DNA of 35,971 nt, taken from IMG/VR virus record IMGVR_UViG_3300021956_000039, positions 1 to 35,971 of that record; one strand, given 5' to 3'. The position numbers were made by a program, and so were the translations under genes. Of the stretch, positions 1-35,971 are shown piece by piece. The notes below the pieces were generated by a model. It searched no databases. It had not been told where the DNA came from and saw only the letters and a program-made list of their open reading frames with translations. Source of the stretch: a virus. Positions within the stretch are counted from its first letter, which is position 1, and every line of letters starts with the position of its first letter.

Positions 1-756
1 GCCAATATTCGTGCCAGTGGTACCAGTAAACCTGCGCTTGAGTTCTTCACTTTCCTGCTCCTCCAAGTCTCCATTAACTACAAGAATTCCACCAGGGCGA
101 CCATCGTTTACAACAAAGTTTCTATTGTATACCTTTGAGTAATAATCAAATTCAATCGCTAGTCCTGCAGAATCAAGAGGTGTCTGTCCGCGGAATGGGT
201 CAATTGGGTGTGGGACACGAACCCACAAAACATCTTCTGCTGGAATAATTCTTTTTGGGGTATTTGGATACTCAACTGAAAATCCAGAAACAAACTTCTC
301 TGGGTCTGGTATTGGATAAACATATTGTGGTTGCAAAAGAATGAGTGCTGCAACATCACCCATGCGATTTCGTATTACTTCAACGAATGCACCCTTTGAA
401 GAAAGCAGCAACTGGGAAGAAAGCATGAACCTGAATGTGAATGCATCTTGACCAGGGTTGGCCTTGCGATTTAAAATATTTAGGATTGGGTCATCCCAGG
501 TAAGTTCACCGATTCTCCAGTCACCCTTGCGAAGGCCAATCGGAAGCGACGCAGCGTTTGCAGAAATTGCATAAACCGACTTATAAACCCAAGTAACCCT
601 ATCTAGTGCATTTTTAATTCCGCGTTCAATATCCCAGCCAGACTTGTATGGAGTGGCGGTAGCCAATTGTGAAGCCTGAGTTGGGATATAAAAACCCTTC
701 TTGTCAATAAACGCAGACTGCTGTGGCTGTGTTGAGAATGAGCGCAAGAATGCCAT
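1..756 (-). CDS. HK97-type phage portal protein, N-terminal part (cut by window edge)
   Basis: The reading frame is open from the ATG at 756 to the left edge (252 codons, no stop), so only the N-terminal half is present. The translation begins MAFLRSFSTQ and has the layout of HK97-family portals: an early segment around a WVYKSVYAISANAASLP stretch, a region with LSSKGAFVEV, a VLWVRVPHPIDPFRG segment near residue 190, and RRFTGTTGTNIG at the edge. Portals form the dodecameric ring at the capsid vertex through which the terminase pumps DNA. The start is supported by an AGAGGA ribosome site and 4-base spacing from the membrane gene upstream. Family call is confident; the rest of the head genes should lie further left. 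Confidence 0.88.
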   Translation of the reverse strand, partial: MAFLRSFSTQPQQSAFIDKKGFYIPTQASQLATATPYKSGWDIERGIKNALDRVTWVYKSVYAISANAASLPIGLRKGDWRIGELTWDDPILNILNRKANPGQDAFTFRFMLSSQLLLSSKGAFVEVIRNRMGDVAALILLQPQYVYPIPDPEKFVSGFSVEYPNTPKRIIPAEDVLWVRVPHPIDPFRGQTPLDSAGLAIEFDYYSKVYNRNFVVNDGRPGGILVVNGDLEEQESEELKRRFTGTTGTNIG

Positions 757-760
757 TTAC

Positions 761-985
761 TTATCCTCTTTCATATCCAAAAAGAATTGCGACAGAAATG
801 AAAGAAGCAGAAACCGCTATCACCCCAGCCTGATTATTAAACATAAATCCCGCTGTAACGGCAGACACAAGGCCGCCAGCAAGGGCAGACAGAGAGATTC
901 TTGCCCTCATGTCAACTCCTAGTTTTGGGGCAATAAACCATGCACTCAAAAGTGCAAGTACCGCCAGACTAAGACCTACATACAT
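761..985 (-). CDS. Small membrane protein upstream of portal
   Basis: 74 residues with an N-terminal hydrophobic segment (VGLSLAVLALLSAWFIA) and two further apolar stretches (LSALAGGLVSAVTAGFMF, GVIAVSASFISVAILFG), so two or three membrane spans. GAGGG lies 9 bases before the ATG. The stop is 4 bases before the portal start, so the two are co-translated. Size and topology would suit a holin or other phage membrane protein, but nothing in the sequence proves this. Confidence 0.75.
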   Translation of the reverse strand: MYVGLSLAVLALLSAWFIAPKLGVDMRARISLSALAGGLVSAVTAGFMFNNQAGVIAVSASFISVAILFGYERG

Positions 986-1066
986 ACTTGAACCCTCATT
1001 TGCGACCGAAACAAAATCTCATATACCAAATACTAAGTTACACTACAAATTGCCATTTTTGTTGTT

Positions 1067-1112
1067 GCGTACCACGGGCTAAGCCGTTCCCTTTAACCCG
1101 CCCGTGGCACGC
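1067..1112 (-). terminator. Hairpin after the SSB gene
   Basis: CCACGGGC (1072-1079) pairs with GCCCGTGG (1100-1107), extended by outer GCGT/ACGC. It sits just past the SSB stop on the minus strand and has no U-tract, as is common for actinobacterial terminators. A possible promoter for 985 leftward follows (TTGTAG-N17-TATATG), weakly matching consensus. Confidence 0.5.
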
Positions 1113-1125
1113 GACATTTATTGCG

Positions 1126-1560
1126 TCAGAATGGCTCTTCTTCATCAAAGAGTGGGTTTGAAGCCTGCTTTTTAGGAGCAAACTTTCCCTGAGTATTACC
1201 ATTTCCGCTAAGCGTCTTAGTGATTTCGCCTACTTGGGCTTTGCGCAATGATGGTCCGATATCCTCAGCCACAAGAACTACTTTTGACTGATTCTTTCCG
1301 TCTTTTTCCCATGTCTGCTGCTCAAGGCGACCAGTAACGATTACTCGTGTACCTTTGTCAAGGCTGGCCTCAATGTTGTCGGCCAACTCGCCCCAGGCGG
1401 TTACATCAAAGAACGAAGTTTGTTCTTCCCAATTGTCCTGCTTATCTCGCCAGCGACGGTTAACCGCAACTGAGAAATTGAGCAAGGACGAGCCTGACTT
1501 GATATTTTTCTTTTCTGGTTTGGCAGTTAAATTGCCAATGATAGTGACTGTTGAACTCAC
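1126..1560 (-). CDS. ssb: Single-stranded DNA-binding protein
   Basis: 144 residues from a GTG start. An OB-fold occupies roughly residues 1-105 (begins SSTVTIIGNLTAKPE; contains LLNFSVAVNRR, FFDVTAWGELADN and GTRVIVTGRLEQQTW). A short linker is followed by an acidic tail ending DEEEPF, the classic SSB tip that recruits replication and repair partners. The GTG at 1560 is chosen over an upstream ATG because AGGAG precedes it by 6 bases and it lies one base after the stop of the gene upstream. It coats ssDNA during phage replication. Its position among packaging genes is unusual, since SSB normally sits with replication genes. Confidence 0.93.
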   Translation of the reverse strand: MSSTVTIIGNLTAKPEKKNIKSGSSLLNFSVAVNRRWRDKQDNWEEQTSFFDVTAWGELADNIEASLDKGTRVIVTGRLEQQTWEKDGKNQSKVVLVAEDIGPSLRKAQVGEITKTLSGNGNTQGKFAPKKQASNPLFDEEEPF

Positions 1561-1561
1561 T

Positions 1562-2116
1562 TTATTCTCCTGAAGTAACTGATGCTTCCGCATCATCTTT
1601 TTTAATGTCTAACAAGAACCAACCTCTCAGCCACATGACGGCAATTATGGAATAACCACAAATGTCCAACCATGTATCCTGCACGGGTTCAAACAGAATA
1701 GGTCCGTCAAACCCTCGTAGGTTCTTGAGTCTTTCCAACTTGTCATTCATGCGAATGACAATTCCTGGAATCTCAAAACGAGCGATGTTTCCATGCCCGT
1801 ACATCTTTTGCTTTCCTAGCACTGTATGAAAAATCAAACCAGCAGAACTGGTGTGACTTTCACTTGACACAAGCGAGTACCCGTGAAGTGCAGCAACTGC
1901 AAGATTGAAGAATTGCTCTTCAAGAACTTCTTCGTCAATTTCTTTTGCGTGAAACACTGCATCAACAATTTCGTCAAACTGAAACTCAACGTATGACTGC
2001 ACAGCACTTTCATCTGGCATTGTTGCAACTTCATATGACTTGCACAAGTCAGCAATAGTATTTACAACAATCGCTGCTGCGCTATCCCAATTTCCTGGAC
2101 GAATATCTTTTCTCAT
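1562..2116 (-). CDS. Nucleotide-modification-associated (DUF1599/Nmad1-like) protein
   Basis: 184 residues starting MRKDIRPGNW; the ATG overlaps the upstream nuclease stop by 4 bases (ATGA) with AAGGGG before it. The C-terminal half shows the pattern expected of the DUF1599 family: IVIRMNDKLERLKNL, then DTWLDICGYSIIAVMWLRG. That family is associated with phage nucleotide or base metabolism and resembles MazG-like all-alpha pyrophosphohydrolases; the exact substrate is unknown. Family call is by eye and moderately sure. Confidence 0.65.
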   Translation of the reverse strand: MRKDIRPGNWDSAAAIVVNTIADLCKSYEVATMPDESAVQSYVEFQFDEIVDAVFHAKEIDEEVLEEQFFNLAVAALHGYSLVSSESHTSSAGLIFHTVLGKQKMYGHGNIARFEIPGIVIRMNDKLERLKNLRGFDGPILFEPVQDTWLDICGYSIIAVMWLRGWFLLDIKKDDAEASVTSGE

Positions 2117-2889
2117 TTCAATAACCCCTTGTGTGGAACTGGTGCAAGCATAGCCGTTTTTGACTGTCTGAATTCCCACTCAAGCGTTCGTCGCAAAGCA
2201 AGGAATGTTGCAAAAATGTCGTCGTCAATTCTTAATGGCTGATATGCCCACTTATCTGGGCGAAGCAATAGGGCGGCTCCAGCATCAATCTTTGGCATTG
2301 GTATTTCTTCATCTCCATCAAATAGAACATCAGCATTCTTGTACGCAGCAAGTTGTAGTGCAACCTTTGCAGAAATTCCAGAGCGTGTAGTCTTGAAGTC
2401 AAGAAGAATGTTCTTATTATTTATCTTGCAAATCGCATCAAGTGAACCAGCATAAACGTGAGTTACTGAAAACACTGACTTTTCAACGTGAAGCCACTCT
2501 GGCTCAAAGCGCTCAACAAAAGCATGGAATCCATTGATGTACGGAATCAGGTCATCGTCATATTTATAACTAGGGTCAAGAATAATTTGCTCAATGGCTT
2601 CGTGTACGCGCGTTCCAGTATCTGCGGCTTTATTTAATTCGCGCTCTGCTGCGCTCTTTAACCACTCAATAGCCTTGGTCTTGCCTTGGTTGGCAATCAT
2701 GTCATTGATTTCATCAATTTCATTAATGGCGGCCTCTGCGGTTATCTTGCTATTCCACTTTGGCAAGTATGGCGCTGGCAACATTCCGACAATTGATGTA
2801 ACAGATGGGGCACTAAGACCTTTGATATTCGGATGCTTATAGTGGCGCATTCCATTGATTGAAATTGTTTGTACTTTTGGATTTGTCAT
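2113..2889 (-). CDS. PD-(D/E)XK exonuclease, RecB/Cas4-like
   Basis: 258 residues. The ordered motifs of the PD-(D/E)XK superfamily are visible: GTRVHEAIE (H96), VEKSV (E136), GSLDAI (D151), LLDFKTT (D164-x-K166) and QLAAY (Q179xxxY183). This arrangement fits RecB-type nucleases and phage exonucleases acting with SSB/recombinases. The conserved cysteines of Cas4 iron-sulfur proteins are not evident, so it is not a true Cas4. It overlaps both neighbours by 4 bases, so is co-translated with the downstream Nmad-like protein and SSB, together a small DNA-metabolism cassette. Confidence 0.85.
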   Translation of the reverse strand: MTNPKVQTISINGMRHYKHPNIKGLSAPSVTSIVGMLPAPYLPKWNSKITAEAAINEIDEINDMIANQGKTKAIEWLKSAAERELNKAADTGTRVHEAIEQIILDPSYKYDDDLIPYINGFHAFVERFEPEWLHVEKSVFSVTHVYAGSLDAICKINNKNILLDFKTTRSGISAKVALQLAAYKNADVLFDGDEEIPMPKIDAGAALLLRPDKWAYQPLRIDDDIFATFLALRRTLEWEFRQSKTAMLAPVPHKGLLK

Positions 2890-3110
2890 TTGATTACCCT
2901 GTCTAGGTCAATTGTTTTATTATATTCTGTCCAGTCATCAGTGAAGCGATACACATCAACTGATTCCTTTTTGTATAGGTCTCTGCCAAGATTCATAACA
3001 AGGTATGGAGGGCATGGGTTTACAAACTCATACACTCGGCCATCATAAGAACCACCACGAAAAGTAATTTCTATGGTTTTTAGAGTTTTAGAAGATTTTT
3101 TAGATGCCAT
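2886..3110 (-). CDS. Hypothetical protein, 74 aa
   Basis: Lysine-rich N-terminus (MASKKSSKTLKTIEITFRGG) then a beta-rich segment GGSYDGRVYEFVNPCPPYLVMNLG. The stop overlaps the nuclease start (ATGA), and the start overlaps the upstream stop by one base (TAATG), so the frame is well supported by operon structure. No recognised family. Confidence 0.72.
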   Translation of the reverse strand: MASKKSSKTLKTIEITFRGGSYDGRVYEFVNPCPPYLVMNLGRDLYKKESVDVYRFTDDWTEYNKTIDLDRVIK

Positions 3111-3439
3111 TATCGTGGTTGCGCGTGCTTAACGATGTTTTCAAAATCCATGCGCATCAACTCAACATATTTTGAGAGTTTTTTTATGTATGCGGCATCC
3201 ATAACAACCGTATCTGTTTCTTTGTCAACTTCAAGCACTGAAATATGCTTTTCAATTTGAGAAAGACGCTTGTTAAGTAGATTTGTACTTGCGTTAATCT
3301 CGCGAACCACTAATGCAATGTTATTTGGGTTGAATGAAACACGCTCAATATCAATAGGAATATCTTTTTGATTGAACATATTCCCTGGGACTTGAAAAGC
3401 CCCGCTATCACCTAATGGAAATCCTGAAATTTTAGACAT
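3110..3439 (-). CDS. Hypothetical protein, 109 aa, with coiled-coil-like helix
   Basis: AGGAG precedes the ATG by 7 bases. The middle (about residues 40-75) reads VVREINASTNLLNKRLSQIEKHISVLEVDKE, a heptad-like helical pattern, followed by a second helix (AAYIKKLSKYVELMRMDFEN). No enzymatic motif. Likely oligomeric; function unknown. Confidence 0.72.
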   Translation of the reverse strand: MSKISGFPLGDSGAFQVPGNMFNQKDIPIDIERVSFNPNNIALVVREINASTNLLNKRLSQIEKHISVLEVDKETDTVVMDAAYIKKLSKYVELMRMDFENIVKHAQPR

Positions 3440-3472
3440 ATTTTCTCCTGTGTTTAATAATTATATACCCGA

Positions 3473-3697
3473 TTAGTCTGCTTTGTCAACTTTTTCTCCG
3501 TTAAGAGACATTTTCATTCCAGTAAGCACGTCAATTATCTGTTTAATGAACTCTGGATACAAGGCGATGTGAGAAATATCCTCAAAAGCGGTCAAATCTG
3601 ACAAAAGACTAATTACTTCATCAACCTGCTCTGGATTTTCAAAGTATCTCTCTGGTCTTGGCTTATAAGTGAGGTCTTTTTGCTCTTCATTTTCCAC
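3473..3697 (-). CDS. Hypothetical protein, 74 aa (GTG start preferred)
   Basis: Acidic helical protein (VENEEQKDLTYKPRPERYF..). The frame extends upstream to 3796, but only the GTG at 3697 has a good ribosome site (TTGGAG, 6-base spacing), and that start overlaps the end of the upstream gene by just 11 bases. An ATG at 3730 is the alternative. A 30-base gap follows before the 3439 start. No recognised family. Confidence 0.6.
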   Translation of the reverse strand: MENEEQKDLTYKPRPERYFENPEQVDEVISLLSDLTAFEDISHIALYPEFIKQIIDVLTGMKMSLNGEKVDKAD

Positions 3698-4112
3698 TTT
3701 TTGCTCCAATTTTGTTAATTCCGATGCCATTTTCGTAAGCAATTCGGTTTCTGCGTGAAACTTCCTTGCTGTCACGCTTCTGGCGCGCTTCAGCAATCTC
3801 GTGCAACTTTAGTTCGCCTCTTGGGGTTATCTGGAAATGGTCAACTCCATTTATTACTCGGTGATAGAGGTAGTCACAGACAACCAAAAACTCAAAACAT
3901 TCACCAGATGAACGACGCATGTTGTAGTTATCCAAGTGGAAATTGACCCAGTCGTCCCACTTAAATGCCTTTTTCTTAAATTTTGCGTACAACAACACCC
4001 TGTGAGTTGCACCGTGGTACTTGATTGTTCCAGCGCCAACTTTTTTCAATGCTTCTTTGCGTAATTTTTCTAAGTTTTTACCAGTTGGAATTGTTGTTCT
4101 TGGACTTGCCAT
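3687..4112 (-). CDS. Hypothetical basic protein, 141 aa
   Basis: Start chosen at MASPRTTIPTG (4112) because AAGGAAAACA precedes it; further upstream ATGs lack such a site. N-terminal half is lysine-rich (GKNLEKLRKEALKKVGAG), the middle has KAFKWDDWVNFHLDNYNMRRSSGECFEFLVVCDYL, and the C-terminal part RGELKLHEIAEARQKRDSKEVSRRNR resembles a helical nucleic-acid-binding tail. A role in DNA binding is only an inference. Confidence 0.68.
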   Translation of the reverse strand: MASPRTTIPTGKNLEKLRKEALKKVGAGTIKYHGATHRVLLYAKFKKKAFKWDDWVNFHLDNYNMRRSSGECFEFLVVCDYLYHRVINGVDHFQITPRGELKLHEIAEARQKRDSKEVSRRNRIAYENGIGINKIGAKSGK

Positions 4113-4123
4113 TGTTTTCCTTG

Positions 4124-4288
4124 TTATGTTGTGTGTTTTTTGCACTTTGGACATGTTACTAACATTCTTGAAAGACTTGTCTTGATGGTGTCGCGAATCA
4201 GTATTCCGCATGCGGTGATACTAAACGACTCATGGCTTGCCTCTGTTCTTTCAACTTCCTCAAAGTGCCTGAGATGAATATCGCTCAT
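4124..4288 (-). CDS. Small protein with C-terminal CxxC, 54 aa
   Basis: Frame from ATG 4288 to TAA 4124: begins MSDIHLRHFEEVERTEASHE and ends LVTCPKCKKHTT. The terminal CPKCKKH could be half a zinc site. It fits exactly between the lysin stop (12 bases upstream) and the next ribosome site. No strong Shine-Dalgarno, so confidence is moderate. Confidence 0.5.
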   Translation of the reverse strand: MSDIHLRHFEEVERTEASHESFSITACGILIRDTIKTSLSRMLVTCPKCKKHTT

Positions 4289-4300
4289 GCACTAAGAGTA

Positions 4301-5005
4301 TCAGATTTTGTAAACTCTCCAGTTCCCAAGTTTGCCCTGTGAGTAATCCATGATGTACTTGGCGACCATTACATTGCACATCGGGTCTTTGAGCCCTTGC
4401 ATATGATTCTTGCTTGCATCTTCACCACAAACCTTTTCGGTTACTGACTGCCAACTGCTATTAATCTGCAGGAGGCCAGTATCGTACGACTTGTCCTTAT
4501 TTAGATGATATGTCATCACTCCGTTTTTCCAAGTTGCGTTCTGTGACTCTGGATTACAATGGCTTTCACGGAATGCAATGTATGAAAATACATCAACTGG
4601 CTCAAGTCCAACTTGCTTGAATAATGGCTCCCATTGTGGGCAACGCTGACTCTGGTCTCCAGGAATGTTGTACATAGGAATGTTCTTTGGTACACCATTG
4701 GTTGCTAGTCCACGGACTTGAAGAGCCTTGATATGTTCCCTACGGGTAATTTTCCCATAGACACCATCAACTCTCACTGTGCCAATTGCCTTCTGGAGTT
4801 CCTTGACCCGTGGGCCAGTCTCATTCATTGAGAATTCCTGCTCCAAGATTGTTGGAGTCTTGGCATCTGCATGAAGCGCCAAAGATGCCGATTGGGTTAC
4901 TTGAGCCTTGGGCTCACTCATTGAGTTGGCTACCTGGTTTCCTGTCCAACCGAACAGTGCGGTCAGCCAGATTGTGAATGTGGCAATTACGGGTCTGGTT
5001 ATCAA
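4301..5005 (-). CDS. Secreted/membrane-anchored lysozyme- or transglycosylase-like lysin with PG-binding domain
   Basis: 234 residues: an N-terminal hydrophobic signal or signal-anchor (about 1-24, VIATFTIWLTALFGW), a peptidoglycan-binding-type repeat at about 62-100 (GPRVKELQKAIGTVRVDGVYGKITRRE), then an SLT/lysozyme-like domain from about 125. The latter has FRESHCNPE (E147 as candidate catalytic acid) and DTGLLQINSSW (175-185), hallmark positions of the goose-type/SLT fold. The signal implies it can cross or sit in the membrane by itself. It lies between HNH and small unknown genes, 10 bases after the HNH stop. It degrades host peptidoglycan, either in lysis or entry; lysis is more likely from position. 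Confidence 0.82.
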   Translation of the reverse strand: MITRPVIATFTIWLTALFGWTGNQVANSMSEPKAQVTQSASLALHADAKTPTILEQEFSMNETGPRVKELQKAIGTVRVDGVYGKITRREHIKALQVRGLATNGVPKNIPMYNIPGDQSQRCPQWEPLFKQVGLEPVDVFSYIAFRESHCNPESQNATWKNGVMTYHLNKDKSYDTGLLQINSSWQSVTEKVCGEDASKNHMQGLKDPMCNVMVAKYIMDYSQGKLGNWRVYKI

Positions 5006-5014
5006 TAGTCTCTC

Positions 5015-5482
5015 CTATCGTCGGCCCTCCTTCGGTGGCAAAGACTTAGTAAGACCAAGTCTCTCCGCCTCGGCGGGGTTGTCATGTTTCCAGCGGTGGT
5101 GCGTACGGCACAACACTTGGCAGTTATTCGGGTCTAAGTAGTCTCCTCCGCGACCTCGTGGTATAACTTCGTCCACATCTAGTGGACCTGAACATGTCAA
5201 ATATGTTACCAAAAATTTCGCCTGACACAACCCCATATCGCGTTCAAGGACTATACGACGGACTTCTGACCGTTGTGCCGCTTGGCTTTTAACCTTTTTA
5301 GAAATTTTAGAAATCTTTTTATTATTTTGTTTTATCTTTGTTTTTCGTAGAAGTGGTGCAGATTTATCTCCGCATTGTTTTATTCTCAACTTTCCATCAG
5401 TTGATTCTTTGAGTGTTCCAAATACTGGACACCCACTCACTCCACATTTATTTTTGTCTCCTTCGCAATATCCCTTACTCAT
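5015..5482 (-). CDS. HNH endonuclease
   Basis: 155 residues. N-terminal cysteine cluster (YCEGDKNKCGVSGC), a strongly basic linker (about 43-75), then an HNH domain: C86 and C97, VDEVIPRGRGG (103-113), DPNNCQVLCRTHHRWKH (118-133). The CxxxC and RTHH..H match zinc/metal-binding HNH proteins; the usual first His is replaced by VDE, a variant seen in phage HNH proteins. HNH nucleases next to terminase genes assist DNA packaging in several phages. The ATG overlaps TerL by 4 bases... its own start lies within the TerL stop (ATGA), so it is translationally coupled. Confidence 0.9.
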   Translation of the reverse strand: MSKGYCEGDKNKCGVSGCPVFGTLKESTDGKLRIKQCGDKSAPLLRKTKIKQNNKKISKISKKVKSQAAQRSEVRRIVLERDMGLCQAKFLVTYLTCSGPLDVDEVIPRGRGGDYLDPNNCQVLCRTHHRWKHDNPAEAERLGLTKSLPPKEGRR

Positions 5483-6804
5483 ACGATGATGCGAACAGTT
5501 CCTTTTTTCTTTCCAACAAGTGCCTGAATTGCGCCAGCAACTGCGTCAACTTGGTCATCGTGAGCACCATAAGGAAACACTTCGCACTCGTCAAGTAGTG
5601 GGGTATTCCAACCTGCGCGAACGAGCATGACGTTTCCTGCTTCACTGGCCGCCGAGAACACCAAAGCCCTATCTCGCTTTGAAGAACTTGACTTAGATGG
5701 TCTGAAGTTAAAACCTTGCAAAACAGTGCGGGCGTAATGGTCAATTACGTTTACTCCAGAAGAACCTGGTTCTTGTTCCATCACAATTGCAGTAGAGATT
5801 CCGTCTTGGCTTGCAACTTGAAGAATCTTTTGCTCAACTTCATACGGTGTTCCACGCATTCTTTGAATATCAAGAATGAAGTATCTTCCATCTTTCATTC
5901 CGACTAATGCGCCTACCGTGTAGTCAGGGTCGTTAGAGCGATTTTTTGCAGTTGCTGCCAAGTCCCAATAGCGAATCTTTGACATTCCATCTGGAAGATT
6001 CCCCGTGATGTTGAACCATTCGCGCTTAAACATTCCGCCCTCTTCACGAATCTCCCAGTTGCCTTCAAGTAGTCGTGCGCGTTCAACTGCATCAAGTTCA
6101 TTAAGACCTTTGATGTACGCTTCAGCATCAAGAGAAGGGTTATCTGAAATGCGCGCTGGCATAAACTTTCTCTCTGGATTTCTATCTAATAAGAATCGTT
6201 CATAGACCCAGTTATTTCCTGGACCTCCAGGGTTTGTTGCTGCTCTTGTGCGCAGTGGAATATCTGCTGCGCTTAGTCCACATGTTGGACAGCGTGGAAG
6301 GTCTGGAGAAGGTGATGGTTTACGAACACGAGAGAATCCGACATAACGATAAACACGGTCAGTTTTCCACTGTGTTAACTCGTCTACTCCCACAAAGTGA
6401 TACGCAAACGACTGAAACTTATATCGGTCTTCATCTCGTTCACAGTGGTCAAATGTCAAAGTCGCGCCAGATGGAAATGTCCATCGCTTATTAGTCGCAA
6501 CATAGTGTGCGCCAGTATTAGAAAGCCAAGCATTAGTGCGGTCAAGGAATCCGTCTGGACCAGACAACTGCGGATAAGTTTGACGCACTAAGAGAGCCGA
6601 ATATCCAGGGACACAGATGTACTGAAGTGCAGACATCAACAAAGTATCTGACTTTCCTCCACCTGCAGCGCCACCATAGAGTGCTTCTCGTGTTGTCGTC
6701 CAAGTAAGAAATGCTTGTTGTTTAGGGTGCATAGTGTGTGGGAACTTAAACCCACATGGCTGTTTCCAGTCAGTAAGAGCAGACAATGCGTCTTTACTGC
6801 TCAT
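5479..6804 (-). CDS. terL: Terminase large subunit
   Basis: 441 residues with both motor and nuclease halves. ATPase: Walker A GGAAGGGKSD (44-53), Walker B HFVGVDE (136-142), coupling motif RAATNPGG (187-194). RNase-H-like nuclease: YWDLAA (D281), VMEQEPG (E343/E345), and DDQVDA (416-421). A CPTC pair at 172/175 lies in an insert between Walker B and the coupling motif. It cuts and translocates concatemeric DNA into the prohead through the portal. Start overlaps TerS by 11 bases; length is typical. Confidence 0.97.
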   Translation of the reverse strand: MSSKDALSALTDWKQPCGFKFPHTMHPKQQAFLTWTTTREALYGGAAGGGKSDTLLMSALQYICVPGYSALLVRQTYPQLSGPDGFLDRTNAWLSNTGAHYVATNKRWTFPSGATLTFDHCERDEDRYKFQSFAYHFVGVDELTQWKTDRVYRYVGFSRVRKPSPSPDLPRCPTCGLSAADIPLRTRAATNPGGPGNNWVYERFLLDRNPERKFMPARISDNPSLDAEAYIKGLNELDAVERARLLEGNWEIREEGGMFKREWFNITGNLPDGMSKIRYWDLAATAKNRSNDPDYTVGALVGMKDGRYFILDIQRMRGTPYEVEQKILQVASQDGISTAIVMEQEPGSSGVNVIDHYARTVLQGFNFRPSKSSSSKRDRALVFSAASEAGNVMLVRAGWNTPLLDECEVFPYGAHDDQVDAVAGAIQALVGKKKGTVRIIV

Positions 6805-7399
6805 CTATTACCTCTGCATCAATTACATCTGCATCTTTGTCGCCATCCCAAGCGCCAAGAACATTTGGTGGTAAATCTCCCGCTTCAACAAGTGCTTCAA
6901 GAATTGCCCTCTTACGGTCTTCATCTTCTTGCAGTGTTAGTTGTTTAGGTGGCTCAGCAACACTCATACCAAGTCCGCCACTTACTTCTACCTTGACGGT
7001 ATTAGAATCTCCCCACTCTTGAGGCCAGCGACGAGCGAGGAATCTTTCAGCGGCTTTCCAGTCGCCTGCTCGTGCTTCTTTAAACCATGAAAGAACAAGT
7101 GCACCCATTGATTCAGATTCTGCTTTAACCATGCTCTGAACAAACTCAAGGTATGGCTTTTCTTTTGGATTTGGTTCTGCGCCATTTTCAATACTTGTTT
7201 GTTCTGCAATTCCGCGCGACACCCATCCAGATACTGTTGACCTACCAATTCCAGCAGCCTCTGCAGCGCGCGACGCAGTCATTCCAGCGCGAATCAAATC
7301 AATAATTACAGGACCTGTGATTTCGCATGCAGAAACAAGTTCTCCACCAATCTTTCGGTGCCTCATATTATTTCGGGGAATTTTTGGCTTCTCTGTCAT
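6794..7399 (-). CDS. terS: Terminase small subunit (DNA-binding)
   Basis: 201 residues from MTEKPKIPRN; this ATG overlaps the upstream stop by 4 bases and is preferred to a start 24 bases upstream. A helix-turn-helix is clear at about residues 30-63 (IIDLIRAGMTASRAAEAAGIGRSTVSGWVSRG), followed by helical segments with FKEARAGDWKAAERFLARRWPQEWG, a pattern common in phage small terminases. The tail is acidic. Recognises the packaging site and loads TerL. Confidence 0.88.
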   Translation of the reverse strand: MTEKPKIPRNNMRHRKIGGELVSACEITGPVIIDLIRAGMTASRAAEAAGIGRSTVSGWVSRGIAEQTSIENGAEPNPKEKPYLEFVQSMVKAESESMGALVLSWFKEARAGDWKAAERFLARRWPQEWGDSNTVKVEVSGGLGMSVAEPPKQLTLQEDEDRKRAILEALVEAGDLPPNVLGAWDGDKDADVIDAEVIDEQ

Positions 7400-7647
7400 T
7401 TTGTCTTTTGCAGGTAAATGCAATCCTTCTGTCTAGGAATATGTGTCTTCACTTTTACTTTGTGTCGTGCCGCAGCCATATAGATACATGAGCGGAACGA
7501 TAAAACCTCTACATGAAAATCCTCGTCTTGTTTTAGACACCAGATTCCACCATCAAACCATTCATTCCACGGATACTTTTCTTCAGTAATCCTTTTTGGA
7601 AATGTCAAACCATCTCGCAATCTCTTGCGTGGTCCACTATGTGTCAC
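7396..7647 (-). CDS. Hypothetical phage protein, 83 aa
   Basis: GTG start at 7647 overlaps the upstream stop (GTGA) and has GGAGG 7 bases before it. Sequence includes FPKRITEEKYPWNEWFDGGIWCL and SFRSCIYMAAARHKVKVKTHI. The 'YPW..W.DG..W' block with a following 'AA.RH...V' reads like a conserved small actinophage protein often near terminase genes, but no function is known to me. Confidence 0.72.
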   Translation of the reverse strand: MTHSGPRKRLRDGLTFPKRITEEKYPWNEWFDGGIWCLKQDEDFHVEVLSFRSCIYMAAARHKVKVKTHIPRQKDCIYLQKTK

Positions 7648-7964
7648 TTTAATTCCTCCCCTGGATTTTCTTCCAACCACTGGTTAATCGCATCTTCCAA
7701 TAACTCATCATCGTTCTTGACTTTTTTAATCAATTCGCCAACCCACCATTTTGAGTATCCGCATGCTCTGCCAATCTCTAACATAGTCCCTTTTCCAGTT
7801 CGCCAAATGTTAAAGATGTCATTTCGTAATCTTTGTTCAGAAATCTCTGCTTGTCGTCGCAAAGTATCTACAGCAAGTTTTCGTCTTTGCAGACGTAGTC
7901 TGCTTTCCTCATCCATCTTTGCTGGACCAGGTTTCTTAGGCATCTTGCTTACTTTCTCAGCCAC
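7644..7964 (-). CDS. Helix-turn-helix protein at head of packaging operon
   Basis: 106 residues from a GTG that has TTGGAG 6 bases upstream. Basic helix (PKKPGPAKMDEESRLRLQRRKLAVDTLRRQAEISEQRL) then an HTH-like segment GTMLEIGRACGYSKWWVGELIKKVKND and an acidic tail. First gene of the leftward operon, so it could be a regulator or a second packaging-site binder; which one is not shown by sequence. Confidence 0.7.
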   Translation of the reverse strand: MAEKVSKMPKKPGPAKMDEESRLRLQRRKLAVDTLRRQAEISEQRLRNDIFNIWRTGKGTMLEIGRACGYSKWWVGELIKKVKNDDELLEDAINQWLEENPGEELK

Positions 7965-7976
7965 CGTGTACTCCAA

Positions 7977-8145
7977 AAAAGATTTTTTTCATTTTTCCCA
8001 TCTTGTATAATTCACCTATTCGGCCCCATTTGGTTTTAAATATAAAAGGGGCTTTTACTAGATACCCCCCCTTCCAAAAACCGACACCCTGTTTTTGGGA
8101 TAGCAAAGCCAACACCTTGCCTAATGCTTATTGTTTTATCTTTAG
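7977..8145. other. Intergenic region with two hairpins
   Basis: CCAAAAA/TTTTTGG (8077-8101) encloses a 10-base loop, and GGCCCC/GGGGC(TTTT) pairs around 8020-8056 with T-run on the plus strand. Lies between the stop of 8146-8349 and the start of the leftward operon, so it likely holds the terminator of the former and the promoter of the latter; no good -35/-10 pair was found. Confidence 0.4.
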
Positions 8146-8349
8146 TTAGATAAGACCGTCAGCACTCTTGCAAGTATCACACTGGCAGTGAGACCACTTC
8201 CCACCTGATGCAATACTTCCTTCTTCACAGAATGGAGAACCAACATGATTTGCTGGACCTGCCAATCCTGTAAAGCAAATAGGGCACCCTACATTTGAGG
8301 GCTTTCGCACATTGTGATGTGCTACTACTATTCCCTTATCAAATATCAT
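8146..8349 (-). CDS. Cysteine-rich small protein, 67 aa
   Basis: Excellent ribosome site AAGGAGGTG. Cysteines at 22, 25, 41, 55, 57 and 60 (CPIC, PFCEEG, CQCDTC) suggest one or two zinc sites. Divergent from the plus-strand operon; an extended -10 (TGATATAGT) lies about 40 bases upstream. Function unknown. Confidence 0.75.
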   Translation of the reverse strand: MIFDKGIVVAHHNVRKPSNVGCPICFTGLAGPANHVGSPFCEEGSIASGGKWSHCQCDTCKSADGLI

Positions 8350-8375
8350 GCTTTACACCTCCTTACAAGGATGGA

Positions 8376-8420
8376 CAAACTATATCACAACGAAAGCATA
8401 AATGTGTTGATATACTAATT
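8376..8420. promoter_or_regulatory. Divergent extended -10 promoters
   Basis: Plus strand: TGATATACT (8410-8418) 25 bases before the ribosome site of the 8444 gene. Minus strand: TGATATAGT (8377-8385 region) facing the 8349 gene. Both carry the TG-n extended -10 and lack a clear -35. Confidence 0.45.
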
Positions 8421-8443
8421 GCAACTTAATCAGGGAGAAAACA

Positions 8444-8923
8444 ATGAGCAAGAAGAAGAAATCAGGGCGGACTCAGCCACGAACATGGGGTGAGTGGCAT
8501 GCTGGAGAATACCCAACTACAGATAAGCCAGAACACATCTCACAAGAACAATGGGATGAGATGATGAAGTGGCGTAAAGAAACCCAGTGCTTTGTCAATG
8601 ACGTCTATCAAGTCAACATCAAGGAAATCAAAGACACAGACGGTCATCCTTGGATGTATCTGTCTATTAAACGTAGAGATAAAAAACCAATCCATGACTG
8701 GCGAGCCCTACAGAGGATTAAGAACGAACTAGTGGGGGAAGAATACGAAGCAATTGAGATTTACCCTCGTGAATCAGAACTGGTAGATGAAGCAAATCAG
8801 TATCACCTTTGGGTGATGGAAAAGGGCAGAATTTGCCCTGTAGGATTCCGTGACGGACGAATGATTTGTACTCCAGAAGAAGCAGCACTTGTTGGTGCCA
8901 AGCAACGACCATTTACAGATTAG
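8444..8923 (+). CDS. Conserved phage protein (DUF7694-like), 159 aa
   Basis: First gene of the plus operon; GGGAG 8 bases before ATG. The core MYLSIKRRDKKPIHDWRALQRIKNELVGEEYEAIEIYPRESELVDEANQYHLWVM is a pattern I associate with a widespread phage family of unknown function (DUF7694). N-terminus is lysine-rich. The stop is 7 bases before the next start, whose ribosome site overlaps the stop codon (TAGGAG). Confidence 0.75.
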   Translation: MSKKKKSGRTQPRTWGEWHAGEYPTTDKPEHISQEQWDEMMKWRKETQCFVNDVYQVNIKEIKDTDGHPWMYLSIKRRDKKPIHDWRALQRIKNELVGEEYEAIEIYPRESELVDEANQYHLWVMEKGRICPVGFRDGRMICTPEEAALVGAKQRPFTD

Positions 8924-8930
8924 GAGAAAT

Positions 8931-9113
8931 ATGCCTCTAAAAGACCCTGAAAAACGTAAAGAATACGAGAGGGAACGTAAGAACCGTAAACGGGTTGCTT
9001 ACTACAACACCCTTCCAGAGCCAGAGCGAAGCCGCCGTCTAGGGGCTAATGCCCGTCGTAGAGCGTACGAGATGAGATGGACATCAGACAAGATAAGAAT
9101 GAGGGACTTGTGA
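8931..9113 (+). CDS. Very basic small protein, 60 aa
   Basis: Begins MPLKDPEKRKEYERERKNRKR; about one third Arg/Lys. The KDPEKRKEYERERKNRKRVAYYN helix resembles those of small phage proteins that bind nucleic acid, often linked to HNH proteins, but no catalytic part is present. The stop overlaps the next GTG start (GTGA). Confidence 0.75.
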   Translation: MPLKDPEKRKEYERERKNRKRVAYYNTLPEPERSRRLGANARRRAYEMRWTSDKIRMRDL

Positions 9114-9595
9114 TACAGCCACATCATTACGAGTTGTCCGCTCAAGAAATGCAGATGGTCATAGATTCAACCATTCTTCGTATTAGCGAGAGTTACCGTC
9201 AAAAGCACAACCCAGCCACCACATATGAGCGGACACTGTCACAGTTGTTTGAAGAGAACATTATGGGGTGTAAAGGTGAAATCGCCTGGGCTGGAATACG
9301 GGGTGTGCCTTGGCACAACCCAGTCAATGAGTTTCATAACATTCCAGATGATGGAGTGAATGAAATTAGAACAACTCGCACAAAGTATCTAATCAATCGC
9401 AACAACGATGCTAAAGACCGTAGATATGTCCTTGCAACAATAGATGGGCACATCGTTACATTTCATGGTTGGGCCTGGGGCAAAGATATCCAAGTTGACA
9501 AGTACTATGGGAATCCACATGGTCATAGACCGTGCTGGATGATGCCAATTAAAGATTTACGCCAGATTACCTTCAAGAAAGACTTAGTAAAATGA
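9110..9595 (+). CDS. Conserved phage protein, possible PD-(D/E)XK-like fold, 161 aa
   Basis: GTG start overlapping the upstream stop, with GAGGG 5 bases before. The segment GCKGEIAWAG (conserved-looking Glu) followed by NEIRTTRTKYLINRNNDAKDRRYVLATIDGHIVTFHGWAWG looks like a phage family with a nuclease-like beta core; the expected D/E-x-K is E-x-R here, so activity is uncertain. Co-translated with both neighbours. Confidence 0.6.
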   Translation: MIQPHHYELSAQEMQMVIDSTILRISESYRQKHNPATTYERTLSQLFEENIMGCKGEIAWAGIRGVPWHNPVNEFHNIPDDGVNEIRTTRTKYLINRNNDAKDRRYVLATIDGHIVTFHGWAWGKDIQVDKYYGNPHGHRPCWMMPIKDLRQITFKKDLVK

Positions 9596-9666
9596 TACTA
9601 AAAGCATTCATACTCATATTCTTAGTGGTCATGTATGTCGTAATGGTGGAAGCAGACGATAACTAA
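9592..9666 (+). CDS. 24-aa membrane peptide
   Basis: MILKAFILIFLVVMYVVMVEADDN: a single transmembrane helix with a short acidic tail. ATG overlaps the upstream stop (ATGA) and its own stop overlaps the next start (TAATG). Too short for usual gene callers; real status rests on coupling. Confidence 0.6.
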   Translation: MILKAFILIFLVVMYVVMVEADDN

Positions 9667-9752
9667 TGGACCTTTTAGTACTGCTTTCTGCACTGACTCT
9701 TATTGCAGCCAAATACTTTGTACAAAAAGAACAAGAATGGGATAACCAATGA
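9666..9752 (+). CDS. 28-aa membrane peptide
   Basis: MDLLVLLSALTLIAAKYFVQKEQEWDNQ: one membrane helix and a charged C-terminus. Start shares a base with the upstream stop; stop overlaps the next ATG by 4 bases. Tandem with the 24-aa peptide, so perhaps a small membrane pair (spanin- or holin-like roles possible but unproven). Confidence 0.6.
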   Translation: MDLLVLLSALTLIAAKYFVQKEQEWDNQ

Positions 9753-9973
9753 GCACAATCCAAGAACTCAATGAACTACTCAAAGAGGCACAGGACGAAA
9801 TAGAGATATGGCAACAGACGGCTATTTTGTTGATGCTGATTAACAATGAATTAGAGACTGGTCAAGGAATGACCGAGGAAGAACTTGAGGGGCGATTAAA
9901 AGCCCTCACAGATGGTCTACGAGGCGCCAGACACATGATTCGCGAAATTGTAGAGGATACACCCGAGGATTAA
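9749..9973 (+). CDS. Acidic coiled-coil-like protein, 74 aa
   Basis: MSTIQELNELLKEAQDEIEI opens a long helix with heptad-like leucines, ending GARHMIREIVEDTPED. Last gene of the six-gene plus operon. No recognised family. Confidence 0.7.
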   Translation: MSTIQELNELLKEAQDEIEIWQQTAILLMLINNELETGQGMTEEELEGRLKALTDGLRGARHMIREIVEDTPED

Positions 9974-10166
9974 TACAGGGGCCGAGCAGGTCTCCTATAC
10001 AGTCAGAAATGGGTGAAAAATGTATGGGGTGCCCGATGGCTACTGCAGGGCGAACGTATGTTTGGTGGGGGTGGGGGGGGGTATAAAGTCTCAACCTCTA
10101 CTAGAGGGTTAGAGCCGCCGACCGTGATATATCAGCCGCCGCGCGGGGCGAACACTTGTTCGGTCT

Positions 10167-10202
10167 GTACCTTTCGGCGGTCCGCGCCAATCCGTAAGGT
10201 AC
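10167..10202. repeat. Conserved-loop hairpin, copy 1
   Basis: GTACCTTtCGG pairs with CCGtAAGGTAC around a loop like GGTCTGYACCAA. Copies 2 and 3 are at 11217-11246 and 11758-11791; arms differ but the loop is nearly the same. Confidence 0.6.
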
Positions 10203-10210
10203 ACGGGGAT

Positions 10211-10252
10211 AAAAAAAACCCCGCCTAGCGGGGGGTGCTAGACGGGGTTTCG
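10211..10252 (-). terminator. Intrinsic terminator for the 10585-10328 gene
   Basis: On the minus strand CCCCGTCTAGC pairs with GCTAGGCGGGG (one mismatch), followed directly by eight T. The plus-strand reading also ends in TTT, so it may stop the plus operon as well. Confidence 0.85.
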
Positions 10253-10327
10253 GGGGAATTGAGACGGGCTAGAAACGCCCCGCCTTGACACCCGCCCACA
10301 AGTGGGCGAGTGTCATCATCAGGCGCA

Positions 10328-10585
10328 TCACGCCCAGTAGCCTGCGCTGTCGTAGGCTCGCTCTGCCTGCGTAGCGATTTCGTGGCGGGTGCTTGTGAGG
10401 AATGAGGCGGTAGGTTCTGCGTAGTAATCGCTTGCGGTCAATTCCTCGCTGTTGCCGTTGGCCACTACGGTCTCAACGCTGTCGGCGGGGTTGCAAATGC
10501 CCCAAATGCCGAAGGCGTTGCGGAATGCGTAAGCCTTGCGAGGTAGAGCCCGCAATTCTGCGGTGGTGAATGGTGAGCGTGACAT
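10328..10585 (-). CDS. Hypothetical protein, 85 aa
   Basis: AAAGGA precedes the ATG. Sequence begins MSRSPFTTAELRALPRKAYAF; no family recognised. Promoter at 10629-10657: TTGACA-N17-TACGCT. Confidence 0.75.
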   Translation of the reverse strand: MSRSPFTTAELRALPRKAYAFRNAFGIWGICNPADSVETVVANGNSEELTASDYYAEPTASFLTSTRHEIATQAERAYDSAGYWA

Positions 10586-10841
10586 AATTTCCTTTCGGGC
10601 TGAATCGTTCGTTCATCAACCTGTAAACAGCGTACAGGCTATGGGGGTCTATGTCAAGGTATGAGACAAAATAATCCCTGATATCCCGAGAATATATCAC
10701 CAGGAAACCCAGCAACCGCCGCGCCATATGCCACGCTGTAAGGGGTTCTGAGGGGGGGTTTAGGCGGGGGCGTGGTGCATTGTGCCATAATGGCTCTAAG
10801 GCTCTGAGAATGGCTTAGAATGCGTCTCACGGGGTGCGAGG

Positions 10842-11008
10842 TTATCCACAGCCTGTGGATAACTTTTCCCCAAGTTACCGACGGGTAAGTTACTAGCGGG
10901 TAACTTGCGACGTGGAATTGTTAGGTACGCCTAACACTTGTAAGGTTTGCCTAACAAACTGAGGCTCGGTGTTGTTAGGTATGCCTAACACTTGTTAGGT
11001 GAGCCTAA
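10842..11008. other. Candidate origin of replication A
   Basis: A perfect inverted pair of DnaA boxes, TTATCCACA (10842-10850) and TGTGGATAA (10854-10862), is followed by AAGTTACC/GGGTAAGTTACT/GGGTAACTT repeats and two pairs of TTAGG-N4-CCTAA palindromes 20 bp apart (10921/10941 and 10975/10995). Direct and inverted iterons beside DnaA boxes are typical of plasmid and phage origins. No replication gene is adjacent, so this is an inference. Confidence 0.55.
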
Positions 11009-11078
11009 CAAGCCGCTGCCCCAAGTCTCAACCTCTAGTTGAGGGTTAGGGTTCAGCACGTCTCGGTCCCTGCGCCTA

Positions 11079-11112
11079 GAAAATGGTGCTGATAAATACT
11101 AGGTTTTATTTT
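11079..11112. repeat. 34-bp element copy 1
   Basis: GAAAATGG, 14 bases (TGCTGATAAATACT), AGGTTTTATTTT; followed by CCGTTTTCATGAGG. Preceded by AACCTCTAGTTGAGGGTTAG at 11030. Confidence 0.85.
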
Positions 11113-11163
11113 ATGCGCGACCGTTTTCATGAGGCCCCAGGGCTCGCCCCAGAATGCCATCAG

Positions 11164-11199
11164 GCGAGCGTACAGCCCCGCTAAGAGGTGTACGCTCGC
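11164..11199. terminator. Perfect 11-bp hairpin
   Basis: GCGAGCGTACA pairs with TGTACGCTCGC around a 14-base loop, downstream of the 11489-11250 gene. No U-tract on the minus strand. Confidence 0.5.
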
Positions 11200-11216
11200 C
11201 CGCTTTGGTCTTTGTA

Positions 11217-11246
11217 CCTTTTGGCGGTCTGTACCAAGCCGTAAGG
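11217..11246. repeat. Conserved-loop hairpin, copy 2
   Basis: CCTTTTGGC and GCCGTAAGG arms (two mismatches) around GGTCTGTACCAA, ending 3 bases before the stop codon of the minus-strand gene at 11250; likely its 3' hairpin. Confidence 0.6.
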
Positions 11247-11249
11247 GGC

Positions 11250-11489
11250 TTAGTCGCGCATCGCCTTCCACATCTCGTAGATGTAGCCGTGTCCACCGCC
11301 GAAGTCGTACTTCTCACCGACAATGCTGGCGAGGTCTTTGAGTGCGTCAAACACTGACATTGCGCCACCCTCTTCGCCCTCGTAGGGCAGGTCGCTCTCA
11401 ATGTTGTTGAGTGTTACCGCAAACTCTGCGAGCACGGTTCTCATTCCGTCTATCGCTTCCTGCGCTGTCATCACCTTTTCATCTTCCAT
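11250..11489 (-). CDS. Hypothetical acidic protein, 79 aa
   Basis: Begins MEDEKVMTAQEAIDGMRTVLAEFAV; helical, ending GGGHGYIYEMWKAMRD. GAAAGG lies 8 bases upstream. Promoter 11528-11556 (TTGCAA-N17-TACAAT), whose -35 lies in the last codons of the gene upstream. No family recognised. Confidence 0.75.
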   Translation of the reverse strand: MEDEKVMTAQEAIDGMRTVLAEFAVTLNNIESDLPYEGEEGGAMSVFDALKDLASIVGEKYDFGGGHGYIYEMWKAMRD

Positions 11490-11533
11490 TGTTTTGCCTT
11501 TCGTGTTGGGTTGTAACTTACTATTACATTGTA

Positions 11534-11722
11534 TCAGTTTGCTTCAACTTTTGCAAACACTTCTGCCCGCATACTTACTGCGAGGCGGTGGAATGCGTCC
11601 ATAAAGATTGCCTGCTTCTCTGGCGAGCGTGGGTAGTCCATCTCTGCCAGTCGGCGGGCTTCTGCTGTCTTTGTGGCGAGCAACTCTGCCCACCAGTTGT
11701 CCGTTGCGTTGAGGTCTTGCAT
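11534..11722 (-). CDS. Hypothetical helical protein, 62 aa
   Basis: Begins MQDLNATDNWWAELLATKTAEARRLAEMDY; AAAGGA upstream. Its final codons (FAKVEAN) contain the -35 of the next gene's promoter. Separated from the 11961 gene upstream by a perfect hairpin (11758-11791). No clear promoter of its own. Confidence 0.72.
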   Translation of the reverse strand: MQDLNATDNWWAELLATKTAEARRLAEMDYPRSPEKQAIFMDAFHRLAVSMRAEVFAKVEAN

Positions 11723-11757
11723 TGTGTTCCTTTGTGTTGGTTCGGTTAGTTCGTGTT

Positions 11758-11791
11758 CCCCTTACGGCGGTCTGCACCAAGCCGTAAGGGG
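11758..11791. repeat. Conserved-loop hairpin, copy 3
   Basis: Perfect 11-bp stem CCCCTTACGGC/GCCGTAAGGGG with loop GGTCTGCACCAA, between two minus-strand genes. Compared with copy 2 the arms differ at compensating positions. Confidence 0.65.
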
Positions 11792-11817
11792 CTTTGAGGG
11801 GTGACTGTCTTACTCGC

Positions 11818-11961
11818 TTAGACTAACTTGCCTTTTAGAGCGAACTTGAACTGCAACACAATCCACAGGTGCTGTGCTTCGCACTCGGCAACTGTGATAA
11901 GTCCTCGCTTAGCCTGCTCTGTAACCTTTCCAATTTGTTCCAGTGCTTCGTCAAATGTCAT
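11818..11961 (-). CDS. Small helical protein, 47 aa
   Basis: MTFDEALEQIGKVTEQAKRG start is chosen because GAAAGGAAACCCA precedes it; a longer frame to 12030 crosses the promoter. Promoter 11990-12018: TTGCAG-N17-TATACT. Function unknown. Confidence 0.68.
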   Translation of the reverse strand: MTFDEALEQIGKVTEQAKRGLITVAECEAQHLWIVLQFKFALKGKLV

Positions 11962-12095
11962 TGGGTTTCCTTTCGTAGTAGGTATACAAAGTATACAGCA
12001 ATATGCGACACCCTGCAAGTCAATCCCCAAAATATTCAGCGCAACTCTGCCGAGGCCGCTGCCCGTGATATATCACAGGAATATCACTATTTGGC

Positions 12096-12124
12096 TTGCA
12101 TTGTGTGAGAGAGTGTGCTATACT
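12096..12124 (+). promoter_or_regulatory. Promoter of leaderless gene 12131
   Basis: TTGCAT, 17 bases, TATACT; the ATG begins exactly 7 bases after the -10, so transcription should start at the start codon. Confidence 0.75.
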
Positions 12125-12130
12125 GTATAT

Positions 12131-12244
12131 ATGAACAACACACCTAACCCAGACAATAAGTGCCACTCCAACGACTGCCCAAGCGAGGCAGGCGAAGGCT
12201 ACGAGGGCTACTGCCCAGACCATTGCTACAAGGCAGTGGACTGA
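12131..12244 (+). CDS. Leaderless 37-aa zinc-knuckle-like peptide
   Basis: MNNTPNPDNKCHSNDCPSEA.. with C11, C16, C28 and C32 (last part YCPDHCYKAVD). Cysteine spacing suggests a zinc site. No ribosome site; the promoter places +1 at the A of ATG. On the opposite strand to most neighbours. Plus-strand terminator-like hairpin 12363-12401 lies 120 bases on. Confidence 0.65.
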   Translation: MNNTPNPDNKCHSNDCPSEAGEGYEGYCPDHCYKAVD

Positions 12245-12353
12245 CCGCTAACGGCGGGCGGGAGTGGCGAACCCGCAAAGCCGCCGCCCAGGCCGCCGCG
12301 CGCGCCTATTCCCCCCTTTGTGTGCGCCGTTGCACTGCATCTCTATATATAAT

Positions 12354-12401
12354 ATTATAGCATAGCGGGATAGGCTTTGCAACCTATCCCGCTATTTTTT
12401 T
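12354..12401. promoter_or_regulatory. Nested hairpin/promoter module 1
   Basis: TAGCGGGATAGG/CCTATCCCGCTA stem (12363-12374, 12383-12394) with TTGCAA in the loop (12377-12382) and T7 run after it on the plus strand. On the minus strand the loop TTGCAA is followed after 17 bases by TATAAT (12354-12359). The leftward promoter has no gene in front of it; the plus-strand reading could end the 12131 transcript. Confidence 0.75.
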
Positions 12402-12403
12402 AT

Positions 12404-12634
12404 TTATTTTTTCGCCAGCGCCGAGCGGAGTTTCGTCATTCCGCACTTGTCTGACATTGAGCCCCACCCTTGCGAGACTTGTTCTAGTTCGCCGTTGCGG
12501 AGTTCCGCCATTAGGGTTGAGTAGTGGTAGATATGACGGGTGTCGCCGTCAATGTCCACCGCACGCCACGAGGACGCCTTGAACGAACGCCCCGCCTTGA
12601 CGGGCTTGGTTACTAGGTCTGACATACTTGCCAT
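12404..12634 (-). CDS. Small phage protein, 76 aa
   Basis: Start at MASMSDLVTKPVK (GAAGGGAAACTCA upstream). Contains HIYHYSTLMAELRNGELEQVSQGWGSMSDKCGMTKLRSAL; the 'YHY.T.M......GWGS.SD..GM.K' layout recurs in actinophage proteins of unknown role. Promoter 12666-12694: TTGCAT-N17-TATACT. Module 1 begins right after its stop. Confidence 0.75.
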   Translation of the reverse strand: MASMSDLVTKPVKAGRSFKASSWRAVDIDGDTRHIYHYSTLMAELRNGELEQVSQGWGSMSDKCGMTKLRSALAKK

Positions 12635-12737
12635 TGAGTTTCCCTTCGTTGAGTTGGTAATATCAAGTATACACGGGTATGGGTGAATATGCAAGTCAAA
12701 CGGGCAAAAATAAATAAATATTTTTATCTCAAAATAC

Positions 12738-12956
12738 TTGCAAAGTGTGCTAAACCGTGCTATACTGTATCTATCACCTAAACGGTGGCGCTAGAGAATA
12801 TGCCTACGAGATAGGTACGGGTTACAGGGACACAACTTGGTGCGGGCAACAAACCCCGCACGGCTCGGATTACTAGTGGGGGCTGGTGGGGCGCAAGCCT
12901 TGTTGGCTCACTGAGAATAATAGCGGGGGCGGGTGAGGTTCGTAGCCTCGCCCGCT
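12738..12956 (+). ncRNA. Candidate small RNA (or decayed leaderless gene)
   Basis: Promoter TTGCAA-N17-TATACT (12738-12766) is nearly the same as those of the two leaderless genes at 12131 and 13126, but the +1 position has ATC instead of ATG and a stop follows at once. The RNA would start near 12773, contain GTGCGGG/CCCGCAC (about 12840-12862) and end at hairpin GCGGGTGAGG/CCTCGCCCGC (12929-12955). Confidence 0.45.
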
Positions 12957-13090
12957 CGCCGAGCAAATCCAGCAACCGCTGCCCGCCGCGCCAGACACCT
13001 TCTCCACCTTATATATATACTATATCACAATATCCTACACTCTGCAACCTATTTTCCAAAAAATATTTATTTATTTTTTCCTCTGAATAG

Positions 13091-13119
13091 TTGCTATCTG
13101 TGGGAGAGTGTGCTATACT
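13091..13119 (+). promoter_or_regulatory. Promoter of leaderless gene 13126
   Basis: TTGCTA-N17-TATACT with ATG 7 bases after the -10. Shares the GAGAGTGTGCTATACTGTAT segment with the promoter at 12096, so the two are duplicates. Confidence 0.75.
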
Positions 13120-13125
13120 GTATAT

Positions 13126-13284
13126 ATGACAACGACACTGAATAACCACGAAGTATACCTATCCGCCTATTGCGTATCCGCTGAAGGTGCGCTTGTAGTC
13201 TGCGGTTCTGAAACCGAATACGAGACACTATCCTTTGGCGGTAGCGTCAAGGTCTGCGCACACTGCGGGGAGTGGCTGAACTAG
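13126..13284 (+). CDS. Leaderless 52-aa cysteine-containing protein
   Basis: Begins MTTTLNNHEVYLSAYCVSAE and ends CAHCGEWLN; C44/C47 form a CxxC with C16 and C26 as possible partners. No ribosome site; start set by the promoter spacing. No recognised family. Confidence 0.65.
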   Translation: MTTTLNNHEVYLSAYCVSAEGALVVCGSETEYETLSFGGSVKVCAHCGEWLN

Positions 13285-13353
13285 CCACCCTTGCGGGGCG
13301 CAAGCCAGCGCGTCCCCTGCCCGTGATATATCAGCAAAATATCACGATTTGAC

Positions 13354-13450
13354 TTGACAAGTCTCTGATAGTGTGCTATAATAGATATAGGGAAGCCGCC
13401 GCCCGAGCGAACACCTGTTCGGGGCGGGTGGTTAGCCCGCCCCGTGAGGT
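13354..13450 (+). ncRNA. Candidate short RNA with palindromic hairpin
   Basis: TTGACA-N17-TATAAT (13354-13382) is the best plus-strand promoter in the area, yet no ATG follows. The RNA would contain GCCGCCGCCC, then CGAACACCTGTTCG (13408-13421) inside a larger CCGCCC/GGGCGG stem, and meets the 3' end of the convergent gene at 13451. Confidence 0.4.
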
Positions 13451-13588
13451 TTAGCCCCGTAGTGATAGGTAGATTTCTCGGTGCCACGCCGAGATTTCGT
13501 CACACACGCAGTCACACGACCAGAGTGCGCAGTCCTCGCAGAGTTCTATTTCGTCATTTTCCATTGGGTTGTCTGTGTTGTTGTTCAT
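13451..13588 (-). CDS. Leaderless 45-aa cysteine cluster protein
   Basis: MNNNTDNPMENDEIELCEDC..: C17, C20, C25, C27 and C29 are packed in 13 residues, suggesting a metal site. Promoter 13595-13623 (TTGCAT-N17-TATACT) puts +1 at the ATG. A second in-frame ATG (M9) exists but lacks a ribosome site. Confidence 0.62.
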   Translation of the reverse strand: MNNNTDNPMENDEIELCEDCALWSCDCVCDEISAWHREIYLSLRG

Positions 13589-13728
13589 ATATAAAGTATA
13601 CAACCTCGTGAGGGAATATGCAAGTCAATTTGGCAAATTTCTAAATATTTTTATTTCCAGCAACCGCCGCGCCAAATAGGGCGAGACTGTTGGGCGCCTA
13701 ACCATACAGTCCCGCCCCGTAGGGCTTG

Positions 13729-13959
13729 CTACACCGCCATTGCTTCGGCAAGCGAACGGGCAACCGTTCCCGTGAAGGTTGGGCTAACCCAACGCAACAC
13801 AACCGCCATATCGGCGCTACGGTCACGGATAACCGCTACCTTTGCGGACTTCTCCATAAAGGTCACGGCTTCGGTGAGGGTATCGCACGACATCACCTTG
13901 ACGAGCCCTGCGTCGCCCTCGTTGTCCCACTGCCAAGTAACTAGATACTGATTTTCCAT
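13729..13959 (-). CDS. Hypothetical protein, 76 aa
   Basis: Begins MENQYLVTWQWDNEGDAGLVKVMSCDTLTEAVTFMEKSAKVAVIRDRSA. AAGGAG upstream; promoter 13990-14018 (TTGCAA-N17-TATACT). Beta-alpha-beta appearance with no clear family. A long frame in another register over the same DNA is a shadow. Confidence 0.75.
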   Translation of the reverse strand: MENQYLVTWQWDNEGDAGLVKVMSCDTLTEAVTFMEKSAKVAVIRDRSADMAVVLRWVSPTFTGTVARSLAEAMAV

Positions 13960-14055
13960 TTTGTTTCTCCTTGTTGAGTTGGTAATTATAGTATAGCATA
14001 CCCTGCCACACTTTGCAACTTATTCCTAAATTATTTTTCCGAGTGCCGCCGCCCC

Positions 14056-14069
14056 CGAACACTTGTTCG
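14056..14069. promoter_or_regulatory. LexA-like palindrome (GAAC-N4-GTTC)
   Basis: CGAACACTTGTTCG next to GCCGCCGCCCC. Other copies: 10149-10162, 13408-13421, 16079-16092 (CGAACATATGTTCG) and 16104-16117. The GAAC-N4-GTTC core is that of Gram-positive/actinobacterial LexA boxes, but it could equally be a hairpin, since flanking GC bases also pair. Confidence 0.45.
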
Positions 14070-14099
14070 GGCGGGGTTGCCAGTCCCGCCCGCTAAGCG

Positions 14100-14471
14100 T
14101 TACGCCCGCTCTAGTTCGGCGTCCTGCCGAGCCCAAATTGCCGAGCGGGTCTCGTAGTCTTGGAGTGTCCAAGCGAAGTGAGCGTCTAGGCTCTCGGTAG
14201 AGTGCTTAGGCACATCAAATTGTGCTTCCTTCACACGGATACCGAGCGCACGCACGCCCGCCACGATGCCTGCGAAGGCGTCCTGCGAGACGAGCCCGAC
14301 CATATAGTACTCGGTCTCCCATTCCTCACTCATACCGTCACGGTCAAGCGTGAGGCTGGTGAGGGTCTCGCCGTACTGGCTGGCTACTTGCTCGTAAGCC
14401 AAGCGCACTTGCTCGCCCGTCATCGGAGCCCAGTATTCGGACATAAAGTAAGCGAAGCCGAAGTTTTTCAT
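14100..14471 (-). CDS. Hypothetical protein, 123 aa
   Basis: Start MKNFGFAYFMSEYWAPM with AAAGGAAATAACAAA upstream. Rest has two helical segments and a WETEYYMVGLVSQDAFAGIVAGVRAL core. Promoter 14505-14533 (TTGCGT-N17-TACAAT). No family recognised. Confidence 0.75.
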   Translation of the reverse strand: MKNFGFAYFMSEYWAPMTGEQVRLAYEQVASQYGETLTSLTLDRDGMSEEWETEYYMVGLVSQDAFAGIVAGVRALGIRVKEAQFDVPKHSTESLDAHFAWTLQDYETRSAIWARQDAELERA

Positions 14472-14637
14472 TTTGTTATTTCCTTTCGTTGTGGTGTGAT
14501 ATCTATTGTAGCACTTTCTAGCACTGCACGCAACTCGTAACGACATATTTCTGAATTATTTTTTTCCCAGCAACCGCCGCGCGGGAACGCCTTCTCCACC
14601 CTTTCTGCGCTCCGTTGCGCTGTACCCTTATACTTAT

Positions 14638-14666
14638 ATTATAGCATACCCTGTGAGACTTTGCAA
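14638..14666 (-). promoter_or_regulatory. Orphan leftward promoter
   Basis: TTGCAA-N17-TATAAT with no gene before the next promoter at 14533. Downstream RNA has GGGTGGAGAAGG and GCGCGGCGGTTGCTGG, motifs also found after other orphan promoters. Confidence 0.6.
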
Positions 14667-14709
14667 GCCAATTCGGCAAATAATTTTATTTATTTTTTCT
14701 TGTTTTGAC

Positions 14710-14738
14710 TTGCTTATTGTCTCATATTGCTGTATACT
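14710..14738 (+). promoter_or_regulatory. Promoter of leaderless gene 14745
   Basis: TTGCTT-N17-TATACT; ATG begins 7 bases after the -10. Confidence 0.7.
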
Positions 14739-14744
14739 TATTAT

Positions 14745-14993
14745 ATGACAACAACATACCAACAACTAAAAACAGACGCCCTAATCGCCCGCATATCTCA
14801 CCTAGAGTGGACACTCGGCAGAGTAATGTCCGCACTTGAGGTTGCCGAACGAGAGAGCAAGGACTACGCCTACCGTGAGGGTCACGGAATGAGTGGTGCT
14901 ATGTACTGGTCAAGTGCGTTCGGTTGGCTTTCGGGCTCGGTAACGAGTGCGGTAAGCACGGCTAAGCACGGCTTAGAGTTCGGGCGAGAATAG
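14745..14993 (+). CDS. Leaderless helical protein, 82 aa
   Basis: MTTTYQQLKTDALIARISHL start fits the promoter exactly; six codons upstream in frame would precede +1. Contains a helix (LEWTLGRVMSALEVAERESKDYAYREGHG) and a glycine/serine-rich middle. Shares the MTTT opening with the 13126 product. Followed by a GTGGGGC/GCCCCAC hairpin (about 15006-15024). Confidence 0.7.
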   Translation: MTTTYQQLKTDALIARISHLEWTLGRVMSALEVAERESKDYAYREGHGMSGAMYWSSAFGWLSGSVTSAVSTAKHGLEFGRE

Positions 14994-15430
14994 CCCAAGC
15001 GTGGTGAGTGGGGCGCAAGCCCCACAAGCCGCCGCCCAAAACGCCATATGCCACCATTTGCGTCTAGTTAGCATATGCGAGGCGTGACCCATATTCTGCT
15101 AGGGTCAATAGGACATTTTTCGCTGACCCCTCTCAAAACGCTTCCTATTGCGTCTAATACCCCATAATATCGCACACGAAAAAAACTGTACAATTTGCCA
15201 TTGTTAGGCTTGCCTAACACTCTCACAACTTGCGCTACGAGCCCATCTGTAAGCCCTTATTTTGTTCGGTCTGCCTTAGTCTCTTGAACGGATTACAGGC
15301 TCTCAAAACGGCTTACAATGCGTCTCACGGCATTTGTGGTGGCGGTCGGGCGTGAGGGCTGCCGCCCGCAAACCCAATACCCGCCGCGCCAAACGGGGCA
15401 GGTGGTTAGCCTGCCCCGTAGGGCTACCGT
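14994..15430. other. Intergenic stretch 4
   Basis: Hairpin near 15006-15024, a CTCTCAAAACGCTTCCTATTGC repeat part (15132-15161), one TTAGGCTTGCCTAA site (15204-15217) and a full 60-bp repeat (15271-15330). No gene. Confidence 0.6.
15271..15330. repeat. 60-bp dispersed repeat, copy 1
   Basis: Runs from CTGCCTTAGTCTCTTGAA to GCGTCTCACGG. Copies 2 and 3 at 15985-16045 and 19680-19738; partial ones at 10792-10834, 15132-15161 and about 15900-15930. Confidence 0.65.
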
Positions 15431-15688
15431 CTAGCGGTAGTAGAGCCAGTTCTTGCGAAACTGGACTGCCGTACCCTCGTAGTCGGCGTTAGCGTCTTGG
15501 CTAACTGCGCTTACAAGGACTGGCTGAATAACCAGTGTGTCGGGCGTATCCTTTTCCGTGCGCAAGGCTCGGTTACTGGCAAGGGCATAGGTAGCCCCGT
15601 TGTCGTGGCTGACTGCCATAGTGGTACGGGCTTGGCGTGAATTGGTCAAGCCTGACCATTGGATATTGCTATTGCGTGCTGGTCGCAT
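15431..15688 (-). CDS. Hypothetical protein, 85 aa
   Basis: Start MRPARNSNIQWSGL has GAAAGGGACAT before it. Contains SRQARTTMAVSHDNGATYALASNRALR. Promoter 15730-15758 (TTGCAA-N17-CATACT). Unknown function. Confidence 0.7.
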   Translation of the reverse strand: MRPARNSNIQWSGLTNSRQARTTMAVSHDNGATYALASNRALRTEKDTPDTLVIQPVLVSAVSQDANADYEGTAVQFRKNWLYYR

Positions 15689-16171
15689 ATGTCCCTTTCG
15701 TATAGGTACTTCGTTTTCCCTATGTATAAAGTATGCCATAGTATGCGACACTTTGCAACTCATACGGGCATATTTTCCCTAATATCTTGAGAATATATCA
15801 CCAGATTTTGCACCAACCGCCGCGCCAAAACGCCTATTCTAAGCCGTTCTGAGCCGAGTTATGCGACAATGTGGGTGCTTGCCCCATAACGGGCTTGCCT
15901 CGCTGTAATCGCTTCCTAATGCGTCTGGTGGAATATGCCACTATATGCGTCACAATGCGTTCTAATGCGTTCGGATAGGCTCTTTTTGCCTTAGTCTCTT
16001 GAATATTTTACAAGCGCTGTAAAGGCTTCCTATTGCGTCTGAAGGGTATCTAGGGCTTGCTCGCCAATGTGCGTGAGGCGAACATATGTTCGGTGCCGCC
16101 GCCCGAACACTTGTTCGCTCGGTTCGGTTATGGGCTAGGCAGGTTTTACCCTGCCTAGCCTGCCCAACCGC
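15689..16171. other. Intergenic stretch 5, repeat-rich
   Basis: Promoter of 15688; AATATATCACC and ACCAACCGCCGCGCC motifs (about 15790-15828); GCTTCCTAATGCGTCT part repeats; full 60-bp repeat copy 2 (15985-16045); two GAAC-N4-GTTC palindromes (16079, 16104). No gene. Confidence 0.6.
15985..16045. repeat. 60-bp dispersed repeat, copy 2
   Basis: GCCTTAGTCTCTTGAA at the left and TTGCGTCTGAAGG at the right, aligned with copies at 15271 and 19680. Confidence 0.6.
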
Positions 16172-16546
16172 TTAGGCTACTTGGGCTACCTTTGCCGTCT
16201 TGGCTTCGGTCACTCTCACTTGGTTGTAGTGAGTAATCGTGACTACTGCCGTCTCGGTGGCTTCGGTGATATCGCCCGACTTGCGTGCCTTGTCAAAGGC
16301 TTTGGGGTCTACCGATACTTTGGTGACTGCCTCGTAGGTGCTCGCCGTAATGTGCTTGGCGAGTTCTGCCGTGTCAAAGGCTCGGCGTTCTGCCGACACA
16401 AGCGCAACGGTCACGCCGTCTACCGTTACCGACTTTTCGCCAGTCTCGGCTACTTGTGCCTCAAATTGTGCCTTAGCACTCTCGTAGGCTTGCTCGGCGA
16501 GTTCTAGGGCTCGCTTCGCATTTATGAGGGTCTGTACTGTATTCAT
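16172..16546 (-). CDS. Coiled-coil phage protein, 124 aa
   Basis: MNTVQTLINAKRALELAEQAYESAKAQFEAQV is a long amphipathic helix, followed by a beta part (VTVDGVTVALVSAERRAFDTAELAKHI). AAAGG 9-13 bases upstream. Promoter 16596-16624, the canonical TTGACA-N17-TATACT. No family recognised; the layout resembles short helical phage accessory proteins. Confidence 0.75.
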   Translation of the reverse strand: MNTVQTLINAKRALELAEQAYESAKAQFEAQVAETGEKSVTVDGVTVALVSAERRAFDTAELAKHITASTYEAVTKVSVDPKAFDKARKSGDITEATETAVVTITHYNQVRVTEAKTAKVAQVA

Positions 16547-16664
16547 TAGGTACTGCCTTTCATTGAGTTGGTCGGGCTTGTTCCCGACATATACAAGTAT
16601 AGGGTATGGGTGCGACAATGTCAAGCCAATTTATATTACAATATTGTGACATATTCCACAATAG

Positions 16665-16738
16665 TTATCCACAGAGTTACCCACAGCCTGTGGATAACTT
16701 TTTGTTAGGCTGACCTTACAAGTGTTAGGCTGACCTAA
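16665..16738. other. Candidate origin of replication B
   Basis: TTATCCACA (16665), near-match TTACCCACA (16677) and TGTGGATAA (16689) sit just before two TTAGGCTGACC-type palindromes 20 bp apart. This repeats the arrangement at 10.84-11.01 kb. Confidence 0.5.
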
Positions 16739-16818
16739 CAGCCGCCGCCCAACTCTAAACCTTTACTTGAGGGTTAGGGTTTGTCCAACGAGCGACTGGG
16801 GCGAAGCCCCTGCGCCGA

Positions 16819-16852
16819 GAAAATGGTGTTCCACGCGCGTAGGTTTTATTTT
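16819..16852. repeat. 34-bp element copy 2
   Basis: GAAAATGG, 14 bases (TGTTCCACGCGCGT), AGGTTTTATTTT, then CCGTTTCATAGGG; ends 40 bases before the stop of the LysM-like gene. Confidence 0.85.
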
Positions 16853-16892
16853 ACTGCGCTACCGTTTCATAGGGCCCCAGGGCTGTGGCGGA

Positions 16893-17240
16893 TTAGCAGT
16901 CTTGGAATACTTCACCGCCATCGGTGACGTGGATTGGGCAGTTGTTGCTTATCGGCAGGTAGATTACTTGTCCGATTTGCAGGTTCGTGCCGTACTGCTC
17001 TACAGCCTCGTCTATCGCAACCTCGCGCGCACCTGTGCAGTGTGCCATTCCGAGTTGATAGATAGTCGTACCCTCTTGCACCACGAAGGGTGAAGGGTCG
17101 CACGAGAACTGTGTCATTCTGTCATAGAAGTCGTTCCAAATGACGAAAATAATCGCCGTAAAGAAAACCACTATGAGTGCTGTCACGAGCCACTCTCTGC
17201 GTTCATATCTTGTTGTGTTCATTGTGTTGTCCTTTCGCAT
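16893..17240 (-). CDS. Single-pass membrane protein with LysM-like domain
   Basis: 115 residues: short basic N-terminus, membrane helix at about 18-36 (WLVTALIVVFFTAIIFVIW), then an outside domain with FVVQEGTTIYQLGMAHCTG and AIDEAVEQYGTNLQIGQVIYLP, close to the LysM pattern, plus four cysteines. LysM domains bind peptidoglycan. Promoter 17247-17275 (TTGACT-N17-TAGAAT) puts +1 exactly at the ATG at 17240; a second in-frame ATG (M7, 17222) has AAAGGACAACACA before it, so both a leaderless and a ribosome-site start are possible. Confidence 0.75.
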   Translation of the reverse strand: MRKDNTMNTTRYERREWLVTALIVVFFTAIIFVIWNDFYDRMTQFSCDPSPFVVQEGTTIYQLGMAHCTGAREVAIDEAVEQYGTNLQIGQVIYLPISNNCPIHVTDGGEVFQDC

Positions 17241-17249
17241 ATATCTATT

Positions 17250-17654
17250 CTACCACTTTGTATCAGGTAAGTCAAGTATTTCCCACTGCATTGTTTCTTG
17301 GTTTACAAGTTTTATCTTTCCCTGTTCGCCAGCGCTTGCCCACGCAAACTCACAGCACGGAATGTCGTCCTCGCACGGGTGTAGCCCGTACGCAACCTTA
17401 CCGCCCTGCACAGGGAATACGACATCGTCTAAGCCCCTGAATAGTGACGGGAACTGACGAAACAACGCTACCGAGCAGTCGTGACAGAATACGACACGGT
17501 TGCCAGTTGGCTTGTCCATATCCGTTGGGAAGTTGTCAAAGAACCCGCCGTAGTACCCGAAGGTGAGCGGGAACATCTCCAGACCCAAGTCTGGCAAGTT
17601 GTCTGGCTGTGCTGGCTCTGGCGCAACCTCTAAATTACAGTTGTCGCATTTCAT
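17250..17654 (-). CDS. Cysteine-rich protein, 134 aa
   Basis: Start MKCDNCNLEV with TGGAG 6 bases upstream. CxxC at 3/6, FCHDC in the middle and PCEDDIPCCEF later suggest a zinc-stabilised fold. Promoter 17714-17742 of the second class (GTAACT-N17-TACAAT) inside a GGGTGT/ACACCC hairpin. Unknown function. Confidence 0.72.
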   Translation of the reverse strand: MKCDNCNLEVAPEPAQPDNLPDLGLEMFPLTFGYYGGFFDNFPTDMDKPTGNRVVFCHDCSVALFRQFPSLFRGLDDVVFPVQGGKVAYGLHPCEDDIPCCEFAWASAGEQGKIKLVNQETMQWEILDLPDTKW

Positions 17655-17713
17655 TGTGTTCTCCATTTTCTCAAATTTTGTCCCCCGCTCCGCTTCTTTT
17701 CCACCGTACTAAT

Positions 17714-17742
17714 ATTGTACAGCAGGGGTGTAGCACAGTTAC
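17714..17742 (-). promoter_or_regulatory. Class-2 promoter (GTAACT / TACAAT) in a hairpin
   Basis: Same geometry as TTGCAA promoters (17-base spacer) but a different -35. Similar ones: 21238-21266, 21483-21511 and 22069-22097. Confidence 0.5.
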
Positions 17743-17765
17743 CTGCACCACACCCCCACCGAAGG

Positions 17766-17942
17766 TTACTCTCCGAATACCATCTTTGCGCCGACCATTT
17801 CGGCGATGGTGTTCCGTGTGTCCAGCACCGAGGCGTGAAGGGTGTCTACGACATCTTGCGATGGACGCTTACCCTTTATGTCTGTGAGTGCTTCGTCTAG
17901 GTTTGCCAGTATGTAGATGAGTGTTCTTGTTTGTTTGTTCAT
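17766..17942 (-). CDS. Leaderless helical protein, 58 aa
   Basis: Begins MNKQTRTLIYILANLDEALT and ends NTIAEMVGAKMVFGE. Promoter 17949-17977 (TTGCAA-N17-TAAACT) leaves 6 bases to ATG, so leaderless. Helical; function unknown. Confidence 0.68.
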   Translation of the reverse strand: MNKQTRTLIYILANLDEALTDIKGKRPSQDVVDTLHASVLDTRNTIAEMVGAKMVFGE

Positions 17943-18076
17943 ACTTCAAGTTTACCAGTTTCTGACAGTAATTGCAAATTATTCCATATACTATCATAAG
18001 ATTTCTTTTTTACAACCTTGCGCGCAATTCCCGAAGTTGTCCCCCGCTCCGCGCCTTCTCCCCCCTTGGTATATAT

Positions 18077-18122
18077 ATTATAGCATAGCGGGTGAGGCTT
18101 TGCAACCCCACCCGCTATTTTT
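18077..18122. promoter_or_regulatory. Nested hairpin/promoter module 2
   Basis: Stem TAGCGGGTGAGG/CCCCACCCGCTA (18086-18117, one mismatch) with TTGCAA (18100-18105) in the loop; leftward -10 TATAAT at 18077-18082, spacer 17; T-run on the plus strand. No gene between it and the leaderless promoter at 17977. Confidence 0.7.
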
Positions 18123-18302
18123 TTACCGTTCTTCAATAACCCGTGGAACTTCCGCACCACACGCCCACTCGGCGATACGACCCCACGGACGGCAGTCGCA
18201 GTGAATGCAACGGGCTTCCTCGTAGTCGTACTGGTGGGTGAGTTGGTTCGCTGTGCGCTGTGATTCAGAGCCTGCGAACTTCATCGGCATATCTACTTGC
18301 AT
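18123..18302 (-). CDS. Small cysteine protein, 59 aa
   Basis: Begins MQVDMPMKFAGSESQRTANQ; C32, C35, C37 and C48 (RCIHCDCRPWGRIAEWACGAEVPR) look like a zinc knuckle, a pattern seen in actinophage small proteins. GAAGGG upstream; promoter 18339-18367 (TTGCAA-N17-TATAAT). Its stop abuts module 2. Confidence 0.7.
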   Translation of the reverse strand: MQVDMPMKFAGSESQRTANQLTHQYDYEEARCIHCDCRPWGRIAEWACGAEVPRVIEER

Positions 18303-18369
18303 TGGGTTTCCCTTCGTTTGTTTGTAACTTACTATTATATTATAGCACAGGCTTTGCGGAATTGCAACC

Positions 18370-18549
18370 TTATCGGGGGATAACTTCGCTTTGCTCTTTG
18401 ATAGCGTACCCTTCGTGTTCTGTTGCCCACGCTACGGAGTGTGGCTGTATCCTGTGCAGGTGCGCCATTGCTTCGGCGTAGGTACTGAATACTTCCAGTA
18501 TCTCGTCATCTCGGAGAACTTCGTAGGTGAACTCTCGGTCTCTAGTCAT
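18370..18549 (-). CDS. Small protein, 59 aa
   Basis: MTRDREFTYEVLRDDEILEVFSTYAEAMAHLHRIQ: compact alpha/beta. The ATG at 18549 overlaps the end of the upstream frame (stop at 18544-18542). A longer TTG-start reading is possible but less likely. Unknown function. Confidence 0.62.
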   Translation of the reverse strand: MTRDREFTYEVLRDDEILEVFSTYAEAMAHLHRIQPHSVAWATEHEGYAIKEQSEVIPR

Positions 18550-18775
18550 CTGAATAACTATCCATTTCTGCAACGGTAAGTGCGTAGGTCAAGCGGTACA
18601 TTTCGCAGAGCGTGTCAAACACTCCTCGTGCGTATGGGTCGCTTGGCTCTCCGTACTCGCTGTCACCTTGAGCCTCGTACATAAGGCTCTTTAGGTGTCC
18701 GTGCAGGATATCCATTGTGCCCATACCCTGTGCCAGTAATTTATCGGTGTTTGGTGGCGTGTGCTGGCTAATCAT
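18542..18775 (-). CDS. Hypothetical protein, 77 aa
   Basis: Begins MISQHTPPNTDKLLAQGMGT; ATG overlaps the upstream stop by 8 bases, so translationally coupled. Helical, with FDTLCEMYRLTYALTVAEMDSYSDD tail. No family. Confidence 0.68.
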   Translation of the reverse strand: MISQHTPPNTDKLLAQGMGTMDILHGHLKSLMYEAQGDSEYGEPSDPYARGVFDTLCEMYRLTYALTVAEMDSYSDD

Positions 18776-18932
18776 CTAGCCAGTCCTCAAGGTCGCCCCA
18801 TTCCTCAAGTGTCGGGGCTGGCTTGCGCTTGCCCTGAATGGTTGAGGCACGGAGTTTGTTTCCGTCACGGAACGCTTGACGGTCTGTCTCGCTCCACGCT
18901 TTGTAGTTGTTGTTTCTCATTGTTTTTCCCAT
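18768..18932 (-). CDS. Basic-to-acidic small protein, 50-54 aa
   Basis: Product ...MRNNNYKAWSETDRQAFRDG..ends GDLEDWLDD. The promoter 18939-18967 (TTGCGA-N17-TATAAT) places +1 at the ATG 18932 (MGKTMRNNN), while the in-frame ATG at 18920 has GGGAAAAACA before it. Either or both may be used. First gene of a three-gene coupled set. Confidence 0.66.
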   Translation of the reverse strand: MGKTMRNNNYKAWSETDRQAFRDGNKLRASTIQGKRKPAPTLEEWGDLEDWLDD

Positions 18933-18991
18933 AAGTATATTATAGCACCCTTTCGCACTAATCGCAACTATTTATTTATATTATTTATTGA

Positions 18992-19162
18992 CTACTCTTC
19001 GTAGTCAAGCCACCACGGCTCGTCAAATACCCCGTCATCGTCCATTTGGGCGTAGAGTTCGGCATTCAGGTTGCGCTTGCGGATTGAAACTAGTTCCAGT
19101 TTCGGCAGTACGCGCGCATTGAACGCTTCACGGATATATCGGATTGCTTGGTCTTCAGTCAT
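18992..19162 (-). CDS. Small protein, 56 aa
   Basis: MTEDQAIRYIREAFNARVLP start with AAAGG upstream. Ends DEPWWLDYEE. Promoter is module at 19198-19226. Helical plus beta; unknown. Confidence 0.7.
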   Translation of the reverse strand: MTEDQAIRYIREAFNARVLPKLELVSIRKRNLNAELYAQMDDDGVFDEPWWLDYEE

Positions 19163-19197
19163 TGGTTTACCTTTCATTGTGTTTATCTTACTCTTAT

Positions 19198-19241
19198 ATT
19201 ATAGCACGGGCTGGTAGTCTTTGCAACTACCAACCCGCACT
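19198..19241. promoter_or_regulatory. Nested hairpin/promoter module 3
   Basis: TTGCAA (19221-19226) in the loop of a GGG-TGGTAG/CTACCA-CCC stem; leftward -10 TATAAT 19198-19203; spacer 17. Drives 19162 leftward. Follows the stop of the 19540-19247 gene. Confidence 0.7.
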
Positions 19242-19246
19242 ATTTA

Positions 19247-19540
19247 CTATTTATTTATGAGTTTGCGCAACCCGACTGGGTAGCGGGCTACCGTGCCGTC
19301 TGCGTCAATGCGGAATGAGCCCGCTTTCTCGCAGGTGCTTACACCCGTTTCCTCGTTGGTGCTGAGCAAGCGCCACACTGAGCCAGTCATAGCGCCGTCA
19401 TTGTGTTGCTTGCGTGATAAGTCAAGCGTGTAGCGGTTGCCGTCTACCTGATAGACATTACCGATACCCGTTGAGGCTATGCAGATATCCTTCCACGAGA
19501 TAAACACCTCGTGCGCTTCACCTGCGTATACTTTACCCAT
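19247..19540 (-). CDS. Hypothetical protein, 97 aa
   Basis: Start MGKVYAGEAHEVFISWKDIC with GAAGGG upstream. Mostly beta (RYTLDLSRKQHNDGAMTGSVWRLLS), ending RYPVGLRKLINK. Promoter 19579-19607 (TTGCAA-N17-TATAAT). Unknown. Confidence 0.73.
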   Translation of the reverse strand: MGKVYAGEAHEVFISWKDICIASTGIGNVYQVDGNRYTLDLSRKQHNDGAMTGSVWRLLSTNEETGVSTCEKAGSFRIDADGTVARYPVGLRKLINK

Positions 19541-19679
19541 TGTGTTTCCCTTCATTAGTGGTTGAACTTACTTATACTATTATAGCACCATATCCCACGC
19601 TTTGCAACTCGGACGGGGGAATATCTGCACCCTGCCAGACGCTTCAGGACGCCGTATGCGAGTAGCGTGATATAAAGTT

Positions 19680-19738
19680 CTGCCTTAGTCTCTTGAATAT
19701 TCTGCAGGCTCTCAGAATGGCTTAGGACGCGCCTGGTG
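19680..19738. repeat. 60-bp dispersed repeat, copy 3
   Basis: Starts CTGCCTTAGTCTCTTGAATA and ends CGCCTGGTGG; closest to copy 1. Confidence 0.6.
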
Positions 19739-19815
19739 GCAAGTCTGCCCCACTCGCCAGTGTGCAGTTGCTGTGGGGGCCGCCGCCCGCGAGACCTTCT
19801 CCACCCTATATATAT

Positions 19816-19864
19816 ATTATAGCATAGCCCGCTAGGCTTTGCAACCTAGCGGGCTACTTTTTTT
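19816..19864. promoter_or_regulatory. Nested hairpin/promoter module 4 (orphan)
   Basis: Perfect 12-bp stem TAGCCCGCTAGG/CCTAGCGGGCTA (19825-19856), TTGCAA at 19839-19844, leftward TATAAT at 19816-19821, seven T on the plus strand (19858-19864). Confidence 0.75.
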
Positions 19865-19867
19865 AGA

Positions 19868-20209
19868 TTATTTCCAGCAACTCATAGAGTAGGCAACCTC
19901 GCCTACCTCGTCAAAGTAGACTTCCGTCTGCTCTGCTTCTATGACTTCGCTACCACGCTTTGCGCCGTTTGTAACCTTGCGAATTCGGCGCACTCGGTAG
20001 GTATCGTTCCAGTCAAGCGTGACTTCTACGCTACGACCTTGCGCCACTGGCAACGCTACGCCGATAGGGTAGGTGTCACCGTCTAGGTCTGTGTAGAATA
20101 CGACCGACTTACGACCACCGCTAATTGCGAGTAGGTTCATACCGCCGATTTGCTTGAGTAGGATTAGTGGGTGTAGTTCCCGACCCTCTCGCTGAACTTT
20201 TGTAATCAT
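19868..20209 (-). CDS. Hypothetical beta-rich protein, 113 aa
   Basis: Begins MITKVQREGRELHPLILLKQ; AAAGG upstream. Contains AISGGRKSVVFYTDLDGDTYPIGVALPVAQGRSVEVTLDWNDTYRVRRIRKV, suggestive of a small beta-barrel. Promoter 20245-20273 in module 5. Unknown. Confidence 0.74.
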   Translation of the reverse strand: MITKVQREGRELHPLILLKQIGGMNLLAISGGRKSVVFYTDLDGDTYPIGVALPVAQGRSVEVTLDWNDTYRVRRIRKVTNGAKRGSEVIEAEQTEVYFDEVGEVAYSMSCWK

Positions 20210-20244
20210 TGTTTACCTTTCGTTGTGGTTTATCTTACTATTAT

Positions 20245-20294
20245 ATTATATCATAGTCGGGCAAGCCTTGCAACCTGCCCGACTAGATTTTTTA
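20245..20294. promoter_or_regulatory. Nested hairpin/promoter module 5
   Basis: TAGTCGGGCA/TGCCCGACTA arms (20254-20285), loop TTGCAA 20268-20273, leftward TATAAT 20245-20250, plus-strand T6 run. Drives the 20209 gene, and follows the stop of 20492-20292. Confidence 0.78.
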
Positions 20295-20492
20295 GTTTTT
20301 TGCAGGGCTGTTTTCTGCCCATATCATCTCGCACCAAGCCTCATAAACAACGGTAGCCTGTTCAGGATTAGCGCACCTAATCTCTAGGATTTGACTATCT
20401 GAACTATCTCCGTCTGGGCTACTGCACCAGATTTGCACATACTTTCCACTCTGCACTACCGAGGTAGGCAACCCTTTTACTTTTGTTTTCAT
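20292..20492 (-). CDS. Hypothetical protein, 66 aa
   Basis: Begins MKTKVKGLPTSVVQSGKYVQ; AAGGAG upstream; middle QIWCSSPDGDSSDSQILEIRC. Promoter 20529-20557 in module 6. Unknown. Confidence 0.72.
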   Translation of the reverse strand: MKTKVKGLPTSVVQSGKYVQIWCSSPDGDSSDSQILEIRCANPEQATVVYEAWCEMIWAENSPAKN

Positions 20493-20528
20493 TGTGGTTC
20501 TCCTTGTTGGTTTGTAACTTACTACTAT

Positions 20529-20577
20529 ATTATATCATAGCGGGGCAGGCTTTGCAACCTACCCCGCTAGATTTTTT
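20529..20577. promoter_or_regulatory. Nested hairpin/promoter module 6
   Basis: Stem TAGCGGGGCAGG/CCTACCCCGCTA (20538-20569), TTGCAA 20552-20557, leftward TATAAT 20529-20534, then ATTTTTT on the plus strand. Drives 20492. Confidence 0.78.
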
Positions 20578-20806
20578 AGAGGCTTGCTATCTGCTTTAGC
20601 GTAGCCTTGTATTCGTGCCACGCTTGGGCAAGCACTCGCAGGGCTTCCTCTTGCTCTGCCGTATTTGATACCAAAGTCAACTCTGATACCGTGCGGTAGT
20701 CCTGTTTGACTTTTATGTCAAGCGATACCCAGTGTGGGGTATCTAGTTCTCGCAACGAGAGCGAGAGTTCTTGACCGTCTGATAGGTATGTGCTGCTTCT
20801 GTTCAT
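20576..20806 (-). CDS. Hypothetical protein, 76 aa
   Basis: Begins MNRSSTYLSDGQELSLSLRE; GAAAGG upstream; ends EALRVLAQAWHEYKATLKQIASL, an amphipathic helix. Promoter 20844-20872 in module 7. Unknown. Confidence 0.73.
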   Translation of the reverse strand: MNRSSTYLSDGQELSLSLRELDTPHWVSLDIKVKQDYRTVSELTLVSNTAEQEEALRVLAQAWHEYKATLKQIASL

Positions 20807-20843
20807 TGGTTTGCCTTTCGTTGTGTTTGTACCTTACTATTAT

Positions 20844-20892
20844 ATTATATCATAGCCTGCGAGGCTTTGCAACCTCGCAGGCTACTTTTTTT
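20844..20892. promoter_or_regulatory. Nested hairpin/promoter module 7
   Basis: Perfect stem TAGCCTGCGAGG/CCTCGCAGGCTA (20853-20884), TTGCAA 20867-20872, leftward TATAAT 20844-20849, plus-strand T7 run. Drives 20806. Confidence 0.8.
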
Positions 20893-21104
20893 TAGTCTAT
20901 TGACAGGTCGTGTTCTTCTTCCCACTCGTGTCCGCACTCGTTGCAGATACAGGTGACTTCCACATAGCGACCCATCACGACCTCGTTGTAGTGTTCCTCT
21001 ACCTCGTCACAGTTCGGGCAGGTAGCCTCAAACTCGTAGACGGTGGTATCGGGGAAGTCGCTTAGGCGTGTTCCCTGTGGGTAGTAGTCCATATATCCAG
21101 CCAT
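20892..21104 (-). CDS. Zinc-ribbon protein, 70 aa
   Basis: Begins MAGYMDYYPQGTRLSDFPDT. C29/C32 (CPNC) and C54/C57 (CNECGHEW) form a zinc ribbon; C52 is extra. GAAAGG upstream; promoter 21136-21164 (TTGCAT-N17-TATACT). Such ribbons bind nucleic acid or partner proteins; role unknown. Confidence 0.8.
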   Translation of the reverse strand: MAGYMDYYPQGTRLSDFPDTTVYEFEATCPNCDEVEEHYNEVVMGRYVEVTCICNECGHEWEEEHDLSID

Positions 21105-21237
21105 TTTGTTTTTCCTTTCATTAGGTGATAATACAAGTATACAGGTTTATAGGTAAATATGCAAGTTATTTAGACATTTTTTTATTTATTTATTTTCCAG
21201 CAGCCGCCGCCCGCGAGACCTTCTCCACCGTACTTAT

Positions 21238-21275
21238 ATTGTACCCAATGGGTGTAACAGAGTTTCCTCTGCTAC
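21238..21275. promoter_or_regulatory. Class-2 hairpin promoter (orphan)
   Basis: GGTGTAACAGAG/CTCTGCTACACC stem with GAAA-type loop; -35 GAAACT (21261-21266), spacer 17, leftward -10 TACAAT (21238-21243). No gene before the next promoter at 21164. Confidence 0.55.
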
Positions 21276-21287
21276 ACCCTTTCGGGC

Positions 21288-21476
21288 TTAGCCTCGCCAG
21301 TAAGAGAGATGGTCTCTCTCTTGGGCTTTCTCTGCTAGAGCGTCAGAACACTCTTGGCAGTGTGTCAATTCACTACCAAAGAATTTCTGTTCCATTGTGG
21401 TAATGACCAATTCGGTCACTTCCTCGCAACGCTCACATTGTCCTGTTGTCATTGTGGTTTCCTTTCCGTTGTTCAT
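21288..21476 (-). CDS. Zinc-knuckle protein, 54-62 aa
   Basis: Cysteines at 14, 17, 40 and 43 (QCERC, HCQEC) form a four-Cys zinc site. Promoter 21483-21511 (class 2, TATACT -10) places +1 at the ATG 21476 (MNNGKETTMTT), while the in-frame ATG at 21452 has GGAAAGG; dual start again. Function unknown. Confidence 0.74.
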   Translation of the reverse strand: MNNGKETTMTTGQCERCEEVTELVITTMEQKFFGSELTHCQECSDALAEKAQERDHLSYWRG

Positions 21477-21499
21477 AGATAAAGTATATCTAATGGGTG

Positions 21500-21703
21500 T
21501 TACAGAGTTATTTCTATATCTGTATCATCGTGGTAGATTTCCCAAGTCGTGCCACAGTCTGTGCACTCTCGGCTTACTGTCCAGTCTGCCCTGTCTATTG
21601 TTTCCCACTTCGTGGCTGGCAAGTGGCAAACTGGGCAAGCGCACCAAACTTGGATTTCCATTTCCTTGTATGTCTTAGGCATTATGTAACCTTTTGCGTA
21701 CAT
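21500..21703 (-). CDS. Zinc-ribbon protein, 67 aa
   Basis: Begins MYAKGYIMPKTYKEMEIQVW. CACPVC (C23/C26) and CTDCG (C47/C50) with aromatic TTWEIYH after, the usual ribbon layout. GAAAGGG upstream; promoter in module 8. Similar in design to 20892 and 21288 products, three zinc genes within 1 kb. Confidence 0.78.
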   Translation of the reverse strand: MYAKGYIMPKTYKEMEIQVWCACPVCHLPATKWETIDRADWTVSRECTDCGTTWEIYHDDTDIEITL

Positions 21704-21739
21704 TGTGTGTCCCTTTCGTTGTGATTACCTTACTATATT

Positions 21740-21788
21740 ATTATATCATACCCTAGTAGGTCTCGCAACCTACTAGGGCAGATTTTTT
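21740..21788. promoter_or_regulatory. Nested hairpin/promoter module 8
   Basis: CCCTAGTAGG/CCTACTAGGG stem, loop holding TTGCGA (minus), leftward TATAAT 21740-21745, spacer 17, plus-strand T6 run. Drives 21703. Confidence 0.75.
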
Positions 21789-22039
21789 CAGAATATCGGG
21801 GTAACTTCTAGGTAGTCTTTCCCGAACACTCCCTTGAACACATTGTTGAAGTACCAGCCGATACTTTCGGCAGTTGTCAAGTATTCAATTTCGGTAAAGG
21901 GTACTCCGAAGTAGTTGTACACTCTGCCCGACTGAAATTCTACGGTCAGTGTTCCGCTACCGTAGCCTTCCTCTACTTGCCCTACCCATTCAATGGTTCG
22001 GATTACTTGACTTTCAATTTCTGTAATTCGGAATTTCAT
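21788..22039 (-). CDS. KTSC-domain protein, 83 aa
   Basis: Residues about 28-75 read SGTLTVEFQSGRVYNYFGVPFTEIEYLTTAESIGWYFNNVFKG, matching the KTSC pattern (L.V.F..G..Y.Y..VP...Y..L..A.S.G.YFN). KTSC domains are small folds in phage and bacterial proteins, sometimes fused to ligases or synthetases; role here unknown. Promoter 22069-22097 (class 2). Confidence 0.85.
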   Translation of the reverse strand: MKFRITEIESQVIRTIEWVGQVEEGYGSGTLTVEFQSGRVYNYFGVPFTEIEYLTTAESIGWYFNNVFKGVFGKDYLEVTPIF

Positions 22040-22167
22040 TGTGTTACCTTTCTTGTTGAGTTACTTACATTGTATCTAATGGGTGTTACATAGTTTCTAG
22101 GTGCGAGCCTTCCACTCGCTTGCGACTACCTGTGTCGTTATTGCTGTATCATTTTTACGATACTATA

Positions 22168-22196
22168 AGTTTATCACTTTATAGCACACTTCGCAA
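22168..22196 (-). promoter_or_regulatory. Orphan leftward promoter
   Basis: TTGCGA-N17-TAAACT; the +1 would be ATC, followed by a short RNA with GCGAG/CTCGC hairpin up to the class-2 promoter at 22097. Possibly a decayed leaderless gene. Confidence 0.45.
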
Positions 22197-22290
22197 CTTG
22201 TGGGTGATATTGTTCTGATATATCACGGGGCTTGTTAGGTGCGCCTAACTTTTGTTAGGTCAGCCTAACGGGCGCGAGCCTCTGCCCTGA

Positions 22291-22324
22291 GAAAATGGTA
22301 TGAGTAATAACTAGGTTTTATTTT
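22291..22324. repeat. 34-bp element copy 3
   Basis: GAAAATGG, 14 bases (TATGAGTAATAACT), AGGTTTTATTTT, then GTCGTTTCATTGAG. The spacer differs fully from other copies, the boxes do not. Confidence 0.85.
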
Positions 22325-22373
22325 GTGCGCGTCGTTTCATTGAGCCCCTGGGCGCGTGGCGAAAATTCAGAGT

Positions 22374-22409
22374 GTGTGGGGCCCCAACCACAAGGCCCCC
22401 ACACTTTTA
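22374..22409 (+). terminator. Hairpin with T-run
   Basis: GTGTGGGGCC pairs with GGCCCCCACAC (one bulge), followed by TTTT on the plus strand, right after element copy 3. Confidence 0.6.
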
Positions 22410-22467
22410 CTAGCGCCTATCTAGAAAGGAATAGAGATAGTCGCAAACTCTGATTCGCACTGGACGG

Positions 22468-22502
22468 CGTGCCACATGACCTAACCCATGATTTGTGGCA
22501 CG
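22468..22502 (-). terminator. Hairpin after the 22893-22516 gene
   Basis: CGTGCCACA/TGTGGCACG, perfect 9-bp stem with 17-base loop, 14 bases past the stop; no U-tract. Confidence 0.5.
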
Positions 22503-22515
22503 TCTCCAGAGACGT

Positions 22516-22893
22516 CTATGCGTATTCGGGCTCTTCAACTGGCTCCACGGTTACCCAACTGCCCATCGGGTTATCGTGGTGAGAGAGTCTTGCTCCGAGA
22601 CTATTGGTCTCATCGTCAAACTCCCATCGCAGGATGAATTCTCCATCTACAGACATTGCACGGATGAGGTCTCGGGCAGTGTCGCACTTAGCGATTCCAC
22701 CTACAGTCCCGCTCCACAAGCGAATGCCGCTTACCTTGAAGTAGTTAGTATTCAGGAATAGCGGCTCTACTACCATTGCAAAGTCTTCAACGGCATACTC
22801 AAAGCAAGTGCCATCGCATTGTTCGTTGTAGAACTCATTGCCTTCTTCATCCACGCATGCGCATGAAGTTGTAATTTCTCCGCTTAGTTTCAT
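22516..22893 (-). CDS. Hypothetical protein, 125 aa
   Basis: Begins MKLSGEITTSCACVDEEGNE; cysteines near the N-terminus and later KCDTARDLI. ATG overlaps the stop of the 29-aa gene upstream (ATGA). Mixed alpha/beta, ends VTVEPVEEPEYA. Unknown. Confidence 0.72.
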   Translation of the reverse strand: MKLSGEITTSCACVDEEGNEFYNEQCDGTCFEYAVEDFAMVVEPLFLNTNYFKVSGIRLWSGTVGGIAKCDTARDLIRAMSVDGEFILRWEFDDETNSLGARLSHHDNPMGSWVTVEPVEEPEYA

Positions 22894-22979
22894 TGTGCCT
22901 CGCAGTCGTGACCGTAGGCGTATTCCTCTGCAGTGATTTGCTCATCGCATTCCACGCAATGGATTGTGATTTCATTCAT
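22890..22979 (-). CDS. 29-aa cysteine peptide
   Basis: Begins MNEITIHCVECDEQITAEEY; C8/C11 and a terminal C27. AAGGAG before the ATG; stop overlaps the next start. Promoter 23074-23102 (TTGCAA-N17-TATAAT), whose -35 lies in the last codons of the upstream gene. Confidence 0.62.
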   Translation of the reverse strand: MNEITIHCVECDEQITAEEYAYGHDCEAQ

Positions 22980-23010
22980 TGTGTTTCTCCTTGTTGTAGT
23001 TGTGTTTAGA

Positions 23011-23068
23011 TACTAGGTGGTACCGACGCTTACGGTACTCTTACTCGGGTATCATTGCGAACCTAGTA
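23011..23068 (-). other. Structured 5' leader
   Basis: TACTAGGT (23011-23018) pairs with ACCTAGTA (23061-23068), with an inner GTACCG/CGGTAC hairpin. Predicted +1 (about 23067) is the first base of the stem, so the mRNA 5' end would be base-paired. Confidence 0.5.
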
Positions 23069-23084
23069 GTTATATTATAGCAGG

Positions 23085-23354
23085 TTACGCAGTGGCTTGC
23101 AACTCCGATGGAATGTCGCCGATTGTATTGTATGAAGAGACGTGATAAGTGCGACGTCCACCGCCCATATCTACTACGCCAATTCCACCGTGCATAATCT
23201 TGATTATGACGCGCTCATCTTCGTCCATGTCTTCAAGCGCGGGATTGTTTTCTAATTGCGCTTTGAGATAGGCCGAAAGTTTTTCGGACTCTTCCATGGT
23301 GTCAAAAGTGACCGACTTGCCCATTCCGTATTCACTTACTCTTACTACTGCCAT
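23085..23354 (-). CDS. Hypothetical protein, 89 aa
   Basis: Begins MAVVRVSEYGMGKSVTFDTM; AAAGGAG upstream; ends GDIPSELQATA. The ELQATA codons double as the -35 of the next promoter. Promoter 23385-23413 (TTGCGA-N17-TACAAT). Unknown. Confidence 0.72.
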   Translation of the reverse strand: MAVVRVSEYGMGKSVTFDTMEESEKLSAYLKAQLENNPALEDMDEDERVIIKIMHGGIGVVDMGGGRRTYHVSSYNTIGDIPSELQATA

Positions 23355-23443
23355 TGTTTGCTCCTTTGTTAGGTTGTTACTTATATTGTATCAGTTTAAT
23401 CTCTATGTCGCAACTTATAATCGTCATATAAAAATTTTAATAT

Positions 23444-23560
23444 CCAAAAAAACATCTGCCTCCTTTTCCTCCGTTCCCATTGTTATGGCGGTAGGGGCTC
23501 CGAGAAAGGAATATCAGAGCCCCTACCTACCGCGAGGCGAAAGGGGGAGCCTCAAGCGGT
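23444..23560 (-). ncRNA. Candidate structured small RNA
   Basis: Promoter 23567-23595 (TTGACA-N17-TACAAT) has no gene after it. The RNA would open with CCGC/GCGG enclosing GAGGC/GCCTC, continue with a perfect GGTAGGGGCTC/GAGCCCCTACC stem, then a purine-rich single-stranded stretch (GGAACGGAGGAAAAGGAGG) and a T7 run near 23445. No start codon with a good frame. Confidence 0.6.
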
Positions 23561-23566
23561 CATACC

Positions 23567-23595
23567 ATTGTATCATTTTCTTACTGTCTTGTCAA
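23567..23595 (-). promoter_or_regulatory. Promoter of candidate small RNA
   Basis: TTGACA-N17-TACAAT, leftward. Confidence 0.65.
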
Positions 23596-23629
23596 GGCGG
23601 GATAGAGCACTTCTCGTCTCTACCCCACC
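23596..23629 (-). terminator. Hairpin after the 24063-23638 gene
   Basis: GGCGGGATAGAG pairs with CTCTACCCCACC with two mismatches, 9 bases past the stop. Confidence 0.45.
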
Positions 23630-23637
23630 AAGATTAT

Positions 23638-24063
23638 TTAGAGGTACTGTGATACCGATTTCATTGTTGAGGCGTTCACATACTCTTGGTCTGTCATTTT
23701 GAGCAGACGAAGCGCATTGTTGATTTCCTCAACTTCGTTTTCGTATTTGTACTTCGGGTAATCAGCCTTGTTCTCGGGTTCTTTTGGCATCAGAGAGGTA
23801 GGCACTTTTACAGTTACCGACATCTCTTGTGTTTTTTCGTTTCTGCTACTGTGCCAACGACCATAGGTGGTCACATCAGTTATTTCTGACTTTTGTGACT
23901 TTACCAACTTGAGCAGGTCTGCTTGGTATTGGTCTTTTGCTTTTTCGTATTCTTTGTCAGCCTTTTCGCTAATCGTAAACTTCTTTTCACGAAGCGTAAG
24001 TGCCTTTTCTAGTGCGTCAATAACGACACTAGTTTTGATTTTTACTGCCATTTTATTACCCAT
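23638..24063 (-). CDS. Coiled-coil protein, 141 aa
   Basis: Begins MGNKMAVKIKTSVVIDALEK; AAGGAG upstream. Residues about 20-60 form a lysine/glutamate-rich helix (TLREKKFTISEKADKEYEKAKDQYQADLLKLVKSQ), the second half includes ENKADYPKYKYENEVEEINNALRLLKMTDQEYVNAS. Phage proteins of this shape are common; role unknown. Promoter 24110-24138 (TTGCAA-N17-TACAAT). Confidence 0.75.
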   Translation of the reverse strand: MGNKMAVKIKTSVVIDALEKALTLREKKFTISEKADKEYEKAKDQYQADLLKLVKSQKSEITDVTTYGRWHSSRNEKTQEMSVTVKVPTSLMPKEPENKADYPKYKYENEVEEINNALRLLKMTDQEYVNASTMKSVSQYL

Positions 24064-24141
24064 TGTGTTTCTCCTTGTTTAGTTGTGGTTTGTATTTCCT
24101 TACATATACATTGTACACGATTATCGCATACTTTGCAACTC

Positions 24142-24231
24142 TTATTGCTTATTATTTTTATTTATTACTGCCACGATATACCCTGCGAGTAGCCCGTGAA
24201 CAACTCCGATTACGAAGCCGATGAAGTACAT
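24142..24231 (-). CDS. 29-aa membrane peptide
   Basis: Begins MYFIGFVIGVVHGLLAGYIV and ends with a basic AVINKNNKQ tail: one membrane helix. GAAGGGGA upstream; promoter 24275-24303 in module 9. Confidence 0.58.
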   Translation of the reverse strand: MYFIGFVIGVVHGLLAGYIVAVINKNNKQ

Positions 24232-24274
24232 TTCTGTCCCCTTCCCTCTTGGTCGTTGTTTATCTTACTCTTAT

Positions 24275-24320
24275 ATTGTATCATAGTGGGGCAAGTTTCG
24301 CAACCTGCCCCACTAGATTT
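24275..24320. promoter_or_regulatory. Nested hairpin/promoter module 9
   Basis: TAGTGGGGCA/TGCCCCACTA stem, loop with minus TTGCGA, leftward TACAAT 24275-24280, spacer 17. Drives the 29-aa gene, follows the stop of 24748-24323. Confidence 0.7.
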
Positions 24321-24322
24321 GT

Positions 24323-24748
24323 TCAGACGAACAGGGAATTGACTGCGTCAGCCAGACTGCCCGTTGCTTGCCCCTCATCAAATACTGGGTTATCCCAGTC
24401 ATCTGTGAAGCGGATAACGCTCGCTGTGTCTGTGCCGTTAGCGCACACAAGCAAGCGAACTCGCCTGCGCTGTGAGTGCTGTGACGGTGCTACGCCTGCT
24501 TCTGGGTCATCACCATCAGTAATCGGCGCCGCCCAACCGCAGGTGCGCACGATAATTGCATCTGACATGAGGGCAACTGCTTGTGCTTCTACGCTGTCTA
24601 GCATTTCGTACACATCACCGTGTTCTCCTACGAGTTGGGTAACTTCGCCTCGGACTGAATAGAGCCCTGCCTTCTTGCTGTCGGCGGTGTCAATGCCGAA
24701 CATATCCAATTCGTCAAGATACTTGACTAGTTCTAACGCTGTATTCAT
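24323..24748 (-). CDS. Hypothetical protein, 141 aa
   Basis: Begins MNTALELVKYLDELDMFGID; AAGGAG upstream. Middle MLDSVEAQAVALMSDAIIVRTCGWAAPITDGDD; actinophage-type small acidic protein. Promoter 24790-24818 (TTGTGT-N17-TATAAT). Unknown. Confidence 0.75.
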   Translation of the reverse strand: MNTALELVKYLDELDMFGIDTADSKKAGLYSVRGEVTQLVGEHGDVYEMLDSVEAQAVALMSDAIIVRTCGWAAPITDGDDPEAGVAPSQHSQRRRVRLLVCANGTDTASVIRFTDDWDNPVFDEGQATGSLADAVNSLFV

Positions 24749-24829
24749 TGTATTCTCCTTATTTAGTTTGTGGTTTGTATTACTATTCTATTATAGCAGG
24801 TTGTTGTATGGAACACAACCCACTAAGTA

Positions 24830-25082
24830 ACTCTCAACAGAACTCGTCAGTCCCCACATATTTACCACCGTTGCAACGGCAGATAGTGTTGCAGTGACTT
24901 TCTAATCCGACAGAGGTTGCTCGCGCAGGAGGGAGTGCCAAGCCCTACAGGGACTTCCTAGGAAAGTGTGAGGGGCTATCGTGCTATCGCTGGGATACAG
25001 AACTTGATGCGGTGAGAAGTATGTCCACCTATGTGTTGTCAAGAATTACTTACTGTGTTGTGTTCCTTTCGTTGTTGTGTAT
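24830..25082 (-). pseudogene. Possible gene remnant or RNA behind an intact leader
   Basis: Promoter 25089-25117 and ribosome site GAAAGGAACACA are like those of neighbours, but the expected ATG is absent (ACACAG then TAA). No long frame follows. Either the gene decayed or the transcript is non-coding. Confidence 0.35.
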
Positions 25083-25130
25083 GTATTCATTATATCAGGT
25101 TATCGCACTAGACGCAACCTTATTTGTAAA

Positions 25131-25205
25131 TAGTTAGCGGGTTACTTTGGCTACAACCGACTTGACGCGTGGTCCTCTATGTTGCGCGGTTTCGCCCCGC
25201 TAACT
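25131..25205 (-). ncRNA. Candidate small RNA with self-pairing ends (~75 nt)
   Basis: Promoter 25212-25240 (TTGACC-N17-TACAAT) predicts +1 at 25205. The first bases (AGTTAGCGGG) pair with the last (CCCGCTAACT), an 11-bp stem with the adjoining pair (25131-25141 with 25196-25206). Inside, AACC/GGTT and CGCG/CGCG can pair. Not a tRNA: no T-loop GTTCRA. Followed at once by the next promoter. Confidence 0.6.
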
Positions 25206-25222
25206 ACATCTATTGTATCAGA

Positions 25223-25372
25223 TTATAACCACTCGGTCAAATCGCCGTCAGCGATATCCTCGTAATCTAATCCGTGCGCGTCAGCAATGGCTTCCCATAC
25301 GTCGCGCTCAATGTCATAGATAGACCTACGGGTCATATCCATATCAATGTTTAGTATTTCTCTATTTAGCAT
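25223..25372 (-). CDS. Small acidic protein, 49 aa
   Basis: Begins MLNREILNIDMDMTRRSIYD, ends DGDLTEWL; GAAAGG upstream; promoter 25409-25437 (TTGCTA-N17-TACAAT). The DLTEWL codons contain the -35 of the small-RNA promoter. Unknown. Confidence 0.66.
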   Translation of the reverse strand: MLNREILNIDMDMTRRSIYDIERDVWEAIADAHGLDYEDIADGDLTEWL

Positions 25373-25524
25373 TGTGTTCCTTTCGTTGTGTTGTTTCTTA
25401 CCCTATAAATTGTACACCCACCGTGCGATAATAGCAACCTTATTTTGTGTTATATATCACCGAGATATCACGGGCCGCCGACCCTAAACCTCTACTTGAG
25501 GGTTAGACTTTTGCCCCTGCCCCA

Positions 25525-25558
25525 GAAAATGGTTATCTATATAAGTAGGTTTTATTTT
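25525..25558. repeat. 34-bp element copy 4
   Basis: GAAAATGG, 14 bases (TTATCTATATAAGT), AGGTTTTATTTT, then GTCGTTTCTATGAGG touching the stop of the 25582 gene. AACCTCTACTTGAGGGTTAG at 25487-25506. Confidence 0.85.
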
Positions 25559-25581
25559 AGTTTTTTGTCGTTTCTATGAGG

Positions 25582-25788
25582 TCAGTCCAAGCCGCGCCAT
25601 GCTGTCGCAGAGCGACGAGCGAGACGGACAGTCATGCAGGGGAATGGCGTGCCGCAGTAAATGCAGTGCGGCTCCTTACCACCATCTGTTGAGTGTGGCG
25701 CTGACATCATGTAAATCGTTGATTGCAGTCTGTTGATTACAACGTCCTTTGGGTCTACTTGAATAAAGTTTTCTTCATTGTCTTCCAT
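25582..25788 (-). CDS. Zinc-site protein, 68 aa
   Basis: Begins MEDNEENFIQVDPKDVVINR; C42, C45 and C51 (CIYCGTPFPC) followed by MTVRLARRSATAWRGLD. The 'C.YCG.PFPC.TV' string is common in actinophage small proteins. AGGAG upstream. Unknown. Confidence 0.75.
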   Translation of the reverse strand: MEDNEENFIQVDPKDVVINRLQSTIYMMSAPHSTDGGKEPHCIYCGTPFPCMTVRLARRSATAWRGLD

Positions 25789-25815
25789 ATTTCTCCTAAC
25801 TGGAATGTGATGGGG

Positions 25816-26439
25816 CTATTGCCCCACCATCACTTCCATCGTTGCTTCGTGTAGTGCGGACTCTAGTGCTTCGTACACTTCGTCCATCGCTTGGTCGTGC
25901 TTCTCCATTGAGGCATCATCGTCCCAGTCGTATTCGGGCAGGTTATTTAGGCTTATACCATTTTCGGCAATCTCTTCTCCGTCTTTGTATAACTCCCAAC
26001 CAGCGAAACCCATTCCCTCTTCGGTGTACCAAACACCAAATGCAAGTGTAGGGAATTGCGCTGAAATGCGCTGAATGAGACCACGAGCAGGCGACCAAGC
26101 CGACTGATAGGCGAATGTAATGTCGTGGTAGTCCTCTTTGTCAAGAACTTCGTGCCACGCACCATTCGGTTGAATGTCGTAAGCACCCCACTTACTTCCC
26201 CACACATCAAGTGCGTTCTGATAGCCATCAAAGCCATCTTCGGCATTTGAGAATGCGCTGAATACTTGCTCAGTGCCATCTTCTTTTGCCCAGCGAACTT
26301 CTTTGCTTGCTCGTGGGTCTAGTGGTACGAGTTTGTTGAAGTCATAATCGTTTCCGCCTTCGTGAGTTGCAGAGACGAAACGCTTTAGTTCCGCTTTGTC
26401 CCCTGTAATCGTGAGTCTGTTATCTACGTGATTTGGCAT
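25816..26439 (-). CDS. Api92-like/DUF1281 ferredoxin-fold protein, 207 aa
   Basis: Start MPNHVDNRLTITG with AAGGAG upstream. The opening MPNHVDNRLTI, the DFNKLVPLDP segment, VWGSKWGAYD, and FAYQSAWSPARGLI form the Api92-like (DUF1281) pattern found in phages and plasmids. Acidic C-terminus. Promoter 26480-26508 (TTGCGA-N17-TATAAT), overlapping the end of the gene upstream, with the stop codon inside the -10. Function of the family is unknown. Confidence 0.83.
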   Translation of the reverse strand: MPNHVDNRLTITGDKAELKRFVSATHEGGNDYDFNKLVPLDPRASKEVRWAKEDGTEQVFSAFSNAEDGFDGYQNALDVWGSKWGAYDIQPNGAWHEVLDKEDYHDITFAYQSAWSPARGLIQRISAQFPTLAFGVWYTEEGMGFAGWELYKDGEEIAENGISLNNLPEYDWDDDASMEKHDQAMDEVYEALESALHEATMEVMVGQ

Positions 26440-26480
26440 TATGTTTCTCCTTGTTAGTTTGTGGTTTATGTTATATTCTA

Positions 26481-26636
26481 TTATACAAGTTCTGCAGGCG
26501 TTTCGCAACTCATCAAGCACAGTCGTATGTCCAATAACAGGTCTGTCATTTCTGCAGACGAGACCAACTGTTGCCCAGCAATTTTTTGTATTGCGTTATC
26601 TACAAGTTGAGTGGCTTGCACTAAAGATTCGCTCAT
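26481..26636 (-). CDS. Small helical protein, 51 aa
   Basis: Begins MSESLVQATQLVDNAIQKIA, ends MSCETPAELV; ATG overlaps the stop upstream (ATGA). Its stop codon is part of the next gene's -10 hexamer. Confidence 0.66.
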   Translation of the reverse strand: MSESLVQATQLVDNAIQKIAGQQLVSSAEMTDLLLDIRLCLMSCETPAELV

Positions 26637-26836
26637 TGGTATTCTCCTATGTCTAAGAACCCAGTGCCGTTGCCTTCAGGGTCGGCCATCACAATAGCGT
26701 ATGTGTCGTCAGTGAATTCAAGCACTGCAGTTGGGTTGCTGTTCTTGTACCAACCAAGTTGCTTGTACTCTTCATCAGTAATGTCTCGCACAGATGCGAT
26801 TGTTTTACCTATAAGTTCGCTTGCGTAGTGGCTCAT
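26633..26836 (-). CDS. Hypothetical protein, 67 aa
   Basis: Begins MSHYASELIGKTIASVRDIT, with TAVLEFTDDTYAIVMADPEGNGTGFLDIGEY. Overlaps both neighbours by 4 bases. The layout (IGK.I..V......L.F.D.....) recalls small phage proteins of unknown role. Confidence 0.73.
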   Translation of the reverse strand: MSHYASELIGKTIASVRDITDEEYKQLGWYKNSNPTAVLEFTDDTYAIVMADPEGNGTGFLDIGEYQ

Positions 26837-27096
26837 ATCGCAATCTCCATCTTTACTGGTGCTGATGCGAGCAACTTGGCATAGAGCGGTGATGCGTATG
26901 CTTCGCCGTTCTCCATAATCGTAAATACGGCATCGTATGTGTTGCCATTACGCACTCGTGCGCTGATTTCTTTTCCTTGTGTCCAGTTCTCTGTTACAAA
27001 CTGAACTGCTTCCACGACATCGTAGAACCACTCCTCGTGTGCGCCTGGAAGGATTACACGAATTGCGGGCGAGCCGTACATTCTTGGTTTTCTCAT
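26833..27096 (-). CDS. Hypothetical protein, 87 aa
   Basis: Begins MRKPRMYGSPAIRVILPGAH; AAGGAG upstream; promoter 27136-27164 (TTGACA-N17-TAAAAT). Beta-rich second half. First of a four-gene coupled set. Confidence 0.74.
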   Translation of the reverse strand: MRKPRMYGSPAIRVILPGAHEEWFYDVVEAVQFVTENWTQGKEISARVRNGNTYDAVFTIMENGEAYASPLYAKLLASAPVKMEIAI

Positions 27097-27227
27097 TGGG
27101 TTTCTCCTTATTGTGTTGGTTACTTACTAATATCTATTTTAGCATTTTATTGCACGGCTGTCAAATCATTCGCAACATCACGCTGAGGTTTTCCCCTGCG
27201 CCGCGAACCCTCTTCTCCACTATATAT

Positions 27228-27256
27228 ATTATAGCAGATTATTTTGCAACTCACAA
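27228..27256 (-). promoter_or_regulatory. Orphan leftward promoter
   Basis: TTGTGA-N17-TATAAT; RNA continues with GTGGAGAAG and CGCGGCGC as at other orphan sites, then runs into the next promoter. Confidence 0.5.
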
Positions 27257-27310
27257 CCTATTTTGCAAATTATTTTGCGGCGGCCTCGGTCCCCGCGCCA
27301 AATTTTAAAA

Positions 27311-27360
27311 ATTTTGGGCGGGCTATCGGGCCCGACAGTTTCCCATCGGGCCCGACCGCT
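27311..27360 (-). terminator. Double TCGGGCCCGA terminator
   Basis: Two palindromes TCGGGCCCGA (27326-27335, 27346-27355) can form two small hairpins or one long stem, followed on the minus strand by AAAATTTTT. Just past the stop of the DUF932 gene. Confidence 0.7.
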
Positions 27361-27364
27361 AGTG

Positions 27365-28405
27365 TCACAGGCTCGCTAGAGCCTGCAACACTTTCGCATC
27401 TGCTGTGCCAGTAGAACCGCTAAGTGCATTGAGCATGTTTCGCTCAATTCGGTTCTTGTCTGTGCCAGCCTTGTGGTGGTTGTAGGTGTTGTAAGCCTGC
27501 AACACTCCGAGCGCTGAACCCTTCCACGGGGCTACTCGCATGTCGTTAGCGTAGAGGTCTTTCAACGCCCAACGCTTATTCTCTGCACGAGTAATCGCCG
27601 TCTTTTGTTCAAGGTCGGTTGGCACTGGCACTAACTGGTTGAGCAGTGTGTTCCACTGTTCGTCAGTTACTTTCCACTCTGACAATTTTGTAATCTCTGC
27701 GATTACATCATCTGTCATTTTGTGGATAATGCCGAGCGCATCACGAGCCGATTGAATTCGCATAGCGCTGTGCTTTGAGTGACGAGCCTTGAATTGCTCA
27801 CCATCTTCGCCCATCGCCATTGAGTGCGTGTTGTCGCAGACCACGAAAGTAGATACTTTCTTGTAGGTCGTTGCCAACGTGCCGATATGACTGGTCGTTG
27901 CGAGCAAGTGAGGGCGAACTTTGAACCCTTCAATTACTTCAACGCTTTCAGGCATTTCAAGCGACACCCAAGCGACACCACCATTTTTGAGCAACCCTGC
28001 CGAACCGATTGCCAACTCGTCATCTACGAGGTTTGCAAGGTTCTTCACGAGCCATTCGTTGTACTGGTGGATTGCGTAGCCATCTTTGAAGATTTCAAAC
28101 ATCTCGTTTGTGTCATCTCGCAAGATTGCTTTGCGATTTTCAGCCTTGATGAACTTGACGGGGTTTCCGTTTTCGTCAACGCTTGTCGCATCTTCCATTG
28201 TGGCTGGCACTTGGATAAACACTGGTGCTTCCGTTGCCGACCATGCGAACAGCCTGCGCTGTACATCTTCCACAGGAATTGCGCCTGCGTAATGGTTCGG
28301 CTCTGCACCTTGCTCATCTTTCTTGTAGTGCCATGCGTGACCACGCTGGTCGGTCATGCCCACAAGAATTTGTGTGTTGTACCACTTGCTGGTTTCCATA
28401 CCCAT
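27365..28405 (-). CDS. DUF932 (phage/plasmid-like, LGT-type) protein, 346 aa
   Basis: Begins MGMETSKWYNTQILVGMTDQ with AAGGAG upstream. Features of the DUF932 / TIGR03299 family: an N-terminal VEDVQRRLFAW segment, FIKAENRKAILRDDTNEMFEIFKDGYAIHQYNEWLV, then SLEMPESVEVIEGFKVRPHLLATTSHIGTLATTYKKVSTFVVCDNTHSMA and a helical C-terminus with VPVPTDLEQKTAITRAENKR. Widespread on phages and plasmids, biochemical role unknown. Largest gene of the right half. Promoter 28454-28482. Confidence 0.88.
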   Translation of the reverse strand: MGMETSKWYNTQILVGMTDQRGHAWHYKKDEQGAEPNHYAGAIPVEDVQRRLFAWSATEAPVFIQVPATMEDATSVDENGNPVKFIKAENRKAILRDDTNEMFEIFKDGYAIHQYNEWLVKNLANLVDDELAIGSAGLLKNGGVAWVSLEMPESVEVIEGFKVRPHLLATTSHIGTLATTYKKVSTFVVCDNTHSMAMGEDGEQFKARHSKHSAMRIQSARDALGIIHKMTDDVIAEITKLSEWKVTDEQWNTLLNQLVPVPTDLEQKTAITRAENKRWALKDLYANDMRVAPWKGSALGVLQAYNTYNHHKAGTDKNRIERNMLNALSGSTGTADAKVLQALASL

Positions 28406-28453
28406 TTTGTATTCTCCTTATTGTGTTAGTTGGTTTGATTACTTACTGATTCA

Positions 28454-28482
28454 ATTATATCAAATTATCGCAGGCTTTGCAA
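28454..28482 (-). promoter_or_regulatory. Promoter of DUF932 gene
   Basis: TTGCAA-N17-TATAAT; the TTGCAA lies in a short CAGG/CCTG loop, a reduced version of the nested modules, with a plus-strand T7 run. Confidence 0.65.
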
Positions 28483-28629
28483 CCTGTACAGAAGATTTTT
28501 TTATTTCTTCTCGCTAACTTGATAATTCAATTCTATCGGGACATTGCCCAAACACCAACCTCAAAATAAAATTATCTTGTGATATATCACGGGCCTGATA
28601 TATCAGCGGCCCGCGTGCCCCTGCCCCCA

Positions 28630-28663
28630 GAAAATGGTGTTCCAAAGACATAGGTTTTATTTT
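28630..28663. repeat. 34-bp element copy 5
   Basis: GAAAATGG, 14 bases (TGTTCCAAAGACAT), AGGTTTTATTTT, then GCCGTTTCTATGAGAG. Confidence 0.85.
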
Positions 28664-28692
28664 AGTAAAAGTGCCGTTTCTATGAGAGGGTG

Positions 28693-28730
28693 CCAGCCGC
28701 GGAGGAAACGGGGGTGAACTCCGCGGCTGG
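28693..28730. terminator. Perfect 12-bp hairpin
   Basis: CCAGCCGCGGAG pairs with CTCCGCGGCTGG around a 14-base loop; lies between the 28778 stop and element copy 5. Confidence 0.6.
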
Positions 28731-28777
28731 TCTTAAGGGATGGCTCTCTAAAGGAGATTAAACGAGCCACCCCAGAT

Positions 28778-29050
28778 TTAAACAAACTTTTCGCACTCTT
28801 TGCAAAAGTCTGGGACTAGTTCTGCATCTGAAGCAAAAATAACTTTAGGGAAGAAGTCTGATTCAAATGACCATTCATTTTCTCTATTTATTTTTAAGTC
28901 GTCGGCGAGAAGGTCTAGCATATCTTCTGTTGGTTGAGACTTGAGCGTTTTGTCAATGACGCCGTCATGGTAAAGTTTCCGCCGCATGCATCTAGGGCAA
29001 TAGGTTTCTGCTTTGTAGACGTAGCCACTGATTGAGTCAAACGCCTTCAT
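28778..29050 (-). CDS. Zinc-site protein, 90 aa
   Basis: Start MKAFDSISGYVYKAETYCPR overlaps the upstream gene end by 14 bases. C18/C21 (CPRC) and C83/C86 (CKEC) suggest a zinc ribbon whose halves are separated by a helical region. No strong ribosome site, so coupling to the upstream gene is assumed. Confidence 0.7.
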   Translation of the reverse strand: MKAFDSISGYVYKAETYCPRCMRRKLYHDGVIDKTLKSQPTEDMLDLLADDLKINRENEWSFESDFFPKVIFASDAELVPDFCKECEKFV

Positions 29051-29294
29051 CAGGGAAAATTTCCGCGATGATACGTTCTGACGCCCTGTCAGTCGCCGCT
29101 TCAAATCCGTCCGTGCCAGACACTGGCCACTCTTCAATGAAGACAATCCCGTTGAGCGCTTCTTCACGCCCGCAGTCAGAACATATTTCCGTTTTATTGT
29201 CAACTCGTGAAATGGCTCCAGGATAAAATCCAGGTGTCAGGTTGTTTGGAATGAATCCTCTGCAACGCGGGCACAACGTCGCCTGCGCTCTCAT
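29037..29294 (-). CDS. Zinc-ribbon phage protein, 85 aa
   Basis: LCPRCRGFIPNN (C8/C11) and EICSDCGREEAL (C38/C41) make a zinc ribbon. The 'C.RC...IPN....G.YPGA.SR.D...EIC..CG..EA' line is typical of a conserved actinophage family. ATG overlaps the upstream stop. Confidence 0.82.
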   Translation of the reverse strand: MRAQATLCPRCRGFIPNNLTPGFYPGAISRVDNKTEICSDCGREEALNGIVFIEEWPVSGTDGFEAATDRASERIIAEIFPDEGV

Positions 29295-29554
29295 ACGGCC
29301 TTCTTTCGTGAGGTCGGGTGCGAGGCAAGGGCACGCTCTTTTTCGCTCCTGTAACGGGCTGCTAGAGGGCTCTCAGGGAATGCACGGTAGTACTCCTGTT
29401 CAACCATTGTGTAGTGCTCAATGAATTGCTCTGAATCCCACTCAGACCAGTCGGGCCAATATCCTTTGAGGTCCGCCCAGTCAAAAATTAATTCTGCTTT
29501 ATCAAGGTCCCAGCCGAGGTCTTCGGTGGCAACCATCTCTTGAAGTTTGTTCAT
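29291..29554 (-). CDS. Hypothetical protein, 87 aa
   Basis: Begins MNKLQEMVATEDLGWDLDKA; AAAGGAG upstream; tryptophan-rich middle (DWADLKGYWPDWSEW). Promoter 29591-29619 (TTGCGC-N17-TATACT). First of a three-gene coupled operon with two zinc proteins. Confidence 0.74.
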   Translation of the reverse strand: MNKLQEMVATEDLGWDLDKAELIFDWADLKGYWPDWSEWDSEQFIEHYTMVEQEYYRAFPESPLAARYRSEKERALASHPTSRKKAV

Positions 29555-29631
29555 TAGTTTCTCCTTTGTTGTGTTGTTATTACATATTCAAGTATATCAG
29601 TTATTGCTCTTAAGCGCAACTTTTGTTGCGC

Positions 29632-29760
29632 GGTTAATTGGATGGTTTAGTGGATGGTTATATGTATGGTTAGGGGGTCATTCTGACAGGGGGGGTACTG
29701 ACAAATTGACAGGGGGGGACTGACATTCTGACAGGGGTACCCCTGACAAATTGACAGGGG
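29632..29760. repeat. Two tandem repeat arrays between whiB and the next operon
   Basis: Array 1: four 12-bp units beginning GGTT at 29632, 29644, 29656 and 29668 (three contain GGATGGTT or GTATGGTT). Array 2: TGACAGG at 29684, 29707, 29729 and 29752, period 22-23 bp, each followed by G-runs and alternately preceded by AAAT and TTC. Likely operator or iteron array. Confidence 0.75.
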
Positions 29761-30120
29761 TTAATCCTCGTCTTCCTCGTCTTCCTGTCGCATATTACCA
29801 CCGTTTAGAATGCGTTGTGCTCGCAAAATTAAACTACGTTCACGCGCAGACTTGCCTCCCCAAATGCCAAAACGCTCTGAAGACTCTAAAGCAGAATTAA
29901 GACACTCCGTTCTTACGGGGCAGTCTTTGCAAATGCTTTTAGCGCGCCGCAACTTCTCCACGTCTCCAGGGGCGGGGTAGAATGTTGCAGTTGGTTCTTC
30001 TTTGCATGCGGCTTGCCTAGTCCACAGCGGGCGTTCAATTCTAAATCCTGAACCAGACTCCCACTCTGTTTGGGCATAGCGTTGCTTAGGCGCACGGTAT
30101 GAATCCCAAGGGCTAGACAT
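29761..30120 (-). CDS. whiB: WhiB-family transcription factor
   Basis: 119 residues. Four cysteines in WhiB spacing: C39, C64xxC67, C73 (AACK..., ICKDCPVRTEC), which ligate a 4Fe-4S cluster; then GIWGG (85-89) and a basic ARERSLILRAQR. WhiB proteins are confined to actinobacteria and their phages and regulate transcription with SigA. No ribosome site: the best promoter (TAGACA-N17-TATATT, 30129-30157) leaves 8 bases to ATG, so nearly leaderless. Tandem repeats sit directly behind its stop and may be its target. Confidence 0.93.
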   Translation of the reverse strand: MSSPWDSYRAPKQRYAQTEWESGSGFRIERPLWTRQAACKEEPTATFYPAPGDVEKLRRAKSICKDCPVRTECLNSALESSERFGIWGGKSARERSLILRAQRILNGGNMRQEDEEDED

Positions 30121-30172
30121 AGTTGCAGAATATACAACACCCTGCGAACCATGTCTAGCATCTAAGAATTAT

Positions 30173-30607
30173 TTATTCCCAGACCGTCACACCGTTTTTG
30201 GTGTACATCTTTCCATCTCGGAACTCATTACGCCACTTAGCACCATCTTCACCATTCCACTCAATGTATGAACCGTCTCTTACGAACGGCGCAAGTGCCT
30301 CAAGGAACAGTTCCTCTTGACCAGTTTTGTTGTCGTAGTAAATTGCTATCAGGTCGTTATCTGTTGGACTAAAGACCATGTCAAACCCAAGTGCGGTGAG
30401 AACGTCTTGCATTGTCTTGCAGGTCTCAGGATAGTTTTCATCCATCCACGAGAACCACTTCTTCTGCTGTTGTCCACCACTGAACGAACCACCACGCTTT
30501 AGATGGTCGTGAGTCGTGTTGAGTTCACACATTGCCTTGTATGCCGACTCAAAGTTTGAGTACGGAATATTGAACCTTACATCACTTGTATTTATATAAT
30601 AACCCAT
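30173..30607 (-). CDS. Conserved phage protein, 144 aa
   Basis: Begins MGYYINTSDVRFNIPYSNFE; AAGGAG upstream. Contains KRGGSFSGGQQQKKWFSWMDENYPETCKTMQDVLTALGFDM and ends RDGKMYTKNGVTVWE; a GYY.N..D..F.IP layout is found in phage proteins of unknown role. Promoter 30648-30676 (TTGACG-N17-TACAAT) lies inside the end of the next gene. Confidence 0.78.
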   Translation of the reverse strand: MGYYINTSDVRFNIPYSNFESAYKAMCELNTTHDHLKRGGSFSGGQQQKKWFSWMDENYPETCKTMQDVLTALGFDMVFSPTDNDLIAIYYDNKTGQEELFLEALAPFVRDGSYIEWNGEDGAKWRNEFRDGKMYTKNGVTVWE

Positions 30608-30637
30608 TGTTTTTTCTCCTTATTGTGTTGTTTTTGC

Positions 30638-30826
30638 TTACCAGTCTATTGTATCACTTCTCATATTGTTCGTCAAATCATCTACGCCAAATGTCATCTT
30701 TTCTAAGATTTCTTCAATTGTAAATAATTCTAAGTACGCCTTGAAGTTTTCAATAGCCAATTGAGACGTTGGTGCCTCTGTATCGTGTTCATCAGAGAAC
30801 TCGGCATAAACTCTATAGTGATTCAT
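30638..30826 (-). CDS. Small protein, 62 aa
   Basis: Start MNHYRVYAEFSDEHDTEAPT has GAGGAG upstream, within the end of the previous gene (14-base overlap). Alpha/beta; unknown. Confidence 0.7.
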   Translation of the reverse strand: MNHYRVYAEFSDEHDTEAPTSQLAIENFKAYLELFTIEEILEKMTFGVDDLTNNMRSDTIDW

Positions 30827-31061
30827 AACCAAACTCCTCATTAATAAAGTTATATACTTTCTTCATCTCCATCATGAACTCGTCAAAGGACATGTTGAAC
30901 GGCCACTTCACCTCACGCAGTACTTGACCGAATACTCCATCAGTTGGGACATTCTCCCAAACATACAGAAGATTAAATCCAGCCTGAACATAGTCACGCA
31001 TCGCTCGTGTGAATTCAAGTGTGTCTAACTCATTTGCTATTTCTCTTTTAATTGCTTTCAT
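30813..31061 (-). CDS. Hypothetical protein, 82 aa
   Basis: Begins MKAIKREIANELDTLEFTRA, immediately after the stop of the gene upstream. Helical; ends KVYNFINEEFGYESL. Unknown. Confidence 0.72.
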   Translation of the reverse strand: MKAIKREIANELDTLEFTRAMRDYVQAGFNLLYVWENVPTDGVFGQVLREVKWPFNMSFDEFMMEMKKVYNFINEEFGYESL

Positions 31062-31319
31062 TTAAAAACTCCTTGTGTCAATTAGGAACTGCGGATTATT
31101 CCCACAGTCCAACATTTTGTTAAATAGTCTTACTACTTCTTCTTCGTTCTCCTCAAACTCCCCGTCACCGAGATAGCCCGACTCAAACGATGCTGTGTCG
31201 TTATTCCAAATCATTCTGTTGCCGAACATAGCCTGTTCTGTGTCCACGTCATGTATCCACTTTCCAGTCTTGCCGTCAAAGTATGTGATGAAGTAATACT
31301 GCTTTTCATTTTGTATCAT
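31062..31319 (-). CDS. Hypothetical protein, 85 aa
   Basis: MIQNEKQYYFITYFDGKTGK start has GAGG 6 bases upstream and overlaps the previous stop by 14 bases; an upstream in-frame ATG lacks this. Beta-rich then acidic helix. Unknown. Confidence 0.66.
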   Translation of the reverse strand: MIQNEKQYYFITYFDGKTGKWIHDVDTEQAMFGNRMIWNNDTASFESGYLGDGEFEENEEEVVRLFNKMLDCGNNPQFLIDTRSF

Positions 31320-31470
31320 TACAAGCCTCGCAGTCATTGTATTTGTTTGTAAATTTCCATTCTTCACAGTCTCTACAAATACCGTAATAGTAAAATTGTT
31401 TTACTTCTTTCTTTAGTATTTCCGTGACAGTGTCGTGAGGCAAGTGCGCTAGTTCTCCCCATTGTTTCAT
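31306..31470 (-). CDS. Zinc-site protein, 54 aa
   Basis: MKQWGELAHLPHDTVTEILK start shares a base with the upstream stop (TAATG), with GAGGAG before it. C32/C35 (CRDC) and C47/C50 (CEAC) form a zinc ribbon. Confidence 0.72.
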   Translation of the reverse strand: MKQWGELAHLPHDTVTEILKKEVKQFYYYGICRDCEEWKFTNKYNDCEACNDTK

Positions 31471-31826
31471 TAGTACTCCTCGTCTTCGTCGTCGTACCAA
31501 CTGTCCTCTGCATCGCTCGCACCTTGCGGAATAAGCGACTTGAAGCCAGCGTTAGGGTTTTCGTGGTTTGTTGCTACTGACTGAATAAAGCGGAGACCAC
31601 AAGAGTTGTCCCACCACTGCTTTAGTTTTGCCAGCATCTCCTGTGGAGTGCCCGTGAAGTTGCGGTCATCGCAATCACGTCCGTTGTAGTTTCCACGAAA
31701 CCACTGTGCCTGTTCTTCGTCCATCGCAAGATAAATCTTGTGACAGCCATCAAAAGCGATTAGGTGCGCATCTTCTAATGCGTACTCAACATCACTCCAG
31801 TAATCTTCCATTGTTGTTGTTGCCAT
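31470..31826 (-). CDS. Hypothetical protein, 118 aa
   Basis: Begins MATTTMEDYWSDVEYALEDA, AAGGAG upstream, middle GRDCDDRNFTGTPQEMLAKLKQWWDNSCGLRFIQSV, very acidic tail. Promoter 31864-31892 has a good -10 (TATAAT) and weak -35 (TTTGAA). First of a five-gene coupled operon running to 30638. Confidence 0.75.
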   Translation of the reverse strand: MATTTMEDYWSDVEYALEDAHLIAFDGCHKIYLAMDEEQAQWFRGNYNGRDCDDRNFTGTPQEMLAKLKQWWDNSCGLRFIQSVATNHENPNAGFKSLIPQGASDAEDSWYDDEDEEY

Positions 31827-31883
31827 TGTTTTCTCCTTGTTTAGTTGTAATTGTGTTGATTCTATTATAGCAGGTTCTACTAT

Positions 31884-32201
31884 TTATTCAAAGTCAAAAG
31901 GCATAGAAATTAGCAAAACTTCTACTGACGCGTCTGTGTCTAGTTCTCCATCAACATACGGATACGCAAGAGCCTTTAGCACGCCATGTTCATTAATATA
32001 ATAATTAATATCAATGTGGTCGTTGTATGCTTTCCACTCATCGTATTCTAGGTGATAGTTACCGAGTCCCATCTTTTGGAGTAACTGCATTGAGCCACAC
32101 TTGGTTTGTGCGTGGCGAATTACATCGTCCAATTGAAAGATAGCGATGCCGAGTTTGTCAGCCTCTTTATCTAAGTTTTTTTCAAGTATTTGCATTGCCA
32201 T
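31884..32201 (-). CDS. Hypothetical protein, 105 aa
   Basis: Begins MAMQILEKNLDKEADKLGIA; TAGGAG upstream; 9 bases after the previous stop. Mixed alpha/beta, ends VEVLLISMPFDFE. Unknown. Confidence 0.73.
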   Translation of the reverse strand: MAMQILEKNLDKEADKLGIAIFQLDDVIRHAQTKCGSMQLLQKMGLGNYHLEYDEWKAYNDHIDINYYINEHGVLKALAYPYVDGELDTDASVEVLLISMPFDFE

Positions 32202-32210
32202 TGTGTTCTC

Positions 32211-32444
32211 CTATAGTCCTAGAATTCGGTACGGTTTTAATTGTTCTTCAGTCATTACTGCTGTCCAGTGTTCAACTTCGGAAACATCCCATGGTTTATC
32301 CCACGGAAGTACCTGAACATCAATTATTTGTTCATTTACGTAGTCGCCACTATCCACCAATCCCTGTGCTTCCTCTAGGCTGTTGGCGTCAACTTGATAA
32401 GTGACCGCTACATCAACTGATTGTTGTATTAAATATTGTCTCAT
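32211..32444 (-). CDS. Small beta-rich protein, 77 aa
   Basis: Begins MRQYLIQQSVDVAVTYQVDA; the 'SVDV.VTYQV.A.S.EEA..LV.SGD' line is a common phage small-protein layout (beta hairpin plus helix). AAAGGAG upstream; a structured leader precedes it (32468-32506). Promoter 32511-32539. Confidence 0.76.
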   Translation of the reverse strand: MRQYLIQQSVDVAVTYQVDANSLEEAQGLVDSGDYVNEQIIDVQVLPWDKPWDVSEVEHWTAVMTEEQLKPYRILGL

Positions 32445-32467
32445 TAAGTTCTCCTTTGTTGTGATTA

Positions 32468-32506
32468 GTAGAGGGACACGGAACCCGACGAACCGTGCCC
32501 CTCTAC
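32468..32506 (-). other. 5' leader hairpin of the 32444 gene
   Basis: GTAGAGGGGCACGG pairs with CCGTGTCCCTCTAC, a 14-bp stem whose only irregularity is a G-U pair on the minus-strand RNA (A-C mismatch on the other strand), so the minus RNA is the folded form. Predicted +1 (about 32504) is at the stem base. Confidence 0.65.
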
Positions 32507-32510
32507 ATCT

Positions 32511-32539
32511 ATTATATCAGCATTGTTGGATATTACCAA
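32511..32539 (-). promoter_or_regulatory. Promoter of 32444 operon
   Basis: TTGGTA-N17-TATAAT; -35 overlaps the 3' end of the gene upstream. Confidence 0.6.
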
Positions 32540-32997
32540 CTTGACTGATACTTAAAAGTCCAAGTGTCAGGCATTTCCAAGCACTTGTTAATAATTTCAA
32601 CAGTCAAACTGACATCTTGAAAGTACCACTCATCAATTTCGGTTGAGCCGAAGAAGAAACCAGCCTGTGTTGGCAGTAGTTCTTCTGCTTTACCTTTATC
32701 TTTGAGTGCCAACTTACAGAGGTCACGAAGTTCAATCAACTTTGCACGGTCTACATAGTATTCCGCACAGTTGTCTTCTCCGTTCTGCACATTGTCAACA
32801 AACCATTGGTGGATTTGATTGGCTTTGCGCCAGTATCCAACCTTTAGGTCAACAACGATTGAAGGCAAGTCTGTATCAACAAACTTTTCTCCGTCAATTG
32901 CTTTCAAGAGGTCGTTGAACTTCTTGCGCTCATCTTCAGGTCGCCACTCGGCTGGTGAAGTGTATTTGCTTGCGTATAGGTACATATCTAATCCCAT
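32533..32997 (-). CDS. Conserved phage protein, 154 aa
   Basis: Begins MGLDMYLYASKYTSPAEWRP; contains VGYWRKANQIHQWFVDNVQNGEDNCAEYYVDRAKLIELRDLCK and LPTQAGFFFGSTEIDEWYFQDVSLTVEIINKCLE. This 'MGLDMYL...YWRK.N.IH.WFV...Q.G.D.C..Y.V' family is widespread in phages and bacteria but without known activity. AAGGAG upstream; promoter 33039-33067 (TTGCAG-N17-TATAAT). Confidence 0.85.
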   Translation of the reverse strand: MGLDMYLYASKYTSPAEWRPEDERKKFNDLLKAIDGEKFVDTDLPSIVVDLKVGYWRKANQIHQWFVDNVQNGEDNCAEYYVDRAKLIELRDLCKLALKDKGKAEELLPTQAGFFFGSTEIDEWYFQDVSLTVEIINKCLEMPDTWTFKYQSSW

Positions 32998-33067
32998 TGT
33001 GTTTTCTCCTTGTTTGTGTTGTTTATTTGGTTGTATATATTATAGCACAGTCAGTTACAAACTGCAA

Positions 33068-33319
33068 CTATAAAGTGCTGAAATAATCTGCGTTGAACAT
33101 TCCAGCCATATAAGTTGCTTGTCCGACTATTTCTAAAGTATTTATATTTATAATGTTTCCACAGTCAAAGCAGACGTAACTAGTCCCGTCCCAATCGCCA
33201 TCAGGCTCACGGATTACTCCGTTTTGACGGCACGGATAGAAACCTGACGAGTGAGGTGCATTCCCACACTTACACTCCAGCCAGTCGCTTGTTCCGCTAA
33301 CAAATTGTTTTTCTTCCAT
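33068..33319 (-). CDS. Zinc-site protein, 83 aa
   Basis: Begins MEEKQFVSGTSDWLECKCGN; C16/C18, C30 and C50/C53 (CFDCG) suggest a zinc ribbon. Glycine-rich middle. AAGGAG upstream; -10 TATACT at 33347-33352, no clear -35. Confidence 0.76.
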   Translation of the reverse strand: MEEKQFVSGTSDWLECKCGNAPHSSGFYPCRQNGVIREPDGDWDGTSYVCFDCGNIININTLEIVGQATYMAGMFNADYFSTL

Positions 33320-33402
33320 TGTGTTCTCCTTGTTTGTGTTACTTCAAGTATACACGAATATTGCACAAAGCGGGCGGATTTGTTTGTGATATATCACCAC
33401 AT

Positions 33403-33424
33403 AAAATAAAAGAACACCATCTCC
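33403..33424. repeat. Partial inverted copy of the 34-bp element
   Basis: Reading the minus strand: GAGATGGTGTTCT then TTTTATTTT, i.e. both boxes without the spacer, facing element copy 6 about 45 bases away. The two could pair. Confidence 0.55.
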
Positions 33425-33466
33425 GAGAAGGCAGAAGTCGCATAGAGGCACGGCCTCTGCCCTCTG

Positions 33467-33500
33467 GAAAATGGTGTTCCAGATATGTAGGTTTTATTTT
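33467..33500. repeat. 34-bp element copy 6
   Basis: GAAAATGG, 14 bases (TGTTCCAGATATGT), AGGTTTTATTTT, then GCCGTTTCTGTGGG; ends shortly before the 33528 stop. GAGGC-ACG-GCCTC hairpin before it. Confidence 0.85.
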
Positions 33501-33527
33501 TATTTCTTGCCGTTTCTGTGGGCCATG

Positions 33528-33776
33528 CTATGCCGCGACCAGAAGCGAAGTTCCTCCCGCTGACGCTATCGTCTCTGAAAGCATCTGCTGAAAGTCAGAA
33601 AATCTAACCTGAACATTATTTAACTTGAATACCGCACGCAGCATCCAAGCACCACCGCAGTTCCTCCCTTCCGAAATAGCAATGTATGCATATTCGTCAA
33701 GAACGCGCAATACGCTTGCTAGTTCTTTGCACGCATCGTAGGTCGGCATTTTTGCTGTCAGTACGAGGCGCTGCAT
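33528..33776 (-). CDS. Hypothetical protein, 82 aa
   Basis: Begins MQRLVLTAKMPTYDACKELA; no ribosome site at this ATG, and the internal M10 has none either, so the start is unsure. Contains GAWMLRAVFKLNNVQVRFSDFQQMLSETIASAGG. Unknown. Confidence 0.6.
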   Translation of the reverse strand: MQRLVLTAKMPTYDACKELASVLRVLDEYAYIAISEGRNCGGAWMLRAVFKLNNVQVRFSDFQQMLSETIASAGGTSLLVAA

Positions 33777-33831
33777 GCATACATATTTGCACGCAGAAAG
33801 CGGAAAGGAGAACTAACTCGGTGTGATTAAA

Positions 33832-34077
33832 TTAACCTACCCAGCGACCAAAGACTGTATAGCCTTCGCCTTCAGCACGGACCAACCACTCGGTTCCTGG
33901 ATAACGCTTTTTATATTGCTGCGCCTTTGAGTGGCCAGTCTTAGCGATGTTGCCTGTTGAGTAAACAGCCCACTGATTTGGATTTGCTTGTAGTGTTTCT
34001 ACGAACTTACGAACTTGGCCAGGTGACCCGTTCTTTGGTGTTGGTGGATTGCGCCACTCTGTATTTGTTGCATTCAT
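33832..34077 (-). CDS. Hypothetical protein, 81 aa
   Basis: Begins MNATNTEWRNPPTPKNGSPG; AGGAG upstream. The GQVRKFVETLQANPNQWAVYSTGNIAKTGHSKAQQYKKRYPGTEWLVRAEGEGYTVFGRWVG stretch resembles small phage DNA-binding-like proteins ('Q....P..WA........A.......+..P..E...R'). Promoter 34130-34158 (TTGCAA-N17-TATAGT). Confidence 0.76.
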   Translation of the reverse strand: MNATNTEWRNPPTPKNGSPGQVRKFVETLQANPNQWAVYSTGNIAKTGHSKAQQYKKRYPGTEWLVRAEGEGYTVFGRWVG

Positions 34078-34159
34078 TATATTTCTCCTAATTATTGTTG
34101 TTTGTTGTATTACTTATGTTGCTTATTACACTATACCGTACTTGCACACTTCTTGCAAC

Positions 34160-34615
34160 CTAGAAAGGAAGTTTTTCCCACATTCCTTCTCGCTCGCAAT
34201 CAAAGACTGTTACGCCTAGTGACGAGTACATTTCCCGCGTACGGTTGTTTGATTCAATCGCAAAATATTGTTTTGGATTATCTCCGTATGTTGGGAAAAC
34301 TTTATTTAAAACTTGGTGCTTTTTTACCAGAGGTGCTTCGGAACCAGAGATGCCCGTATCATTGAACATCGCATGGTTCGGCGACCACCCTTGTGTATCC
34401 CAGATGCGCTTAAGGGTCGGCCGCGCCCACTTCTGGTCACGAGCGGTAATTAGAATTACATACTCGTCGCGCAGCAGTTCAACCATCCAATCGCGGTACT
34501 CCTCAACCTCTTTTACAAAGGTCTCAAAGTTGTGATGACGCATTTCTTTAAAATTACTAGAGAGCGCGACATTGAGGTCCATTAATACAATTCGGTCAAT
34601 GTGCTTTCTTTTCAT
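34160..34615 (-). CDS. HAD-like phosphatase fold protein with altered motif I
   Basis: 151 residues. Motif I is VLMDLN (D13-L14-N15), where active HAD phosphatases have DxD; motif II ILITARD (T57); lysines K98/K99; and AIESNN (119-124) near motif III. The layout fits polynucleotide-kinase-3'-phosphatase-like or nucleotidase-like HAD proteins. The Asp-to-Asn change at the acid/base position predicts weak or absent phosphatase activity. 4 bases after the upstream stop, so coupled. Confidence 0.72.
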   Translation of the reverse strand: MKRKHIDRIVLMDLNVALSSNFKEMRHHNFETFVKEVEEYRDWMVELLRDEYVILITARDQKWARPTLKRIWDTQGWSPNHAMFNDTGISGSEAPLVKKHQVLNKVFPTYGDNPKQYFAIESNNRTREMYSSLGVTVFDCEREGMWEKLPF

Positions 34616-34619
34616 AAAA

Positions 34620-34781
34620 TTATTCTACTGCATCTTTCTTTGGATTAGTTGAAACCAACTCCATATCAACTGTTTTCGCGCTGTGTTTTGTAGGATTAGA
34701 ACAGGTCGGCGGATAAGCCGCGCTAATCGTCCCTGTTTTAAGCCCGCATAACGGACACTTCCAGTTGTAAGGCATCTTCAT
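34620..34781 (-). CDS. Zinc-site protein, 53 aa
   Basis: Begins MKMPYNWKCPLCGLKTGTIS; C9/C12 with C27. Start shares one base with the upstream stop (TAATG), with GGAGGAG before it. Probably a small zinc ribbon. Confidence 0.72.
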   Translation of the reverse strand: MKMPYNWKCPLCGLKTGTISAAYPPTCSNPTKHSAKTVDMELVSTNPKKDAVE

Positions 34782-35029
34782 TACCAATCTCCTCCCATGT
34801 GGTACAGCCCGCCCATTCCCGAGATTGCCATTAGCATGTAATCCTGGTCTGATAAACCATTCTTACAAATCTCGCAAATAGTTGAGCCATCTTGAAACGA
34901 GTACATTACAGGATGCGGAAGGCAGCATGTGTCACATTCTGTTGCCGCGCCCTGCGTAACTGTAACCGTATACGTTCCTAGGGTTGTTTGATTGTTTTTT
35001 GGATTGGACCGTTTTTTACCGAAGGCCAT
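34781..35029 (-). CDS. Zinc-site protein, 82 aa
   Basis: Begins MAFGKKRSNPKNNQTTLGTY; C32/C35/C36 (CDTCC) and C52/C55 (CEIC). Ends with a glycine/methionine stretch (MAISGMGGLYHMGGDW). Overlaps the previous gene's 3' end by 52 bases. AAGGAG lies 12 bases before the ATG. Confidence 0.7.
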   Translation of the reverse strand: MAFGKKRSNPKNNQTTLGTYTVTVTQGAATECDTCCLPHPVMYSFQDGSTICEICKNGLSDQDYMLMAISGMGGLYHMGGDW

Positions 35030-35313
35030 ATTTTATTATAACTCCTTACGAATTGTGATGGTGTTGGCATATAGAGGAACTTGGCAAAGGCTGACACTCG
35101 CTTTGAGAGTCCTGCCGCTGGCATGTAAACCACACCGATGAGGGCAATGCCCATAATCAGTGGCTGTCCCGCTACTGCAAAGCACGCTGTTGTCCAGACC
35201 AAAAGTATCCATCTCATAAAGGCTCCCAAGTCTGTATGAAACCAGGCGTGGTACCTTTTGAGTAGGTATGGGCTGTTGATTGAATTGATGATTGCTTCAT
35301 CCAATTTATTCAT
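34978..35313 (-). CDS. Membrane protein, 111 aa
   Basis: MNKLDEAIINSINSPYLLKR start has AGGAG upstream. Two hydrophobic segments (MRWILLVWTTACFAVAG, LIMGIALIGVVYMPAAG) give a helical hairpin; basic C-terminus. Promoter 35342-35370 (TTGTGA-N17-TACGCT). Unknown. Confidence 0.72.
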   Translation of the reverse strand: MNKLDEAIINSINSPYLLKRYHAWFHTDLGAFMRWILLVWTTACFAVAGQPLIMGIALIGVVYMPAAGLSKRVSAFAKFLYMPTPSQFVRSYNKIWPSVKNGPIQKTIKQP

Positions 35314-35389
35314 TGTGCTCCTATGTATTGTGTTGTCTTCAAGCGTACACGTTCGCACGCCATCTCACAACCTCTATGTCTGTAATATA

Positions 35390-35548
35390 TCAGCGGTTAT
35401 TGTATGACTCGCTAAAATTATTCCAGTTCTCTTCGTTGGCAGCGTCGTAGTTCATCTTCCGACACCATTGAAAGTACTCCCGCATCTTCGCGTTCATATA
35501 AGCACGCTCTTCTGGGGTACTAGCAAATTTAATTATCATTGGTTCCAT
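35390..35548 (-). CDS. Small helical protein, 52 aa
   Basis: MEPMIIKFASTPEERAYMNA start has the strong site AAAGGAGGTG. Ends NNFSESYNNR. Promoter 35580-35608 (TTGGGA-N17-TATAAT). Unknown. Confidence 0.72.
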   Translation of the reverse strand: MEPMIIKFASTPEERAYMNAKMREYFQWCRKMNYDAANEENWNNFSESYNNR

Positions 35549-35698
35549 TGGTTTCACCTCCTTTATTCGGTTACTACTAATTATAGCAGGTCGCGCGCAC
35601 ATTCCCAACATTGTTTCTGATATTCTTCTGATATATCACGGTACTATTATATTAAAATAATGGGGTCTGCCCACCGTACGGAGACTTCCCCTGCCCGA

Positions 35699-35732
35699 GA
35701 AAATGGTGTTCCAGCCAGACAGGTTTTATTTT
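35699..35732. repeat. 34-bp element copy 7
   Basis: GAAAATGG, 14 bases (TGTTCCAGCCAGAC), AGGTTTTATTTT, then GGTTTTAATGAGCC. TGATATATCA at 35629-35638. Tandem with copy 8, 73 bp apart. Confidence 0.85.
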
Positions 35733-35771
35733 GCTTTAATTGGTTTTAATGAGCCTGCCTCGGCCCGCGGA

Positions 35772-35805
35772 GAAAATGGTGTTCCAGCGACTCAGGTTTT
35801 ATTTT
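35772..35805. repeat. 34-bp element copy 8
   Basis: GAAAATGG, 14 bases (TGTTCCAGCGACTC), AGGTTTTATTTT, then CCGTTTTATTGGGC, which overlaps the stop codon of the gene at 35821. Confidence 0.85.
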
Positions 35806-35820
35806 TGCTTTAATTCCGTT

Positions 35821-35971
35821 TTATTGGGCTGGCTTTGTCTCTGGTGCAGGCCGCGCGTCATTGCGATAAAAGCCCGACCCCTTCAATACTGTCCCAACCC
35901 CCACATAAGTCTTGCGTACGGGGCTTAGAACGCGTGTGACGGGGTGTGGCAACTCAGTATGGGAGGGCTCC
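35821..35971 (-). CDS. FmdB-like zinc-ribbon protein, C-terminal part (cut by window edge)
   Basis: Open from the right edge to TAA at 35821. The visible C-terminus includes VTRVLSPVRKTYVGVGTVLKGSGFYRNDAR, close to the 'V...GV.FKGSGFY..D.R' end of FmdB-family zinc ribbons, whose two CxxC pairs would lie beyond the edge. Small regulatory-type proteins in bacteria and actinophages. The family call rests on the tail only. Confidence 0.7.
   Translation of the reverse strand, partial: EPSHTELPHPVTRVLSPVRKTYVGVGTVLKGSGFYRNDARPAPETKPAQ

Follow-up and report, generated by a model that had tools for sequence, protein, structure and literature searches.

A composite intergenic element of about 80 bp, built on a rigid 34-bp core, occurs in eight copies of one orientation in the early region of the virus record IMGVR_UViG_3300021956_000039 (IMG/VR), and recurs in related phages at equivalent places. 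The whole 35,971-nt stretch analysed here (positions 1 to 35,971 of that record) is referred to as the window; it encodes terminase subunits, SSB and exonuclease, with nearly all genes on the minus strand. We interpret the element, tentatively and at slightly below even confidence, as a double-stranded DNA control site of the downstream early operon, to which a predicted factor would bind with a polar effect.

Architecture of the element

A pattern scan of the window returned eight exact GAAAATGG-N14-AGGTTTTATTTT matches, all on the plus strand (Table 1), compared with zero exact copies expected in shuffled window sequence, and allowing up to three mismatches added no further copy in the window. 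An earlier sequence-only reading of this DNA had located all eight correctly, and the fixed 14-base distance that it reported between the two boxes, both exact at every copy, is present at 8/8, as is its division of the spacers into five that begin TGTTCCA and three that do not. It had called the boxes essentially invariant, which holds inside the window, whereas relatives have a looser core, [AG]A[AT][AT]ATGG-N15-GG[ATG]TTTA[TA]T. Two branches can be distinguished, the window belonging to the one with GAAAATGG...AGGTTTTATTTT and the other having AAWATGG...GGATTTATTT. The third box, said to follow after 5–13 bases, stands 7–10 bases on in the window and is degenerate at the copy at 35699, where it reads TTGGTTTTAATGAG; the C-rich stretch reported ahead of the copies was recovered as a CCCCTG-like sequence before most of them.

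The 34 bp originally described as the element proved to be its core, the whole being larger and comprising a C-rich box, the rigid core, a linker of 2–14 bp and a CCGTTYCCTTGGGC box. The consensus derived from 68 copies is TGCCCCTGCCCC-AAAAATATGGTGTTCCANNNNNNNCGGATTTATTT-(2-14 nt)-CCGTTYCCTTGGGC. No insertion or deletion was present in the core of 68/68 copies, collected with a search pattern that permitted some core insertions and deletions, and both outer linkers vary. The tandem pair formed by copies 7 and 8 is also found in the relatives G002 and G003.

Table 1 Element copies and selected neighbouring features in the window
Feature	Position	Strand	Remarks
Element copy 1	11061..11142	+	Core 11079-11112; TGTTCCA absent
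Element copy 2	16806..16882	+	Core 16819-16852
Element copy 3	22275..22354	+	Core 22291-22324; TGTTCCA absent
Element copy 4	25508..25588	+	Core 25525-25558; TGTTCCA absent
Element copy 5	28614..28692	+	Core 28630-28663; upstream of DUF932 gene
Element copy 6	33451..33528	+	Core 33467-33500
Element copy 7	35684..35762	+	Core 35699-35732; first member of tandem pair; third box degenerate
Element copy 8	35767..35832	+	Core 35772-35805; second member of tandem pair
Sigma70-type promoter TTGACA-17-TATACT	16596..16624	-	Operon downstream of copy 2; scored
DnaA-box-like TTATCCACA/TGTGGATAA and TTAGGN4CCTAA palindromes	16665..16738		Between copy 2 and promoter
DUF932 gene	27365..28405	-	Opens operon behind copy 5; orthologue in other clade also has upstream element
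Sigma70-type promoter TTGCAA-17-TATAAT	28454..28482	-	Operon downstream of copy 5; scored
Two TGATATATCA operators	28580..28605		Between copy 5 and promoter
Strong hairpin	28691..28730	-	13-bp stem, no U-tract; between upstream operon and copy 5
Sigma70-type promoter TTGGGA-17-TATAAT	35580..35608	-	Operon downstream of copies 7 and 8; from sequence

Distribution, position and conservation

Relatives were collected via the large terminase, yielding 43 loci, 40 of them at 75–95% identity; these records are of metagenomic origin, and several of them are fragmentary. The element is present in at least ten related IMG/VR phage contigs, with 8–13 copies where these are well covered and lower numbers in short records and in those truncated near the early region. 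A sequence-only model gave 8 copies in G000, G002 and G003, 9 in G020, G021 and G023, 11 in G017, and 13 each in G016 and G018, where the G018 total includes one weak copy on the opposite strand. The same approach gave approximately 96 strong matches (87 with the near-identical G020 and G021 counted once), which occupy a single strand per record and are restricted to one early region of 20–27 kb. None of 76 loci encoding DUF932 proteins of ≤58% identity carried the element, and deposited phages returned no match, a weak test for a site this short and degenerate. Bacterial genomes contained 82 matches to the search pattern, spread over unrelated taxa, which we judged to be chance occurrences, the flanking boxes being missing from the matches listed. 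The closest terminases among deposited phages belong to a methanogen phage, followed by Gordonia and Brevibacterium phages, all at <46% identity. The hosts are probably actinobacteria, judging solely from the actinobacterial form of the LexA-type boxes and these nearest terminases, and from the kind of records we would guess a freshwater habitat.

The usual order on the gene strand is the stop of operon A, a strong hairpin, the element, palindromic operators, a sigma70-type promoter, a ribosome-binding site and operon B. The element lies between a minus-strand gene A and a minus-strand gene B in 55 of 77 contexts, and most of the remaining 22 reflect uncertain small ORFs, since genes were called with a simple home-made caller. 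The sequence-only reading had placed all copies past the end of a minus-strand gene and never in coding DNA; a stop does precede them, but they also lie upstream of the start of the next minus-strand gene (~150–500 bp from its start codon for the window copies, and mostly ~100–500 bp from the gene-B start across contexts), and a few relatives have a third box overlapping the gene-A stop codon, the nearest gene end being 45–58 bp from ATGG. Strong hairpins are concentrated on the gene-A side, where 74% fall below −18 kcal/mol compared with 19% in control windows and 25% on the other side, and these gene-A-side hairpins have no U-tract. A role of the element as the gene-A terminator was rejected, as the hairpin precedes the element, which itself has neither hairpin nor U-tract. 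Sigma70-type promoters (TTGNNN-17-TANNNT) are enriched on the gene-B side and in the gene-B direction, with a mean z of 2.2 versus 0.5 on the element strand. Palindromic operators cluster in the element-bearing intergenic regions, and certain window operons have operators with no element nearby. At the end of the array, seven relatives (G016, G017, G018, G020, G021, G023 and G024) have the last full copy in front of a plus-strand SprT-like gene, and most of them carry a degenerate copy ~0.9 kb further on, where genes converge and no gene-B promoter is adjacent. A site acting purely on gene B needs neither the SprT-like gene on the element's own strand nor this last degenerate copy.

Each window copy has an orthologue in G002 and in G003, in unchanged order. 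When 12 orthologous loci were aligned with gaps, the first box proved to be 96% identical, the second 70–78% and the third ~82%, compared with 54% for the spacer and ~55–73% for the flanks; the second box is not clearly above the flanks because the two clades and their subclades differ there. An ungapped profile of orthologous copies has the same shape and is sharper, but overstates flank divergence. Alignment of related phages, suggested in the sequence-only reading, thus revealed boxes that are kept while spacer and flanks vary. Eight gene-B groups have the element in at least one clade and three of the eight have it in both. In these three groups it stands upstream of nearly every member in both clades: the DUF932 gene (3/3 and 5/5), an 83-aa family (3/3 and 6/8) and another 83-aa gene (3/3 and 4/5). 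The element was common to both clades in one of six gene-A groups, and weakly so in that one. Uncollapsed cross-clade pairs gave 39/69 for gene B versus 0/35 for gene A, a stronger contrast but one in which pairs are non-independent and a narrower distance was used for gene A. The element therefore tends to be retained next to the downstream operon more often than next to the upstream one, a tendency seen in few gene groups. That it stays with gene B across clades suggests that the site serves gene B, and counts against both antisense RNA to gene A and gene-A termination as its main role.

One relative, G009, whose terminase is 80% identical to that of the window, has no element in the 16 kb upstream of its terminase. 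It carries instead a different dispersed motif (TGCCCTAGTTGGCAAGT...), of which four good copies share the element's strand relative to the genes and are flanked by gene ends with hairpins on one side and promoters on the other. This swap, seen in one phage, is what would be expected if site and binding protein had been replaced jointly, and such a change of motif at corresponding positions amounts to a natural experiment on how site specificity evolves.

Candidate functions of the element

A double-stranded DNA regulatory site of the downstream operon is the best reading because the core is rigid and the linkers variable, the copies have one orientation, are confined to the early region, lie between a 3' hairpin and an operator/promoter block and tend to accompany gene B. 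As such, the element would mark the upstream limit of the control region of an early operon situated to its left on the minus strand. A sequence-specific factor, most likely phage-encoded, would make contact with both boxes of the 34-bp core and, probably, with the C-rich and CCGTTYCCTTGGGC boxes on either side of it. Once bound, it would probably act in a polar manner, given that almost all copies have the same orientation relative to the downstream operon, either blocking read-through from the preceding operon as a stoperator-like roadblock or modulating the promoter behind it. The model starts from observed sequence, conservation, position and orientation; protein binding, the identity of the protein and the sign and direction of its effect are its predicted parts. 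Recognition by a protein binding two half-sites, as proposed from the letters, fits best with a rigid core, conserved boxes and no supported RNA fold; as to the sigma factor and the recombinase named in the same proposal, eight related records had no match to sigma-70 region 2 (Sigma70_r2) and 12 records contained no tyrosine integrase. With no integrase, there is also no suggestion of a lysogeny repressor. Five relatives encode a Cro/C1-type HTH_3 protein inside the array; G002 and G003 had no match, G000 had only a weak one inside the small-terminase ORF, and no HTH_3 protein common to all element carriers was found. Candidate phage genes for the factor include those of a 94-aa HTH protein, a 75-aa HTH_3 protein and an 81-aa early protein (33832-34077). 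The three largest proteins outside the earlier scans are tail- or lectin-like.

The main rival, which we consider unlikely, is a second, phage-specific promoter directed toward gene B on the minus strand, in tandem with the proximal sigma70-type promoter, in which the core would present two contact boxes about two helical turns apart to host RNA polymerase carrying a phage specificity factor. The fixed core spacing with variable outer linkers, the near-constant orientation, the tendency to stay with gene B and the polymerase-like size of the footprint are all consistent with such a promoter, as is a conserved protein of 94 aa, present in four relatives, that matches Sigma70_r4_2 very weakly. 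Sigma region 4 matches, however, were below cut-off only, including that of the 94-aa protein, region 2 had no match in the eight records, most gene-B operons already score a host-type promoter, and the C-rich stretch, as the would-be start region, lies at a variable distance. A search for a T7-type polymerase gave no PF00940 match, with a control set that was equally silent. That the element is the site of a new phage transcription-specificity factor, forming a second promoter with a two-box 34-bp core at many early operons, without a recognisable sigma factor or phage RNA polymerase, appears rather unlikely. We regard as decidedly improbable a plus-strand promoter that reads the way the element faces and gives rise to short or antisense RNAs: the core does offer a −35-like ATGGT, a 17-nt spacer and a −10-like TTTATT, and the last full copy stands ~57 nt before the start of the conserved SprT-like gene in the seven relatives, but the remaining copies point at the 3' end of gene A, the hairpins have no U-tract after them on the plus side, and a separate sigma70-type candidate on the plus strand (TTGGTT-17-TATAAT) lies upstream of the element for the SprT-like gene of G018 and G024. 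An antisense or sRNA promoter is weakened by the cross-clade gene-group counts, the gene-A association being kept in 1/6 groups.

The location of copies at module boundaries and the tandem pair at 35699 and 35772 would suit a recombination or cassette-exchange site for shuffling operons as modules. This we consider very unlikely, as the window copies keep their order in G002 and G003, the gene order across clades does not retain the blocks between elements as units, and the 12 records lack a tyrosine recombinase gene. A partition, replication or genome-organising site is very unlikely indeed; three relatives (G018, G016 and G006) encode a ParB-domain protein close to the array, and DnaA-box-like sites occupy the same intergenic regions, but this protein is as similar to phage ParB-nuclease/methyltransferase families as to a partition protein, and nearly all copies are oriented alike relative to gene B. 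A structured RNA (a terminator, sRNA or riboswitch-like element) is extremely improbable and already largely refuted. The outer boxes are partly complementary (GAAA.TGG/CCGTTTC) and their arms can pair in single copies, but the pairing of an arm with its own partner is no stronger than with arms taken from other copies (−12.9 versus −13.0; on the minus strand −14.9 versus −14.5, sd 0.3), and an RNA hairpin formed by these boxes was rejected on this absence of covariation. RNAalifold predicted no base pair, folding z-scores of eight single segments ranged from −1.7 to +1.6, and Rfam had no match at element copies up to E 5.

Comparison with known systems

The sequence-only reading knew of no described element of this kind. 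No element with the same sequence was found, but similar dispersed, one-orientation motifs are known from actinophages. Microbacterium phages of cluster EC carry an asymmetric 18-bp motif in 12 copies and those of cluster EI a 30-bp motif in five, which resemble the element in being dispersed, intergenic and without assigned function; the EC motifs lie 22–30 bp upstream of start codons, compared with ~100–500 bp for the element, and differ from it in sequence and size (PMC7302621). The start-associated sequences (SAS/ESAS) of cluster K mycobacteriophages share with the element their restriction to non-structural genes, a mostly single orientation and a tie to the downstream gene, but SAS occupies the ribosome-binding site, whereas the element lies far upstream of promoter and ribosome-binding site (PMC3203893). 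The 17-bp dyad repeat of cluster O (Corndog) likewise has many dispersed copies in an actinophage; unlike the element, it is palindromic, partly within genes and without meaningful orientation (PMC4351075).

The stoperators of cluster A mycobacteriophages (L5, Bxb1) are bound by the phage immunity repressor, which stops elongation. They exemplify an asymmetric site able to act on transcription with polarity (PMC6550527; PMC9283540). Stoperators and the element are alike in being asymmetric, present in many copies, mainly in one orientation, and divergent in sequence between related phages (PMC6550527, PMC9283540). The dispersed copies of the element also have one orientation relative to transcription. 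A stoperator, however, is a short 13-bp asymmetric site, in contrast to the 34-bp rigid core with outer boxes that makes the element a composite of ~80 bp, placed mostly at operon heads of one early region and bound only by prediction, and neither an integrase nor a universal repressor was found in element carriers. The comparison with stoperators is one of analogy, not membership. A similar setting was reportedly described by Arbiol et al. in 2010 for the PeSL promoter/stem-loop cassettes of T4-type phages, inter-operon regulatory units that combine promoter and hairpin, reportedly with no comparable conserved long box. Shuffling bounded by elements is not seen here, which sets the present phages apart from the PeSL case.

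As comparable actinophage motifs are on record, the kind of element is known, and its sequence family appears to be new. The element gives a sharply defined handle on early-gene organisation in an uncultured phage group, with a layout in which a fixed upstream site is followed by mixed operators resembling those of LexA, DnaA and others, and then by a host-type promoter.

Operators and other dispersed motifs

The TGATATATCA operator, present in eight copies in the window, reaches 12-13 copies in the relatives G002 and G003, and zero copies were found in the G016/G018 branch. In G009, a related contig lacking the ~80-bp one-orientation element, another dispersed motif, TGCCCTAGTTGGCAAGT, occupies operon boundaries equivalent to those that carry the element elsewhere. 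A sub-threshold Rfam match to sRNA sX13 (37.2 bits, E 0.001; gathering threshold 50) was also recorded on the minus strand at window 10212-10327.

Positions of dispersed motifs and array genes (L226, relative G009; L183, an element-carrying relative)
Feature	Position	Setting
TGATATATCA operator	window 10125, 12066, 13324, 22216, 28580, 28596, 33387, 35629	
TGCCCTAGTTGGCAAGT motif	L226:8445, L226:12116, L226:12659, L226:15639	
DnaA-box-like TTATCCACA/TGTGGATAA pairs	window 10842-10862, 16665-16697	intergenic regulatory regions
TTAGG-N4-CCTAA palindromes	window 10921-11008, 15204, 16705-16738, 22235-22268	
CGAAC-N4-GTTCG palindromes	window 10149, 13408, 14056, 16079, 16104	
Cro/C1-type HTH gene	L183:12492-12719	within array, element upstream of gene itself
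Small early protein, 81 aa	window 33832-34077	

Genes in or beside the array

Among the relatives, only G016, G017, G018, G020 and G023 have a Cro/C1-type HTH gene in the array of element copies. The 81-aa early protein, for which a family search gave no match, retains 73-92% identity between clades. At L183:18975-20000, a plus-strand SprT-like gene follows the last full element copy, and a degenerate copy lies ~1 kb beyond that copy, flanked by convergent genes.

DnaA-box-like sites and palindromes

The window has five DnaA-box-like TTATCCACA/TGTGGATAA sites where 0.1 would be expected; the one at 27721 is intragenic, and relatives carry such sites as well. The eight TTAGG-N4-CCTAA palindromes (none expected), often paired 20 bp apart, loosely resemble iron-box half-sites. 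All five CGAAC-N4-GTTCG palindromes (0.1 expected) are intergenic, with 2-6 copies in each relative; they have the form of the actinobacterial LexA/SOS box and suggest that some early operons are under host-regulator control.
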